52,971 nucleotides of DNA from an uncultured Hyphomicrobiales bacterium (GTDB lineage Bacteria > Pseudomonadota > Alphaproteobacteria > Rhizobiales > Beijerinckiaceae), in contig CAIZEI010000003.1 in assembly GCA_903931945.1 (NCBI GenBank), positions 1-52,971 of the forward strand. The letters run 5' to 3'. Numbering within the stretch: the stretch's first letter is position 1; each line of letters starts with the position of its first letter. Under the pieces are notes generated by a model. The model worked only from the letters and a program-made list of their open reading frames with translations, did not search any database and had not been told where the DNA came from. This document shows, in pieces, positions 1-52,971 of the stretch. Both the position numbers and the translations under genes were made by a program.

Positions 1-860
1 AGGCCGTTGGTGACGTAACCGCCCTCGCCGCGCGCGCCCTCGGTGATCAGACAACCTGATCCATAAATGCCGGTGGGATGGACTTGTACGAATTCCATGT
101 CCTCAAGCGGCAGGCCCGCGCGCAGCGCCATGGCGTTGCCATCGCCGGTGCAGGTATGCGCCGAGGTCGCAGAGAAATAGGCGCGGCCATAGCCGCCCGT
201 CGCCAGAATGGTCTGCGCGCCACGGAAGCGATGAATCGTGCCATCGTCCATCTTGATGCAGACGACGCCACGGCAGCGGCCGTCAGCGTCCATGATCAGA
301 TCGATGGCGAAATATTCGATAAAAAATTCCGTGTTGTTCTTAAGCGCCTGCCCATAAAGGGTATGCAGGATCGCGTGGCCGGTGCGGTCGGCGGCGGCGC
401 AGGTGCGTTGCGCGGTGCCTTTGCCGTATTCGGTCGTCATGCCGCCGAACGGGCGCTGATAGATTTTGCCATCTTCGGTGCGCGAAAACGGCACGCCCCA
501 ATGTTCCAGCTCATAGACGGCGGCGGGCGCATTGCGGCAGAGATACTCGATGGAATCCTGATCGCCGAGCCAGTCTGACCCTTTTACGGTGTCATACATA
601 TGCCAGCGCCAGTCGTCTGGCCCCATGTTGCCGAGCGAGGCGGAAATGCCGCCCTGGGCCGCAACCGTATGCGAGCGGGTCGGAAAGACCTTGGAGATAC
701 AGGCTGTCCGCAATCCGGCCTGCGAGCAACCGACAGTTGCGCGCAATCCCGCGCCGCCCGCGCCGACGACGATCACATCGAATGTGTGATCGGTAATCGG
801 ATAGGCCTTGCCATTAACGCCCGGCGCCTTGCTGGCGCTCGCGTTGTCAGAATTCGCCAT
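1..860 (-). CDS. sdhA: Succinate dehydrogenase flavoprotein subunit, N-terminal part (cut by window edge)
   Basis: SdhA oxidises succinate to fumarate in complex II of the inner membrane. Only the first 286 codons lie in the window; the rest, and presumably sdhB, lie beyond position 1. The FAD-binding glycine motif GAGGAG is at residues 33-38. The RSHT stretch around His64 is where the family attaches FAD covalently, followed by AAQGG. The later [20 protein letters not shown] segment is also typical. The ATG at 860 has an AAGAGG ribosome site 7 bases upstream and starts 18 bases after the sdhD stop, so sdhC-sdhD-sdhA read as one operon. No defect is visible in the part seen. Confidence 0.96.
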
Positions 861-878
861 TGTCTCGCCTCTTGCGGA

Positions 879-1271
879 TTAAACAAAGCCGATGCGAGCG
901 GTTGCGTAAATGCACGCCAGTCCGATCGCATAGCAGAAGAACTCATTGGCCAGGAGTGTCCAGACTTTGGCATGCTCGCCATGCACATAATCTTCTATAA
1001 TGACTTTCATCCCGAGCTTCATGTGATAAATGCTGGTCACAATAAACAAAAGCAGCACAATCGCCGGAACGACATTACTCATCATATCACGGGCAGCTTT
1101 ATAGTCTTTGCCAACGACACCGAGAATCAACCAGACAAAGCCGATTGTCAGAGGAACGAGCGCAGCCGATGTGAGGCGCATCATCCAGATTTCGCGTGTT
1201 CCTGAATGCGCTGAACCAAGATAACGCACCTTGGCGAGCGGTGTGCGGATGGAACTTGAATTGCTGGACAT
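879..1271 (-). CDS. sdhD: Succinate dehydrogenase membrane anchor subunit
   Basis: A 130-residue hydrophobic anchor of complex II with three predicted membrane segments, at about residues 30-52, 66-88 and 103-125. Together with SdhC it holds haem b and the ubiquinone site. The YHMKLGMKVIIEDYVHGE stretch after the second helix is typical of alphaproteobacterial SdhD and carries the likely haem-ligand histidine. Its length fits the family. It lies between sdhC (37-base gap) and sdhA (18-base gap) on the same strand. Confidence 0.94.
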   Translation of the reverse strand: MSSNSSSIRTPLAKVRYLGSAHSGTREIWMMRLTSAALVPLTIGFVWLILGVVGKDYKAARDMMSNVVPAIVLLLFIVTSIYHMKLGMKVIIEDYVHGEHAKVWTLLANEFFCYAIGLACIYATARIGFV

Positions 1272-1308
1272 GCCGATATCCCTGACGATATTGTTCCGTA
1301 GAATGCGA

Positions 1309-1722
1309 TCAGCGAACGGCGTAAGCTATGGCCCAGACCAGAATAGTCAGGACTAGGCCTCCGCCCAAAGTGGCCCAAGCAAGATATTCGCGCTGGGGAT
1401 GCTCCATGCCGTAGCCGGTTTCCCAAACAAAATGACGGAGCCCGCCGAGCAGATGATGAAATAAAGCCCAGGTGAATCCAAACAAGACCAGGCGACCGAT
1501 AATGGACGCGAGAAAATTGTTCACCAGATTGAACGATGCTGCATCAGACGCAAGCGCAATCAACCACCACGCGAGCAGCAGGGTCCCTACATACAGAGCG
1601 CCGCCGGTGATCCGATGCGCAATCGACATCATCATCGTCAGCATTGGACGATAAATGCCAATATGTGGCGACAGCGGCCTGCGCGATTCAGGACTGCCCG
1701 AGACTGGATTGGCGTCTGCCAT
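1309..1722 (-). CDS. sdhC: Succinate dehydrogenase cytochrome b556 subunit
   Basis: A 137-residue SdhC. The RPLSPHIGIYRP motif near the N-terminus and the following MSIAHRITG are family hallmarks; the serine and arginine there contribute to the quinone site. The FHHLLGGLRH motif contains the haem-b histidine. Three membrane segments are predicted. The frame is open further upstream to 1854, but that stretch overlaps the tlpA end and does not resemble SdhC. The ATG at 1722 has an AGAGG ribosome site about 10 bases upstream and gives the usual length. It is the first gene of the sdhCDA(B) cluster; tlpA ends 80 bases upstream on the same strand. Confidence 0.93.
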   Translation of the reverse strand: MADANPVSGSPESRRPLSPHIGIYRPMLTMMMSIAHRITGGALYVGTLLLAWWLIALASDAASFNLVNNFLASIIGRLVLFGFTWALFHHLLGGLRHFVWETGYGMEHPQREYLAWATLGGGLVLTILVWAIAYAVR

Positions 1723-1802
1723 CTGATCGACCTCTAAAGGGGAACGCATTGCCTCACTAACGGATGTGGCGAATGGGCGCAACATGCGAGCAGGCGCCGG
1801 CT

Positions 1803-2456
1803 TCACCTTCCGATCGCCGCAGTCGCCATTTTCATGGCGTCGTCCGAGGCCCAATCGGCCGGGCCGGGCATGATTCCAAGTTCACAGCCTTGCGGGTCGA
1901 CCAGGATCGTGGTGGGCAAACCGACAACTTTTCCCGCCTGCTTCAGCTTTTGAAAGACATCCGCGCTCGGATCTGCGTAAAATGAAAGCGCCTTTACGCC
2001 AATGCTGTCGAGGAAGATCTGACGGCGTTCAAGCCGGGTCGTGTCGATGCTGACAGCCACGACTTCAAAGTTCGAACCGCCCAAACGCGTCTGCAGGCGG
2101 TCGAGCGCCGGCATTTCTTCGCGGCAAGGGATGCACCAGGTCGCCCAAAGGTTGAACAGGATCGTCTTCCCCCGGAAATCCGAGAGATGCACAATCTTGT
2201 CCCCGGGCGCCTGAAAGGCGACATCGACGAGCGGCGCCGGTCGCTTGGCGACAAGGAGCGCTGCGACCTCCCCATGCGCCAGCGGCGCGACCCGCGCCAC
2301 TGCTTCTACCGCCGGCGCGCATTGCTCGCTGACAGCTTCCTTGCCGCCCCCGGAGAACCCGTATAGGACCGCGACGCCTGCCAGCGCAGCCACGGCCAGA
2401 ACAGAGCCAAAGCGCCATAAAACGGATGCAGGAGCGGTAATTTTGTCAGAGCTCAT
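1803..2456 (-). CDS. tlpA: TlpA-family membrane-anchored thiol:disulfide oxidoreductase
   Basis: A 217-residue thioredoxin-fold protein with one N-terminal membrane anchor (about residues 13-34) and a periplasmic domain. The active-site motif WCIPC has cysteines at 108 and 111, and the cis-proline loop is GLPTT. TlpA proteins reduce periplasmic partners during cytochrome oxidase or cytochrome c maturation. It is co-directional with sdhCDA, which fits a respiratory role, though coupling is not shown. I chose the ATG at 2456; an upstream in-frame start at 2483 would overlap the argH start codon. It is divergent from argH with only 26 bases between the two starts. Confidence 0.88.
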   Translation of the reverse strand: MSSDKITAPASVLWRFGSVLAVAALAGVAVLYGFSGGGKEAVSEQCAPAVEAVARVAPLAHGEVAALLVAKRPAPLVDVAFQAPGDKIVHLSDFRGKTILFNLWATWCIPCREEMPALDRLQTRLGGSNFEVVAVSIDTTRLERRQIFLDSIGVKALSFYADPSADVFQKLKQAGKVVGLPTTILVDPQGCELGIMPGPADWASDDAMKMATAAIGR

Positions 2457-2467
2457 AACTGAACACG

Positions 2468-2475
2468 CCTCGAGG
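2468..2475. promoter_or_regulatory. Palindromic CCTCGAGG that can act as ribosome site on both strands
   Basis: The 8-base perfect palindrome lies in the 26-base gap between the divergent tlpA (2456) and argH (2483) starts. Read on the plus strand it supplies CGAGG 7 bases before the argH ATG. Read on the minus strand it supplies CGAGG about 11 bases before the tlpA ATG. There is no room for two promoters in the gap, so each promoter must lie inside the other gene's 5' end. Confidence 0.5.
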
Positions 2476-2482
2476 ATGACCA

Positions 2483-3892
2483 ATGAGTAACAAGATGTGG
2501 GGGGGCCGGTTTGCTGCAGGCCCGGATGCGATCATGGCCGAGATCAACGCATCCATCGGATTCGATTACCGTTTTGCGGCCCAGGATATCAAGGGTTCGC
2601 TGGCCCATGTGGCGATGCTGGCCGCAACCGGAATTGTGACCCCTGAAACCGCCGTTGCAATTTCGGAAGGTCTAAACCAGGTCAAGGGAGAAATCGAGCG
2701 GGGCGTGTTCACCTTCTCGCACGCGCTGGAGGACGTTCATATGAACGTCGAGGCGCGCCTGGGCGAATTGATCGGCCCCGAAGCGGGTCGACTGCACACC
2801 GCCCGTTCGCGCAACGATCAGGTCGCGGTGGATTTCCGGCTCTGGATCCGGGACACAATCGACCATCTTGATGGACAATTGCGGGATTTGCAGAAAATCC
2901 TGGCGGATCGCGCCATTTCCTATGCAAGCAATGTTATGCCCGGTTTCACCCATTTGCAGTCCGCGCAGCCCGTCACCTTTGGCCATCACCTCCTAGCATA
3001 CGTTGAAATGTTCGGGCGTGACCGCAGCCGGTTTGCCGACTCAAGGCGGCGGCTCAACGAATGCCCGCTTGGCGCGGCTGCGCTTGCGGGGACCTCATTC
3101 CCGATTGACCGGGAGCAAACCGCGCGCGCTCTCGGTTTCGACCGTCCTACCGCCAATTCGCTTGACAGCGTTTCGGACCGGGATTTCGTGTTGGAGGCTC
3201 TTGCGGCGGCGGCGATCTGCGCCACCCATCTCTCGCGTTTCGGAGAGGAAATCGTGCTGTGGACGACACCGCAATTTGGCTTTGTCGCCCTGTCGGACGC
3301 TTTCACAACGGGGTCGTCCATCATGCCGCAAAAGCGCAACCCCGATGCGGCGGAGCTGTTGCGTGGAAAGGCCGGACGCGTGATTGGCGCATTGACGGGC
3401 TTATTGATTGTCATGAAGGGCCTTCCGCTCGCCTATTCCAAGGACATGCAGGAAGACAAGGAAGGCGCTTTTGATTCCCTGCATACCTTGTCGCTTTGCA
3501 TTGCAGCGATGACAGGCATGGCGAAGGATTTACGGCCCGATCTCAAACGGATGAAAGCCGCAGCTGGCGTTGGCTACGCTACTGCGACGGATCTTGCAGA
3601 TTGGCTGGTGCGGGCGCTGGGTCTCCCGTTCCGGCAGGCGCATCATGTGACCGGCGCGCTGGTGAAGATTGCGGCAGAACGCAATATCAGTCTGGAAAAG
3701 CTGACGTTGGAGGATATGCGTGCGGTCGAACCCGGGATCACGCCAGATGTTTTTGGCGTTCTCGGCGTTGAAAAATCGGTCAAAAGCCGGACATCGTTCG
3801 GGGGAACCGCGCCGGCCAATGTCCGTGCGCAGGCGCGGCGCTGGAAGGCCCGGCTTGAAAAAGAAAGCCACGCCCCACCGGGTTCCCGTTAG
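2483..3892 (+). CDS. argH: Argininosuccinate lyase
   Basis: A 469-residue enzyme for the last step of arginine synthesis, splitting argininosuccinate into arginine and fumarate in the cytoplasm. The opening [11 protein letters not shown] is typical of ArgH. The fumarase/aspartase-superfamily signature [12 protein letters not shown] lies at about residues 277-288 and carries the active-site loop serine. The [16 protein letters not shown] stretch is also conserved. Its length is normal for the family. The start is supported by CGAGG seven bases upstream. A small lipoprotein gene and lysA follow on the same strand, an order common in Rhizobiales. Confidence 0.97.
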
Positions 3893-3930
3893 GACGGGAT
3901 CGTCTATAGTGTCCGCGAAGGAGTATTCCC

Positions 3931-4164
3931 TTGCTGATGAAAAGGACTATTTCACGCGTCGTTTTGCTGGTCGCCAGCGCCGTCCTGCTGACGCTCGCGG
4001 GCTGCGGTCGCCGTGGGCCTTTGGAGGCGCCGCCCGACCCATCGGTCCCGGCCCAAGCGGGGCAGACGGCGGCGTATCCGAGCAGCGGCAGGGCTCCGAC
4101 GCCTACAAAATCGGGCAGATCTGTCGGCCCGAATCAATCCTTCGTTCTTGACCCCCTTCTGTGA
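3931..4164 (+). CDS. lptM: Small outer-membrane lipoprotein, LptM (YifL)-like
   Basis: A 77-residue lipoprotein. The signal peptide has the lipobox LAGC, followed by GRRGPLEAPP, the hallmark of the LptM/YifL family. In enterobacteria LptM helps LptD fold at the outer membrane; the same role here is inferred. The best start is TTG at 3931, because GAAGGAG lies 8 bases upstream; the in-frame ATG at 3937 would have a 14-base spacing. The proline/serine-rich tail has no recognisable domain. It sits between argH (38-base gap) and lysA (15-base gap), the usual place for this gene in alphaproteobacteria. Confidence 0.8.
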   Translation: MLMKRTISRVVLLVASAVLLTLAGCGRRGPLEAPPDPSVPAQAGQTAAYPSSGRAPTPTKSGRSVGPNQSFVLDPLL

Positions 4165-4179
4165 AGGGTTCCGAAACCG

Positions 4180-5451
4180 ATGCATCATTTTCAATATATG
4201 AATGGCGTTTTGTTGGCTGAGGCGTGTGATCTCCGGGAGATCGCAGCAGAGGTCGGCACCCCCTTTTATTGCTATTCCACAGCGACATTGACCCGGCATT
4301 TCGAGGTTTTTTCAAAAGCGTTCGAGGGGTTGCCGACACTGGTTTGCTATGCGCTCAAGGCAAATTCCAATCAGGCCATTTTGAAAACTCTGGCCCGGCT
4401 TGGCGCGGGGATGGACGTGGTCTCGGAGGGCGAATTGCGCCGGGCGCGCGCGGCAGGGGTTCCTTCGGGGCAAATCACGTTTTCTGGCGTCGGTAAAACA
4501 GCACGGGAAATCGCTTTCGCTCTGGATGAAAAAATTCTTTGCTTCAATGTCGAATCTGAGCCAGAGCTTGAAGCCATTTCCGCAATTGCTGTGCAAAAGG
4601 GCGCAACGGCGCATATCGCCTTGCGCGTGAATCCGGATGTTGACGCCAGAACGCACGCCAAAATCTCGACAGGCAAAGCGGAAAACAAATTCGGCATTCC
4701 TATTTCGCGTGCACGCGATGTGTATGCGCATGCGGCTGGGTTGCCGGGCGTCAAGGTCACAGGCGTTGATATGCACATCGGCTCGCAGATCACCCATCTT
4801 GCGCCCTTTGACGAAGCCTTCGCCTTGCTGGCTGAGTTCGTGGGTCAATTAAGGGCCGATGGCCATTCGATCGAACATGTCGATCTTGGCGGCGGGCTTG
4901 GCATTCCCTACCGCGAGGGCGAGGACCCCTCCGCCTATCATCCTGCCCGCTATGCAGAGGTTGTGCGAGCGCATGCCAGAAAACTGGATTGCAGGCTCAT
5001 TTTTGAACCCGGTCGCCTGATTGTCGGGAATGCGGGCATTCTTGTCACGACCGTGATTTATGTGAAACGCGGCGAGGCGAAATCCTTCGTCATTGTTGAT
5101 GCAGCCATGAATGACCTCATCCGCCCGACACTTTATGACGCCCATCATGACATCAAACCGGTCGTAGCTCCGCCTCCGAACGCTGCTCGATTTATCGCGG
5201 ATATTGTAGGCCCGGTATGCGAAACCGGCGACTATCTGGCGTTGGCTCGAGACCTGTCAGAGCTTGCATCGGGTGAAATGCTGGCTGTTATGACCGCGGG
5301 CGCCTATGGCGCGGCGCAGGCGGGGACCTATAACTCCCGCCTGCTGGTCCCGGAGGTTCTCGTGAATGGGTCGCAATGGGCGATTGTAAGGCCCCGGCAA
5401 AGCTACGAGGATCTGATTGGCCTCGATAAACTTCCGGATTGGTTGGATTGA
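4180..5451 (+). CDS. lysA: Diaminopimelate decarboxylase
   Basis: A 423-residue PLP enzyme that makes lysine from meso-diaminopimelate. The YALKAN motif places the cofactor lysine at residue 60. The HIGSQI and glycine-rich DLGGGLGIPY phosphate-binding loops are present. The GPVCETGD motif carries the active-site cysteine that reaches across the dimer, and the C-terminal AGAYGAAQAGTYNSR is typical. The length fits LysA. The ATG at 4180 is preferred because the family N-terminus aligns from there; an internal ATG at 4198 is possible. It is probably cotranscribed with argH and lptM. Confidence 0.96.
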   Translation: MHHFQYMNGVLLAEACDLREIAAEVGTPFYCYSTATLTRHFEVFSKAFEGLPTLVCYALKANSNQAILKTLARLGAGMDVVSEGELRRARAAGVPSGQITFSGVGKTAREIAFALDEKILCFNVESEPELEAISAIAVQKGATAHIALRVNPDVDARTHAKISTGKAENKFGIPISRARDVYAHAAGLPGVKVTGVDMHIGSQITHLAPFDEAFALLAEFVGQLRADGHSIEHVDLGGGLGIPYREGEDPSAYHPARYAEVVRAHARKLDCRLIFEPGRLIVGNAGILVTTVIYVKRGEAKSFVIVDAAMNDLIRPTLYDAHHDIKPVVAPPPNAARFIADIVGPVCETGDYLALARDLSELASGEMLAVMTAGAYGAAQAGTYNSRLLVPEVLVNGSQWAIVRPRQSYEDLIGLDKLPDWLD

Positions 5452-5539
5452 CCGGGAATTTGTCCCGCTGGCGGGCAAAATCGGGAATGCCAATCGTCAA
5501 CTCCCGTGCTAATCTTCCGGACTTGCGAAGGAGATTGGA

Positions 5540-8191
5540 TTGACGGAGCAGGCGGCGCCGACCCCGAACGCAACCAGGCAAAGACTGGACGAACTTGCCC
5601 GGCGAGCGGCGCTGGCTATCGGCTGGGAGCGCGTCTGGCCGATTCTGGCGCTGGCGCTGGTTATTTTCGCTCTCTTTCTCGCCGTTTCGTTCCTCGGTCT
5701 ATGGCTGGAGACGCCGCGCTGGGGTCGTATTCTCGGCTCGGTTTTATTTGCCTTGGCGATTGCCGCAGCGTTCGCGCGTCTGGCCACGCTTCATATCGCG
5801 CGCCGCGCCGAGCGTCTGGCGCGGCTTGATCGGGATTCCGGGCTCGCGCACCAACCCGCTACCACACTCGAAGATCAAGTGGCGAATGGCGGCGCCGATC
5901 CGGTGACGCAAGCGCTTTGGAGACTTCACCGTCAGCGCGCTGAACAAGCGGCCTCAACTTTGAAAATTTGTCCGCCGTCTCCCCATCTGGCGGGTCGCGA
6001 CGTCTATGCATTGCGAGCGGCGGCTATGCTTGCTGTCGTTGCGGCAGGGTTTGTTGCAGGCCCCGAAAAATATGCCCGCGTTCTCGCCGCTTTTGACTGG
6101 CGAACCGAAGGCGTCCTCTCGGCAGGGTATCGTCTTGACGCCTGGATCGATCCGCCCGCGTACACCGGACGCCCGCCTATTGTGCTCAATTTACGTGACG
6201 ATGCCGGTCGGGACGCAAAACGGGAGTTTTTTGCGCCTGAAGGCTCAACCGTGATCGTTCGTGCGTCCGCCGGAGGCAATATTGGAGCCGAGGCCGAAGG
6301 CGGTCTGGCGGCTCTGAACACAGACTCGAAAACGACGGAAAAGCCTATAATCTCCGCGCCCGAGCAGGCTGGCGGCGCTGACAGCGCCCTGCGGTTTTCG
6401 CTTCACGGCGACGGAAAGTTGATTATCAAGCGTTTTGGTTCGGTCATTGCAACCTTTGCGCTGACGTCTATCCCCGACCTGCCGCCCGTCATCACTCTGA
6501 AGGGCGACCCCAAATCGAACGCCCGCGGGTCGTTAACGCTCGCCTACAAGATTTCGGATGACTACGGGGTGACTGGCGCTGAAGCCCAGTTTGACAAACC
6601 GGTTGTTGCGGGCAAGCCGGTGACCGGGCGGACGCTGGCCGAAGCTCCGAAAATGCAGCTCACATTGCCTTCCGGACCGGGCGGTTTGGGCGAGGCCGAG
6701 ACAACGGCCGATCTCTCTGAAACTCCCTGGGCAGGCGCTCGCGTGACCATGACCCTTTCCGCCAGGGATGAGGGCGGCAATGAAGGACGAAGCGAGCCGA
6801 TTGGCGTGACGCTTCCGCAGCGTCCATTTACAAAACCATTGGCGCGCGCGCTCGTCGAACAGCGCCGGAATCTTGTTCTATCCCCTGATGACCGCACCCG
6901 GGTTGTCGCTTCAATTGATGCGCTGACAATTGCGCCGGAGAAATTCGGCACATCGATCGCGGTTTATCTGGGGTTACACACAATCGCTATCCGGCTCGAG
7001 AATGCGCGAACAGATCAGGACCTTCTGGAGACCGCAGACTTCATGTGGGAAATGGCGCTTCGTATTGAAGATGGCGACCTCCCGCAAGCCGAGCGAGACC
7101 TCCGCGCCGCCGAACAGCAATTGCGCGACGCCATGCAACGGGGGGCGCCGGATGAGGAAATCAAACAGCTGATGGATCAGTTGCGCGCAGCTATGGACAA
7201 ATATCTGAGCGAAATGGCCCGCCGTCAGCAGAACGACCAGAATGCGCAGCAGGACCAGCGCCAGAATGGCGATCAGCGCTCGGTAACGCCCGACCAATTG
7301 CAATCCATGCTCGACAAAATGCAGGAGATGATGAAAAACGGCGATATGGCCGAAGCCCAGAAATTGCTCGATCAGCTTCAGAATTTGATGGAAAATCTGC
7401 AAACAGCGCAGCGTCCTCGCCGACCGGACGCACGTTCTCAGGAAATGAACCGGGCCATTGATGAACTCGACCAATTGAGTCGCGAAGAACAGGAACTTCG
7501 CGACCGGACCTTTCGCGGCGATGAAAACAAGCAAAAGCAGTCGCGCCCGAACCGGCCCCAAAACGGCCAGCAGGGACAGAAGCAACCAGGTCAAAAAGGC
7601 CAGCAGGGCGAGCAGCAGCCTGGCGATCAGGCTGATTCGGGCAATGACGAAGATGGAGATCAGGCGGCCAATCCCGGCGGCGATCAGGAAACGTTAGCCG
7701 AGCGCCAGAAATCGCTCCGCCAGCGGCTGGAAAATCTCAAGAAGCGGATGCAGCAATTTGGCCTGGACGGCAAGGAAGGGCTCGACTCTGCCGAAGAGTC
7801 CATGCGCGAGGCTGAAAATCAGCTTGGCGAGGGCGATGCGGGCCGCGGCAAGGCGGTAGACGCGGAAGGCAAGGCCATCGAGGCGTTGCGTAAAGGCGCG
7901 CAACAACTCGCCCAACAGATGCAGCAGCAAGGTCGGCAGGCGGGGCAAGGAGGTGGACCCGGAGATCCCGGCGGTCGCCAACGCGAAGGGCAGGACAATG
8001 CGAATGCGGATCCGCTGGGCCGCAATAGCTTTGGCAAGAAAGATCCGGGAACCCAACGCTATGACCCGTTTGGGACGCCACTCGCCCAGCGCGCGCAACG
8101 CGTGCTGGAGGAGCTGCGGAAACGGCTCGGCGACGCCAACCGTCCGCAAGACGAGATCGATTATCTCGAACGGTTGATGAAACGCTATTGA
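5540..8191 (+). CDS. DUF4175 / TIGR02302 family large membrane protein
   Basis: An 883-residue protein of unknown function found downstream of lysA in many Rhizobiales. Two membrane segments are predicted near residues 33-80 and a third near 155-175, followed by a large, probably extracytoplasmic part. From about residue 500 the protein becomes rich in Gln and charged residues with coiled-coil character. It contains low-complexity Q/G/P stretches such as GQQGQKQPGQKGQQGEQQPG around residues 672-695. The start is TTG at 5540 with AAGGAG 6 bases upstream; no ATG is placed as well. The function is unknown, and the family assignment comes from the overall pattern and context. Confidence 0.85.
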   Translation: MTEQAAPTPNATRQRLDELARRAALAIGWERVWPILALALVIFALFLAVSFLGLWLETPRWGRILGSVLFALAIAAAFARLATLHIARRAERLARLDRDSGLAHQPATTLEDQVANGGADPVTQALWRLHRQRAEQAASTLKICPPSPHLAGRDVYALRAAAMLAVVAAGFVAGPEKYARVLAAFDWRTEGVLSAGYRLDAWIDPPAYTGRPPIVLNLRDDAGRDAKREFFAPEGSTVIVRASAGGNIGAEAEGGLAALNTDSKTTEKPIISAPEQAGGADSALRFSLHGDGKLIIKRFGSVIATFALTSIPDLPPVITLKGDPKSNARGSLTLAYKISDDYGVTGAEAQFDKPVVAGKPVTGRTLAEAPKMQLTLPSGPGGLGEAETTADLSETPWAGARVTMTLSARDEGGNEGRSEPIGVTLPQRPFTKPLARALVEQRRNLVLSPDDRTRVVASIDALTIAPEKFGTSIAVYLGLHTIAIRLENARTDQDLLETADFMWEMALRIEDGDLPQAERDLRAAEQQLRDAMQRGAPDEEIKQLMDQLRAAMDKYLSEMARRQQNDQNAQQDQRQNGDQRSVTPDQLQSMLDKMQEMMKNGDMAEAQKLLDQLQNLMENLQTAQRPRRPDARSQEMNRAIDELDQLSREEQELRDRTFRGDENKQKQSRPNRPQNGQQGQKQPGQKGQQGEQQPGDQADSGNDEDGDQAANPGGDQETLAERQKSLRQRLENLKKRMQQFGLDGKEGLDSAEESMREAENQLGEGDAGRGKAVDAEGKAIEALRKGAQQLAQQMQQQGRQAGQGGGPGDPGGRQREGQDNANADPLGRNSFGKKDPGTQRYDPFGTPLAQRAQRVLEELRKRLGDANRPQDEIDYLERLMKRY

Positions 8192-8243
8192 CAGGCGTTA
8201 TTGAACCAATCTGATTTGTCCCGGTCTCCTGAAAGACGTTCCA

Positions 8244-8432
8244 ATGCCCATTTCATCAAATCTCCTCGTCGCCATCGCTGTCGGCGCCGTCTTCATTGTT
8301 CTCCTGCTCGGCCTCGGCAACATGCTGCGCGGCGGTAGTCCCGATCTCTCGCAAAAACTCATGCGCTGGCGCGTCGGACTGCAATTTGTCGCGATATTGG
8401 TCATTGTCGGCGTGCTCTGGTTCCGGAAATAG
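8244..8432 (+). CDS. Small twin-transmembrane protein (HIG1-like)
   Basis: A 62-residue protein with two membrane helices (about residues 6-27 and 43-59) joined by a short polar loop containing SQKLMRWRVGLQ. This is the pattern of bacterial twin-TM/HIG1-domain proteins. Mitochondrial HIG1 relatives associate with respiratory complexes; the bacterial role is not established. It ends 6 bases before the adenosyltransferase gene, a pairing often seen in alphaproteobacteria, so the two are probably cotranscribed. Confidence 0.82.
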   Translation: MPISSNLLVAIAVGAVFIVLLLGLGNMLRGGSPDLSQKLMRWRVGLQFVAILVIVGVLWFRK

Positions 8433-8438
8433 GCGGCC

Positions 8439-9017
8439 ATGATTAAACTTGATCGTATTTACACACGCGGCGGCGACAGGGGTGAAACCTCGCTTGGCGA
8501 TGGCCAGAGGCGGCTTAAATGCAACCTTCGCATCGATGCGTTTGGCACGATTGACGAGGCAAACAGCGCGATCGGTCTGGCGCGGCTTTCAACGGGTGGA
8601 CAACCGGAACTCGACGCGATGCTGGCGCGCATCCAGAACGATCTTTTCGATCTTGGCGCCGATCTCTGCACACCCGACGCCGCCGGAAAGCTGAAATTTG
8701 AGCCTCTGCGTATCGTGCAATCGCAGGTCGATCGTCTCGAACATGAAATTGACACGCTCAACGAGGGGCTTGGGCCCTTGTTGTCGTTTGTTTTGCCGGG
8801 CGGTTCGCCTGCAGCGGCGGCCCTTCATCTGGCCCGCACCATTGCGCGTCGCGCAGAACGGCTGATGGTCGCGTTGTCGCGCCAGCCCGGCGAAACTGTA
8901 AATGAACCCGCCCTGCGCTATATCAACAGATTGTCTGACCTGTTGTTTGTCGCTTCGCGAGCGGCAAATCAAAATGGCGCCGGCGATGTCCTGTGGAAAC
9001 CCGGCCAGACTCGTTGA
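8439..9017 (+). CDS. PduO-type ATP:cob(I)alamin adenosyltransferase
   Basis: A 192-residue cytoplasmic enzyme that transfers the adenosyl group of ATP to cob(I)alamin to make coenzyme B12. The N-terminal TRGGDRGETSLGDGQR is the ATP-binding loop. RIDAFGTIDEANSAIG follows. LPGGSPAAAALHLARTIARR carries the conserved arginines of the cobalamin and ATP site. The length is standard. It is closely preceded by the twin-TM gene. No other B12 gene is in the window, so the coenzyme user (for example methylmalonyl-CoA mutase) lies elsewhere. Confidence 0.93.
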   Translation: MIKLDRIYTRGGDRGETSLGDGQRRLKCNLRIDAFGTIDEANSAIGLARLSTGGQPELDAMLARIQNDLFDLGADLCTPDAAGKLKFEPLRIVQSQVDRLEHEIDTLNEGLGPLLSFVLPGGSPAAAALHLARTIARRAERLMVALSRQPGETVNEPALRYINRLSDLLFVASRAANQNGAGDVLWKPGQTR

Positions 9018-9083
9018 CGCGTCCGGCATTGACTCCTGGCGCTTGCTCGACCCATCGTCAGTGCGTTCTATAGGGTGATTTTG

Positions 9084-9773
9084 ATGTTCATGCCCCTTTA
9101 CGACGGCGCCCCCTTGCGTTTTATGCGTTGGCCCCTGGTCAATTGCACGCTGATCGCGATCAATGTTGCTGTGTTTCTGGCCATGAACGCGGGGATTTTG
9201 GGCGATGTTGAACGTCTCGACCTCGCGTTTGGCGCCATTCCGGCTGTTTTAATGGGCCAGTCTTCGCTTGCAAAAGGTCTGGCGCTGATACCCGAACCCT
9301 TTACTTTGCTAACCGGGCTATTTATTCATGCCGGCTACGGTCATATCATCGGAAATATGCTGTTCCTGTGGGTTTTTGGCGACAATGTCGAAGACGCCAT
9401 GGGTTCTGCGCGATACCTCGTTTTTTATCTTGCCTGCGGCATAGCGGGCGCGTTGCTCTACGCTTTTGCCGATCCGGCGTCCGAGGCGCCGCTCATTGGA
9501 GCGTCCGGCGCGATCTCCGGCGTTGTCGTCGCCTATATGCTCCTTTATCCGCACATCAGGATTCTTGGCCTTTTACTCAATCTGATTCCTTTGCGTATGC
9601 CAGCGGTCTGGTGTCTTGGCGCGTGGGCCTTTTTGCAAATTGTGTCGGCCCTATCGAACGAAGAGACAGGCGTCGGATTTTGGGCGCATGTGGGCGGAAT
9701 TGTCTGTGGCGCGATTCTGACGCCGGTGTTCCACCGCGTCGAGGCGCCGTTGTTCAGTTCACGCGAAATATGA
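9084..9773 (+). CDS. Rhomboid-family intramembrane serine protease
   Basis: About 229 residues with six predicted membrane helices. The rhomboid catalytic serine sits in GASGAISG, and the partner histidine is in the last helix at WAHVGG. The HIIGNMLFLWVFGDNVEDAMG loop is also characteristic. Rhomboids cleave transmembrane substrates within the membrane; the target here is unknown. The frame opens at a GTG at 9075, but the ATG at 9084 or 9090 looks more natural; no strong ribosome site decides this. It stands alone between the adenosyltransferase and etfB. Confidence 0.9.
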   Translation: MFMPLYDGAPLRFMRWPLVNCTLIAINVAVFLAMNAGILGDVERLDLAFGAIPAVLMGQSSLAKGLALIPEPFTLLTGLFIHAGYGHIIGNMLFLWVFGDNVEDAMGSARYLVFYLACGIAGALLYAFADPASEAPLIGASGAISGVVVAYMLLYPHIRILGLLLNLIPLRMPAVWCLGAWAFLQIVSALSNEETGVGFWAHVGGIVCGAILTPVFHRVEAPLFSSREI

Positions 9774-9851
9774 ACCCGCCTTTGATTACGTTGACTTGCC
9801 GTACCGACGCAATTACCAAAAACGCAAGCCGCAGCAGCAGGAGCTTTGGCC

Positions 9852-10601
9852 ATGAAAATTCTTGTTCCGGTTAAACGGGTCGTCGATTACAACGTGAAGG
9901 TCCGGGTGAAATCGGATGGATCCGGCGTTGAGCTGGCCAATATCAAGATGTCGATGAATCCGTTTGATGAAATCGCGGTTGAAGAGGCCTTGCGTCTGAG
10001 GGAAGCGGGCAAGGCGAGCGAGGTGATCCTTGTCTCCATTGGACCGGCGCAAGCGGCCGAAACGATCCGCACCGGCCTCGCGATGGGCGCGGACAGAGGC
10101 GTGCTTGTAAAGACCGACGCTCCCACGGAACCGCTCGCTATCGCCAAGATCATCAAGGCGGTCGCGCAAGCCGAGCAAACGCTCCTTGTCATTCTCGGGA
10201 AACAGGCGATTGACGACGATTGCAATCAGACGGCGCAAATGCTTGCGGCGCTGCTGGGTTGGGGGCAGGCGACATTCGCCTCGAAAATTGTGATTGATGG
10301 AAACTCCGCCGATGTAACGCGGGAGGTCGATGGCGGCTTGCAGACCCTTACCGTTGCTTTGCCTGCCATTGTGTCGACCGATCTGCGCTTGAACGAGCCG
10401 CGATACGCATCGCTGCCCAACATCATGAAGGCGAAGAAAAAGCCAATTGACGAAAAAACCCCTGCGGATCTTGGCGTCGATATAGCGCCGCGCCTGCGGG
10501 TCCTGAAAACGACCGAACCTCCGGCACGCAAGGGCGGCGTCAAAGTCGCTTCGGTCGCCGAACTCGTGTCAAAACTGAAAAATGAAGCTGGAGTGTTGTG
10601 A
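9852..10601 (+). CDS. etfB: Electron transfer flavoprotein beta subunit
   Basis: A 249-residue subunit of the FAD/AMP heterodimer that carries electrons from acyl-CoA dehydrogenases to the ETF:quinone oxidoreductase. The opening [19 protein letters not shown] is diagnostic. The ETF-beta segment around [20 protein letters not shown], ending in [27 protein letters not shown], is conserved. The ATG at 9852 has AGGAG about 9 bases upstream. The stop overlaps the etfA ATG by one base (TGATG), showing translational coupling. Confidence 0.96.
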
Positions 10602-11554
10602 TGAAAACCTTGCTCCTTGCCGACCTCGCCAAGGGCGGGTTGGGCGACGCCACAGCCAAAGCCCTGACTGCCGCCAAAGCGCTGGGCTCGCCGGTGGATG
10701 TGCTGGTCGCTGGACAGGGCGCCGGCGCCAGGTCAGCCGCAGAGGCCGCCGCAAGCCTGGATGGCGTGAACAAGGTGCTATTGGCGGATTCGCCTGCCTA
10801 CGCCCATCAACTGGCCGAACCTGTCGCGGCGTTGATTGTCAGCCTTGCGCCCGATTATTCGGCGATTGTCTCCAGCGCCACATCCTCGGCAAAGAACATT
10901 ATGCCGCGCGCAGCGGCTCTCCTTGATGTCATGCAAATATCTGAAATTATTAAAGTTATTTCTTCCGATACATTTGAGCGGCCAATCTATGCCGGCAACG
11001 CCATCCAGACCGTGCAGTCGACAGATGCAACGAAAGTCATCACCGTGCGTGTGACCGCCTTCGCCGCCACGCCCGCCACCGGCTCGGCGCCCATTGAAGG
11101 CATCGCTGCGGTTGATTGCGCGGTCCTGTCCTCGTTCAAGGAAGAAGCCGTCGCGAGTAACGACAGGCCGGAGCTCACCGCAGCAAAGATCATCATTTCT
11201 GGCGGACGGGCCATGCAAAGCGCCGAAAATTTCAAGACCTATATCGAACCGGTCGCAGACAAGCTGGGGGCCGCGATGGGCGCCTCGCGCGCCGCAGTGG
11301 ACGCAGGATACGCTCCGAACGACTGGCAGGTCGGTCAAACTGGCAAGGTCGTTGCTCCCGAGCTCTACATCGCAGTTGGCATCTCCGGAGCGATACAGCA
11401 TCTGGCGGGCATGAAGGATTCCAAGGTTATTGTCGCCATCAATAAGGATGAGGAGGCGCCAATCTTCCAGGTGGCTGATTATGGGCTGGTTGCAGACCTC
11501 TACAAGGCGCTGCCGGAACTCGATCTGGAACTCGCGAAGCTCAAGGCCAGCTAA
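10601..11554 (+). CDS. etfA: Electron transfer flavoprotein alpha subunit
   Basis: A 317-residue partner of EtfB. The C-terminal FAD domain carries the motif [17 protein letters not shown] and the following [24 protein letters not shown], both family signatures. The usual SGGRGMQS appears as SGGRAMQS, a mild change. The start ATG at 10601 has CTGGAG about 7 bases upstream and overlaps the etfB stop. The enzyme passes electrons from beta-oxidation to the quinone pool, which fits the hbd gene that follows 68 bases later. Confidence 0.96.
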
Positions 11555-11622
11555 TTTACTGGACGTTGCCGTCGCATCGCTTATGATCTGCTACGAAATG
11601 CAGCATCGGGACCAGACAAGGC

Positions 11623-12504
11623 ATGACCCTCGAAATTTGCAAAATCGGGATTGTGGGCGCCGGGCAGATGGGGTCTGGCATCGCCCAAGCCTGCGCCGTT
11701 TCCGGGCTCGATGTCTATCTTAATGATGTCACCGCTGACCGGATTAACGCCGCGCTGGCCAAGATCGATGGCCAGATCGCACGGGAAATTGCCAAGGGTT
11801 CCCTTGGCGAGGATGTTCGCAAGTTGGCCATGGCCCGTATTCATCCTGCGGTCGAATACGAGGCGCTGGCCGATTGCGATCTTGTTATCGAGGCGGCAGC
11901 CGAAAACGAAGATATCAAACGCAAGATTTTCACGCGCCTCGGCCCCATTATCAAACCTTCAGCCTTTTTTGGAACCAATACATCATCCATTTCGATTACC
12001 CGCCTCGCCTCGACGACGGGGCGACCGGAGAAATTTATAGGGATTCATTTCATGAATCCTGTGCCCCGTATGCAACTGGTTGAATTGATTCGCGGCATCG
12101 CCACGGAAGACGCAACGTTTGAAGCAGCGAAACTCTTCATTTCCAAACTTGGCAAAACCTCGACTGTTGCAGAGGATTTTCCAGCCTTTATCGTCAACAG
12201 AATTTTGCTGCCGATGATCAATGAGGCTATTTACACGCTTTATGAAGGCGTGGGGACCGTCGATGCGATTGATACCGCCATGAGGCTTGGCGCGAATCAT
12301 CCCATGGGACCGCTGCAACTGGCTGACTTCATAGGGCTGGATACCTGCCTGTCCGTCATGCAGGTGCTGCACGAGGGACTTGCCGACTCGAAATATCGCC
12401 CCTGCCCCCTGCTTGTGAAATATGTTGAAGCGGGCTGGCTTGGGCGGAAAACCCAGCGCGGATTTTACGACTATCGCAGCGGATCGCCAGTCCCTACGCG
12501 TTAA
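11623..12504 (+). CDS. hbd: 3-hydroxybutyryl-CoA dehydrogenase
   Basis: A 293-residue NAD(P)-dependent dehydrogenase. The Rossmann loop GAGQMGSGIAQ is at residues 9-19. The catalytic histidine is in HFMNPVP. The C-terminal domain signature spans FPAFIVNRILLPMINEA and ends in GPLQLADFIGLD. The size and motifs fit the stand-alone Hbd/PaaH type, acting in butyrate, polyhydroxybutyrate or fatty-acid metabolism. It follows etfBA on the same strand, an order frequent in alphaproteobacteria. Confidence 0.93.
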   Translation: MTLEICKIGIVGAGQMGSGIAQACAVSGLDVYLNDVTADRINAALAKIDGQIAREIAKGSLGEDVRKLAMARIHPAVEYEALADCDLVIEAAAENEDIKRKIFTRLGPIIKPSAFFGTNTSSISITRLASTTGRPEKFIGIHFMNPVPRMQLVELIRGIATEDATFEAAKLFISKLGKTSTVAEDFPAFIVNRILLPMINEAIYTLYEGVGTVDAIDTAMRLGANHPMGPLQLADFIGLDTCLSVMQVLHEGLADSKYRPCPLLVKYVEAGWLGRKTQRGFYDYRSGSPVPTR

Positions 12505-12529
12505 AGTCCAGCGCCGGCAAATTCGATCG

Positions 12530-12850
12530 TCAGCGCGGTTGGCCGGAGCAGGCGCGAGCGACTATTTTTGAAACTTCAGCAGACGGTTTTGAGGCGTGGC
12601 AGGCGTTTTTTCTTGCCAGATCGGGGCGCAGATACGCGATGCAACCTGCTACGAAGGCCTTGCGATCGGCGCCGCGCAGGCCTCGAACCTTTGCCGTGAC
12701 GTGGCATTGGATCCTGGAGTCTGCCGCCGATGGCGCGCTCGATGCGGGAGTTTGCGCAAAGCCAGGATGCGCGACCGTCAGGGAGCATACCAAAATCATT
12801 ATCGCGACCGGTTTCATTTCAGGCGCCAATGCGATCGGGATTCGGGTCAT
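12530..12850 (-). CDS. Small secreted cysteine-containing protein, PsiF-repeat-like
   Basis: A 106-residue protein with an N-terminal signal peptide ending near HPGFAQ. The mature part has one unit resembling the PsiF repeat: a Cys, then KVRGLRGADRKAFVAGC, then a second pair of cysteines. PsiF proteins are small periplasmic proteins of unknown role, first seen as phosphate-starvation inducible in E. coli. The ATG at 12850 has CGGAG about 9 bases upstream; the ATG at 12817 is an alternative that gives a more compact signal peptide. It converges on hbd and is divergent from the amidohydrolase gene. The family call is moderate. Confidence 0.6.
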   Translation of the reverse strand: MTRIPIALAPEMKPVAIMILVCSLTVAHPGFAQTPASSAPSAADSRIQCHVTAKVRGLRGADRKAFVAGCIAYLRPDLARKNACHASKPSAEVSKIVARACSGQPR

Positions 12851-12950
12851 GAGAACAGGCTCCGGCTACCTGTTCTGATTGGATGGAATGCGCTACAAAA
12901 ATATGAAGGCGGCGGCGGTCTGCAGCCAGCTTCGGGGGGAGGAGAGGCAA

Positions 12951-13871
12951 ATGTTCAATCGTCGCGAGTTTTTGGCCGGCGCAACAGGCGCCGGCGCGCT
13001 GGCCGCTTTGCCGGCCCTGGCCCAGACGGGCGCCAAAAAACGTGTGATTGTCGATGCTCAAATTCATATGTGGAAAGCAAACACGCCCGATCGCCCGTGG
13101 GTTCCTGGCACACGCCCGCAAATTCCTGAGCCTATGACGATCGAGCGCGTTGTGCCGATGCTGGACGAAGCGGGCGTTGACCGGGTTGTCATCGTGCCGC
13201 CAACGCTGGAAGGCGAGCGCTACGACTACGGACAGGAGGCCGCGCGGCGATTCCCCGGTCGTTTCGCCACGATGGGACATATCCGGCTTGAAGACCCCAA
13301 TGAGGCCAAACGGGTCGCCACATGGCGCGATCAGCCAGCGCTGCTTGGCGTGCGTCTCAACATCGTCGGTGAGCAGGAGAAATGGCTACGCGATGGCACA
13401 GCAGACTGGTTCTGGGCGGCGGCAGAAAAATACAACGTGCCAGTCATGTTTCTGACGCGCGGACAATTGCCGCTGTTTGAACCTGTTGCAGCGCGATTCC
13501 CCGGCCTGAGCCTGATCATCGATCACATGGGCATATCCTCCGAAGCGCTGAAAGAGGGCCTTTTGACTGAGACAATCGACGCAGGCGTGAGTCTCGCGAA
13601 ATTCCCGAATGTCGCAGTCAAGCTCTCATCGACACCGCTGTTTTCGAAGGAGGCCTATCCCTGGCGCGATATGACGCCCTATATTCATCGCCTGTTTGAC
13701 GCCTTTGGTCCGAAACGCTGTTTCTGGGGAACGGACGTCACCAACTCCTACGCCAAGGCAAGTTACATGCAGCGCGTGACGCATTTCACCGAGGAACTCC
13801 CGTTCCTGACGGAGGAAGACAAGGATTGTGTCATGGGCAAATCAATTCTTGAACGTCTCCGGTGGACGTGA
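12951..13871 (+). CDS. Tat-exported amidohydrolase (amidohydrolase-2 family)
   Basis: A 306-residue TIM-barrel hydrolase of the PF04909/COG3618 type, related to LigI-like lactonases. It begins with a twin-arginine leader (NRREFL at residues 3-8, then a hydrophobic stretch ending ALA), so it should be folded before export to the periplasm. The usual HxH after the first strand reads DAQIH, with Gln37 in place of the first histidine. The C-terminal catalytic aspartate is present in FWGTD. The ATG at 12951 is preferred over an upstream in-frame start at 12879, because GGGAGGAGAGG lies just before it and the leader begins there. It is first in a three-gene unit with a binding protein and a di-haem cytochrome. 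The substrate is unknown. Confidence 0.82.
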   Translation: MFNRREFLAGATGAGALAALPALAQTGAKKRVIVDAQIHMWKANTPDRPWVPGTRPQIPEPMTIERVVPMLDEAGVDRVVIVPPTLEGERYDYGQEAARRFPGRFATMGHIRLEDPNEAKRVATWRDQPALLGVRLNIVGEQEKWLRDGTADWFWAAAEKYNVPVMFLTRGQLPLFEPVAARFPGLSLIIDHMGISSEALKEGLLTETIDAGVSLAKFPNVAVKLSSTPLFSKEAYPWRDMTPYIHRLFDAFGPKRCFWGTDVTNSYAKASYMQRVTHFTEELPFLTEEDKDCVMGKSILERLRWT

Positions 13872-13940
13872 AGCGTGGCGCGATTCGCGAATGACTTGAA
13901 ATGTCATATCGAGTTGATGAATTTCCCTGGGGAGACTTGG

Positions 13941-14975
13941 ATGCTCAAATTCCTTGCCCGGCTTGTGGCCCTGGCGCTTCTGGCGCAAGTACCGTTTGCC
14001 CGCGCGCAGACTGACCCTGCCGCCTATTATAAAGCCCATACCGTCCGCTTCATTTCCGGCGGGGGACCTGGCGGCGGCTACGATAATTACGCGCGTCTGT
14101 TGGCGCCGCATCTGGCGATTGCCATGGGCGCAAACGTTGTTGTCGAAAACCAGCCGGCGGCAGGCGGCCTTGTCGGTCTCAACCGCATCTACGCCAACGA
14201 GCCTGACGGACTGCAATTCATTATCATGAATGGCGGCGGCGCCGTCATGTCGCAACTCTTCGATCTGCCGACAGTGCAATACGATCTTGCCAGGGTGAAT
14301 TTTCTGGCAACCGTAAGTTCATCGCCCTGGATCGTGCTCGTCAATCCGAAGTCGCCCTTTCTCACAATGGCGGATCTTGTGCGCTCCGGCGCCACAATTC
14401 GCTGGCCGGCGACCGGGCCTATCGATGGCCTCTCCGATGGCGCCTCAATGCTGTGTGAGGCGTACGAAATGAAATGCCGCGTCGTGCTCGGATACAAATC
14501 GAGCAGCGAAGGCGCGCTGGCGGTTGAACGCGGCGAAATGGATGCGCTTTATGTATCCGACACATCGGCGAACAGTTATATCAAAAATGGCGAGGCGCGC
14601 GCCATAGCCGTCATCTCGCGCGAACGATCGCGTTTCCTGCCTGATATGCCGACCATTTTCGAACAGGGCGGGCTGACGGATTCGCAAAAATGGTGGCTTG
14701 ATTTGCGCGCTGACGTCGATGCGCTTGGCCGCATCATCATCGCGGGCCCCAATGTCAATCCCGAGCGTATGGCTTATTTGCAGGGGATGATGAAAACGAT
14801 CGCCACGGACCCCGCCATCCGCGGGGAAGGCGATCGCCTTGAGCGCTATCTTGATTTCCAGTCCCCGGAAGCGACGCGCGATCGTGCGCTGGGTCTCATC
14901 AACGGCGTCACGGGCGAGCGCAAGGCAAACATGAAAAATGTCGTGATGAAGAAGTACCTGCCTGGTGCGAATTGA
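13941..14975 (+). CDS. Tripartite tricarboxylate transporter (Bug/TctC-like) binding protein 1
   Basis: A 344-residue periplasmic binding protein with a signal peptide (residues 1 to about 23, cut near ARAQ). The first lobe has the TTT-family pattern VRFISGGGPGGGYDNYARLLAPHL followed by VVENQPAAGG. Members bind carboxylates; the ligand here is unknown. The ATG at 13941 has GGGGAG about 6 bases upstream; the longer in-frame reading from 13875 adds a non-signal stretch and is rejected. The gene sits 69 bases after the amidohydrolase. No TctA or TctB membrane gene is nearby. Three more relatives occur in the window. Confidence 0.87.
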   Translation: MLKFLARLVALALLAQVPFARAQTDPAAYYKAHTVRFISGGGPGGGYDNYARLLAPHLAIAMGANVVVENQPAAGGLVGLNRIYANEPDGLQFIIMNGGGAVMSQLFDLPTVQYDLARVNFLATVSSSPWIVLVNPKSPFLTMADLVRSGATIRWPATGPIDGLSDGASMLCEAYEMKCRVVLGYKSSSEGALAVERGEMDALYVSDTSANSYIKNGEARAIAVISRERSRFLPDMPTIFEQGGLTDSQKWWLDLRADVDALGRIIIAGPNVNPERMAYLQGMMKTIATDPAIRGEGDRLERYLDFQSPEATRDRALGLINGVTGERKANMKNVVMKKYLPGAN

Positions 14976-15018
14976 GTTAGAAGGCCGCGTTCCCGTTGCC
15001 GGGACCGGAGACCAGACG

Positions 15019-16338
15019 ATGCTTCGGCAGGTGTGCGTTGTTGCGTGTGCGATCGTCGCCACAGGTTGCCTCCCGGCAACGGCTGCCGAGCCTTCGCCTG
15101 ACCTTTCGCATCCCGTTACTCCGGACGAACGCCGGCTTTTGTCCGGCGATCTTCTGGGCAAACGCCTCTTTGAGGACACGCGGTTGTCAGAGCCACAGGG
15201 CGTTTCCTGCGCATCCTGTCACGATCCCTCCTCGGCCTATAGGGGGAACAATCGTTCGCCAGTCGCAGCGGTCGCCGCTGGCGCGCGTCCGGGAATTCTC
15301 GGCAATCGCAAAACGCCCTCCGTGCTTTATATGGCCTATAGCCCGCCATTCGATTTCATAATGATGAAAAGCGATATCACGGGCGTTCCAGAGATAACCC
15401 CGGTTGGCGGACAGTTCTGGGATGGCCGCGCGGTCGACCTCTCACGACAAGTCGAAGGACCGCTGCTCAACCCGCGAGAGATGAACAATCCATCGATACA
15501 GGCGGTCGTCAACAAAGTGCGGAACGGACCCTATGCGGACCTCGCACGGGAAGTTTATGGCACGGATTTTTTCGACGATCCTGGCGCATTTTCAAAGCTT
15601 TCCTCGGCCATTGCGTCGTATGAGGCAAGCGCCCGCTTCAAGCCCTTTTCATCGAAATTCGATGCCTGGCTCGAAGGCGAAACCAATCTAACCGACCAGG
15701 AGTTTCGCGGCTTCCAGAGCTTTATCGATCCCAAGAAGGGCAATTGCCTCTCCTGTCATGAAGGAGGGCATATCAACGAGGCCATGGAAAACGAGGGCCC
15801 GCCGACCTTGCCGCAAGCGGAACTGTCCCGGAACCCGAAAAACTGGATTTTTACGGACTTTACGTACGACACGCTTGGCGCGCCCCGCAACATGGCGATT
15901 CCCGATAATGCAAACCCAGACTATTTCGACCTCGGATTGTGTCGACGACCGGGACTGTCTGAGGTTGCGCCCAAGGATTTCGATCGCGAAACCCTGTGTG
16001 GCGCATTCAAGACGCCAAGTCTGCGCAATGTCGCGCTCAACGCGCCCTATATGCACAACGGCGTTTTTAAAACGCTGCGCGACGCCGTTGCTTTCTACTT
16101 CACGCGCGATACCAATCCTGAGCGCTGGTACCCTAGAACGCCTGATGGTTTGGTGCTTAAATTCAATGACTTGCCTGAAAAATACCGCAGCAATGTGAAT
16201 GTCAGACAGGTCCCGTACGATCGCCGGCCCGGCGAGAGCCCGCGCGCAACGGATGCTGAAATTGATGATATCGTCGCATTTCTGCAAACCCTGACGGACC
16301 GGAGCTTCGGCCCCCCGGCTGCGCAGGTCCTGAAATAA
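15019..16338 (+). CDS. Di-haem cytochrome c peroxidase / MauG-like protein
   Basis: A 439-residue periplasmic protein with a signal peptide ending near residue 23 and two c-type haem motifs, CASCH at residues 64-68 and CLSCH at 243-247. The layout and the late FKTPSLRNVALNAPYMHNG stretch are those of the CcpA/MauG superfamily. Members either reduce hydrogen peroxide or oxidise proteins or small molecules. A Cys17 in VATGC is a weak lipobox alternative. The ATG at 15019 lies inside the signal-peptide frame; the upstream reading to 14965 overlaps the binding-protein gene. It is last in the unit, followed by a hairpin terminator. Confidence 0.86.
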   Translation: MLRQVCVVACAIVATGCLPATAAEPSPDLSHPVTPDERRLLSGDLLGKRLFEDTRLSEPQGVSCASCHDPSSAYRGNNRSPVAAVAAGARPGILGNRKTPSVLYMAYSPPFDFIMMKSDITGVPEITPVGGQFWDGRAVDLSRQVEGPLLNPREMNNPSIQAVVNKVRNGPYADLAREVYGTDFFDDPGAFSKLSSAIASYEASARFKPFSSKFDAWLEGETNLTDQEFRGFQSFIDPKKGNCLSCHEGGHINEAMENEGPPTLPQAELSRNPKNWIFTDFTYDTLGAPRNMAIPDNANPDYFDLGLCRRPGLSEVAPKDFDRETLCGAFKTPSLRNVALNAPYMHNGVFKTLRDAVAFYFTRDTNPERWYPRTPDGLVLKFNDLPEKYRSNVNVRQVPYDRRPGESPRATDAEIDDIVAFLQTLTDRSFGPPAAQVLK

Positions 16339-16359
16339 GACCTGCGTTTCCCGTTTTTC
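16322..16359 (+). terminator. Rho-independent terminator after the di-haem cytochrome gene
   Basis: A perfect 8-base stem, CGCAGGTC (16322-16329) with GACCTGCG (16339-16346), closes a 9-base loop that contains the stop codon TAA. A T-rich tail TTTCCCGTTTTTCT follows. The stem therefore overlaps the last codons of the gene. It separates the plus-strand unit from the converging UbiD unit. Confidence 0.65.
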
Positions 16360-16369
16360 TATCGCGCGC

Positions 16370-17821
16370 CTATCGCTTCATGAAATGTCCGAATTTTTTC
16401 ATGGCGCGCGCGACCGCGTCTGGGTCCGGCAGGCAGAGTTTGGGGAACTGATCTTTCCAGTGAAACGGCTTGCAGGCGTCGATGATGACGCGCGAATTGG
16501 TGAAATCGCCGGCCTTCTTTCGCTCGGGTGGAATGCGCGGATCGAGCGCCGTGCTCCAGGCATTGGTGATGAAATCCATCGAGGTCGCTGGGTCTGACCG
16601 AAAGACCATTGCTCCGATGAGATCGCCGAGGTCGCTGACATCCACATCCTCATCGGTGACCACAACATATTTTCCGGCATAGGCGCCCGCTGCGCATTGC
16701 GCGGCGATATGGCCCGCCTGCTTTGCGTGGCCTGCGTATCGCTGGCGGATGGAGACGCCCACCAGCATACGCGCGCCGCCAACTTCATGCGCCCAGACGC
16801 CAGTGACGTCGGGAACCCCGGCCTTCTGCATATCTTCACGAATGAGCGCAGAGCGCAGAATTGCGCGCGAACGCGAACTCTCGCCTGGAGGCCGTTGCGG
16901 CGGGCAGCCCACAAGAATGGGATCGTTGCGATGATAAATCGCCTTGATATCGAGCGCCGGCGCATCGTCGCCCGGGCTGCCATAATAGCCCGTCCATTCG
17001 CCGAACGGACCTTCGGGCCGCGCGGCGCCGGGTTGAACGAATCCTTCGATGACGATTTCAGCATCGGCAGGAAACGGCAGGCCGGTATTCCGGCCTTTCA
17101 CCACTTTCAACGGACGGTCGCGATAGGCGCCGATGATGTCATATTCGCACGTGCCAGAAGGAATTGCGCTGCACGCGATGAGAAACGTCAGGGGGTCGAC
17201 GCCCAGCACCATGGCGACCGGCATGGGCTCGTTGCGCTCGGCGTATTTGTCTCGGTGGATGCGGCCATGCTTGCCCGGCGAGATGTAAAACCCCAGCGAA
17301 TGTGAATCGTGGATCATGATGCGATAGGTTCCTGCATTGATCCATTTGTCCTCCGGGTCCATTGTCACGTTGAACGAGCCTGTGCCGATGTATCGCCCGC
17401 CATCGCCGGGATGCCAGAATGGCGTCGGAAATTTCAACGCGTCTGCCTCCGCGCCCTCCAGAATATTCTCATAAATCGCGCCGTCATTGACGAGTTCACA
17501 GGGTACGCGTCTGGATTTGGCGTCGCGGTATTCGTCGAGAAAAACCGAGGAAAGTTCGACCTTCGAAAGCTCCGGCGAAAACCCGAGAATGACATTCTGC
17601 CGCTTGCCGCCAAAGGCGTTGACAAGCACGCGATGGCCTTTGGGATAGCCGGGAATCTCATCGAACAGGAGCGCCGGCGCATGTTCATCATGTTGCGCAA
17701 CATCGGTGAGCGCGCCAATCTCCTCCTCGCAATTGGCGCCGGAAATTTTACGCAACTCGCCCATTCCCTCGATGATGGCCAGAAAGTCGCGCAGGTTGTC
17801 GTAGGGCACATTGCGTTTCAT
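16370..17821 (-). CDS. UbiD-family prenylated-FMN decarboxylase
   Basis: A 483-residue member of the UbiD family, which adds or removes CO2 on aromatic or unsaturated acids using prenylated FMN. The NAGTYRIMIHDSHSLGFY stretch contains the conserved Asn/Arg of the cofactor site. RPEGPFGEWTGYYG carries the catalytic glutamates. The start at 17821 gives an ATGA overlap with the preceding monooxygenase stop, so the two are coupled; an in-frame upstream start at 17869 is rejected. No UbiX flavin prenyltransferase is in the window. UbiD in ubiquinone synthesis is possible, but the catabolic neighbours favour decarboxylation of a ring acid. Confidence 0.88.
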   Translation of the reverse strand: MKRNVPYDNLRDFLAIIEGMGELRKISGANCEEEIGALTDVAQHDEHAPALLFDEIPGYPKGHRVLVNAFGGKRQNVILGFSPELSKVELSSVFLDEYRDAKSRRVPCELVNDGAIYENILEGAEADALKFPTPFWHPGDGGRYIGTGSFNVTMDPEDKWINAGTYRIMIHDSHSLGFYISPGKHGRIHRDKYAERNEPMPVAMVLGVDPLTFLIACSAIPSGTCEYDIIGAYRDRPLKVVKGRNTGLPFPADAEIVIEGFVQPGAARPEGPFGEWTGYYGSPGDDAPALDIKAIYHRNDPILVGCPPQRPPGESSRSRAILRSALIREDMQKAGVPDVTGVWAHEVGGARMLVGVSIRQRYAGHAKQAGHIAAQCAAGAYAGKYVVVTDEDVDVSDLGDLIGAMVFRSDPATSMDFITNAWSTALDPRIPPERKKAGDFTNSRVIIDACKPFHWKDQFPKLCLPDPDAVARAMKKFGHFMKR

Positions 17822-19005
17822 GGGGCCGATCTTTCGGGTTCCTGCGTCGCGTCGAATTCGAATATCCACGAGCGATCAAGCGGCGGCGCAGGCGGCCATT
17901 CGCGCGTGCGGCGAAAATTCTCGCGACTTTGCAGCGTGATTTGCGCCGTGCGCGGCTGCCGTTCAGCCACATATTGCGTCAGCGCGGTTGAGACATCCTC
18001 TTCATACCGATCAAGTGCGCGGGCCAGCACATAACCATCTTCAATCGCCATATTTGCGCCCTGAGCAAGATTGGGCATGGTGGGATGCGCTGCGTCTCCA
18101 AGCAGGGTCACGCGCCCTACAGTCCAGTGCTTCCGGGGATCGCGGTCGAAAATGCCCCATTTGTAGCAATCGCCGGACTCCGCGAACATACCCAGCAAGG
18201 CCTCGTTCCACCCGGCGTAGGCGGCGACAAGTTCTTCGCTTGAACTGGGCGTCGACCAGGATTCCTCAACCCATTTATCACTCACGTGGCCGGCGAAAAT
18301 GTTCAATCGTGAGCCATCGCCGAGCGGATAGCAGATGACCTGGCCTGCCGGTCCGTACCAGGAGAGATGATCGCCGGGTGTGAGCGTGATCGACCCTCCT
18401 GGCCCAACTCTGGCAGGCAACTTCGACATGGGTAGAATGCATCGCCAGCACATCGAGTTGGTAAATCGGGGCTTATCCGCGCCGAAAAGGACTTCTCGCA
18501 CGATCGAACGAATGCCGTCAGCGCCAACTACAATATCCGCTTCGATTTCTCCACCGCCGACAAACCGCGCGTAGCCTGCGCCGCCACGCGCGCCAACCGA
18601 GACGCAATGCTGACCCAGATGTATGTTGCATTCAGGCAGGCCTTCCTGCAGCATCGCGTGCAGATCCGCCCTGTGCGCCGTCATATATCGTCCGCCGAAA
18701 CGGGCGATGTCTTCGCCGTTCATCGCGCCACGGCCGCGCAGACTGGCGTCATTCCAGTTCAGCACAATGCGACTTTTGGGTTCGAACGCCGCGTTTCGCA
18801 AAGAGTGCTCAAGCCCCAGCGCCCTCAGAACTTTGTAGGCGTTGGGACCAATCTGCAACCCGGCGCCGACTTCGCCAAGCGATTGCGCGCGCTCGTAAAT
18901 ATCGACCTCAAACCCGCGTTGGCGCAGGGCGCGCATTGCCGTAAGACCACCGATGCCAGAGCCAATAATTGCGACTTTAAGTTTGCGACGCAACGTCATG
19001 TGCAT
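17818..19005 (-). CDS. FAD-dependent aromatic monooxygenase (salicylate hydroxylase type)
   Basis: A 395-residue group A flavoprotein hydroxylase. It has the three expected motifs: GSGIGG near residue 16 for the FAD ADP part, the DG motif in VVGADGIRS, and GDAAHPTMPNLAQGANMAIED for the ribityl/flavin site. Relatives hydroxylate, sometimes with decarboxylation, substrates such as salicylate, 3-hydroxybenzoate or 6-hydroxynicotinate; the substrate here is open. The ATG at 19005 directly follows the stop of the upstream binding-protein gene (no gap), and its own stop overlaps the UbiD start. An internal ATG at 18999 is an alternative. Confidence 0.9.
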   Translation of the reverse strand: MHMTLRRKLKVAIIGSGIGGLTAMRALRQRGFEVDIYERAQSLGEVGAGLQIGPNAYKVLRALGLEHSLRNAAFEPKSRIVLNWNDASLRGRGAMNGEDIARFGGRYMTAHRADLHAMLQEGLPECNIHLGQHCVSVGARGGAGYARFVGGGEIEADIVVGADGIRSIVREVLFGADKPRFTNSMCWRCILPMSKLPARVGPGGSITLTPGDHLSWYGPAGQVICYPLGDGSRLNIFAGHVSDKWVEESWSTPSSSEELVAAYAGWNEALLGMFAESGDCYKWGIFDRDPRKHWTVGRVTLLGDAAHPTMPNLAQGANMAIEDGYVLARALDRYEEDVSTALTQYVAERQPRTAQITLQSRENFRRTREWPPAPPLDRSWIFEFDATQEPERSAP

Positions 19006-20025
19006 TTAATCCGGAGGTTGCGCGACTTCGCGAAGCCTTGCCAGTGCTTCCGGCGACGCGGCGCTTGCGGCCGACACCATTGCAGTGAGTTCGGCGCCCT
19101 TTAATGGCTCTACAAAGATCCCGAGTTTTTCTGCCTCTTCGACAAAATCAGGGTCTGCAATCATCGCATCGAAGGCTTTGCGCAGGATTGCGACTCGATC
19201 GCCAGGCACATCGGGCGGCGCCATTAACATCTGCCCGATATCGGTTGAGCTGCCGAGCATCGCCATCACCTCCCGGTCAAGCGGGCCGGACGCCAGTTCA
19301 ACGATCGCGGGCGTATCAGGCGCATATTTAACGCGCTTCAGGGCGATCGTATAAAGCAGCGACATCAAATGGTCGCGCAGCCATTCTGGGCGCGCCAGCG
19401 CATCGGCGAGACTGACGCTTCCGATGCCCATGACCTCGCCACGCTCCATCGCGACAAATTGCGGTCGAACCGACTCATAGCCGCGAATGACTTTCAGCCT
19501 GGTTCCTGCCATTTTATTGAGCGCCCAGGGAACAATTGCAGCAAGTCCCGCCGCGCCGCTGGCGCTGACCGCAAATTCGCGTTTTTGCGCATCCTCGAGT
19601 GTGTTCAGACCTGCAGCAGTCCAGCCGATGCCGATCAGCGTGGCGGGTTGAATGCGGCCGATCCAGGAAAATCGCTCGGGAAGATATTTGGCTTTGGGAT
19701 CGAGACTTTTGTTCAGAACAATTCCGGGTTGCACTGTGCCAAGAGTCAGGCCGTCGCGTGGCGCTACATTGTAAAGATATTCTGCCGCGACAACGCTTGA
19801 AGCGCCTGGCATGTTGCGCGGCAGGATCGTGGGATTGCCCGGGATATACGTCTTGAGATAACGCGCCATCAGACGCCCGCCCATATCATAGCCGCCCGCC
19901 TCGCCTGAACCGATGATCAGGGAAATCGTTTTGCCTGCGTAAAAATCCGTTGTTTGCGCAAGCGCGGTCACTGCCGTGAAAGCCGATGCGATCAGAACTG
20001 TCAGGATCGAAATCTGCGTGTTCAC
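19006..20025 (-). CDS. Tripartite tricarboxylate transporter (Bug/TctC-like) binding protein 2
   Basis: A 339-residue periplasmic binding protein with a signal peptide cut near TALAQ. The first lobe reads DFYAGKTISLIIGSGEAGGYDMGGRLMARYL, then PRNMPGASS and AAEYLYN, the TTT subfamily pattern shared with the copies at 22377 and 26478. The start is GTG at 20025, overlapping the stop of the upstream gene (GTGA), so it is translationally coupled to it. The next gene, the monooxygenase, starts right after its stop. This tight packing suggests that its ligand is the substrate of the monooxygenase/UbiD pair. No membrane subunits are present. Confidence 0.86.
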   Translation of the reverse strand: MNTQISILTVLIASAFTAVTALAQTTDFYAGKTISLIIGSGEAGGYDMGGRLMARYLKTYIPGNPTILPRNMPGASSVVAAEYLYNVAPRDGLTLGTVQPGIVLNKSLDPKAKYLPERFSWIGRIQPATLIGIGWTAAGLNTLEDAQKREFAVSASGAAGLAAIVPWALNKMAGTRLKVIRGYESVRPQFVAMERGEVMGIGSVSLADALARPEWLRDHLMSLLYTIALKRVKYAPDTPAIVELASGPLDREVMAMLGSSTDIGQMLMAPPDVPGDRVAILRKAFDAMIADPDFVEEAEKLGIFVEPLKGAELTAMVSAASAASPEALARLREVAQPPD

Positions 20026-21101
20026 TGAAAAATCTCGCGAATCATCGCCGCAGACGTTGGCGTGTATTTTACCAGCGCGTCGGGGGATACAAACTGTTCA
20101 TGGGTCGTAGCAAGCGCGTCGGTTATGGGTGAAAGCGCTGGCGATGACGGCGTATCGACCCGAGTTGGAAAATAGTCGGCCTTTGCGAGAATGGCCTGTC
20201 CTTCGGCGGAAAGAATAAAATCAGCCAGCAATAACGCGGCATTGGGATGATGCACGCCTTTGGGGACGATCATGGTGCCCACAGTGGTCGCCACAGGCTC
20301 CATCAGCGCTGGCAGGGCAGGCGCGCCTTTTGCATGGCTGATGAGCGGGTGATGCGCAAAAATATTCAGTGCAATTGCATATTCGCCGGCTATGACTCGA
20401 TCCACCAGCGCGCGCGCGCTGGCGCCGGAAATGCTGACCGGCTTTTGCTGCGCGAGTTGCATCAGATAAGTCCGCGCCCTTTCCTCGCCCCAGCTGAGTC
20501 GCAGATTGGTGACAAACAAATCTGCGCCGCTGGAACTGCCAATATGCCAGGCAATTCGGCCTTTCCATCTGGGATCGAGCAGGTCCTCATAGCGCTTCGG
20601 CGTCGCTTCGGGAGCGACCAGCCGGGTATTATAAGCGGCGGAGAAAAAGCTGCGCCGCGTAGCGGTCCAGACGCCATTGGCGTCACGATAGATGGATGGA
20701 ATGGCGTCAACTTCTGGCGTGAAATAGGGTTCAGCGAGACCGGCTTCAACCGCAACTTCCCCGACGCCGGTTCCCTCGACAAGGTCAGCCACGAGATTTC
20801 CGGCGCGCGATTCCGCCGATAATTTTGCAAAAATTCCGGCAGATTCCGCCCGCCAGTAGCTCATTTTCAGAAAGGGATATTTGCGTCCAAACGCTTCGGC
20901 AATCGGGCGTTGGGTCTGGTTGACAATCATTGACGAATAGAGCGTGACCTCGCCTTCACGTCGCGCGCCTTCGATCAACCGCTCCTGTCGATCGCCGCCA
21001 TTGTAGAGCAACGCGCTGTCCTCCGCGCGGGCGACCCCTGCGCCGATGAGCGCCGCCCCATGACCGATGGCCAACGCAAGGGCAATCTTCAAGGTCCCCA
21101 T
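20022..21101 (-). CDS. Extracellular solute-binding protein, Fe3+/polyamine ABC type
   Basis: A 359-residue protein with a signal peptide ending near VARAED. The body follows the FbpA/PotD-like pattern: EGEVTLYSSM near the N-terminus, GNLVADLVEG, YNTRLVAPEATPKRYEDLLDPRWKGRI, and a C-terminal HPNAALLLADFILSAEGQ. Such proteins bind ferric iron, polyamines or organic acids. No permease or ATPase accompanies it. The ATG at 21101 begins a proper signal peptide; the frame is open to 21794, but that part is antisense to the bicupin gene and is rejected. It is the first gene of the minus-strand unit leading to UbiD. Confidence 0.83.
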   Translation of the reverse strand: MGTLKIALALAIGHGAALIGAGVARAEDSALLYNGGDRQERLIEGARREGEVTLYSSMIVNQTQRPIAEAFGRKYPFLKMSYWRAESAGIFAKLSAESRAGNLVADLVEGTGVGEVAVEAGLAEPYFTPEVDAIPSIYRDANGVWTATRRSFFSAAYNTRLVAPEATPKRYEDLLDPRWKGRIAWHIGSSSGADLFVTNLRLSWGEERARTYLMQLAQQKPVSISGASARALVDRVIAGEYAIALNIFAHHPLISHAKGAPALPALMEPVATTVGTMIVPKGVHHPNAALLLADFILSAEGQAILAKADYFPTRVDTPSSPALSPITDALATTHEQFVSPDALVKYTPTSAAMIREIFQ

Positions 21102-21239
21102 GGCGAATTCTATCCTGTCCCGGCGCGGTTGCGCGACTGTCAAATCTATCCGATACTTGTAACCTAACATCCGGAGCCCGGCCTTGTCATTTGGCGAATC
21201 GGGAGACGGGAAATCGATCAGAATGGAGGAATTGCAAGA

Positions 21240-22349
21240 ATGACCGAAGAAGCTTTGCCGCGTTACGGAATCGATCCCTATCTCGATTGGGTTCATGCGG
21301 AAGGCATGCCCGTTATCGAGGGCGACTATGCCGTCGATCTTTTCGGGGTCGAGAACGGACATTGGCCCCGTATCGACGCCAAAGGCGCAACCGTGCATTT
21401 CAAAGGCCGAGGCGACTTCTGCAATATGTTCCTGTTTGAAGTTGCGCCGGGCAAGGCGACCGCTCCCATGCGCCACACTTACGAAGACGTATATTACGTG
21501 CTCGATGGCCACGGCAGCACGCAGATCGAATTCCCGGATGGCACCAAGCGCAGCTTCGAATGGTCGCCAAAGGCGATGTTCTCCGTGCCGGTCAATGTGA
21601 CGCATCGATTCTTCAACGCCGACGGCAAGAAACGCGCTCTCATTGTCAGCACGACGAACTTGCCCCTGATCATGAATACATTTCACGATGAAGGCTTCAT
21701 TTTCAACAACACGTACAATTTTGCCAAGCGGACGGGTCTTGAAAAATATTATCAGGGCGAAGGCGATCTGATCTCCATTCGCCCGGGCAACCATATCTGG
21801 GAAACAAATTTTGTTCCGGATATGTCAACGCTTGGGCTGCAATCCTATGCTGACCGTGGCGGTGGATCGAGCAATATCAAATTTGTGCTCGCTGATGGCA
21901 TTATGTCCGGCCATATGTCGGAAATGCCCGTTGGCACATACAAAAAAGGGCACAAGCATGGCGCTGGCACGCATGTTCTTTGCGTGACCGGGCACGGTTA
22001 TTCGCTGCTCTGGTTCGCTGGCGAAACCGAATTTACCCGGATTGAATGGAAGCATGGCGTGGCATTTCCGCCCTGCGAGGCGCAATTCCATCAGCATTTC
22101 AATACGAGCAACGAACCGGCTCGCTACCTTGCCACCGGCGTTGGCAATGTTCGTTATCCCTTCACGACAGCGAAACGTCATTCGATGGTCGGCGAAAAGG
22201 GCAAAAAGCAGCGGTCCTCAATGAGCGTGAAAGATGGCGGCAATCAGATCGAGTACGAAGATCAGGACAAGCGCATCCATCAGATCTGGCTCGAAGAAAT
22301 GCGCAAGGCGGGGGTCAGGCCGGCGATGGAGAAATATTTTAATGGCTGA
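21240..22349 (+). CDS. Two-domain cupin protein (bicupin) 1
   Basis: A 369-residue cytoplasmic protein with two cupin barrels. The N-terminal barrel has a reduced motif, APMRHTYEDVYYVLDGHG. The C-terminal one keeps a full metal-type set with His238, His240 and His245 (GHKHGAGTH) and His284/His286 (FHQHF). The layout recalls gentisate-type ring-cleaving dioxygenases, but I cannot assign a reaction. GGAGGA lies 9 bases before the ATG. It is divergent from the binding-protein/UbiD unit (138-base gap) and converges on the third TTT gene. A clear paralogue lies at 25381. Confidence 0.8.
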   Translation: MTEEALPRYGIDPYLDWVHAEGMPVIEGDYAVDLFGVENGHWPRIDAKGATVHFKGRGDFCNMFLFEVAPGKATAPMRHTYEDVYYVLDGHGSTQIEFPDGTKRSFEWSPKAMFSVPVNVTHRFFNADGKKRALIVSTTNLPLIMNTFHDEGFIFNNTYNFAKRTGLEKYYQGEGDLISIRPGNHIWETNFVPDMSTLGLQSYADRGGGSSNIKFVLADGIMSGHMSEMPVGTYKKGHKHGAGTHVLCVTGHGYSLLWFAGETEFTRIEWKHGVAFPPCEAQFHQHFNTSNEPARYLATGVGNVRYPFTTAKRHSMVGEKGKKQRSSMSVKDGGNQIEYEDQDKRIHQIWLEEMRKAGVRPAMEKYFNG

Positions 22350-22376
22350 ACAATAGCCTTGCTTCCGTGGCATAAG

Positions 22377-23393
22377 TTATTGCGGTAAAGCGCCGCCCAT
22401 TGCCGCGCGCGCCTTCTCGGCAATATCGGGTGGCGCGAGAACCGTATCCATCACGATTTGCGCGACCTCTTCAGCGCTGGCGGGGGCAATTTCGTGATGC
22501 ATATGCGCCATATCGGCGAGGAAATTTTTGTCGCGCAGGGTCGAAGCAAAAGCTGCGCGCAACAATTCGAGGCGGGCTGGGGGAACCTCGGGTGGCGCGA
22601 GATAGGGCCTTCCGAGCGCAATCGGCGATGAAACCAGACTCAGAATCTGGCGCTGCTCTTCGGTGTTTGCCAGTTCGGTGAGCAACGGGGTTTCGCTGAG
22701 CGCGATATCGCGCTTGCCGCCAATCTGGAAAATGATATTGACCTTTTTGTCGCGCAGCCAATCTGGATGATCGTCCTGCAATCCGGTGTAACTGCCGGTG
22801 CGCGCCTGCACTTCCCCCCGCTCCATCGCAAGATCGAGCTCTGTGGTTGTGTTATAGCCAAGGACGATCTTGAACTTCGCGCCCAGCAGATTGTTCGCCA
22901 CCGATGGATAAATCACGATACTCGATCCGAGTCCGGTTCCGCCAAGCGTGATTTCACGCCGAAAAATGTCCTTTGCCGAGGTAACGCCGGCGCTCGCCCA
23001 TACATAGGCCACCGAATTATAGGTTCCCGTCGAACCCAGCCAGTTGAATCTGGCGGCGTCATAGCGCGCTCCGCGCCCGTCCAGAACCTGATTCAGGGGG
23101 ATTGAATTGTTGATGGTTGCAATAAAAGTCCCGTCGCGCGGCGCGTTTTGATACATAAAATTGGTGGCGAGGACATTGCCGCCGCCCGGCATGCTCTTGA
23201 CCGCAATCGCCGGATGCCCTGGAATATATTGCGGCATATAACGTGCGACGGCCTGCGCAATATTGTAATAACTGCCTCCATTGCCCGTGCTGTTGATGAT
23301 GACAATGGTTTTGCCTTTGTAAAAGTCCTCTTCCGCACGGGCGCTGGCGCGACAAATGAGAACTGTGGCCAATATGTAAAGCCATCGGTTCAC
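22377..23393 (-). CDS. Tripartite tricarboxylate transporter (Bug/TctC-like) binding protein 3
   Basis: A 338-residue periplasmic binding protein. The pattern DFYKGKTIVIINSTGNGGSYYNIAQAVARYMPQ, then KSMPGGGNVLATNFMYQNAP, matches the TTT subfamily of the neighbouring copies, with a Tyr/Asn-rich loop in place of GGGYD. I chose the GTG at 23393: GGGAG is 6 bases upstream and it starts a short signal peptide ending near ASARA. The frame is open to 24725 but only as antisense of other genes. It is a single-gene unit, divergent from the racemase-like gene (150-base gap). Confidence 0.84.
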   Translation of the reverse strand: MNRWLYILATVLICRASARAEEDFYKGKTIVIINSTGNGGSYYNIAQAVARYMPQYIPGHPAIAVKSMPGGGNVLATNFMYQNAPRDGTFIATINNSIPLNQVLDGRGARYDAARFNWLGSTGTYNSVAYVWASAGVTSAKDIFRREITLGGTGLGSSIVIYPSVANNLLGAKFKIVLGYNTTTELDLAMERGEVQARTGSYTGLQDDHPDWLRDKKVNIIFQIGGKRDIALSETPLLTELANTEEQRQILSLVSSPIALGRPYLAPPEVPPARLELLRAAFASTLRDKNFLADMAHMHHEIAPASAEEVAQIVMDTVLAPPDIAEKARAAMGGALPQ

Positions 23394-23543
23394 GGCTTTC
23401 TCCCGCTGTCTGGGCGCTTCCAGGGATTGGCGCATTGCGATGATCTTAGCGGCGGGGCGCGCGCGGTCAATTCGGTATGCCGGACTTGCCCGGCGGGAGT
23501 CTTTCTGAAATCGTGCGTCAGAACAATGCAGGACAGGAACGCC

Positions 23544-24314
23544 ATGAGAATTCTCGTCATAAATCATGCGCCGCGAACGGAAAAATCCGGGCCAGCCTAT
23601 GAAGTTGATAAAATTACAGCCCAGCTGAATTCGTACGCCTCGCCGGGAACGATTATCGAAATCGGGTTTCCGGACAATTTCGAGGGCGCAACGCTCTATG
23701 GCGCGATCGGTCAGCAAAGCGTTCTGAACGGGTTGCACCATATGATGGAAGTTCCCGCCATTGTGCGGAAAATCTTCTGGGCTCAGGAGAATGGTTACGA
23801 TGCTGTGATTTCCAGCAATACGTTCGATCCAGGGGTCGATGGCGGACGTCTGGCCGTCAGAATTCCTGTCATTGGACCGCTGCGAACGACCATGCATGCG
23901 GCCCTGACGCTTGCCGACAAGGTTGGCGTGACGGTTCCGCTGGCGTCTCATATTCCCTATACACGACGCATTCTGCGCTCGCATGGTCTTGAGCAGTTTG
24001 TCAGCGATATGATGCCCATCGGCGTCTATGTGGATCTTCACAAACGGAAAGACGAAATTTTTGAAACGACCGTCAAGCTCATAAAAAAAATGATCGAGCG
24101 AGGCGCCGAAATCATCCTGCCGCTTGGCGGCGCCTTGATTCCCTATGTTGTCAACCCGGATGATCTGGCCGCAGCGACCGGGGCGCAGGTCCTGAACACC
24201 AAAGCCATATCGATCGCCTTTGCCGAAATGTGCGTGCGCAACAAGATGTCGCAAAGCGGCATTTCCTATCCCCGCGCAGAGCTGCGATATGAAGATTTTG
24301 GCAAAAAGCTTTAG
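23544..24314 (+). CDS. Asp/Glu/hydantoin racemase-fold protein lacking both catalytic cysteines
   Basis: A 256-residue protein of the Asp/Glu/hydantoin racemase superfamily (PF01177), recognised from MRILVINHAP, SSNTFDPGVDGGR and the C-terminal ILPLGG stretch. In active racemases each of the last two regions carries a catalytic cysteine (C-x-x-DPG and LGC). Here those positions are Asn92 and Gly196. It may therefore be a binding protein, or an enzyme of another chemistry. The ATG at 23544 is preceded by AGGACAGGA; the frame extends upstream to 23148 only as antisense of the TTT gene. It starts the long plus-strand run; the Pht5-like gene begins 30 bases after it. Confidence 0.75.
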   Translation: MRILVINHAPRTEKSGPAYEVDKITAQLNSYASPGTIIEIGFPDNFEGATLYGAIGQQSVLNGLHHMMEVPAIVRKIFWAQENGYDAVISSNTFDPGVDGGRLAVRIPVIGPLRTTMHAALTLADKVGVTVPLASHIPYTRRILRSHGLEQFVSDMMPIGVYVDLHKRKDEIFETTVKLIKKMIERGAEIILPLGGALIPYVVNPDDLAAATGAQVLNTKAISIAFAEMCVRNKMSQSGISYPRAELRYEDFGKKL

Positions 24315-24344
24315 AGTTGGCGCGGCCAGCTTGAGGAAACGACC

Positions 24345-25343
24345 ATGTCGCGTTTGTCCCTGTCCTTTGCTTGCGCAGCTTATGACCGCGTGGTTCCCCT
24401 CCTGACCGGCGAAGTCGGCATGGATGGGATCGATCTCAATTTCATTGTCATGGAAGACCAGCGGCAGACATTCGACCGTATGGCTGGCGGCCTTGAGTTT
24501 GACGCCTGCGAAATGTCGAGCGCGGAAATCATCATGAACCATTGCCGGGGCGACTCGCCCTTTGTGGCGATCCCGGTATTTGTTTCGCGTGTTTTTCGAC
24601 ACGGATTTGTGATTGTGAACAAGCGTTCTGGAATCAAGACGCCCAGGGATCTGGAAAGGAGGCGTATCGGCGTGCCGCTTTTCACCATGAGCGCAGCGGT
24701 ATGGATTCGCGGATTTTTGCAACACGAATATAATGTCGATTTATCGGAAGTTACCTGGGTTCAGGGCGCCGCAAATTCGGCAGGCTCGCACGGCCATCCC
24801 AATGTGCCGGCTCTGCTAAAGCCGGCCCGGATTGTTGACCGACTCGACAAATCGCTCAGTCAGCAGCTTGAGGATGGCGATATCGATGCGATGATCGGCG
24901 GCCTTTTGCCGGACTCGCTTTTTCACAATCCCGACGTCGTTCGCCTGTTCCCGGACTATGTGAAGGTTGAAAAAGCTTACTACGCAAAAACAAAGCTGTT
25001 TCCGATTATGCATCTCGTTGCAATTCGACGCGACCTCTACGAGCGCTATCCGTTTGTTGCGACCAGCCTTTACGATGGGCTGTTTCGCGCCAAAGAGCGA
25101 GCGCTGGTCAACATGCGCAGCCTTGGCGCGCTGCGGTGCATGTTGCCCTGGCTACCAGATCACGTCGAAGAAGGAGATCGCATTTTTAATGGCGACCCCT
25201 GGCCTTATGGAATCGAGGCGAACCGACCGAGCCTTGAAGCGCTTGTTACCTATCTTCACGAACAGGGTATGATCGCATTCAAACCAAAAATCGAGGATAT
25301 ATTTGCGCCAACGTTTGGCGCGCCGATGGTCAAATACACCTGA
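24345..25343 (+). CDS. 4,5-dihydroxyphthalate decarboxylase (Pht5)-like protein
   Basis: A 332-residue protein with a periplasmic-binding-protein fold but no signal peptide, so cytoplasmic. The pattern MSRLSLSFACAAYDRV, GIDLNFIVMEDQRQTF, DACEMSSAEII, FVAIPVFVSRVFRHG and RRIGVPLFTMSAAVWIRGFLQHEY matches the Pht5 family. Founding members decarboxylate 4,5-dihydroxyphthalate to protocatechuate; many relatives are of unknown specificity. It lies between the racemase-like gene and bicupin 2, all on one strand. With UbiD nearby, this gives two decarboxylase-type genes in the locus. The substrate is not assigned. Confidence 0.8.
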   Translation: MSRLSLSFACAAYDRVVPLLTGEVGMDGIDLNFIVMEDQRQTFDRMAGGLEFDACEMSSAEIIMNHCRGDSPFVAIPVFVSRVFRHGFVIVNKRSGIKTPRDLERRRIGVPLFTMSAAVWIRGFLQHEYNVDLSEVTWVQGAANSAGSHGHPNVPALLKPARIVDRLDKSLSQQLEDGDIDAMIGGLLPDSLFHNPDVVRLFPDYVKVEKAYYAKTKLFPIMHLVAIRRDLYERYPFVATSLYDGLFRAKERALVNMRSLGALRCMLPWLPDHVEEGDRIFNGDPWPYGIEANRPSLEALVTYLHEQGMIAFKPKIEDIFAPTFGAPMVKYT

Positions 25344-25380
25344 TGTCATTGAATCGTCCAGATATGGAACGCCTGCAGTC

Positions 25381-26481
25381 ATGAACGATACGCCCCCGCC
25401 GCCCGGCAAATTTATGATCGACCCCTATCTTGAATGGAGCAAGCGTGAGGGCGTGCCCGTGCATGACGATTTCGGTTTCGATCTAAAGACAATCCCCACC
25501 GGGAATTGGGACCGTTTCGGCGTCAGGGGTTGCATCGCACACGTCAGGGGACGTGGCGATTTCATGACCATTTTTGTTCTTGAGATTCCGCCCGGCGGCA
25601 AATCGGCGCCGATGCGGCATCTTTATGAAGAAGCCGTGATTGTCATTTCCGGGCATGGCAGTACGATTGTTACGGGCGCTGACGGCGCGCGGCATTCGTT
25701 CGAATGGGGCGTGAACTCTGTCTTTGCGCCGCCGTTGAATTGTGTGCATCAATATTTCAACGCATCGGGCCGTGAACCCGCGCGGCTGGCGATCGCCTGC
25801 AATATGCCGGCGGTTTACAATCTCTTCCGCAACGAAAAGTTTGTGTTCGATAATTCATTTTCTTTCCCCGATCGTGAGGGCCATCCCGATCATTTCAAGG
25901 GCGAAGGCGAGTTTATTCCAGTGCGCCCTGGAAAACATATGTGGGAGACCAATTTCGTTCAGGACGCAAATCATCTTGAACTCAAAAGCTGGGCTGCACG
26001 GGGTGGAAACTCCTCACATATTCAGCTCATACTGGCTGACAGCATTCTGCATGCCCATATTTCGGAAATGCCGGTCGGAACCTACAAAAAGGCCCATCGG
26101 CACGGGCCTGATGTGCATGTCTTCTGTCTGTCGGGCGAGGGTTATTCGCTCTTCTGGTACGAAGGCGACCAGGACTTCACCCGGGTCGACTGGAACAGGG
26201 GTTGGGTTTTTGCGCCGCCGGATATGATGTATCATCAACACTTCAATTCGAGCGCAGACCGTACGCGCTATATTGCGATCGGGCATGGCAGCGTGCGCTA
26301 TCCCTTCACGCAGAACATGTGGAAGGTCTATCGGGGGGTCGATGTTGACGTTAAAAGCGGCGGCAATCAGATTGAATACGCCAACCAGGATCCCAGGGTC
26401 CATGATATCTTTTGTCGGGAGTTAGCGGGCAGGGGGATAGCCGTGAAGATGGACGGCGCATTTTCGTCGGTGAAGGCATGA
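25381..26481 (+). CDS. Two-domain cupin protein (bicupin) 2
   Basis: A 366-residue paralogue of the protein at 21240, alike along its whole length (shared PVGTYKK, HQHFN, VRYPFT and SGGNQIEY or GGNQIEY blocks). The N-terminal barrel again has the reduced APMRHLYEEAVIVISGHG. The C-terminal barrel keeps His239, His241 and His246 plus His285 and His287, the probable metal site. The start at 25381 follows the Pht5-like gene by 37 bases; its ribosome site is weak. Its stop overlaps the next gene's start (ATGA). The C-terminal 20 residues differ from those of copy 1. The reaction is unknown; a metal-dependent oxygenase or isomerase is possible. Confidence 0.8.
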   Translation: MNDTPPPPGKFMIDPYLEWSKREGVPVHDDFGFDLKTIPTGNWDRFGVRGCIAHVRGRGDFMTIFVLEIPPGGKSAPMRHLYEEAVIVISGHGSTIVTGADGARHSFEWGVNSVFAPPLNCVHQYFNASGREPARLAIACNMPAVYNLFRNEKFVFDNSFSFPDREGHPDHFKGEGEFIPVRPGKHMWETNFVQDANHLELKSWAARGGNSSHIQLILADSILHAHISEMPVGTYKKAHRHGPDVHVFCLSGEGYSLFWYEGDQDFTRVDWNRGWVFAPPDMMYHQHFNSSADRTRYIAIGHGSVRYPFTQNMWKVYRGVDVDVKSGGNQIEYANQDPRVHDIFCRELAGRGIAVKMDGAFSSVKA

Positions 26482-27512
26482 GTCTCCGTCGATTCAGGGC
26501 GCCGGGCGTTGGACTTGCTTTGGCGCTCAGCAGCGTTTCTGTTCATGGGCAAGGCGTAGCCGAGTTCTATCGAGGCAAAACCGTCGAAATAACTGTCGGG
26601 ACGGGACCAGGCGGCGGCTATGACGCCAATGCGCGCTTGCTGGCCCGGCATCTCGGGGCCTTTGTGCCGGGCGCGCCCAATATTGTGGTCAATAATATGC
26701 CGGGCGGCGGCGGTATTGTCGCTGCGAATTATCTCTATAACGCGGCGCCAAAAGACGGCCTGTTTCTGGGCGCTTTCAGCAATGCAATGCTGACCGAACC
26801 ACTGTTCGGGGCGAGCACCATCAAATTCGATACGCGGCGCTTTGGGTGGCTTGGCAGCCTCAGCCGGGAAGAGGGCGTTTGCGTCGCCTCCCGCAGTTCC
26901 GGGGTGGGACAATGGCAAATGCTGCAAAGCCGCTCCCTGACGGTGGGGACAACGGCGCCAGGCACGACCACGTACCTCTTTCCACTTCTCCTGAAGCGCC
27001 TGCTCGGCGCTGAGTTGAAGTTTGTGTCTGGCTATACAGATGGCAGCCAGGTGGCGTTGGCTCTGGAACGAGGCGAGGTGGATATGCTTTGCCAGACTTT
27101 TTCAAGCCTGCGAATTTCGCGTCCGGATTGGATATCGACCGGTTTTGTCAAACCGCTGGTCTATATCGGCCTCAGCCCGAATTCAGAATTGCCGGGAACG
27201 CCTGCGATCACCGAGCTGGTCAATAGCGAGGAAGCCCGGGACATCCTGAAAATCATATTGGCGCCGGTTGCAGCTGGCCGCCCGTTTGCCGCACCGCCAG
27301 GCATTCCGGTCGCGCGGCTGGCTGCACTGCGTCAGGCCTTTGGCGCACTGGTCCGTCATCCTGCTTTTCTTGAAGATGCGCGTGCAGCGAGAATTGAAAT
27401 TTCGCCGCTTCAAGGCGCGGGAATGGACGAATTACTCGGTGAGATCTTCACCGCTTCTCCTGCCGCGCTGGCCCGCGTTCGGTCGTTGATTTCCAGCAAT
27501 GAGGGGCTCTGA
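26478..27512 (+). CDS. Tripartite tricarboxylate transporter (Bug/TctC-like) binding protein 4
   Basis: A 344-residue periplasmic binding protein with a signal peptide (MSLRRFRAPGVGLALALSS, cut near VHGQ). The first lobe EFYRGKTVEITVGTGPGGGYDANARLLARHL, then VNNMPGGGG and AANYLYNAAP, is the most canonical TTT pattern of the four copies. The ATG at 26478 overlaps the bicupin 2 stop by four bases (ATGA), so the two are coupled; the upstream in-frame start at 26412 lies wholly inside bicupin 2. Hydantoinase A follows after 76 bases. The ligand is unknown. Confidence 0.87.
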   Translation: MSLRRFRAPGVGLALALSSVSVHGQGVAEFYRGKTVEITVGTGPGGGYDANARLLARHLGAFVPGAPNIVVNNMPGGGGIVAANYLYNAAPKDGLFLGAFSNAMLTEPLFGASTIKFDTRRFGWLGSLSREEGVCVASRSSGVGQWQMLQSRSLTVGTTAPGTTTYLFPLLLKRLLGAELKFVSGYTDGSQVALALERGEVDMLCQTFSSLRISRPDWISTGFVKPLVYIGLSPNSELPGTPAITELVNSEEARDILKIILAPVAAGRPFAAPPGIPVARLAALRQAFGALVRHPAFLEDARAARIEISPLQGAGMDELLGEIFTASPAALARVRSLISSNEGL

Positions 27513-27588
27513 GCGGGTTGCCAGAGCCATTCCGGGCGGGTTACAGAGCACGATACTTTGATTTAACTCAATCAACCGGTGAAAACGA

Positions 27589-29640
27589 ATGTCCCTGGTC
27601 ATTGCGCTGGATATCGGCGGGACATTTACGGACCTGGTTGCGTTCGATCTTGCCTCGGGTTCGATCCTTCAGGCGAAAAGTTCAACCACGCCGCATGATC
27701 TTGCCATTGGAATTCGTGAAACACTGCTCAAGAGCGGTTTGGCCATAGACAGTGCGGATACGTTCATCCATGGCTCCACCGTCGCTATTAATACCGCCAT
27801 CGAGCGCACCGGCGCCCGTACGGCGTTGTTGACGACGAAAGGCATGCGCGATGTCTATGCGATTGGGCGTGGCAACCGCCCGGAGTCCTACAATTTCCTG
27901 TTTCAACGCCCGGAGCCCTATGTTCCCCGTCGTCACACATTTGAAATTATCGAAAGGCTGAATGCCACCGGCGAAGTGATCATTGCTCTCGACGAAGCTG
28001 GCGCGGAGGCCACAGCAAGCCGCCTTTCTGATTTTAAGATCGAAGCCGTTGCGGTGTGCTTCATTCACTCCTGGCGCAACCCGGACCACGAAGCTCGCGT
28101 GGGCGATATTCTGCGCGCGGTGGCGCCCGATATCCAGATGTCGCTCAGTCATGAAATACTACGCGAATATCGCGAATACGAGCGGACGTCGACAACGGTT
28201 CTCAACGCCTATGTCGGTCCGCGTGTTTCAAAATATATCGGCGATCTTGAGACGCTGCTGGAAGGGTTAGGCTTTCGCGGACAATTGCTGATCATGCAAT
28301 CCAACGGCGGCAGCATGTCGCCGTCAACCGCAAAGCGCATTCCGGTTGCAACAATGGAATCAGGCCCGGTTGGAGGGATTATCGCAGCTGCCGAAACGGC
28401 GCGCGGGCTCGGCATTGCGGATTTGATCGCATTTGACATGGGAGGGACCACCGCCAAGGTCAGTCTCGTGCGCGACAATCAGCCCGATATTGCCCAAGGC
28501 TATTTTGTCGGAGGTGTCGGCGGCGGTCATCCAGTGATGTTGCCCGTTGTCGATATCGTTGAAGTCGGCGCAGGAGGCGGCAGTATCGCCTGGCTCGATG
28601 AAGACGGCGCCTTGAAAGTTGGCCCGCGTAGCGCCGGCGGGCATCCAGGCCCGGTCTGTTATGGGCGGGGTGGCGTCGAACCCACGGTGACAGACGCGAA
28701 TGTGGCGTTGGAACGCATTGGGGCTGGCAAGTTTCTCGGCGGTGAAATGCCGCTCGACGTTGCGGCGGCGCGGGCTGCGATTGAAACAAAAATCGCTCGC
28801 CCGTTGGGCATGTCTGTGAATGAGGCGGCGCTAGGCATCGTTCGTATCGCGATCGCGGAAATGTCGCTCGCGGTGCGGTCGGTTTCGATCGGCCGAGGTC
28901 ACGATCCCAGAGACTTTTCAATGGTCGCTTTTGGGGGCGCAGGGCCTGTGCATGCCGCCGCAATCGCCCGTGAATTGCATGTGCCAAAATTAATTATTCC
29001 ACGTGCGCCAGGCCATTACTCTGCGCTGGGTATGCTGCTTGCCGATAATCGCCATGATTATGTGCGCACCTACTACAAGGCTCTGGAAGACTCCGATTTT
29101 CATGAAATCGAGAGCATATTTTCTGAGTTGACGCACGAAGCTGGCGAATTGCTCGCCAGCGAAGGGACGCCGCCTGAAGCTATACACTTTCAACGCTATC
29201 TCGATATGCGGTACTCCGGCCAGGAGTTTCCAATCCAGACCGCTCTGGACGCCAGCCAACTCGAGTCGCATGATCGCGGCATCATTCGATCGGCTTTCGA
29301 TCGGGCGCACAAAAAGCGCTTCGGCCATCAGGCGGTTGATGAGCCCGTCGAGATTGTAAATCTCCGCCTGACCGCGGCGGGCCAGCGCGAGCGATCGAAA
29401 TTTCCCGAAATTGTCCAGGGCGCGGAGGGCTCGGTCGCTGGATATCGGGACGTTGTCTTCGACGATCCTGATCATCCCATCCGGTGCGCTATCTTCGATC
29501 GTGAAAATCTGTATGCGGGGCAGGCAATCGACGGTCCAGCTGTCATAGCTGAATATGCATCGACAACGCTTCTGCCCCCAGGCTGTCGGCTGACTGTTGC
29601 TGCAACCGGCGACCTCGTGATTGAGATATCATCGTCATGA
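27589..29640 (+). CDS. Hydantoinase/oxoprolinase/acetone-carboxylase family subunit A
   Basis: A 683-residue HyuA-type subunit. It has the ASKHA-like ATP-binding motifs ALDIGGTFTDLVAFD at the N-terminus and FDMGGTTAKVSLV near residue 285, plus the GAGGGSIAW and FGGAGPVHA stretches. Family members use ATP to open hydantoin or 5-oxoproline rings, or to carboxylate acetone or acetophenone. These activities cannot be told apart here. The stop overlaps the subunit B start (ATGA). There is a 76-base gap to the upstream TTT gene, where I see no clear promoter. Confidence 0.9.
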   Translation: MSLVIALDIGGTFTDLVAFDLASGSILQAKSSTTPHDLAIGIRETLLKSGLAIDSADTFIHGSTVAINTAIERTGARTALLTTKGMRDVYAIGRGNRPESYNFLFQRPEPYVPRRHTFEIIERLNATGEVIIALDEAGAEATASRLSDFKIEAVAVCFIHSWRNPDHEARVGDILRAVAPDIQMSLSHEILREYREYERTSTTVLNAYVGPRVSKYIGDLETLLEGLGFRGQLLIMQSNGGSMSPSTAKRIPVATMESGPVGGIIAAAETARGLGIADLIAFDMGGTTAKVSLVRDNQPDIAQGYFVGGVGGGHPVMLPVVDIVEVGAGGGSIAWLDEDGALKVGPRSAGGHPGPVCYGRGGVEPTVTDANVALERIGAGKFLGGEMPLDVAAARAAIETKIARPLGMSVNEAALGIVRIAIAEMSLAVRSVSIGRGHDPRDFSMVAFGGAGPVHAAAIARELHVPKLIIPRAPGHYSALGMLLADNRHDYVRTYYKALEDSDFHEIESIFSELTHEAGELLASEGTPPEAIHFQRYLDMRYSGQEFPIQTALDASQLESHDRGIIRSAFDRAHKKRFGHQAVDEPVEIVNLRLTAAGQRERSKFPEIVQGAEGSVAGYRDVVFDDPDHPIRCAIFDRENLYAGQAIDGPAVIAEYASTTLLPPGCRLTVAATGDLVIEISSS

Positions 29641-31409
29641 CGACAAAAGCGCAACTGGATCCAGTCACCCTCGAAGTGCTACGCAACGCGCTTCCCGCGA
29701 TCGCCGCCGACATGGCGACGGACCTGCAACGCACGTCCTATAATATGATGATCTATGAGGTGCAGGACTATTGTTGCGCCCTGCTCGACGCCGATGGTCG
29801 GCTCATCTGTCAGAACATCGGCGGCGTTTCGCATTTTGTCGCAGATCTCGGCGTTGTCATCAAGGATGCTGTCGCCCGTTATGGCAAGGACGGGTTCAGG
29901 CCTGGCGACGTTTTGATTATGAACCATCAACGCGTTGCGGGTCAGCATCTCAACAATGTCTGTGTTTATACGCCGTGTTTCTTCGATGGCGTGCTTGAGG
30001 GCTTCGCCATCGTGCGCGCGCACTGGGCCGATATCGGCGGTATGAGCACTGGAACGAGCGCCCCTGGTCTTGTTAGCGACCCGTGGATGGAGGGGCTGCA
30101 GCTCGACCAGATTAAAATCTATGACGCAGGCGTTGCCGATGAGAAAGTGTTGAGGATTATTCGGGATAATATCCGTTTTCAGGAAGCGTCGATGGGCGAT
30201 CTGCGCTCGCAGATTGCCGCCTGCAATATGGCGACGCGCCGCTTCGATGAATTGTTTGCACGCTATGGGCGCGAAGTCATTCTCGGGGCAATTGAACATA
30301 TTTTTGATGAGACAGAACGCAGATGCCGCCGCAGGGTCGCTGCTATCCCTGACGGAATCTATGAAGCCGATTCCTTTCTGGACGCAGACACCCCGGATAA
30401 AACCAACGTTATTCCGATCAGGGTGAAGGTGATCGTGAAAGGGGAGATCATGACCATCGATCTCACCGGCTGTTCGATGCAGCGCAAAAGCGGCATCAAT
30501 GGACGCACACTCGCCGGCGCGTATATCGCGTATAAAGGTCTGACGGGGCCGCTCGACAATGTGAATGAAGGCAGTTTCCGCGCTCTCGAAGTCGAGATTC
30601 AGGAAGGTAATTTCATGATGGCGCGTTATCCAGCGCCGATGGCTGCCTGGAGCAGGGGGTTGCCGACAGTCGTGGATACGATTTTAAAGGCGTTGGCGCC
30701 CGCTTTGCCCGACCGGATTCCTGCAGCGCATATGGGTAATCTTGGGGGGTCACTCACATTTTATGGCGTCGATCCAATGACGAACAAACCTTATGTGTTA
30801 CAAACGATTGAGGGCGGCGGATGGGGTGGGCGCCCCTACGAAGACGGCGTTTCCACTTGCGTTTCGGTGTGTCAGGGCGATGTGCGCAATTCGCCTGTCG
30901 AAACCATCGAATTGAAGGCGCCGGTCATTGTTGAAAGGCGCGCATTGCGCGAAAATTCTGGCGGCGCCGGCGAGTTTCGTGGCGGACTTGGAATTGAAAC
31001 GCGGATGACCAATCTGCGTGAGGGCAAATGGAGCCTCAGCAATGCTGGACGGCGGCAGTGCCCGCCTTGGGGCATTGCTGGCGGGCAGGCGGGACAAGCC
31101 TCGGTCAATTACATGCGCAAACCCGACGAACACGATTTAAAACCGTTTGACCCCGTTCGCATGCAGAGTGAACCCGGTTCGAGCGTTATGGTTGCGACCG
31201 CAGGCGGTGGCGGATGGGGCGATCCGCTCGATCGTGCGATAGAGGCGGTGCAACGCGATGTTGCCGATGAGTTGGTTACGATCGAATCCGCCGCGAAGCT
31301 TTATGGCGCGGTGATCGATCCGGCCAGCGGAAGGGTGGATATTGGCGCGACGACAAAACTTAGACATGACATGCGTCTGGCGCGCGCGACGAGCGAGGCG
31401 ACGCCATGA
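29637..31409 (+). CDS. Hydantoinase/oxoprolinase/acetone-carboxylase family subunit B
   Basis: A 590-residue HyuB-type subunit, partner of the gene before it. Diagnostic stretches are DPVTLEVLRNALPAIAADM at the start, VAGQHLNNVC and HWADIGGMSTG in the middle, and the late ENSGGAGEFRGGLG and TAGGGGWGDPLDR. In this family A and B form the active enzyme. It is coupled by ATGA overlaps both to HyuA and to the M24 gene after it. The cluster shows no third small subunit such as AcxC, which argues mildly against acetone carboxylase and for a hydantoinase/oxoprolinase-type reaction. Confidence 0.9.
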   Translation: MTTKAQLDPVTLEVLRNALPAIAADMATDLQRTSYNMMIYEVQDYCCALLDADGRLICQNIGGVSHFVADLGVVIKDAVARYGKDGFRPGDVLIMNHQRVAGQHLNNVCVYTPCFFDGVLEGFAIVRAHWADIGGMSTGTSAPGLVSDPWMEGLQLDQIKIYDAGVADEKVLRIIRDNIRFQEASMGDLRSQIAACNMATRRFDELFARYGREVILGAIEHIFDETERRCRRRVAAIPDGIYEADSFLDADTPDKTNVIPIRVKVIVKGEIMTIDLTGCSMQRKSGINGRTLAGAYIAYKGLTGPLDNVNEGSFRALEVEIQEGNFMMARYPAPMAAWSRGLPTVVDTILKALAPALPDRIPAAHMGNLGGSLTFYGVDPMTNKPYVLQTIEGGGWGGRPYEDGVSTCVSVCQGDVRNSPVETIELKAPVIVERRALRENSGGAGEFRGGLGIETRMTNLREGKWSLSNAGRRQCPPWGIAGGQAGQASVNYMRKPDEHDLKPFDPVRMQSEPGSSVMVATAGGGGWGDPLDRAIEAVQRDVADELVTIESAAKLYGAVIDPASGRVDIGATTKLRHDMRLARATSEATP

Positions 31410-32548
31410 GCGAACGTCCGATGGTGGAAATGGACATAGCTGCGCGGCGCGCGCGCGTTCAGGCGTTGATGCGCCAACGTGGCATTGGCGTTGTGATTAT
31501 CTATTTTGGCGGCCAGCACTACATGTTGCGGATGAACCAATTGATGTATCTGACAGACTTTAAGGCGCTCGGTCCGGCAGCGTTGATTATGCCGTTGGAA
31601 GGAGAGCCAACGTTGGTCCTGACCCCGCAATGGGATCTCCCGCGGGCGAAAGATGAATGCGTCGGCGTTGCCAAAATAGTGTCGGTGTCGCCGGGAGAAC
31701 TGGCGACAGCAATTTCCTTGTACACCAAAACATATCGGGGCGCTGTGGCGCTCGCGGGGCGAGAAGATCTGACGGTTCATGCAGCGCGTGCGCTCTACGG
31801 CGCGCTGGGCGCGGAGCCACGTGACGCCGAGACCCTCGTGTCGTCGCTTGCTGTGGCGCGTACGCCGATCGAACTCGCGCGTGTTGCATATGCCGCCACA
31901 ATTGCGGATGCCGGTTTTGAAGCGCTCTGCGCTCGGGCTCGCGTGGGGATGTGGGAATACGAGCTTGCCGCAGAAGTTGAAGCGGCAATGCAGGCCCTGG
32001 GCTCGGACGACAATTATGGATTGATCGGCGCCGGGCCGCACAATCAGGCCATCCGCGCGCCGACCAATCGCCGGCTTGAAAAAGGCGATTTGATCGTTGG
32101 GGAAATCACGCCCTGCTATCGTGGCTATTTCGCGCAATTGTGTCGCACCTATGTTCTGGGGGAACCCAGCGACCTCCAGCGCGCAAAATATGACATGTTA
32201 ATCGCGGCGCAGGACGCGGGTTTTTCCGTGGCGTATTCAGGCGCGCCCAGCAGCGGTATCGCGCGCGCCATTAATGACGTGATCTCTGCCCAGGGTTATG
32301 GGGAATATTGCAGACAGCCGTATATGCGCACGCGTGGACATGGGCTCGGTTTTGGAGGCGTGGTTCCCTATGATGTAACGGAAAGCGCAAGCCCTGTTCT
32401 CGAAACCAATATGACCATGATCATCCATCCCAATCAGTACATCCCGGAAACCGGATATATGATGTTGGGCGATACTGTCGCGATCGAGCCAGAAGGACCC
32501 CGCATATTGACGAAAACGGCGCGCCGCCTTTTTTCGGGGAATGCCTGA
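31406..32548 (+). CDS. M24 (pita-bread fold) protein 1, metal site mostly replaced
   Basis: A 380-residue member of the creatinase/aminopeptidase P superfamily: an N-terminal creatinase-type domain to about residue 150, then a pita-bread domain. Of the five canonical metal ligands (Asp, Asp, His, Glu, Glu) only the histidine is kept, as His312 in RGHGLG. The others align with Glu233, Gln244, His341 and Gly355. It may be a metal-free hydrolase in the manner of creatinase, though creatinase's own residues are not clearly kept. It is coupled to HyuB by an ATGA overlap and overlaps the next M24 gene by eight bases. Confidence 0.82.
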   Translation: MSERPMVEMDIAARRARVQALMRQRGIGVVIIYFGGQHYMLRMNQLMYLTDFKALGPAALIMPLEGEPTLVLTPQWDLPRAKDECVGVAKIVSVSPGELATAISLYTKTYRGAVALAGREDLTVHAARALYGALGAEPRDAETLVSSLAVARTPIELARVAYAATIADAGFEALCARARVGMWEYELAAEVEAAMQALGSDDNYGLIGAGPHNQAIRAPTNRRLEKGDLIVGEITPCYRGYFAQLCRTYVLGEPSDLQRAKYDMLIAAQDAGFSVAYSGAPSSGIARAINDVISAQGYGEYCRQPYMRTRGHGLGFGGVVPYDVTESASPVLETNMTMIIHPNQYIPETGYMMLGDTVAIEPEGPRILTKTARRLFSGNA

Positions 32549-33719
32549 CATGCGCACGATGCACCCCGTACTGAAGCGCGGCGGTCTTTATTGGGATCAA
32601 AGCCTCCTGCCGCCCGAGGCCTACAAGGAGCGTTTCGCGCGTATTCAATCGGCGATTGTCGAGAGCGGCGATGACGCCTGGCTATTTTACGGCGATGTCG
32701 AGCGCTACGGCGCTGTTGCATGGTTCAGCAATTTTCTGCCCCGCACGCGTGCCGCGCTGGCCTTTGTGCCGCGTGAAGGCGAACCTGTTTTATTGCTGGC
32801 GGTTGGTCTGCGAGATGTGCCAGCGGCAAAAACGCTGACATGGGTCGATGATGTCCGTCCTTACAGCAACCTGCCGCGCAGCCTTGCTGCTCTGATCGAG
32901 GAAAAGGGGCTGGCCAAAGGGCGCATAGGGCTTGCCGGAGTCGAAGAGCTTCTGCCGGTCAAGCACTGGAATGATTTCAACGCGGCTATGCCTGGGCTGA
33001 AGTTGGCAGATCGCGCGCAGAACCTTGCGCCGTTGCGCGCCAGAAAGGCCGCCTGCGAAATAGCAGCCATCCGCGCCGCCGCCACAATTGTGCGCCGCGC
33101 GCTTGACAATATCGGCGCAGAAATCCGGGCTGGCCGGAAAATGCGGGAAGTGACTGCAGTGATTGACCGGCAATGCCGTGTCGCCGCTGCAGAGGATGTG
33201 CGGGTCATGGTCGCCAGTGGAGAACAGACCGGCCAATCGCTTCGGCCCGGCGACGATCGCATGTTACAGAATGGCGATGTCATACAGATTTACCTTGCCG
33301 TCGAAGCGCAGCGCTATTGGGCCGAAGGCGCCCGAACTTTTGTGATCGGGAAAGCTGGCGACGCGATCCGCGCAGCTCATGCGCGCGCAAACGCTGCGAT
33401 GCGCGTGATGCAAATGGCTTTTCGATCTGAGGTTACGGGCTCTGAAATCGCTTCGGCGGGACTTGCCACACTTGGCGATGCTGAACTCATGAAAAGCGCA
33501 GGCGGTTACGGCCTCGGTAATGGCGTCGGGCTTGACGCCGATGAGTTTCCCCGGATCGAAGTGGGCAGCCCGGATATGATCGCCGATCATTCGACGCTGG
33601 CGCTGCGCCTTATCGGACATGCTAACGGGACAGGAATCGCTTTGGCTGAAACGCTCCTGTGGAGCGGAGGCAAGGTTGAAAGCCTGACTGGCGCAACAAC
33701 GTTGACCGAATGCAATTAA
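32541..33719 (+). CDS. M24 (pita-bread fold) protein 2, all metal ligands replaced
   Basis: A 392-residue second M24-family protein. The fold is recognisable from RKAACEIAAIRAAATIVRRAL, GDVIQIYLAVEAQRYWAEGARTF and GNGVGLDADEFP. By my alignment the five metal-ligand positions read Tyr251, Glu262, Asn327, Arg356 and Ala369, so it is very unlikely to be a metallopeptidase. The reading frame is intact and tightly placed, so it is not a decayed gene. It may pair with the M24 protein before it as a heteromer. Starts at 32541 and 32550 are both possible. Confidence 0.8.
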   Translation: MPDMRTMHPVLKRGGLYWDQSLLPPEAYKERFARIQSAIVESGDDAWLFYGDVERYGAVAWFSNFLPRTRAALAFVPREGEPVLLLAVGLRDVPAAKTLTWVDDVRPYSNLPRSLAALIEEKGLAKGRIGLAGVEELLPVKHWNDFNAAMPGLKLADRAQNLAPLRARKAACEIAAIRAAATIVRRALDNIGAEIRAGRKMREVTAVIDRQCRVAAAEDVRVMVASGEQTGQSLRPGDDRMLQNGDVIQIYLAVEAQRYWAEGARTFVIGKAGDAIRAAHARANAAMRVMQMAFRSEVTGSEIASAGLATLGDAELMKSAGGYGLGNGVGLDADEFPRIEVGSPDMIADHSTLALRLIGHANGTGIALAETLLWSGGKVESLTGATTLTECN

Positions 33720-33748
33720 GTCCCTCCATACGGAGACGGAAGTCGCAC

Positions 33749-34750
33749 ATGGATTACAAATCCGGCTTGACGCGCAGGGCCTTCACCGCCGGCGCCGCAG
33801 TCAGTTTGATGACCGCAAAGGCGCGTATGGCAAACGCTGCGATCGGGCCGCTTGAAACAACAAAGCTTCGATTCGGTCTCCCAGTCCCCGGTTCAAGTTT
33901 TCTGCCAATTTACGTTGCAGCGGAAAAGACCTGGAAAGCAAGCGGTCTCGACATAGAGATGGTGAGCTTTCGTGGCGATGCGGAGGTCGCGCAGGCGCTT
34001 GCGGCCGGCTCGATTGACGTCAGTTGCCAGTCGCTCGACGGCTTGATCAATCTCATATTGGCGGAGCAACCCGTCATTGGTTTCTACGCCGGCTTTTATC
34101 AGGCGGATTTTGCCTGGGCTGCGCAACCGGCGATCAAAAAATGGTCCGATCTGAAAGGCAAGTTGCTCGGAGTCTCGACCTTTGGCTCGCTGACCGATGA
34201 GCTTACACGCTACGTTCTGATCAAGAACGGGCTGGATCCCTCGCGCGATGTCAAGATTATTCAGTCCGGACCGGCGCCGGGCCGGATGCAGGCGTTAAAA
34301 TCCGGAAGGCTCGACTGCGCAATTATGTCTCCGCCGGACAAATGGGTTGCAGAGGAATCGGGCATGACCATGCTTGGCGCACAATCGATCGACGTGGCAC
34401 CTGAATGGCCCAAACATGCCTTCCTTGCCCCTTCGAAGTTTCTTGACGCGAATCCCAACGTTATCAAAGCGTTTTTGCGCGCACATGTTCAATCCATCCG
34501 ATATGCGCGGGCGAATCCGGACGAAGCCGCTCGCATACTATCGGCAGCGCTTAAATTCCCTGCGCGTTATGCGGACAAGGCCTATCGCGAAGTCATTGAT
34601 GGATACAATGAACGCGGTGAGTTGCCTGTTGCTTCGATGGATGTGTACTGGAACATCCTGATCGAGGGGGGCGTTGTAAAAACAGCGATACCGAAAGATC
34701 GCCTGATCGATCGTCGCTTTATCGAAACCTTCGATGATTGGGCGCCATGA
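33749..34750 (+). CDS. NMT1/SsuA-type ABC transporter substrate-binding protein
   Basis: A 333-residue binding protein with a twin-arginine-like leader (LTRRAF at about residues 7-12, hydrophobic stretch ending MANA). The body [35 protein letters not shown] and [18 protein letters not shown] is typical of the NMT1/taurine/nitrate binding-protein family. The ATG at 33749 has GGAGACGGA upstream; the earlier frame opening at 33710 overlaps the M24 gene end. It is followed directly by the ATPase and two permeases, making a full importer. Such importers take up sulfonates, pyrimidine precursors, cyanate or aromatic acids; the ligand here is unknown. Confidence 0.87.
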
Positions 34751-34766
34751 CATCGAATCTTTGCCA

Positions 34767-35576
34767 ATGACCCAGCTCGTCGTCGAAAACCTGAGGCTGG
34801 AATATCCCGCCGCACGGGGAGGGAAGCCGTATCTCGCGTTGAGCGAGGCCAATCTTGCGGTCGAAAGTGGTGAGTTTGTCACCATTGTCGGCCCCTCTGG
34901 CTGCGGCAAGAGCACACTTCTGATGTTGATTGCATCCCTGCTCCGCGCCACAAATGGCACTGTGAAGCTGAATGGAAAGGAAGTGGCGGCGCCGGGGCCT
35001 GACCGTGCTCTGGTGTTTCAGGACTTTGCGTTATTGCCCTGGCGAACAGTCCTCAAAAACGTCGAGATCGGCCTCGAATTGCAACGGGTTCCGGTGGCGC
35101 GCCGTCGCGATATTGCGCGTAAGTATATCGAAATGGTGGGATTGAGCGCCTTCGAAATGCACTATCCGCACCAGTTGTCTGGAGGAATGCGGCAGCGGGT
35201 GGGCATCGCGCGCGCACTCAGCGTCGATCCTGAAGTACTTTTGATGGACGAACCTTTTGGCGCGTTGGACGCGCAAATCCGGCAGGTCATGGGCCTGGAA
35301 TTACTGCACATCTGGGAGCGCGACCGTAAGACGATTCTGTTTGTCACGCATGATATCGACGAAGCCATCTATCTGGCTGACCGGATTGTCGTGATGAGCG
35401 CATCGCCAGGTCGCGTAATCCGCGAAATCAAGGTCGAACTGCCGCGACCGCGCGGGCTTGCCATCCGGACGTCTCCCGAATTCAACATCTATCGCGAAAC
35501 ACTCTGGAATCTGCTGGAAGAGCAGGTTCGCGCATCCGGTTCATGGGCGGCTGCAAAAGCGACCGGGGACCGGTGA
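34767..35576 (+). CDS. ABC transporter ATP-binding protein (SsuB/TauB type)
   Basis: A 269-residue ATPase of the nitrate/sulfonate/taurine importer group. Walker A is GPSGCGKST, the Q-loop is in [11 protein letters not shown], the signature is LSGGMRQR, Walker B with D-loop is [11 protein letters not shown], and the switch histidine is in FVTHD. I chose the ATG at 34767, where the family N-terminus begins; the in-frame ATG at 34734 would overlap the binding-protein stop by 17 bases. Neither has a strong ribosome site. The first permease starts one base after its stop codon. Confidence 0.92.
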
Positions 35577-35577
35577 G

Positions 35578-36378
35578 ATGGCGATCAACGCGTCGAAATC
35601 CCTGGGTGACAGGCTGTCCGAAGCGCCGAACGCTCGCACGTGGATCGGCGGCGTTAGCGTGGTCTTGTTTCTGGCGGCATGGCAAGTGATCGGCGCCAAT
35701 GAAATTGTGCGATCCGATCTCATTTCCTATCCAGGCGAAATCGCTGCCGCGGCGTACGATCTGGCGTCGTCGGGAGAACTGGGGGCCAACGCCCTGACAA
35801 CCCTGCGCGAGTTTGCTCAGGGTTTTGCGCCTGCGATCCTCGCTGGAATCTTGCTGGGATTGGGTTTTGCCTTGAGTCGGTTGGCGCGTTCGCTCTTCGA
35901 GCCATTGTTTGTCGCTATGTACACCGCCCCGCTGATCGCCTTCGTTCCACTGTTGGTTGTATGGTTTGGCGTGGGATCGACGTCGAAGGCGGTGACAACA
36001 TTTCTGGCGGCCGTTGTCCCCATCGCGATCAACACGACGACAGGCGTGCGCGAGACACAGGAAAGCTGGGTCCGCGCGCTGCGGGCTTTCGGAGCAACGC
36101 GTGGGCAAATTATCGTAAAGGCCATTTTGCCGGGCGCAATGCCCATCATCATGGCGGGGCTCCGACTCGCCATCGGGCGCGCAATTGTCGGGGTGATCGC
36201 CGCAGAAATGTACGTCTCGACTTCAGGCGTTGGACGCATGATCCAGACATACAGCACGGCTGGCCGGGCGGCCGAAATTTTTGTGCTGGTAGGAGAGGTG
36301 TCCGGTTTTGGATTTATGTGCGTCTGGTTGTTGCGCCGTCTTGAAAACCGCCTCGCGCCCTGGCGAGCGCGCGCATGA
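35578..36378 (+). CDS. ABC transporter permease 1 (SsuC/TauC type)
   Basis: A 266-residue inner-membrane permease with about six helices. The cytoplasmic coupling loop reads RAFGATRGQIIVKAILPGAMP, the usual EAA-loop region of this family, followed by GLRLAIGRAIVG. The ATG at 35578 comes right after the ATPase stop with GGTGAG before it; the upstream in-frame start at 35458 is inside the ATPase gene. The stop overlaps the second permease start (ATGA). With its partner it forms a heterodimeric channel. Confidence 0.91.
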   Translation: MAINASKSLGDRLSEAPNARTWIGGVSVVLFLAAWQVIGANEIVRSDLISYPGEIAAAAYDLASSGELGANALTTLREFAQGFAPAILAGILLGLGFALSRLARSLFEPLFVAMYTAPLIAFVPLLVVWFGVGSTSKAVTTFLAAVVPIAINTTTGVRETQESWVRALRAFGATRGQIIVKAILPGAMPIIMAGLRLAIGRAIVGVIAAEMYVSTSGVGRMIQTYSTAGRAAEIFVLVGEVSGFGFMCVWLLRRLENRLAPWRARA

Positions 36379-37133
36379 ACGAGAAATTCGCGCAAGTCGC
36401 GCTCGGCGCGCTCGGGTTCATTTTGCTGATTGGCGCGTGGGAATTGGCTGCGCGCAACGGGCTCGCAAATCCGGTGGTTGTCTCCAGCCCGGCGCGCATT
36501 GCAGCGGCCTTCGCGCGGCAATGGGCAAGCGGCGATTTGTTTGCCGACCTTGAAACCAGCGCAATCGAGTTTGCGATCGGCTATGGACTTGCCATCGTGG
36601 TGGGCGTTGTTCTCGGTCTTGCCATGGGTCTGAACCGTATCGCTGAATATTGCATCGATCCCTTTATTTGGTTCATCTATGCTTCCCCGCTGATTGCTTT
36701 CTATCCCCTGTTGATCGTCTGGCTTGGGTTTGGTTTTGTCACCGTAGTGACAGTGGCGTTCCTGCTGTCGTTTGTGTCGATTGCTATCAACGCTATGGCC
36801 GGCGTCCATGCGGTTGACGCCAGTCATATGCGCGCGGTTCTTGCTTTCGGGGGAACCCGGCGCGATGTCATTTTCAAGGTCATTTTGCCGTCTTCAGTCC
36901 CGCATATTCTTGCAGGCGCGCGGATCGGGCTCGGGCGGGCTTTGCATGGGGTTGTGCTGGGCGAAATGTTTGGATCGAACGATGGACTGGGCTATTCCAT
37001 CACGCGCTACGCCGCTCAACTCAAGACCGCCGACGTCTTTGTGCCGCTGCTGACTCTGATTGTGCTTGGAGTTGCAATCAACCAAGCGAGCGCTTTGCTG
37101 GAAGGCCGGCTTCAGTCATGGAAGCGCGCCTGA
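36375..37133 (+). CDS. ABC transporter permease 2 (SsuC/TauC type)
   Basis: A 252-residue second permease, similar in length and layout to the one before it. The EAA-type loop reads LAFGGTRRDVIFKVILPSSVP, followed by GARIGLGRALHGVVLGEMFG. Many SsuC/TauC importers use a homodimer; two different permease genes, as here, are found in a subset. Its start overlaps the previous stop by four bases. Its 3' end overlaps the converging reductase gene by 18 bases, leaving no room for a terminator between them. Confidence 0.91.
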   Translation: MNEKFAQVALGALGFILLIGAWELAARNGLANPVVVSSPARIAAAFARQWASGDLFADLETSAIEFAIGYGLAIVVGVVLGLAMGLNRIAEYCIDPFIWFIYASPLIAFYPLLIVWLGFGFVTVVTVAFLLSFVSIAINAMAGVHAVDASHMRAVLAFGGTRRDVIFKVILPSSVPHILAGARIGLGRALHGVVLGEMFGSNDGLGYSITRYAAQLKTADVFVPLLTLIVLGVAINQASALLEGRLQSWKRA

Positions 37134-38138
37134 ACTGGCGCCATTGGCGTTATCGCGGGTCATCCGCAGGGATCGATCAAGGCCGCGCAAGAGCGGCAGG
37201 ACAACATCGAGCACGGGCGTGGGGACGCCGCGCACGCGGCCAAATTCGCGGACCTGTCCGACGATGCCATCGACTTCGAGCGCGCGGCCTGCGTCAACAT
37301 CCTGTAGCATAGATGAACGCCCTGCGGAGCGTCCCCCCGCTGGACGGACGATCTTTTCCGGATCGATTTCACTGCGCAGATCCCGTCCCATCGCCGCAGC
37401 CACCGTCATAGCCTCGTCAATTGCTTTGATGGCGATCTCGTCGAGGCCGTGAACCTCAGCGGCGTCCCGCGAGGGCAGGCGCGTAAGAGCGGCAAATGGA
37501 TTCGAACTGATATTCACAAATATCTTGCGCCAGATATCGCCCCTGATGTCCTTCGAGACTTTGGCGTTGAGCCCTGTGCGGCTGAGCAGGTCTACAACCG
37601 CATTGGCGCGGGCCGAAGGCGACCCATCGGGTTCGCCGATCATCCATCGGTTGCCGCCGGTATTGAGGATAACGCCCGGCGCAATCACTTGATTCGACGA
37701 ATTAACAACGCCGCCCAAAGCTCGGTGGCCACCGACTTCACGCCAGAGCGCGCCTTCCGGATCGAGCAGGGGTAGCGGCTCATCGCAGCCGGCGCCAAAA
37801 TTCCACCACCATGGAATGCCATTCATCAAAAAGGTAGCAATGCCACGCGCGCCGAGCAAACGGGCGAGCGGCTTGGCGATCTCTGGCAGCGACGGGGCTT
37901 TCAACGTGACGAGCACAATATCTTGCTCGGGGAGCGCAGTGGGATCGTCCGTCGCCAAATGGGGCCGACCGCCAATCACGTCGTCTCCTGCACGAAGGAA
38001 AATGCCATTATCCCGAATGGCGGCGAGATGCGCGCCGCGCGCGATGATCGAAACGTCATGGCCTCCCGTCGCAATCAGGCGCGCCGCCAGATGTCCTCCG
38101 ATCGCGCCTGCGCCGTAAATACAAATTTTCTTTGCCAT
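37116..38138 (-). CDS. Ketopantoate reductase family (2-dehydropantoate 2-reductase-like)
   Basis: A 340-residue NAD(P)H-dependent reductase of the ApbA/PanE family. The cofactor loop GAGAIGG is at residues 9-15, and the catalytic lysine region reads DIRGDIWRKIFVNISSNPF. True PanE makes pantoate for coenzyme A, but many paralogues in catabolic clusters reduce other 2-oxo acids. Here the location next to a transporter and far from panB/panC suggests the latter. It is divergent from the LVIVD gene (92 bases) and converges on permease 2. Confidence 0.82.
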   Translation of the reverse strand: MAKKICIYGAGAIGGHLAARLIATGGHDVSIIARGAHLAAIRDNGIFLRAGDDVIGGRPHLATDDPTALPEQDIVLVTLKAPSLPEIAKPLARLLGARGIATFLMNGIPWWWNFGAGCDEPLPLLDPEGALWREVGGHRALGGVVNSSNQVIAPGVILNTGGNRWMIGEPDGSPSARANAVVDLLSRTGLNAKVSKDIRGDIWRKIFVNISSNPFAALTRLPSRDAAEVHGLDEIAIKAIDEAMTVAAAMGRDLRSEIDPEKIVRPAGGRSAGRSSMLQDVDAGRALEVDGIVGQVREFGRVRGVPTPVLDVVLPLLRGLDRSLRMTRDNANGASSGALP

Positions 38139-38230
38139 TGAATCGTTCCCGGTCTGGCGTCCACACGCGATTCATGCTGATTTTGACCGAACATGCAATT
38201 GTCAATGCGTGTCGATACCGGGAGGATGAT

Positions 38231-39358
38231 TTGAGCGAAGCCATGGGCGTCAGGGAAGTCGGCTATTTCGACAATATTGGCGGCGGTCAGATCACCGTTG
38301 AGAATGGCTTTGCCTATATTGGCCACATGAAGGCCCCGGATGGCACGAGCATTGTGGACGTTCGCGATCCGAAAAATCCCAAACTCGCAGCCACCGTTCA
38401 AATACCTGCGCATATCCATTCGCACAAAGTGCGCGTCGGGAATGGGTTGATGCTCGTCAACCATGAAATCATGTCTGACACAATCGATCCCAACGCCTGT
38501 TCTGGCGGCGGCCTTGGCATTTATGACAATACCAATCCATTTCAGCCCAAACTCATCCATGAATGGGAAGCGCCCGGAAAGGGTGTGCATCGCTTCGATT
38601 TTGACGGGCGCTATTTCTACGGGTCGGCGACGCAGGCGGGTTATCATGGCACCATCGTGATGATTCTCGATCTCATCGATCCGGCAAAACCGCGTGAAGT
38701 CGGTCGCTGGCATATGCCCGGCCAATGGCTCGCCGGCGGAGAAAAGCCAACCTGGGGCGCAATCGACGATCACCGGTGTCACCATCCCTTGCGGTTTGGC
38801 GACCGGCTATTCACCAGCTACTGGCATGGCGGGTTTGTGATTCTCGACATTTCGGACATGTCGAACCCAAAATATATCTCCGGATTGAACTGGAGCCCAC
38901 CATTTGCTTGCCCAACCCACAGCGCGGTGCTTGTTCCATTTCCGCTTCATGGGCGCCGCGTGATGCTCGTGGCGGACGAAGACGTCGCGAAGATCGGTTC
39001 GGGACCGCCTGCGTTTCTCTGGCTTGTGGACATCACAGATGAGACGAGGCCGATTCCCTTCTCAAGCTTCCAGCTCGACCATCTCGGCGACAAGGAGGCG
39101 CCGCCGATGACAGGTTGTCATCAGACAGTTGAGAAGATCGCCAGCACGGAGGTGCCAGTCGCCTGGTTTGCCAATGGGTTGCGCATTGTCGATATTTCAA
39201 AACCGCATGCTCCAAAGGAAGTCGCGCATTACCTGCCCGACGTCCCGCAGGGGTCGCGGCGCGTATCGAGCAATGATGTCTTTGTAGATGATCGCGGCTT
39301 GATCTATTTGCTCGACCGCGTGCGAGGGCTGCATATTCTGGAGCGGGTCAAGGACTAG
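38231..39358 (+). CDS. LVIVD-repeat beta-propeller protein
   Basis: A 375-residue protein built of LVIVD-type repeats, seen as DVRDPKNPKLAATV, DLIDPAKPREVGRW, LDISDMSNPKYIS, VDITDETRPIPFS and VDISKPHAPKEVAHY. This suggests a propeller of six or seven blades. No signal peptide is evident. Histidine-rich loops (IPAHIHSHK, DDHRCHHP, YWHGG) may bind a metal. The preferred start is TTG at 38231, because GGAGG lies five bases upstream; the ATG at 38243 is an alternative, and the longer frame from 38132 overlaps the divergent reductase gene. The function is unknown. Confidence 0.75.
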   Translation: MSEAMGVREVGYFDNIGGGQITVENGFAYIGHMKAPDGTSIVDVRDPKNPKLAATVQIPAHIHSHKVRVGNGLMLVNHEIMSDTIDPNACSGGGLGIYDNTNPFQPKLIHEWEAPGKGVHRFDFDGRYFYGSATQAGYHGTIVMILDLIDPAKPREVGRWHMPGQWLAGGEKPTWGAIDDHRCHHPLRFGDRLFTSYWHGGFVILDISDMSNPKYISGLNWSPPFACPTHSAVLVPFPLHGRRVMLVADEDVAKIGSGPPAFLWLVDITDETRPIPFSSFQLDHLGDKEAPPMTGCHQTVEKIASTEVPVAWFANGLRIVDISKPHAPKEVAHYLPDVPQGSRRVSSNDVFVDDRGLIYLLDRVRGLHILERVKD

Positions 39359-39386
39359 GCCAATATCCGAATGCACTGCGGGAGCT

Positions 39387-40274
39387 TCAATGCGAGCGCT
39401 TCAACACAAGCGCCCGTTCAATACCGGCGAGATCGCAAAAGACGCCGCTTGGTTCAAGCCCCCCGGCTTCAAACAGGCGCGTTACAGGTTCTGTTTGACC
39501 AATGCCAAATTCGACGATCGCGATCCCGGCAGGCCCGAGCAATCGCTGCAGGACTTCAGCCAGCGACCGGAAAGCGTCAAGTCCATCGGCTCCGCCGTCA
39601 AGCGCCAGGCGCGGGTCATGGTTCCGCACTTCGGGATCGAGCGTCGCGATATCCGCAGAGGGGATATAGGGCGGATTTGATACAATCAGATCGAAGCGTG
39701 CTGCATCAAGATTGCGCCAATCGCCATGCCAGACGCGCGCGCGGTTTTGAAAGCCGCATTGGCGGAGATTTCTCGACGTGAGGTTACAGGCGTGCGGCGA
39801 AATATCGACCGCCAGTCCTTCGGACTTCTGAAACACATCGAGGAGCGCGCATACCAACGCGCCTGAGCCCGACCCAAGATCGGCAATTCTCAGGGCTTCA
39901 TCCTGACGTTCGCCCATATATTTGAGCGCCGCGTCAATCAGTGTTTCGGAGTCAGGGCGGGGATCGAGAACGTCCGGTTCGACAGCAATATCGAGACTCC
40001 AGAAGCCCCGTGAGGCGAGGATCCGCGTCACAGGCTCACGCGCCAAACGCCGGCTTGCATAGCGGTCGAGACGAACGGCGGCCAAATCTCCCAACGGTTC
40101 ATCGGGATCGCGTATCAACGAGGAATGATCGATCTGCGCTGCTGCGCAGAGCAACAGCCGCGCATCATAGGCGGCTTCATCGATTCCAGCCTTCCGGAAC
40201 GCGTGAATAAGCCGCTCCATCGCAGCCCGGCGCGAAATGCCCGCGTCGAACTCCATTTGGATTGAAGCGCTCAA
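39387..40274 (-). CDS. prmC: Release factor glutamine methyltransferase
   Basis: A 295-residue SAM-dependent methyltransferase that methylates the GGQ glutamine of release factors 1 and 2. The SAM loop is DLGSGSGALVCALL and the substrate motif is NPPYI, diagnostic for PrmC/HemK. The N-terminal helical domain carries DEAAYDARLLLCAA. The reading begins at TTG 40274, which overlaps the htpG stop (TTGA) and could be coupled to it; an ATG at 40256 is the alternative. In many alphaproteobacteria prmC follows prfA; here it follows htpG instead. Confidence 0.92.
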   Translation of the reverse strand: MSASIQMEFDAGISRRAAMERLIHAFRKAGIDEAAYDARLLLCAAAQIDHSSLIRDPDEPLGDLAAVRLDRYASRRLAREPVTRILASRGFWSLDIAVEPDVLDPRPDSETLIDAALKYMGERQDEALRIADLGSGSGALVCALLDVFQKSEGLAVDISPHACNLTSRNLRQCGFQNRARVWHGDWRNLDAARFDLIVSNPPYIPSADIATLDPEVRNHDPRLALDGGADGLDAFRSLAEVLQRLLGPAGIAIVEFGIGQTEPVTRLFEAGGLEPSGVFCDLAGIERALVLKRSH

Positions 40275-42226
40275 GCGGCCGCAATCGCCAGAACGCGGCC
40301 TAGCCGCGCGGCAAACGCGGCGGGGTCCGCAAGTTTTTCGCCGTCCATCAGGCGCGCTTCGTCCAGCAAGAGCCAGGAAGCGTCCTCAATGAATGTTTTG
40401 TCGGGGCTCTTTTTGAATTTTTCAGCCAACGCCGCCACCAGCGCATGATTGGGATTGATTTCAAAGACCGGTTTCGAAACATCCTGGACCCGCCCGTGTT
40501 CGGCCAGAAGCCGCTCCATCCGCCTGTCAGGCGCATTCTCGGCTCCGACAAGGCAGGCCGGGCTTTCCGCCAGCCGGTCCGAGGCGCGGACATCGGAGAC
40601 CGAATCGCCGAGAGTTTGCTTGACGAAGGTCATGAAAGTGGCGATTGCGGCGCTCGGCGCATCGCTGGAGGGCGCTTCGGCGCCATCGGCGAAAGGAATA
40701 AGCTTGATATCGGCTGCGCCCTGACTGGCCGATTTGAACGGTTTTCCGTCAAATCCAACCGTATTTGAAATCCAGAAGGGATCGACGGGGTCGCTGAGCA
40801 ACAGCACTTCAATTCCGCGCGCGCGGTATCCTTCAAGTTGCGGGCTTGCCGCAATCCGGGCGACGTCCTCGCCAGTGTGATAATAGATCGCGGTCTGGTT
40901 GGGGCGCAGATCCGCCACATATTGCGTCAGCGTGCGTGCGGGCTCCTTCGATTTTGTCGATGCAAATCGTGCGAATTTGAATATTGCGTCCCGTCGTTCA
41001 GGGTCCTCGTAGAGGCCTTCCTTGAGGACCGCTCCGAAATTTTCCCAGATTTTTGCAAATCGTTCGGAATCGTTTTCGGCGAGTTTTGTGAGTTCCTGCA
41101 TGATCCGGTTGGCGATCCCGCGTTTGATTGCCGCAAACACTGCGCTTTCCTGAATCATCTCACGCGAAACATTCAATGGCAGATCGGCCGAATCGACAAC
41201 CAGCCGGACAAACCGCAACCAGCCCGGCAGGATGTCGCTGTCCTGCGAGATGAGCACGCGCCGGACGTAGAGACGCCCACGTGATTTTCGCGCGGGGTCA
41301 AACAGATCGAGCGGGCGCGAGCCCGGGATAAAAGCGAGCACTGTGTATTCGTGACGCCCTTCCGCGCGCCAGTGAATCGTCAATGCGGGTTCGTCAAACT
41401 GACTGGCGAGACTCTGGTAGAATTCAGTGTAATCTTTCTCCGTCAATGCGCTTTTGGGTTTGGTCCAGATCGCGCCGCCGTCCGTTAACGCGCGCGCTTC
41501 GGCATCGGGCGTATCTTTCAGCTCAATCGGTATGGCGACGCCGCTGGAATGCTCCCGGATGATCGATTCAATCCGCCAGGGTTCGAGATAGGATTTTGAA
41601 GCTTCGTTCAAATGGAGCGTGACGCGCGTGCCGTGCGCCGGAGCGATGGCCGCTTCCACCGGAGCGATGGTGTAATCGCCCTTTCCATTCGACTCCCAAA
41701 CCCAGGCTTCCGCGGAGCCGGCGCGTCGCGAAACGACTTGCACCCTGTCCGCCACCATGAATGCGGAATAAAATCCGATACCAAACTGTCCAATCAGACC
41801 GGCCGCGGAATTTCCTGAACCGCCGTCCTCTTCCCTGTCTTCGCCTGCAACTTGTGTCGGGCCCAGCTTTTCCAGGAAGGCGCGGGTTCCTGAATTGGCG
41901 ATTGTGCCAAGCGCATCGATAAGATCGTCGTGGTTCATGCCAATGCCGTTGTCCACGACATCAAGCGTTCCGGCATCCTTGTTCAGTTCCAGAACAATTT
42001 TAAAGGGTTCGTCGCCAGTGCGCAGATCCGGCGCGGCAAGAGCTTCATAACGCAGCTTTTCGCAGGCGTCAGACGCATTCGAGATGAGCTCCCGCAGGAA
42101 AATTTCGCGCTCGGAATAGACTGAATGCACCATCAAATGCAGCAACCGGGCGACATCGGCCTGAAAATGATGCGATTTCGGGGCGACGCTCGTTTCAGCG
42201 CTCTCGGACAAGGCGAACCTCTTCAT
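40271..42226 (-). CDS. htpG: Chaperone HtpG (bacterial Hsp90)
   Basis: A 651-residue ATP-dependent chaperone. The N-terminal ATPase domain shows HFQADVARLLHLMVHSVYSEREIFLRELISNASDAC, DNGIGM, and the lid and GQFGIGFYSAFMVAD motifs. The middle domain has the GRLYVRRVLISQDSDILPGWLRF and LPLNVSREMIQE stretches. The C-terminus is slightly long for the family. The ATG at 42226 is preferred over the in-frame ATG at 42283, because the promoter candidate at 42272-42302 gives a transcript starting near 42264. No clear ribosome site precedes it. Confidence 0.96.
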   Translation of the reverse strand: MKRFALSESAETSVAPKSHHFQADVARLLHLMVHSVYSEREIFLRELISNASDACEKLRYEALAAPDLRTGDEPFKIVLELNKDAGTLDVVDNGIGMNHDDLIDALGTIANSGTRAFLEKLGPTQVAGEDREEDGGSGNSAAGLIGQFGIGFYSAFMVADRVQVVSRRAGSAEAWVWESNGKGDYTIAPVEAAIAPAHGTRVTLHLNEASKSYLEPWRIESIIREHSSGVAIPIELKDTPDAEARALTDGGAIWTKPKSALTEKDYTEFYQSLASQFDEPALTIHWRAEGRHEYTVLAFIPGSRPLDLFDPARKSRGRLYVRRVLISQDSDILPGWLRFVRLVVDSADLPLNVSREMIQESAVFAAIKRGIANRIMQELTKLAENDSERFAKIWENFGAVLKEGLYEDPERRDAIFKFARFASTKSKEPARTLTQYVADLRPNQTAIYYHTGEDVARIAASPQLEGYRARGIEVLLLSDPVDPFWISNTVGFDGKPFKSASQGAADIKLIPFADGAEAPSSDAPSAAIATFMTFVKQTLGDSVSDVRASDRLAESPACLVGAENAPDRRMERLLAEHGRVQDVSKPVFEINPNHALVAALAEKFKKSPDKTFIEDASWLLLDEARLMDGEKLADPAAFAARLGRVLAIAAA

Positions 42227-42271
42227 CTGGTTTGATTTAACGGATCCGTGCGGGCAACGCCCGCGCCGCTC

Positions 42272-42302
42272 ATATCGCCGCAAGAGCGTCGGGTTTCAAG
42301 GG
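42272..42302 (-). promoter_or_regulatory. RpoH (sigma-32)-type heat-shock promoter of htpG
   Basis: On the minus strand the sequence CCCTTGAAA is followed, 17 bases after TTGAA's last A, by CGATAT (TTCAAG at 42295-42300 and ATATCG at 42272-42277 on the plus strand). This fits the alphaproteobacterial RpoH pattern of CTTGAA, 16-18 bases, then C-Y-A-T-A-T or close. It sits about 46 bases before the htpG ATG, and htpG is a classic RpoH target. Confidence 0.6.
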
Positions 42303-42315
42303 CTAACGTCGGACG

Positions 42316-42351
42316 AAAAAAAACCGGCGGAGGCCGAGGCCTCACGCCGGT
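42316..42351 (-). terminator. Strong rho-independent terminator on the minus strand
   Basis: The arms 42323-42334 and 42339-42351 form a 12-pair stem with one bulged base (42344) and a CGAG loop. Read on the minus strand it is followed by eight consecutive T (42323-42316). It lies just upstream of the htpG promoter, so it ends some other minus-strand transcript. On the plus strand no T tract follows. Confidence 0.75.
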
Positions 42352-42607
42352 CCAGATCAACTTCGGCCTTATTCAGACTTGGTCCGGCTAGCTTGCCTTC
42401 CCGGAGGGCTGGGGGGCTGACAAAACCAGAAAGGCGATTTCACCGGACCTTCGAAGCGATGATTACCTTGTGCAGGACCACTGGGGCGGTGGATGGGCGT
42501 GAACAGGGCAAAATTGTGAATTTGATCACGAAAGCGGAGCCAGCGGATGAACTCCCGCGATTATTGCCTGAACTGCCCGCAACCTTAAGCTTTACTTTAA
42601 GCTCAGC

Positions 42608-42657
42608 CGGTCGGGTTGAGATATTTACCGAGATTGCAAAGACCTGCAACCCGACCG
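42608..42657. repeat. Perfect 11-base inverted repeat upstream of the L,D-transpeptidase
   Basis: CGGTCGGGTTG (42608-42618) is the exact reverse complement of CAACCCGACCG (42647-42657), with 28 bases between the arms and centres 39 bases apart. It lies 78 bases before the L,D-transpeptidase ATG. It could fold as a hairpin in a leader RNA or act as paired operator half-sites. No T tract suited to a terminator follows on either strand. Confidence 0.55.
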
Positions 42658-42734
42658 TTTACGAGCGTTCGAAAAAAATCCATAATCGTACTGAAGTTGC
42701 TTATGTGCCAATTTGTGTGCGGAGTTGTTGCGTC

Positions 42735-43307
42735 ATGTGTAAAAAGATAGCGATCCTTTTTGCCCTGTTTTGTGGGCTTTTTGCTGCGGCCCAGCCTGCG
42801 GGCGCTGTCACGATCGATGTCAACCTGTCCTCGCAAACCATGCATGTGACGTCCAATAGCGGCACATACGATTGGCCGATTTCGAGCGCGCGCGGCGGCT
42901 ATTCTACGCCGCGAGGCTATTTCAAACCCTATAGTCTGCAAGTTATGCACTATTCACACAAATACCATATGTCGCCGATGCCACATTCGATCTTCTTTCT
43001 CGGCGGGTACGCGATTCATGGGACGTATTCGGTTGCCGAACTCGGACGCCCCGCCTCGCACGGTTGCGTTCGCCTGGCGCCTGCAAACGCAACAACGCTT
43101 TTCAATCTCGTGAAGCAGGAAGGCGCGCGGATCGCCATCAGCGGCACGCCTCCAGGCGGCGGACACGTCTACGCGGCGCACCACAAGAAGAGCCATACGC
43201 AATTTGCCGCCCATCACCATCACACCGGTCATGCGATGGCCTATGCGCCGATACGCCACCACAAGACTTTGCATCAGTGGCTGCACAATCCAGGCGCTGC
43301 GAACTAG
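42735..43307 (+). CDS. L,D-transpeptidase (YkuD domain) with histidine-rich tail
   Basis: A 190-residue periplasmic enzyme that cross-links peptidoglycan stems or attaches proteins to them. The signal peptide is MCKKIAILFALFCGLFAAA, cut near AGA. The YkuD active-site motif HGTYSVAELGRPASHGCVRL has His109 and catalytic Cys111. After about residue 140 comes a tail with 13 histidines in some 44 residues (AAHHKKSHTQFAAHHHHTGH and RHHKTLHQWLH), unusual for the family. The ATG at 42735 has GGAG ten bases upstream; the frame opens at 42393, but that extension has no family similarity and lies before the signal peptide. Confidence 0.88.
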   Translation: MCKKIAILFALFCGLFAAAQPAGAVTIDVNLSSQTMHVTSNSGTYDWPISSARGGYSTPRGYFKPYSLQVMHYSHKYHMSPMPHSIFFLGGYAIHGTYSVAELGRPASHGCVRLAPANATTLFNLVKQEGARIAISGTPPGGGHVYAAHHKKSHTQFAAHHHHTGHAMAYAPIRHHKTLHQWLHNPGAAN

Positions 43308-43351
43308 GCTTTCTCTGCAAGACCCGGCGCTCTCCGGGCCATGATTGAGGT

Positions 43352-44215
43352 TCAGTCGGCAAATACGACGGTCTTGCGTCCGTTCAGCATGACACGGTCG
43401 TCGAGGTGGAAACGGAGCGCGCGGGCCAGCACCCGACGTTCGATATCGCGGCCTTTGCGGACGAGGTCATCCGGCGTATCGCGATGCGAAATCCGCTCGA
43501 CATCCTGTTCGATGATCGGGCCTTCGTCGAGATCGGCAGTAACGTAGTGTGCGGTCGCGCCAATGAGCTTCACGCCTCTCCGATAGGCCTGGGTGTAGGG
43601 GCTTGCGCCCTTGAATCCGGGCAGGAAGGAATGGTGGATATTAATACAGCGACCGGCGAGCTTTGCGCTGAGGCCATCTGACAATATCTGCATGTAGCGT
43701 GCAAGCACGACCACGTCCGTCTGCGTTTTTTTGGTCAGTTCCCATAGCTGCGTTTCCTGTTCCAGCTTGGTTTCCTTGCTCACAGGCAGGTGGTGAAAGT
43801 CGATCCCGGTGAGGTCATGGTGCTCAAACGTTTCGCGCGGATAGTTTGACACGATCGCAGCAATATCCATTGCCAATTCGCCAATACGCCAACGGTAGAG
43901 CAGATCCGACAGGCAATGGTCGAACTTCGATACGAGGATCATGACGCGCTTTCGTTCGGAGCGCGCCGCCATTTGCCATTTCATACCGAAAGTCTGCGCA
44001 ATGGCTGCGAAACCGGTCTGCAAGGCCGCAAAAGTTTCTTCATCGCGAACGCGGTCAAACACCATTCGCATAAAGAAAACGGATGTTTCTGTGTCGTCGA
44101 ATTGCTGAGCGTCCAGAATATTGCAGCCGCGGTCGAACAGATAGGTCGAGACAATTGCGACAATGCCCCGCTTGTCAGGGCAGGACAGGGCGAGGACATA
44201 ATGCGCGTCGGGCAT
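43352..44215 (-). CDS. purU: Formyltetrahydrofolate deformylase
   Basis: A 287-residue enzyme that hydrolyses 10-formyltetrahydrofolate to formate and tetrahydrofolate. It has an N-terminal ACT domain ([22 protein letters not shown]) and a C-terminal formyltransferase fold. The catalytic [17 protein letters not shown] and the [17 protein letters not shown] stretch are diagnostic. The ATG at 44215 has GGAAA about nine bases upstream and gives the family length; the frame opens at 44527, inside bioD. It follows bioD by 118 bases on the same strand and converges on the L,D-transpeptidase gene. No terminator with a T tract was found after it. Confidence 0.94.
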
Positions 44216-44333
44216 GAGCAGCTTTCCAGATTGTGTTATTGAACCGCTTTTGCACGTGCGCGTGCGCCATTCAAGCGGAACCTGATCGATCGTTGGCGCG
44301 GGGCGCTTCGACGGCGAGCCGCTGCCAGCCTGG

Positions 44334-45020
44334 TTAAAGCGCCACGGGCAGGAGCCCACACGCCTGCGCGAGGCTAAAAAATGCATCCGGTCCTGCGCCC
44401 TGCGCCAATTCCGCAATGCGAATGGACGGCAGAAACCGAGCGATGGATTCGCGCGTTGGGCCTGGTCCGACTGAACCCACCGGCGATTCGTTGATAAGAA
44501 GCGCACGCATTTCCAGATTGGCGGCATTTAACGCCGAAACTGACGTCAGCGCATGACTGATCGCCCCAAGGTAGGTGCCTCCTATCAGGAGAACAGGCAA
44601 ATCCAGCGCCCGTATCAGATCGAGGACCGTTGCGTCCTCGGCGATCGGCGACATCAATCCGCCGACGCCCTCGATCAGCAATTGTCCATTCGCATCCGCA
44701 ATCGACTGGCGGCAAAAGGCGACGATGTCAGCCACCCGCAGGTCCCGCCTTTCCAGGCGTGCGGCCATATCTGGCGATACCGGCGCGGCAAAACGGAAAG
44801 GGGAAATCTGCGCAACGGCGTCCGGGGCAGGCATCCTGCCCATCGCCAGAAGCAGACGCCCGGGATCGCTCGTTGTCGCTTCCGCCGGATCATAACCGCT
44901 CACTACGGGTTTAATTGCGCGTGCAACGACGCCATGCGTTCGCAGCGCCGCCAGAAGGCCGGCAGTAACAAAGGTTTTACCAATGCTCGTGCCAGTCCCT
45001 GTGACAAATAGCGCTTTCAC
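44334..45020 (-). CDS. bioD: Dethiobiotin synthetase
   Basis: A 228-residue ATP-dependent enzyme that closes the ureido ring of dethiobiotin from 7,8-diaminopelargonate and CO2. The P-loop is [11 protein letters not shown] at residues 7-17, and the [10 protein letters not shown] motif marks the substrate and magnesium site. Its ATG overlaps the bioF stop by four bases (ATGA), so bioF and bioD are coupled. The order bioF-bioD on the minus strand with bioB-bioA divergent completes the four late biotin steps. Confidence 0.94.
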
Positions 45021-46165
45021 GCCACAGCCCTGCGCAATTGCTTCCGAATGGCGCTTGCGAGTCGCTCGATTTCATCGTCAGGGTGGCCAGCGGAAAAAGT
45101 CAGACGGAGCCGCGAACCGCCTTCCGGAACGGTTGGCGGACGGATCGCCACGACCAAAAATCCGTCCTCCTCCAGCGCTGCGGCGAGTTGCATGGCGCGT
45201 CGGGCGTCTCCGACAATCAGCGGCACAACGGGGCTTTGCGCTTCCGGCAGATTCATCAGACCGGTAAATTCTCGGGCCTTGGCCAATGGCAGCGCCGTCA
45301 ACTCCGGTTCGCTTTCCACAATGTCCAGCGCAGCTATCGCCGCGCCAACGCACGAAGGCGGCAGGCCTGTCGTATAGATGAAGCTGCCGGCGCGTGTTTT
45401 GATCAGGTCTATGACGGACGATGAGGCGCAGATATAGCCGCCATAACCGCCGATCGCCTTGGAGAGCGTGCCCATTTGCAGGGGAACGTCGTAGCCCAGC
45501 GTCGAGCCATGGCCGCCATTCAAAACGCCCAAACCATGGGCGTCGTCCACCATCAGCCAGCAGTCGTATTGCTTCGCCAATTCGCTCAACGACTTCAAGG
45601 GAGCAAGATCGCCATCCATGGAAAAAACACCGTCTGTGGCAATCAGGCACCTTTTGGCGCTGGCGCGGTTGGCGGCCAGCAGCGCCTTGAGATTGTCCAT
45701 GTCATTGTGGCGAAACATCAGTGACCTGGCGGCAGACAGCCTTGCGCCCGCGCGAATGCAGGAATGCGCGAGCTCATCTATCAATATGAGGCTGCCATTG
45801 CCCGCCAGCGTCGGGATAATGCCCGCGTTGGCAAGATAACCCGAACCGAAGACGCAGGCGGCTTCAGCGCCTTTGAATTTCGCCAGCCGCCGTTCCAGTT
45901 GTTCCAGCAGGGGGTGATTTCCCGTCACCAGACGGGACGCGCCAGCCCCGGCTCCGTAGCTATCGATGGCGGCCTTGGCGGACGCCCGGACTCTCGGGTC
46001 CTGACTGAGGTTAAGGTAGTCGTTGCAGGAGAAGGAAATCAGTCGCCTTCCGTCGCGTTCGACGTGAATGCCGCTGACCCGGGCGGTTGAGTTCAACCGG
46101 CGGCGCAGACCGCGCGCTTCGAGGTCCTGCAGCTTCCCGCGTGCAAAATCGTCCAGAGACTGCAT
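45017..46165 (-). CDS. bioF: 8-amino-7-oxononanoate synthase
   Basis: A 382-residue PLP enzyme that condenses a pimeloyl thioester with alanine. The DDAHGLG motif holds the cofactor-binding aspartate, and [14 protein letters not shown] carries the PLP lysine. [15 protein letters not shown] is the family glycine-rich stretch. I chose the ATG at 46165 (MQSLDDFA), which gives the usual length; the frame is open to 46234, but that part lacks similarity. It is divergent from bioB with a 96-base gap. I found no BioR-type box (TTATMKATAA) there. Confidence 0.95.
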
Positions 46166-46261
46166 ATTCCACCGAAGTATCGAACCGCGCGGCGCGCTTC
46201 CAGCCCGCTTGCTCTGCCACGCATAAAGGGGCAATTAGGCCTTCGCAACCGAGGACCTCTG

Positions 46262-47248
46262 ATGAACGCGTATGATCGATCCCTGGCCGGCGGGCCGCGC
46301 AGCGACTGGACCCGCGCGGAAATCCGCAAAATTCATGACCTGCCGTTTCCCGAATTACTGTTTCACGCTCAGGAGATTCATCGTCGTTTTTTCGATCCAT
46401 CGCGGGTGCAGCTTTCGACGCTGCTTTCAATCAAGACCGGCGGGTGTCCCGAAGACTGCGCCTATTGTCCGCAAAGCGCGCATCACGACACCGGATTGAA
46501 AGCCACCAAATTGCTGGATCGGGACGCTATTCTGACGGCGGCGCGCGAAGCCCGCGACAGCGGCGCAACACGAGTTTGTATGGGCGCCGCCTGGCGTTCG
46601 CCCAAAGATCGCGATATCGCCGAACTCAGCGGAATTATTGGGGATGTGAAAGGGCTCGGCCTTGAGACCTGCATGACATTGGGGATGCTGACGGGTCGAC
46701 AGGCGCAGGCGCTGAAAGATTCGGGGCTTGATTATTACAACCACAATCTCGACACGTCGCCGGAGTTTTACGGCAAGGTAATATTGACTCGTACTTATCA
46801 GGAGCGATTGGACACGCTCGAACATGTGCGCGACGCCGGCATGAGCGTCTGTTGCGGGGGTATTGTTGGCATGGGCGAGACGGTGGAAGACCGCGTCGGG
46901 ATGATTCATGCGCTGGCGACGCTCCCCAAACACCCCGAGAGCGTGCCGATCAATCTGCTTGTGCAAGTGAAGGGCACGCCGCTCGATGCCGCCGCACGCG
47001 TTCACCCGATCGATTTTGTGCGCACCATCGCGACATCGAGGGTCGTCATGCCGCGTTCGATGGTTCGGCTGTCGGCCGGTCGCGAGGACATGAGCGACGA
47101 AATGCAAGCGCTCTGTTTTGCGGCAGGCGCCAATTCCATTTTCAGCGGTGAGAGATTGCTGACCACTCCCAATCCGGGCGACGATCGCGATAGTGCGCTT
47201 CTGGCGCGGCTTGGCATGAAAACCGATGGCGCCGCAAAAACCCTCTGA
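46262..47248 (+). CDS. bioB: Biotin synthase
   Basis: A 328-residue radical-SAM enzyme that inserts sulfur into dethiobiotin. The cluster motif is CPEDCAYC within [18 protein letters not shown]. The [21 protein letters not shown] and [14 protein letters not shown] blocks are all characteristic, with the usual cysteines and arginine of the [2Fe-2S] site (for example in MSVCCGG). GAGGA lies about seven bases before the ATG. The end of the gene overlaps bioA by 23 bases. It forms a two-gene unit with bioA. Confidence 0.97.
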
Positions 47249-48497
47249 ACCCGACTGGCTGACGCGCGGGCTCGAGCACGTCTGGCTGCCTTACGCGCAG
47301 ATGAAACTGGCCCCGCTCCCTGCTCCCGTTGTGGCGACTCGGGGGTCGCAGATTATGCTGGCTGACGGGCGGAAACTTGTCGATGGCGTCGCAAGCTGGT
47401 GGACCGCCTGCCACGGTTACAATCATCCACATATCGCCGAATCTCTCCGCAAGCAGCTTGAGCGAATGCCGCATGTGATGTTTGGCGGGTTGGCGCATGA
47501 ACCGGCCTACGAACTGGCTGCGCGACTGGCAAAGATTCTGCCCGGCAATCTCGACCGGGTGTTTTATTCCGAATCGGGTTCTGTCGCTGTCGAAGTCGCC
47601 ATGAAAATGGCGATTCAGTATCGACTCAATACTGGTGAGCGTGGCCGCAGCAAAATCCTGAGTTTTCGCGGCGCCTATCACGGCGACACACTCGCAACCA
47701 TGGCGGTCTGCGACCCCGAAGAGGGCATGCATAGCCTGTTTCGGGGCGTTCTGCCCGAACAGATCATTGCAGACCTTCCGCGCGATGACGAGAGCCATGC
47801 CGCGCTGCGCGCCGTTCTTGAACGCCATGGGCGCGAACTCACAGCGATTCTTGTGGAGCCTTTGGTTCAGGGCGCAGGCGGCATGGTGTTCCACAGCGCG
47901 CTGGTTCTGCAACGCTTGCGCAAACTGGCGGACGAATTTGACCTGCTTCTGATCTTCGACGAGATTTTTACCGGCTTTGGCCGCACAGGCGGCATGTTCG
48001 CCTGCGCCTCTTCGGGCGTCCTTCCCGACATCATTACGCTCTCGAAAGCGCTAACCGGCGGGACGCTGCCGCTTGCCGCAACAGTGGCGTCGTCGCTTGT
48101 GTTCGACGCCTTCTGGTCGGACCGGCCGGAAGACGCGCTGATGCACGGGCCGACGTTCATGGGCAATCCACTCGCCTGCGCCGCCGCCAACGCCTCGCTC
48201 GACCTTTTTGAGCGCGAACCGCGGCTGGAACAGGCGACCGCAATTGCAAAGCAGCTCGCGCGCGAACTCGAACCCTGCCGCACGCTCAAAGGCGTGCGGG
48301 ATGTGAGGGTGATGGGCGCGATAGGCGTGGTCGAGCTCGACAGTCCGGCAGAGCGTGGAGCGTTGATGAAAGCATTTATCGATCGCGGCGTCTGGATCAG
48401 ACCCTTTGGCAGGATCGTCTATCTGACGCCTGCGCTCACCATTCGCCCGGATGAGCTGACAACATTAACCAGCGCCATATGCGACGCGCTTGCCTGA
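47226..48497 (+). CDS. bioA: Adenosylmethionine-8-amino-7-oxononanoate aminotransferase
   Basis: A 423-residue class III aminotransferase that makes 7,8-diaminopelargonate, using SAM as amino donor. The family stretches WLPYAQM near the N-terminus, [31 protein letters not shown] and FRGAYHGDT are present. [11 protein letters not shown] holds the cofactor aspartate, and [13 protein letters not shown] carries the PLP lysine. Its start lies inside the last codons of bioB, so the two are coupled. It converges on the DUF1003 gene with a 13-base gap. The early pimelate genes bioC/bioH or bioZ are not in this window. Confidence 0.96.
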
Positions 48498-48510
48498 TGC
48501 GCCGCATCTA

Positions 48511-49059
48511 TCAGCTCTTCGCCTCAGCAACGCATTTATGCACATCGCTGGTCAGCCTTTCCACGCGCTCTGTCAGCGCTTTGATATTTTCGGTCAGCAC
48601 GGTGTTCTGGCGCATCATTTCCATCAACAGATCCATGTTCTTGTTCGCCTGAATTTCCCGCGCCTCGCTTTCATGATGCAAATCTTCGCGGTGCTGGGCA
48701 TCCGCCTGCGCATGGCATTTGTCGCGGTCCGCCTGTCGCGTTTGCGCCAGCAGGATCAACGGCGCGGCATAGGCTGCTTGCAAGCTGAAGGCGAGATTGA
48801 GAAGAATGAAGGGGTAAACGTCGAAATCAGTCACGCCGAAAACATTGAGTAAAATCCAGACCGCAACGAAAAAAGTCTGCGACACCAGAAAGACGGGGGT
48901 GCCAAAAAAGCGTGCAAACTCTTCCGCCTTCAGCGCAAACCAGTCATTGCCAAAGACATTGCTGAGGTGAAGATGCGGACGGTGAAACCGAAAGAAATGA
49001 TCGTCCGGCTTGTCCCCTGCGGGGGCCAGCGCTGCTACAACTTCTGTTTCAATTGACAT
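48511..49059 (-). CDS. DUF1003 membrane protein
   Basis: A 182-residue inner-membrane protein with two membrane helices (about residues 56-75 and 85-106) and a long charged C-terminal tail that looks coiled-coil. The core FDVYPFILLNLAFSLQAAYAAPLILLAQTRQADRDK is the DUF1003 signature. GAGGAG lies eight bases before the ATG. The function of the family is unknown. It is divergent from the thiolase gene (190 bases). Confidence 0.88.
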   Translation of the reverse strand: MSIETEVVAALAPAGDKPDDHFFRFHRPHLHLSNVFGNDWFALKAEEFARFFGTPVFLVSQTFFVAVWILLNVFGVTDFDVYPFILLNLAFSLQAAYAAPLILLAQTRQADRDKCHAQADAQHREDLHHESEAREIQANKNMDLLMEMMRQNTVLTENIKALTERVERLTSDVHKCVAEAKS

Positions 49060-49181
49060 ATCAAGTTCTCCTCGACAGTTTTAGGCGCTGTCGCGCTCAT
49101 TAATGTTTATTGACGAATAGATATGACGATGGCACGACTTTTCCCTTTTGACTACGGTCCAAAACTTGGCGCGGGCTCGCC

Positions 49182-49210
49182 TTGACCCCCCGGACGCCGC
49201 CTCTTATCAA
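49182..49210 (+). promoter_or_regulatory. Candidate sigma-70-type promoter for the thiolase operon
   Basis: TTGACC (49182-49187, five of six to consensus), a 17-base spacer and TATCAA (49205-49210, four of six) lie 40 bases before the thiolase ATG. The spacing and position are right for a housekeeping promoter. This is a motif match only. Confidence 0.4.
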
Positions 49211-49249
49211 TCGGAAAATCTCTGATCCCCCGCTGCGGAGCCCCTGGAT

Positions 49250-50455
49250 ATGACGGATGTGTATCTTTGCGCCGGGGCGCGTACGCCGGTCGGGCGTTAT
49301 GGCGGCGCTCTGTCCGGGGTGCGCGCCGATGACCTGCTTGCCTATGCGATCAGGGCTGCGTTGGCCCGCGTGCCCGTCCTGCCTCGCGAAGCTGTCGATG
49401 AAGTCTATGCGGGTTGCGCCAATCAGGCGGGCGAAGACAATCGCAATGTTGCACGGATGGGGCTTTTGCTGGCCGGACTGCCAATGCAGGTTCCCGGCGT
49501 AACGCTCAACCGCCTTTGCGGATCCGGCCTAGACGCGATCGGCAGCGCCGCGCGTGCGATCAAGGCAGGAGAAATCGCCTTAGCCATTGCTGCTGGGGTC
49601 GAATCCATGTCCCGTGCGCCCTTCGTCATGGGCAAGACGTCCGAGCCCTTTTCACGCGCCGCGCAGCTTGAAGACACGACCATGGGCTGGCGTTTCATCA
49701 ATCCGGCGTTCCAATCGCAATTTGGCGTCGACGCCATGGGCGAAACCGCAGAAAATCTGGCGGAAGAACGGCATATTGCGCGTGAAGATCAGGACGCCTT
49801 TGCGCTTCGCAGCCAGAACCGGGCCGCCGCCGCTATCGCAAATGGACGTTTGGGACAGGAAATCGTGGCGATTGAAATCACTGATCGCAAAGGGGGCGTT
49901 ATCACGGTCGATCGCGATGAGCATCCTCGCGCAACGTCGCTCGACAAGCTTGCGGCGCTCAAGCCCTATATTCGCAAAGGCGGTTCGGTCACGGCAGGCA
50001 ATTCTTCCGGGATCAATGACGGCGCCGCCGCCGTGCTGGTTTGTTCGGCCAGCGCAGCTGACAAATATGGTCTGACGCCCCTCGCCAAAGTCACTGGCAT
50101 GGCGACGGCCGGCGTCCCGCCGCGCATCATGGGGATCGGCCCGGTTCCCGCGACGCGCAAATTGATGGACCGCCTGGGACTGACGATTGGCGCGTTCGAC
50201 GTTATCGAACTCAACGAAGCTTTCGCTGCGCAGGCTCTGTCCTGCATGCGTGAACTTGGCCTTGCGGACGATGCAGCGCATGTGAATATCAATGGCGGCG
50301 CTATTGCAATTGGACATCCCCTCGGCATGTCGGGGGTGCGAATTGCTTATTCCGCTGCGCTCGAAATGCAGCGCAGCGGCGCCAGGCGCGCGCTGGCGAC
50401 GATGTGCATCGGCGTCGGTCAGGGCATAGCGCTGGCGTTGGAACGGGTTGGCTGA
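49250..50455 (+). CDS. pcaF: Thiolase, 3-oxoadipyl-CoA thiolase (PcaF) type
   Basis: A 401-residue thiolase. Catalytic Cys is in LNRLCGSGLDA near residue 90, His in GGAIAIGHPLGMSG, and the second Cys in ATMCIGVGQG. The N-terminal ARTPVGRYGGALSGVRADDL, NQAGEDNRNVARM and ESMSRAPFVMGK blocks follow the PcaF/PaaJ pattern rather than PhaA. PcaF cleaves 3-oxoadipyl-CoA to succinyl-CoA and acetyl-CoA, the last step of the beta-ketoadipate route. No other pca gene is in the window, so a general acetyl-CoA acetyltransferase remains possible. Two hydrolase genes follow with gaps of 15 and 22 bases. Confidence 0.8.
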   Translation: MTDVYLCAGARTPVGRYGGALSGVRADDLLAYAIRAALARVPVLPREAVDEVYAGCANQAGEDNRNVARMGLLLAGLPMQVPGVTLNRLCGSGLDAIGSAARAIKAGEIALAIAAGVESMSRAPFVMGKTSEPFSRAAQLEDTTMGWRFINPAFQSQFGVDAMGETAENLAEERHIAREDQDAFALRSQNRAAAAIANGRLGQEIVAIEITDRKGGVITVDRDEHPRATSLDKLAALKPYIRKGGSVTAGNSSGINDGAAAVLVCSASAADKYGLTPLAKVTGMATAGVPPRIMGIGPVPATRKLMDRLGLTIGAFDVIELNEAFAAQALSCMRELGLADDAAHVNINGGAIAIGHPLGMSGVRIAYSAALEMQRSGARRALATMCIGVGQGIALALERVG

Positions 50456-50470
50456 ACGGAGACCGGGCTC

Positions 50471-51292
50471 ATGAAAGTCGCGCTCATTCAGATGAATTCC
50501 GGCGCTGACAAGCCTGCGAATCTCGAACAGGCCCGCAGCCTGATCGAGGACGTAGTGCGTCACGAAAGACCCGACTGGATCTGCCTGCCCGAAGTGTTCG
50601 ACTTCATGGGCGGCTCGCGCGCTCAAAAGCACGCGGCTGCGGAAGAGCTGCCCGGCGGCCAAGCCTACACAATGATGGCCAATCTTGCGCGTCATCATGG
50701 CGTTTTCATTCATGCGGGATCGATGCTGGAAAAGATTGCGGGTGACGACCGGCTGGGCAATACGACGATAGTGTTCGACCGCGAAGGCAAAGAGCGCGCG
50801 CGCTATCGCAAGATTCACATGTTCGATATTACCGCGCCTGATGGCGCGCAATACAACGAGTCTGCGGCCTTCAAGCCCGGTGATGCCGTCGCTACCTACG
50901 ACTGCGAGGGCGTCACTGTGGGATGCTCGATTTGCTACGATCTGCGCTTTCCCGATCTGTTTCAGGCCTTGGCGTTGCGGGGCGCCGAGATGATCGCTTT
51001 GCCCGCGGCATTCACCTTGCAAACCGGCAAGGATCATTGGGAGGTCTTGATCCGGGCGCGCGCCATCGAGACCGAGGCCTATTTTTGTGCATCGGCGCAA
51101 ACCGGGACGCATATGCAGGGCAGCGAATCTCGCGCGACTTGGGGCCACTCGATGATCGTCGATCCCTGGGGCCATGTTACGGCCAGCGCGTCGGATGGAG
51201 TTGGCTGGGTCGCGGGACGGGTCGATCCAGCTCGCGTTAGAAAAGTTCGCGCCATGATTCCGGTCGCCAAGCACAAGGTCAGGATCGACTGA
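50471..51292 (+). CDS. Carbon-nitrogen hydrolase (nitrilase superfamily, Nit1-like)
   Basis: A 273-residue cytoplasmic hydrolase with the catalytic triad Glu41 (LPEVFDF), Lys114 (YRKIHMFD) and Cys155 (CSICYDLRFP). The HMFD and YDLRFP sequences match the Nit1/deaminated-glutathione amidase and omega-amidase branch, which repairs or hydrolyses small amides. GGAG precedes the ATG at a good distance. It probably forms an operon with the thiolase and the alpha/beta hydrolase. A substrate tied to the accessory locus cannot be excluded. Confidence 0.87.
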   Translation: MKVALIQMNSGADKPANLEQARSLIEDVVRHERPDWICLPEVFDFMGGSRAQKHAAAEELPGGQAYTMMANLARHHGVFIHAGSMLEKIAGDDRLGNTTIVFDREGKERARYRKIHMFDITAPDGAQYNESAAFKPGDAVATYDCEGVTVGCSICYDLRFPDLFQALALRGAEMIALPAAFTLQTGKDHWEVLIRARAIETEAYFCASAQTGTHMQGSESRATWGHSMIVDPWGHVTASASDGVGWVAGRVDPARVRKVRAMIPVAKHKVRID

Positions 51293-51314
51293 TTCAGAGA
51301 CGGGAGAAGATTTC

Positions 51315-52322
51315 ATGAATGTCCGCAGTCGTTTCGATCTTAAAAAAATCCTTTCGCCCGAGACCAGGCGGAGCGACGAAATGCAAGCTTTGTTCGATTG
51401 GAACATCGAACAGGACAAAGGAATGCCCGATCTCAATACAATTTCCATTCAGGAGTCACGACCGTGGCGCGCCAGGCAGGCATTGCGCACGAACGCCGAT
51501 GCGCCTGAAGTCGCCAAAGTCGAGCGCATTCACGTTCCTGGCCTCAATGGCGCGCCCGATATCGCCAGCGAACTCATCACGCCCTTGAATGAGGAGCCGG
51601 GCTGCCTCCTTTACCTGCATGGCGGCGGCTGGGCCTTTGGCGATCTTGATTCGCATATCCGGCTCGCCAAGATTCTGGCGGTTGAATCCAAAAAGCGCGT
51701 GCTTTACGTGGACTATCGGCTTTCGCCGGAGACGCCCTATCCTGGACCACTGGACGATTCCATTGCCGCCTGGCGCTGGATCGTTTCCAGAAGCGAAAGC
51801 GACCCGCATTTCAAAGGTCCGTTGAGCGTGTCAGGCGATAGCGCGGGCGCGAATCTTTCTGTTGCTCTTATGTTGCATGAGATCGAACTGGGGCGGCGGC
51901 TCCCGGATGTCGGTCTGTTGTTTTATGGCGTCTATGACGACGACACGGAAAGTCCGTCCTACATGCGTTTCGCGATGGGCTACGGACTTGCACGCCCGGG
52001 CATGATGAAATTCTGGTCGTGGTATGCGCCTGCCGATGCGCACGGCCATCCCCGCCAGGACCCGTTATTATGCCCGGTTCGGGCCAGCACATCTGCGCTG
52101 GCGAAGCTGCCGCCGCTTTATCTGAATGCTGCAGGATTGGACCCTTTGCTTTGCGACACCCTCAAATTTGCCGAAAGGCTGGAGGAAGCCGGAACAGTCT
52201 TTGCCGTAGAAGTGCATGAGGGGTTGCATCATGGCTTTATCCAGCAGACCGCGCGGCTCGCCGAGTCCCGGCGGGCGCTGAAACTGGCGATGGATTTCTA
52301 TCGCAAGTGCGAGCGTTGCTGA
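51315..52322 (+). CDS. Alpha/beta hydrolase, hormone-sensitive-lipase (HSL) family
   Basis: A 335-residue esterase/lipase-like enzyme. The oxyanion-hole motif is LYLHGGGWAFGD and the nucleophile elbow is SGDSAGAN. A late acidic residue is in AAGLDPLLCD, and the histidine is in EGLHHGFIQ, all standard for HSL-family carboxylesterases. There is no signal peptide, so it is cytoplasmic. GGGAGAAG lies about eight bases before the ATG. It is third in the unit with the thiolase and C-N hydrolase. The natural ester is unknown. Confidence 0.88.
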   Translation: MNVRSRFDLKKILSPETRRSDEMQALFDWNIEQDKGMPDLNTISIQESRPWRARQALRTNADAPEVAKVERIHVPGLNGAPDIASELITPLNEEPGCLLYLHGGGWAFGDLDSHIRLAKILAVESKKRVLYVDYRLSPETPYPGPLDDSIAAWRWIVSRSESDPHFKGPLSVSGDSAGANLSVALMLHEIELGRRLPDVGLLFYGVYDDDTESPSYMRFAMGYGLARPGMMKFWSWYAPADAHGHPRQDPLLCPVRASTSALAKLPPLYLNAAGLDPLLCDTLKFAERLEEAGTVFAVEVHEGLHHGFIQQTARLAESRRALKLAMDFYRKCERC

Positions 52323-52347
52323 GGGCTTCGAACGATGCGCCATTTTC

Positions 52348-52376
52348 TTGGCTGCACGGCGTCATAAAAATGTAAT
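52348..52376 (+). promoter_or_regulatory. Candidate sigma-70-type promoter for the ParB-like gene
   Basis: TTGGCT (52348-52353, four of six), a 17-base spacer and TGTAAT (52371-52376, five of six) lie 36 bases before the probable start at 52412, in a locally AT-rich stretch. This is a motif match only. Confidence 0.45.
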
Positions 52377-52411
52377 AAATTGTTCAGACCATTCGAATCA
52401 TGGAATTCGCC

Positions 52412-52971
52412 ATGCATGACCTACGTGAACCGCTGCTTACACCCATCAGAATTGTCGATCTCCGTCCCACGCAGATTACGGTTGGAATGCGCGAGGTGAA
52501 GGAAAAGCGCAAGCGCTGGAAGGCGCTCAAATCCGGAAAGGCCGGCGGCTTTCTGGGCACACATATGATACCAGTTATCCTCGGTCCGAAGAAACGCAGC
52601 TATGTCATAGACCATCACCATCTCGCGCGCGCCTTGCATGAAGAAGGGGTCGAGCATGTGCTGACAACCGTTGTCGCAAATCTCAGTTCGCTGACTGAAG
52701 AGTCATTCTGGGTCAATATGGACAACCGTTCATGGATGCATCCTTACGACGATGCGGGCAAACGCCGTGAGCACCAGCAAATTCCAAAATCTGTTGATAA
52801 ACTTATCGACGATCCCTACCGCTCGTTGGCCGGCGAATTGCGGCGTGTTGGCGGTTTTGCCAAGGATACGACGCCTTTCAGCGAATTCCTCTGGGCGGAT
52901 TTTCTTCGTTCGAGGATCAAACGCAAAGCCGTCGAAGACAATTTCGAACAGTCGCTTGAAAAGGCGCTTGC
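52412..52971 (+). CDS. ParB-like nuclease-family protein (PF08857 type), cut by window edge
   Basis: The first 186 codons of a gene that runs past the window end. The sequence IRIVDLRPTQITVGMREVKEKRKRW, then HMIPVILGPKKRSYVIDHHHLARAL, resembles the putative ParB-like nuclease family PF08857, which shares a fold with ParB/Srx proteins but is not the chromosome-partition ParB. A later NMDNRSWMHPYD stretch is also typical. The ATG at 52412 has GGAA seven bases upstream; the in-frame ATG at 52400 is an alternative. The function of the family is uncertain. Confidence 0.75.
   Translation, partial: MHDLREPLLTPIRIVDLRPTQITVGMREVKEKRKRWKALKSGKAGGFLGTHMIPVILGPKKRSYVIDHHHLARALHEEGVEHVLTTVVANLSSLTEESFWVNMDNRSWMHPYDDAGKRREHQQIPKSVDKLIDDPYRSLAGELRRVGGFAKDTTPFSEFLWADFLRSRIKRKAVEDNFEQSLEKAL

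Follow-up and report, generated by a model that had tools for sequence, protein, structure and literature searches.

The genes between positions 12951 and 39358 of the window (the whole stretch of DNA analysed, 52,971 nucleotides) have, in our estimate, about an even chance of being a mosaic in which some loose genes accompany two or more independent catabolic modules, and in which the core of one module, HyuA-HyuB-M24a-M24b, forms a unit. At its metal-binding residues this core departs from the related enzymes used for comparison, and it therefore probably carries out an undescribed degradation step. The initial annotation had treated the 26 kb as one pathway. We retain its view that small organic acids or N-heterocycles are taken up and degraded, but the comparison of neighbourhoods across genomes splits the locus, and the altered metal-binding residues in HyuB and the M24 pair had been overlooked. 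Its remark that the gene combination lacks a precedent agrees with our finding no published match in the literature searched.

Gene content and division of the locus

Pfam scans covered 30 open reading frames of the window (11623 to 46234), and together with NCBIfam and PDB scans gave 23 genes in the locus, where about 21 had been counted. The families named earlier were upheld, namely an exported Amidohydro_2 protein, TctC-type and other binding proteins, a di-haem MauG-like protein, UbiD, an FAD hydroxylase, two bicupins, a Pht5-like protein, HyuA, HyuB, two M24 proteins and an NMT1-type ABC importer. Three genes had been left unnamed: AGrac of the Asp/Glu/hydantoin racemase superfamily (23544–24314, plus strand; PF01177, 5e-15 in the longer frame), a ketopantoate-reductase-like dehydrogenase (37116–38138, minus; PF08546/PF02558; NF005089 at 286.8 bits, cut-off 223) and an LVIVD-repeat protein (38174–39358, plus; PF08309, 1e-12). 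The last two had no match in the stretches read of G544, the closest genome compared.

The locus begins with AmdH2 (12951–13871, plus; PF04909, 1.8e-32), the exported Amidohydro_2 protein, which has a Tat-like signal by eye and 4dlf (3e-8) as its sole PDB relative at 1e-4; a homologue (77%) lies near a HyuAB-M24 module at loci L002 and L204. TctC1, a TctC/Bug-type binding protein (13941–14975, plus; PF03401, 2.3e-22), perhaps belongs to module B, and its homologue (83%) adjoins CupA in G544 (L195). A MauG-like di-haem protein with two CxxCH motifs follows (15019–16338, plus; PF03150, 7e-37).

Module B consists of four minus-strand genes and a divergent bicupin. The former encode a UbiD-family decarboxylase (16370–17821; PF01977, 6e-64; TIGR00148 at 247.0 bits, cut-off 244.85), the FAD-dependent hydroxylase FMO (17818–19005; PF01494), the TctC-like binding protein TctL6 (19006–20025; 76% in G544) and the SBP_bac_6-type binding protein SBP7 (20022–21101; PF13343, 7e-19 in the longer frame). 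CupA (21240–22349, plus; PF07883; alignment A1) is the bicupin. The sole other case of this arrangement so far is G544, whose copy has no match to SBP7. Between the modules lies TctL9, another TctC-like binding protein (22377–23435, minus), which in G544 (76%) is also divergent from AGrac.

Module C is a run of 12 plus-strand genes with gaps of -17 to 76 bases. After AGrac come Pht5L, which resembles 4,5-dihydroxyphthalate decarboxylase (24345–25343), the bicupin CupB (25381–26481), the TctC-like binding protein TctL13 (26478–27512; PF03401, 1.3e-7), HyuA (27589–29640; PF01968, 1.6e-94), HyuB (29637–31409; PF02538, 1e-141), M24a (31406–32548) and M24b (32541–33719; PF00557, 1e-18). The run ends with an ABC importer: an NMT1/THI5-type binding protein (33749–34750; PF09084, 7e-22; 79% in G544, 35% in Neorhizobium), an ATPase (34734–35576; PF00005, 5e-31; 85% and 55%, respectively) and two permeases (35578–36378 and 36375–37133; both PF00528). 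TctL13 adjoins the module in six of eight other close copies (L179 and L203–L207); this is not so at L007, and L202 ends early.

The seven binding-protein folds reported initially correspond to TctC1, TctL6, SBP7, TctL9, TctL13, the NMT1-type protein and Pht5L, the last counted from what we take to be the fold of Pht5. TctL6 and TctL9 were blank in Pfam at 1e-4 and were placed solely by BLAST clustering with TctL13. The long minus-strand frames 20022–21794 and 22377–24725 each hold one gene (SBP7 and TctL9, respectively); the remainder of each frame, upstream of that gene, overlaps genes on the plus strand and appears spurious.

Housekeeping-like genes on both sides, a 3-hydroxyacyl-CoA dehydrogenase to the left and PrmC and HtpG to the right, bear out the boundaries first assigned. 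We considered insertion of the locus into a conserved backbone. Twelve relatives were drawn from 45 with a PrmC match at 1e-40, and in all 12 the surroundings of PrmC-HtpG lacked any nearby match to left-flank or locus genes except AbcA-type ATPases (32–43%), indicating that the flanks mark a synteny break and not a clean insertion site.

In G544 the same genes were spread over two contigs. One carries CupA-TctL6-FAD hydroxylase-UbiD, and the other carries the genes for the racemase-like and Pht5-like proteins, TctL13, HyuA, HyuB, M24a, M24b and the ABC importer, without CupB. UbiD orthologues of 77–79% identity in five more genomes had other partners alongside (two of these contigs, L196 and L197, are shorter than 7 kb). 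At seven further close copies of HyuAB-M24 (L202–L207 and L007, of which L202 and L206 are short contigs), neither UbiD nor the FAD hydroxylase was in view.

Altered metal-binding residues in HyuB and M24a

HyuA, the ATP-binding subunit of the oxoprolinase/hydantoinase/caprolactamase family, and HyuB share with CapAB of Pseudomonas jessenii and with HyuAB hydantoinase the two-subunit architecture, the ATP-site Asp and three of four metal ligands. The phosphate-site residues Asp8 and Asp283 of HyuA are present (CapA Asp11 and Asp295), and both were Asp in every copy readable at both positions. In contrast, the metal tetrad of HyuB is Asp44, His104, Asn107 and His129, i.e. Asp-His-Asn-His rather than Asp-His-Asp-His, with Asn at the position of CapB Asp102; Asp at this position is reported to be conserved and essential in caprolactamase. 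The profile scores (521.9 bits for HyuA against CapA and 255.9 for HyuB against caprolactamase beta) were also below the NCBIfam cut-offs of 1000 each, and an M24 pair adjoins. HyuB lay within 5 kb of 42 of the 50 M24a places, and Asn replaced the metal-binding Asp in all 39 readable cases; at nine HyuB loci without M24a in view, Asp was kept in seven.

All 50 M24a places read showed the same exchange at four of the five metal-ligand positions of M24 proteins (D,D,H,E,E to E,Q,H,H,G). The reference letters come solely from the PDB alignment to 1pv9, and we take them to be the M24 metal ligands; an M24 protein with the usual D,D,H,E,E letters was sought as a control in the loci compared, and none was found. 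An M24b match adjoined M24a in 48 of 50 places, and across 16 aligned rows M24b agreed with prolidase at no more than one of the five positions (L202 ends after the second). The pita-bread fold of M24 metallopeptidases was found, and the fold comparison of M24a gave tied values for EutD (36.6), creatinase (36.5) and prolidase (36.0). Creatinase and EutD-type M24 hydrolases are not known to use a metal. Identity to creatinase and the ectoine hydrolase EutD/DoeA was 18–21%, and M24a differs from them in having HyuAB and a degenerate partner of the M24 family next to it; EutD is reported to act together with the deacetylase EutE (PMC8739950).

Further copies of the HyuA-HyuB-M24a-M24b set were found elsewhere in the genus, in Neorhizobium galegae and in one other alphaproteobacterial MAG; the literature searched yielded no description of the set. 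Searches for M24a relatives in even samples of the order (1e-80, 397 genomes), class (1e-75, 385) and phylum (1e-65, 398) returned its own genome alone; with scoring limited to five candidates per genome, some relatives may have escaped detection.

We infer that module C would import and then degrade a nitrogen-containing ring compound. HyuAB may use ATP to activate a cyclic amide, imide or hydantoin, which it would then open at the altered metal site. M24a and its presumed partner M24b, one subunit catalytic and one degenerate, would then hydrolyse the amide, ureido or amidino compound formed by ring opening, like creatinase or ectoine hydrolase, replacing the usual carbamoylase. Pht5L and CupB could be accessory steps that feed particular ring acids into this core. 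A stronger proposal, which we hold tentatively, is an undescribed four-protein system in which the sites of HyuB (Asp to Asn) and M24a changed together, HyuAB hands an activated intermediate to an M24a/M24b heterodimer, and a class of N-heterocycles is opened and cleaved by new chemistry. The altered M24a site is possibly a mononuclear Glu-His-His centre.

Decarboxylases, hydroxylase and bicupins

The two decarboxylases described initially as prenyl-FMN or Pht5-like are one UbiD and one Pht5-like protein. The catalytic residues of UbiD are Glu-Arg-Glu. These were present by motif (Arg167, Glu270 and Glu275), and the Arg and both Glu were invariant in 15 aligned sequences; the G544 copy is 89% identical. 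UbiD decarboxylases depend on prenyl-FMN supplied by UbiX, and no flavin prenyltransferase family was found among the locus frames scanned with Pfam. Pht5L matched PDB 9jp7 over residues 1–323 (E 6e-59), a full-length similarity; unlike in the setting of Pht5, the Pfam-scanned neighbours include no phthalate dioxygenase gene. Relatives of Pht5L at 1e-40 were found in 51 of 51 genus genomes.

The bicupin fold was found in the comparison with gentisate/salicylate 1,2-dioxygenases, and these were most like CupB by VIA-align among the matches listed. A PDB sequence search with CupB gave weak matches alone, its Foldseek ranking was dominated by seed storage proteins, oxalate decarboxylases and quercetinases, and no literature was found on 7PDA. 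The 3-His site of the C-terminal barrel had previously been overlooked. His240, His242 and His286 of this cupin were present in 40 of 40 aligned bicupins, whereas the motif-1 HxH of the N-terminal cupin was absent from all 40 and the HxH in its motif-2 stretch was kept in eight. Gentisate/salicylate dioxygenases have the same three-His motif and a further His two residues on. However, CupA, whose G544 copy (89%) stands beside TctL6-FMO-UbiD, and CupB have the 3-His site in the C-terminal and not the N-terminal cupin. Iron is bound in the N-terminal barrel of gentisate/salicylate dioxygenases, and in both barrels of the Silicibacter gentisate dioxygenase, according to two reports (PMC10306065, PMC4019311). 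Homogentisate dioxygenase, like CupA and CupB, is a bicupin with its metal site in the C-terminal cupin (PMC4019311), but that site is 2-His-1-carboxylate rather than three His.

Module B may decarboxylate and hydroxylate an aromatic or heteroaromatic carboxylate, with ring opening probably by CupA. The nearest PDB entries to FMO were tropone 2-monooxygenase (8rqh, 8e-65) and then 6-hydroxynicotinate 3-monooxygenase. A purine/ureide pathway was also considered, on what we take to be its cues (a urate hydroxylase-like FMO, an allantoin-racemase-like AGrac and an AllE-like bicupin); FMO was nearer to the two monooxygenases above, and the bicupin model was nearest to gentisate/salicylate dioxygenase among the matches listed. 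AGrac had weak PDB matches to hydantoin/allantoin racemases. Two Cys are catalytic in hydantoin racemase; in AGrac the first is Asn in the alignment to 2eq5 and the second Gly (alignment extended by eye), and the G544 copy (89%) has the same letters at both. Because AGrac lacks these Cys, the classical hydantoin-racemase pathway was ruled out.

Alternative readings and significance

If the locus were one pathway, decarboxylation would fall to UbiD and Pht5L, hydroxylation to the FAD enzyme and ring opening to the bicupins, leaving HyuAB/M24 to complete the breakdown of an N-heterocyclic acid. All the genes do stand together here, in two runs with gaps below 80 bases, and in the same genome a UbiD lay no more than 12 kb from HyuA at three of ten places, where 0.69 would be expected (P 0.03, not corrected for the several pairs and distances tried), which is at best weakly above chance. 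Bicupin-UbiD nearness (3/17 within 12 kb, P 0.11) was not significant, and HyuA-bicupin nearness (1/10) was not above chance. Together with the separate G544 contigs and the other partners of close UbiD orthologues, these results make a single pathway unlikely.

Expansion of scavenging families could also have placed TctC, Pht5L, bicupin and UbiD genes side by side by chance, with no functional unit beyond pairs, in a genome whose 5.0 Mb hold 133 TctC places, 17 near-full-length bicupins, 15 UbiD and ten HyuA. The recurrence of the module C core, with paired M24 genes and an Asn-type HyuB as far as Neorhizobium, argues against this, and we regard it as improbable. In a carboxylase-type route, HyuAB would add a carboxyl group to the substrate in the manner of acetophenone carboxylase, the carboxylated product would be acted on by M24ab, and no ring would be opened. 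HyuA matches acetophenone carboxylase profiles at 1e-98, and PMC8453981 reports caprolactamase measurements in the presence of bicarbonate and considers a carboxylated lactim. The caprolactamase profile nevertheless scored best (522 versus 331 bits), and no further carboxylase subunit was found among the Pfam-scanned neighbours; we give this route only a small chance.

Annotation within the HyuA/HyuB family is difficult, since related proteins either open lactams, hydantoins and oxoproline or carboxylate ketones. For the modular reading with its HyuA-HyuB-M24a-M24b core, one residue change and an adjoining M24 pair make a sequence rule that is testable in the cultured Neorhizobium galegae HAMBI 540. 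It would also provide a case of an M24-fold enzyme whose partner is a degenerate copy, and of a bicupin family that resembles gentisate dioxygenase, has 17 near-full-length copies in this genome and carries its 3-His site in the other barrel.

Gene content and module B

The source metagenome-assembled genome comprises 5.03 Mb in 203 contigs (98.5% complete, 4.8% contaminated), of which contig C3, the window, accounts for 52,971 bases. Searches with Pfam (30 window ORFs) and NCBIfam (20 ORFs), together with PDB searches, confirmed the gene list of the initial annotation but corrected it in places; 23 genes were counted between the 3-hydroxyacyl-CoA dehydrogenase gene (end 12504) and PrmC (start 39387). 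GC content was uniform, at 0.55-0.59 across all parts. The Pfam-scanned ORFs of the island (12951-39358) included no transcription regulator family. The genome gave 133 TctC-family matches at 1e-3 in 5.0 Mb, and no TctA or TctB adjoined the window's TctC-like proteins among the ORFs scanned.

The Arg/Glu/Glu residues are present in the UbiD of module B, for which the nearest PDB entry, 7pda (E 7e-105), is named only as a UbiD family decarboxylase. A 58% relative on plasmid 2 of Aromatoleum aromaticum EbN1 (L221) adjoins an ABC transporter, with a second UbiD and UbiX farther upstream; this UbiX-UbiD-ABC-UbiD run lies near a UbiX-UbiD-CoA-transferase cluster. The FAD hydroxylase FMO was nearest to tropone 2-monooxygenase (8rqh) and 6-hydroxynicotinate 3-monooxygenase. 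We infer that 8rqh is TrlE, for which PMC11110157 reports a hydroxylation and a subsequent decarboxylation. The module B enzymes would probably act jointly on one ring acid, which would be decarboxylated, hydroxylated and ring-cleaved. On a Phyllobacterium zundukense plasmid (L222), a bicupin relative adjoins a TPP enzyme, EutA and two tripartite transporters, neighbours suggesting that some members of the bicupin family have an aliphatic role.

Neighbourhoods of the bicupins, UbiD and HyuAB

The initial annotation had treated the island as a single locus. Comparison of the UbiD, bicupin and HyuA/B neighbourhoods showed a recurring HyuA-HyuB-M24a-M24b set; the UbiD and HyuAB blocks lay on separate contigs in G544, the closest relative compared. 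Scanning named genomes for the bicupin CupB yielded 28 loci, all compared with the window proteins; by record names, the CupB-bearing relatives were Hyphomicrobiales/Rhizobiales and other Alphaproteobacteria. The four-gene set adjoined CupB in six loci (L002-L007), including L007, an alphaproteobacterial MAG by record name, and L005, where only M24a-M24b is present before the contig ends. UbiD relatives (27-43% identity) occurred in 8/28 (L009, L010, L012, L016-L018, L020, L021), Pht5-like relatives (32-52%) in 6/28 (L014, L016-L018, L026, L027), and SBP7 relatives in L023 and L024 (58-59%) and L028 (25%). Eight of the 28 (L001, L008, L011, L013, L015, L019, L022, L025) had none of these partners. 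Because the 28 loci carry differing enzyme sets, bicupin partners vary by place.

Among the 51 genus genomes, Pht5L relatives were found in all 51 (1e-40), UbiD in 38 (1e-120) and M24a in 27 (1e-50). The G544 copies of the island genes, 68-89% identical to the window's, were split between contig C59 (L195: TctC1, CupA, TctL6, FMO, UbiD) and contig C93 (L179, L214: TctL9, AGrac, Pht5L, TctL13, HyuA, HyuB, M24a, M24b, NMT1, ATPase, permeases), both blocks being well within their contigs, away from the ends. CupB and SBP7 had no match in the G544 stretches read (L195, L179, L214). UbiD orthologues (77-79%) in G552, G569, G554, G546 and G548 adjoined other genes, mostly TctC-like, the G552 and G569 contigs being < 7 kb. 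The source genome contained HyuA in 10 places, UbiD in 15 and 17 near-full-length bicupins among 23 matches; their nearness exceeded chance little or not at all (smallest P 0.028 in six tests, under uniform placement with contig breaks ignored).

Module C (23544-37133) comprises twelve genes with intergenic spacing of -17 to 76 bases. The racemase-superfamily protein at 23544-24314 has altered canonical Cys positions, as does the G544 copy. Plasmid pHAMBI540a of N. galegae HAMBI 540 (L219) carries, in order, HyuA (48%), HyuB (49%), M24a (37%), M24b (25%), MmgE/PrpD, NMT1 (35%), ATPase (55%), two permeases and an amidohydrolase. The last is 64% identical to the L006 copy, for which the PDB search gave as nearest a group including ACMSD and resorcylate decarboxylase; within the genus, too, MmgE/PrpD and the L006-type amidohydrolase are found repeatedly close to the module. 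N. galegae VafX2 has the same gene set downstream of a LysR gene. HyuB and M24a are each annotated in two pieces in VafX2 (L218, CP090555.1) and are whole in HAMBI 540. At 1e-40, M24a matched 3 of 72,556 plasmid records, all N. galegae.

Residue changes in M24a, M24b and HyuB

Alignment with prolidase 1pv9 placed E233, Q244, H312, H341 and G355 of M24a at the D, D, H, E and E columns of 1pv9, which we take to be metal ligands; all five letters were invariant in the 11 sequences of the M24a alignment. We then took a census of all 45 genus-search places with E <= 1e-50 to M24a, plus an additional place in each of L247 and L248, C6 of the source genome, L007 and the N. galegae copy. These copies share common ancestry; their counts measure conservation and co-occurrence, not independent events. 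E, Q, H, H and G were identical in 50/50 places; 48 had an M24b match on the same strand no more than 1.5 kb away, and 42 had a same-strand HyuB no more than 5 kb away. M24b kept at most one of the five prolidase letters in any of 16 aligned rows (Asp at the second position in two, His at the third in four; row L202 ends after the second position). Five M24a places that were not obviously at a contig end lacked a same-strand HyuB within 5 kb: L251, L252, L263 and one of the places in each of L247 and L248; four of these five had an M24b match.

The position of CapB Asp102, a metal-ligand reference in caprolactamase, was readable in 39 M24a-associated HyuB proteins and was Asn in all 39. Nine HyuB loci without M24a in view had Asp in seven, one of which (L189) is cut by the contig end on the side expected to hold M24a, Asn in one (L242) and His in one (L243); L120 was left out, its M24a lying just outside the stretch and visible in L239. 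In the source genome, all four M24a places at 1e-65 (C3, C145, C91, C6) were accompanied by an Asn-type HyuB, and four of the six remaining HyuA places had Asp. The stretches with the L242 (G000:C171) and L243 (G000:C21) proteins contained no M24 match; these HyuB proteins are possibly intermediates or of other specificities.

Predicted function of the four-gene set

Caprolactamase profiles were nearest for HyuA and HyuB, yet the scores were far under the cut-offs. The predicted M24a structure (pLDDT 83.6, < 50 at residues 303-311 and 313-323; pTM 0.85) scored highest against EutD (36.6) and creatinase (36.5), in a tie with prolidase (36.0). E233, H312 and H341 may bind one metal ion as a Glu-His-His site; alternatively, the site could hold no metal. 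We infer that HyuAB would open a cyclic amide, the product of which would then be hydrolysed by the M24a/M24b pair. A search of the open-access PMC literature found no description of HyuAB with M24 partners. The protein families are already known; the fixed four-gene set and its paired residue changes appear to be new.
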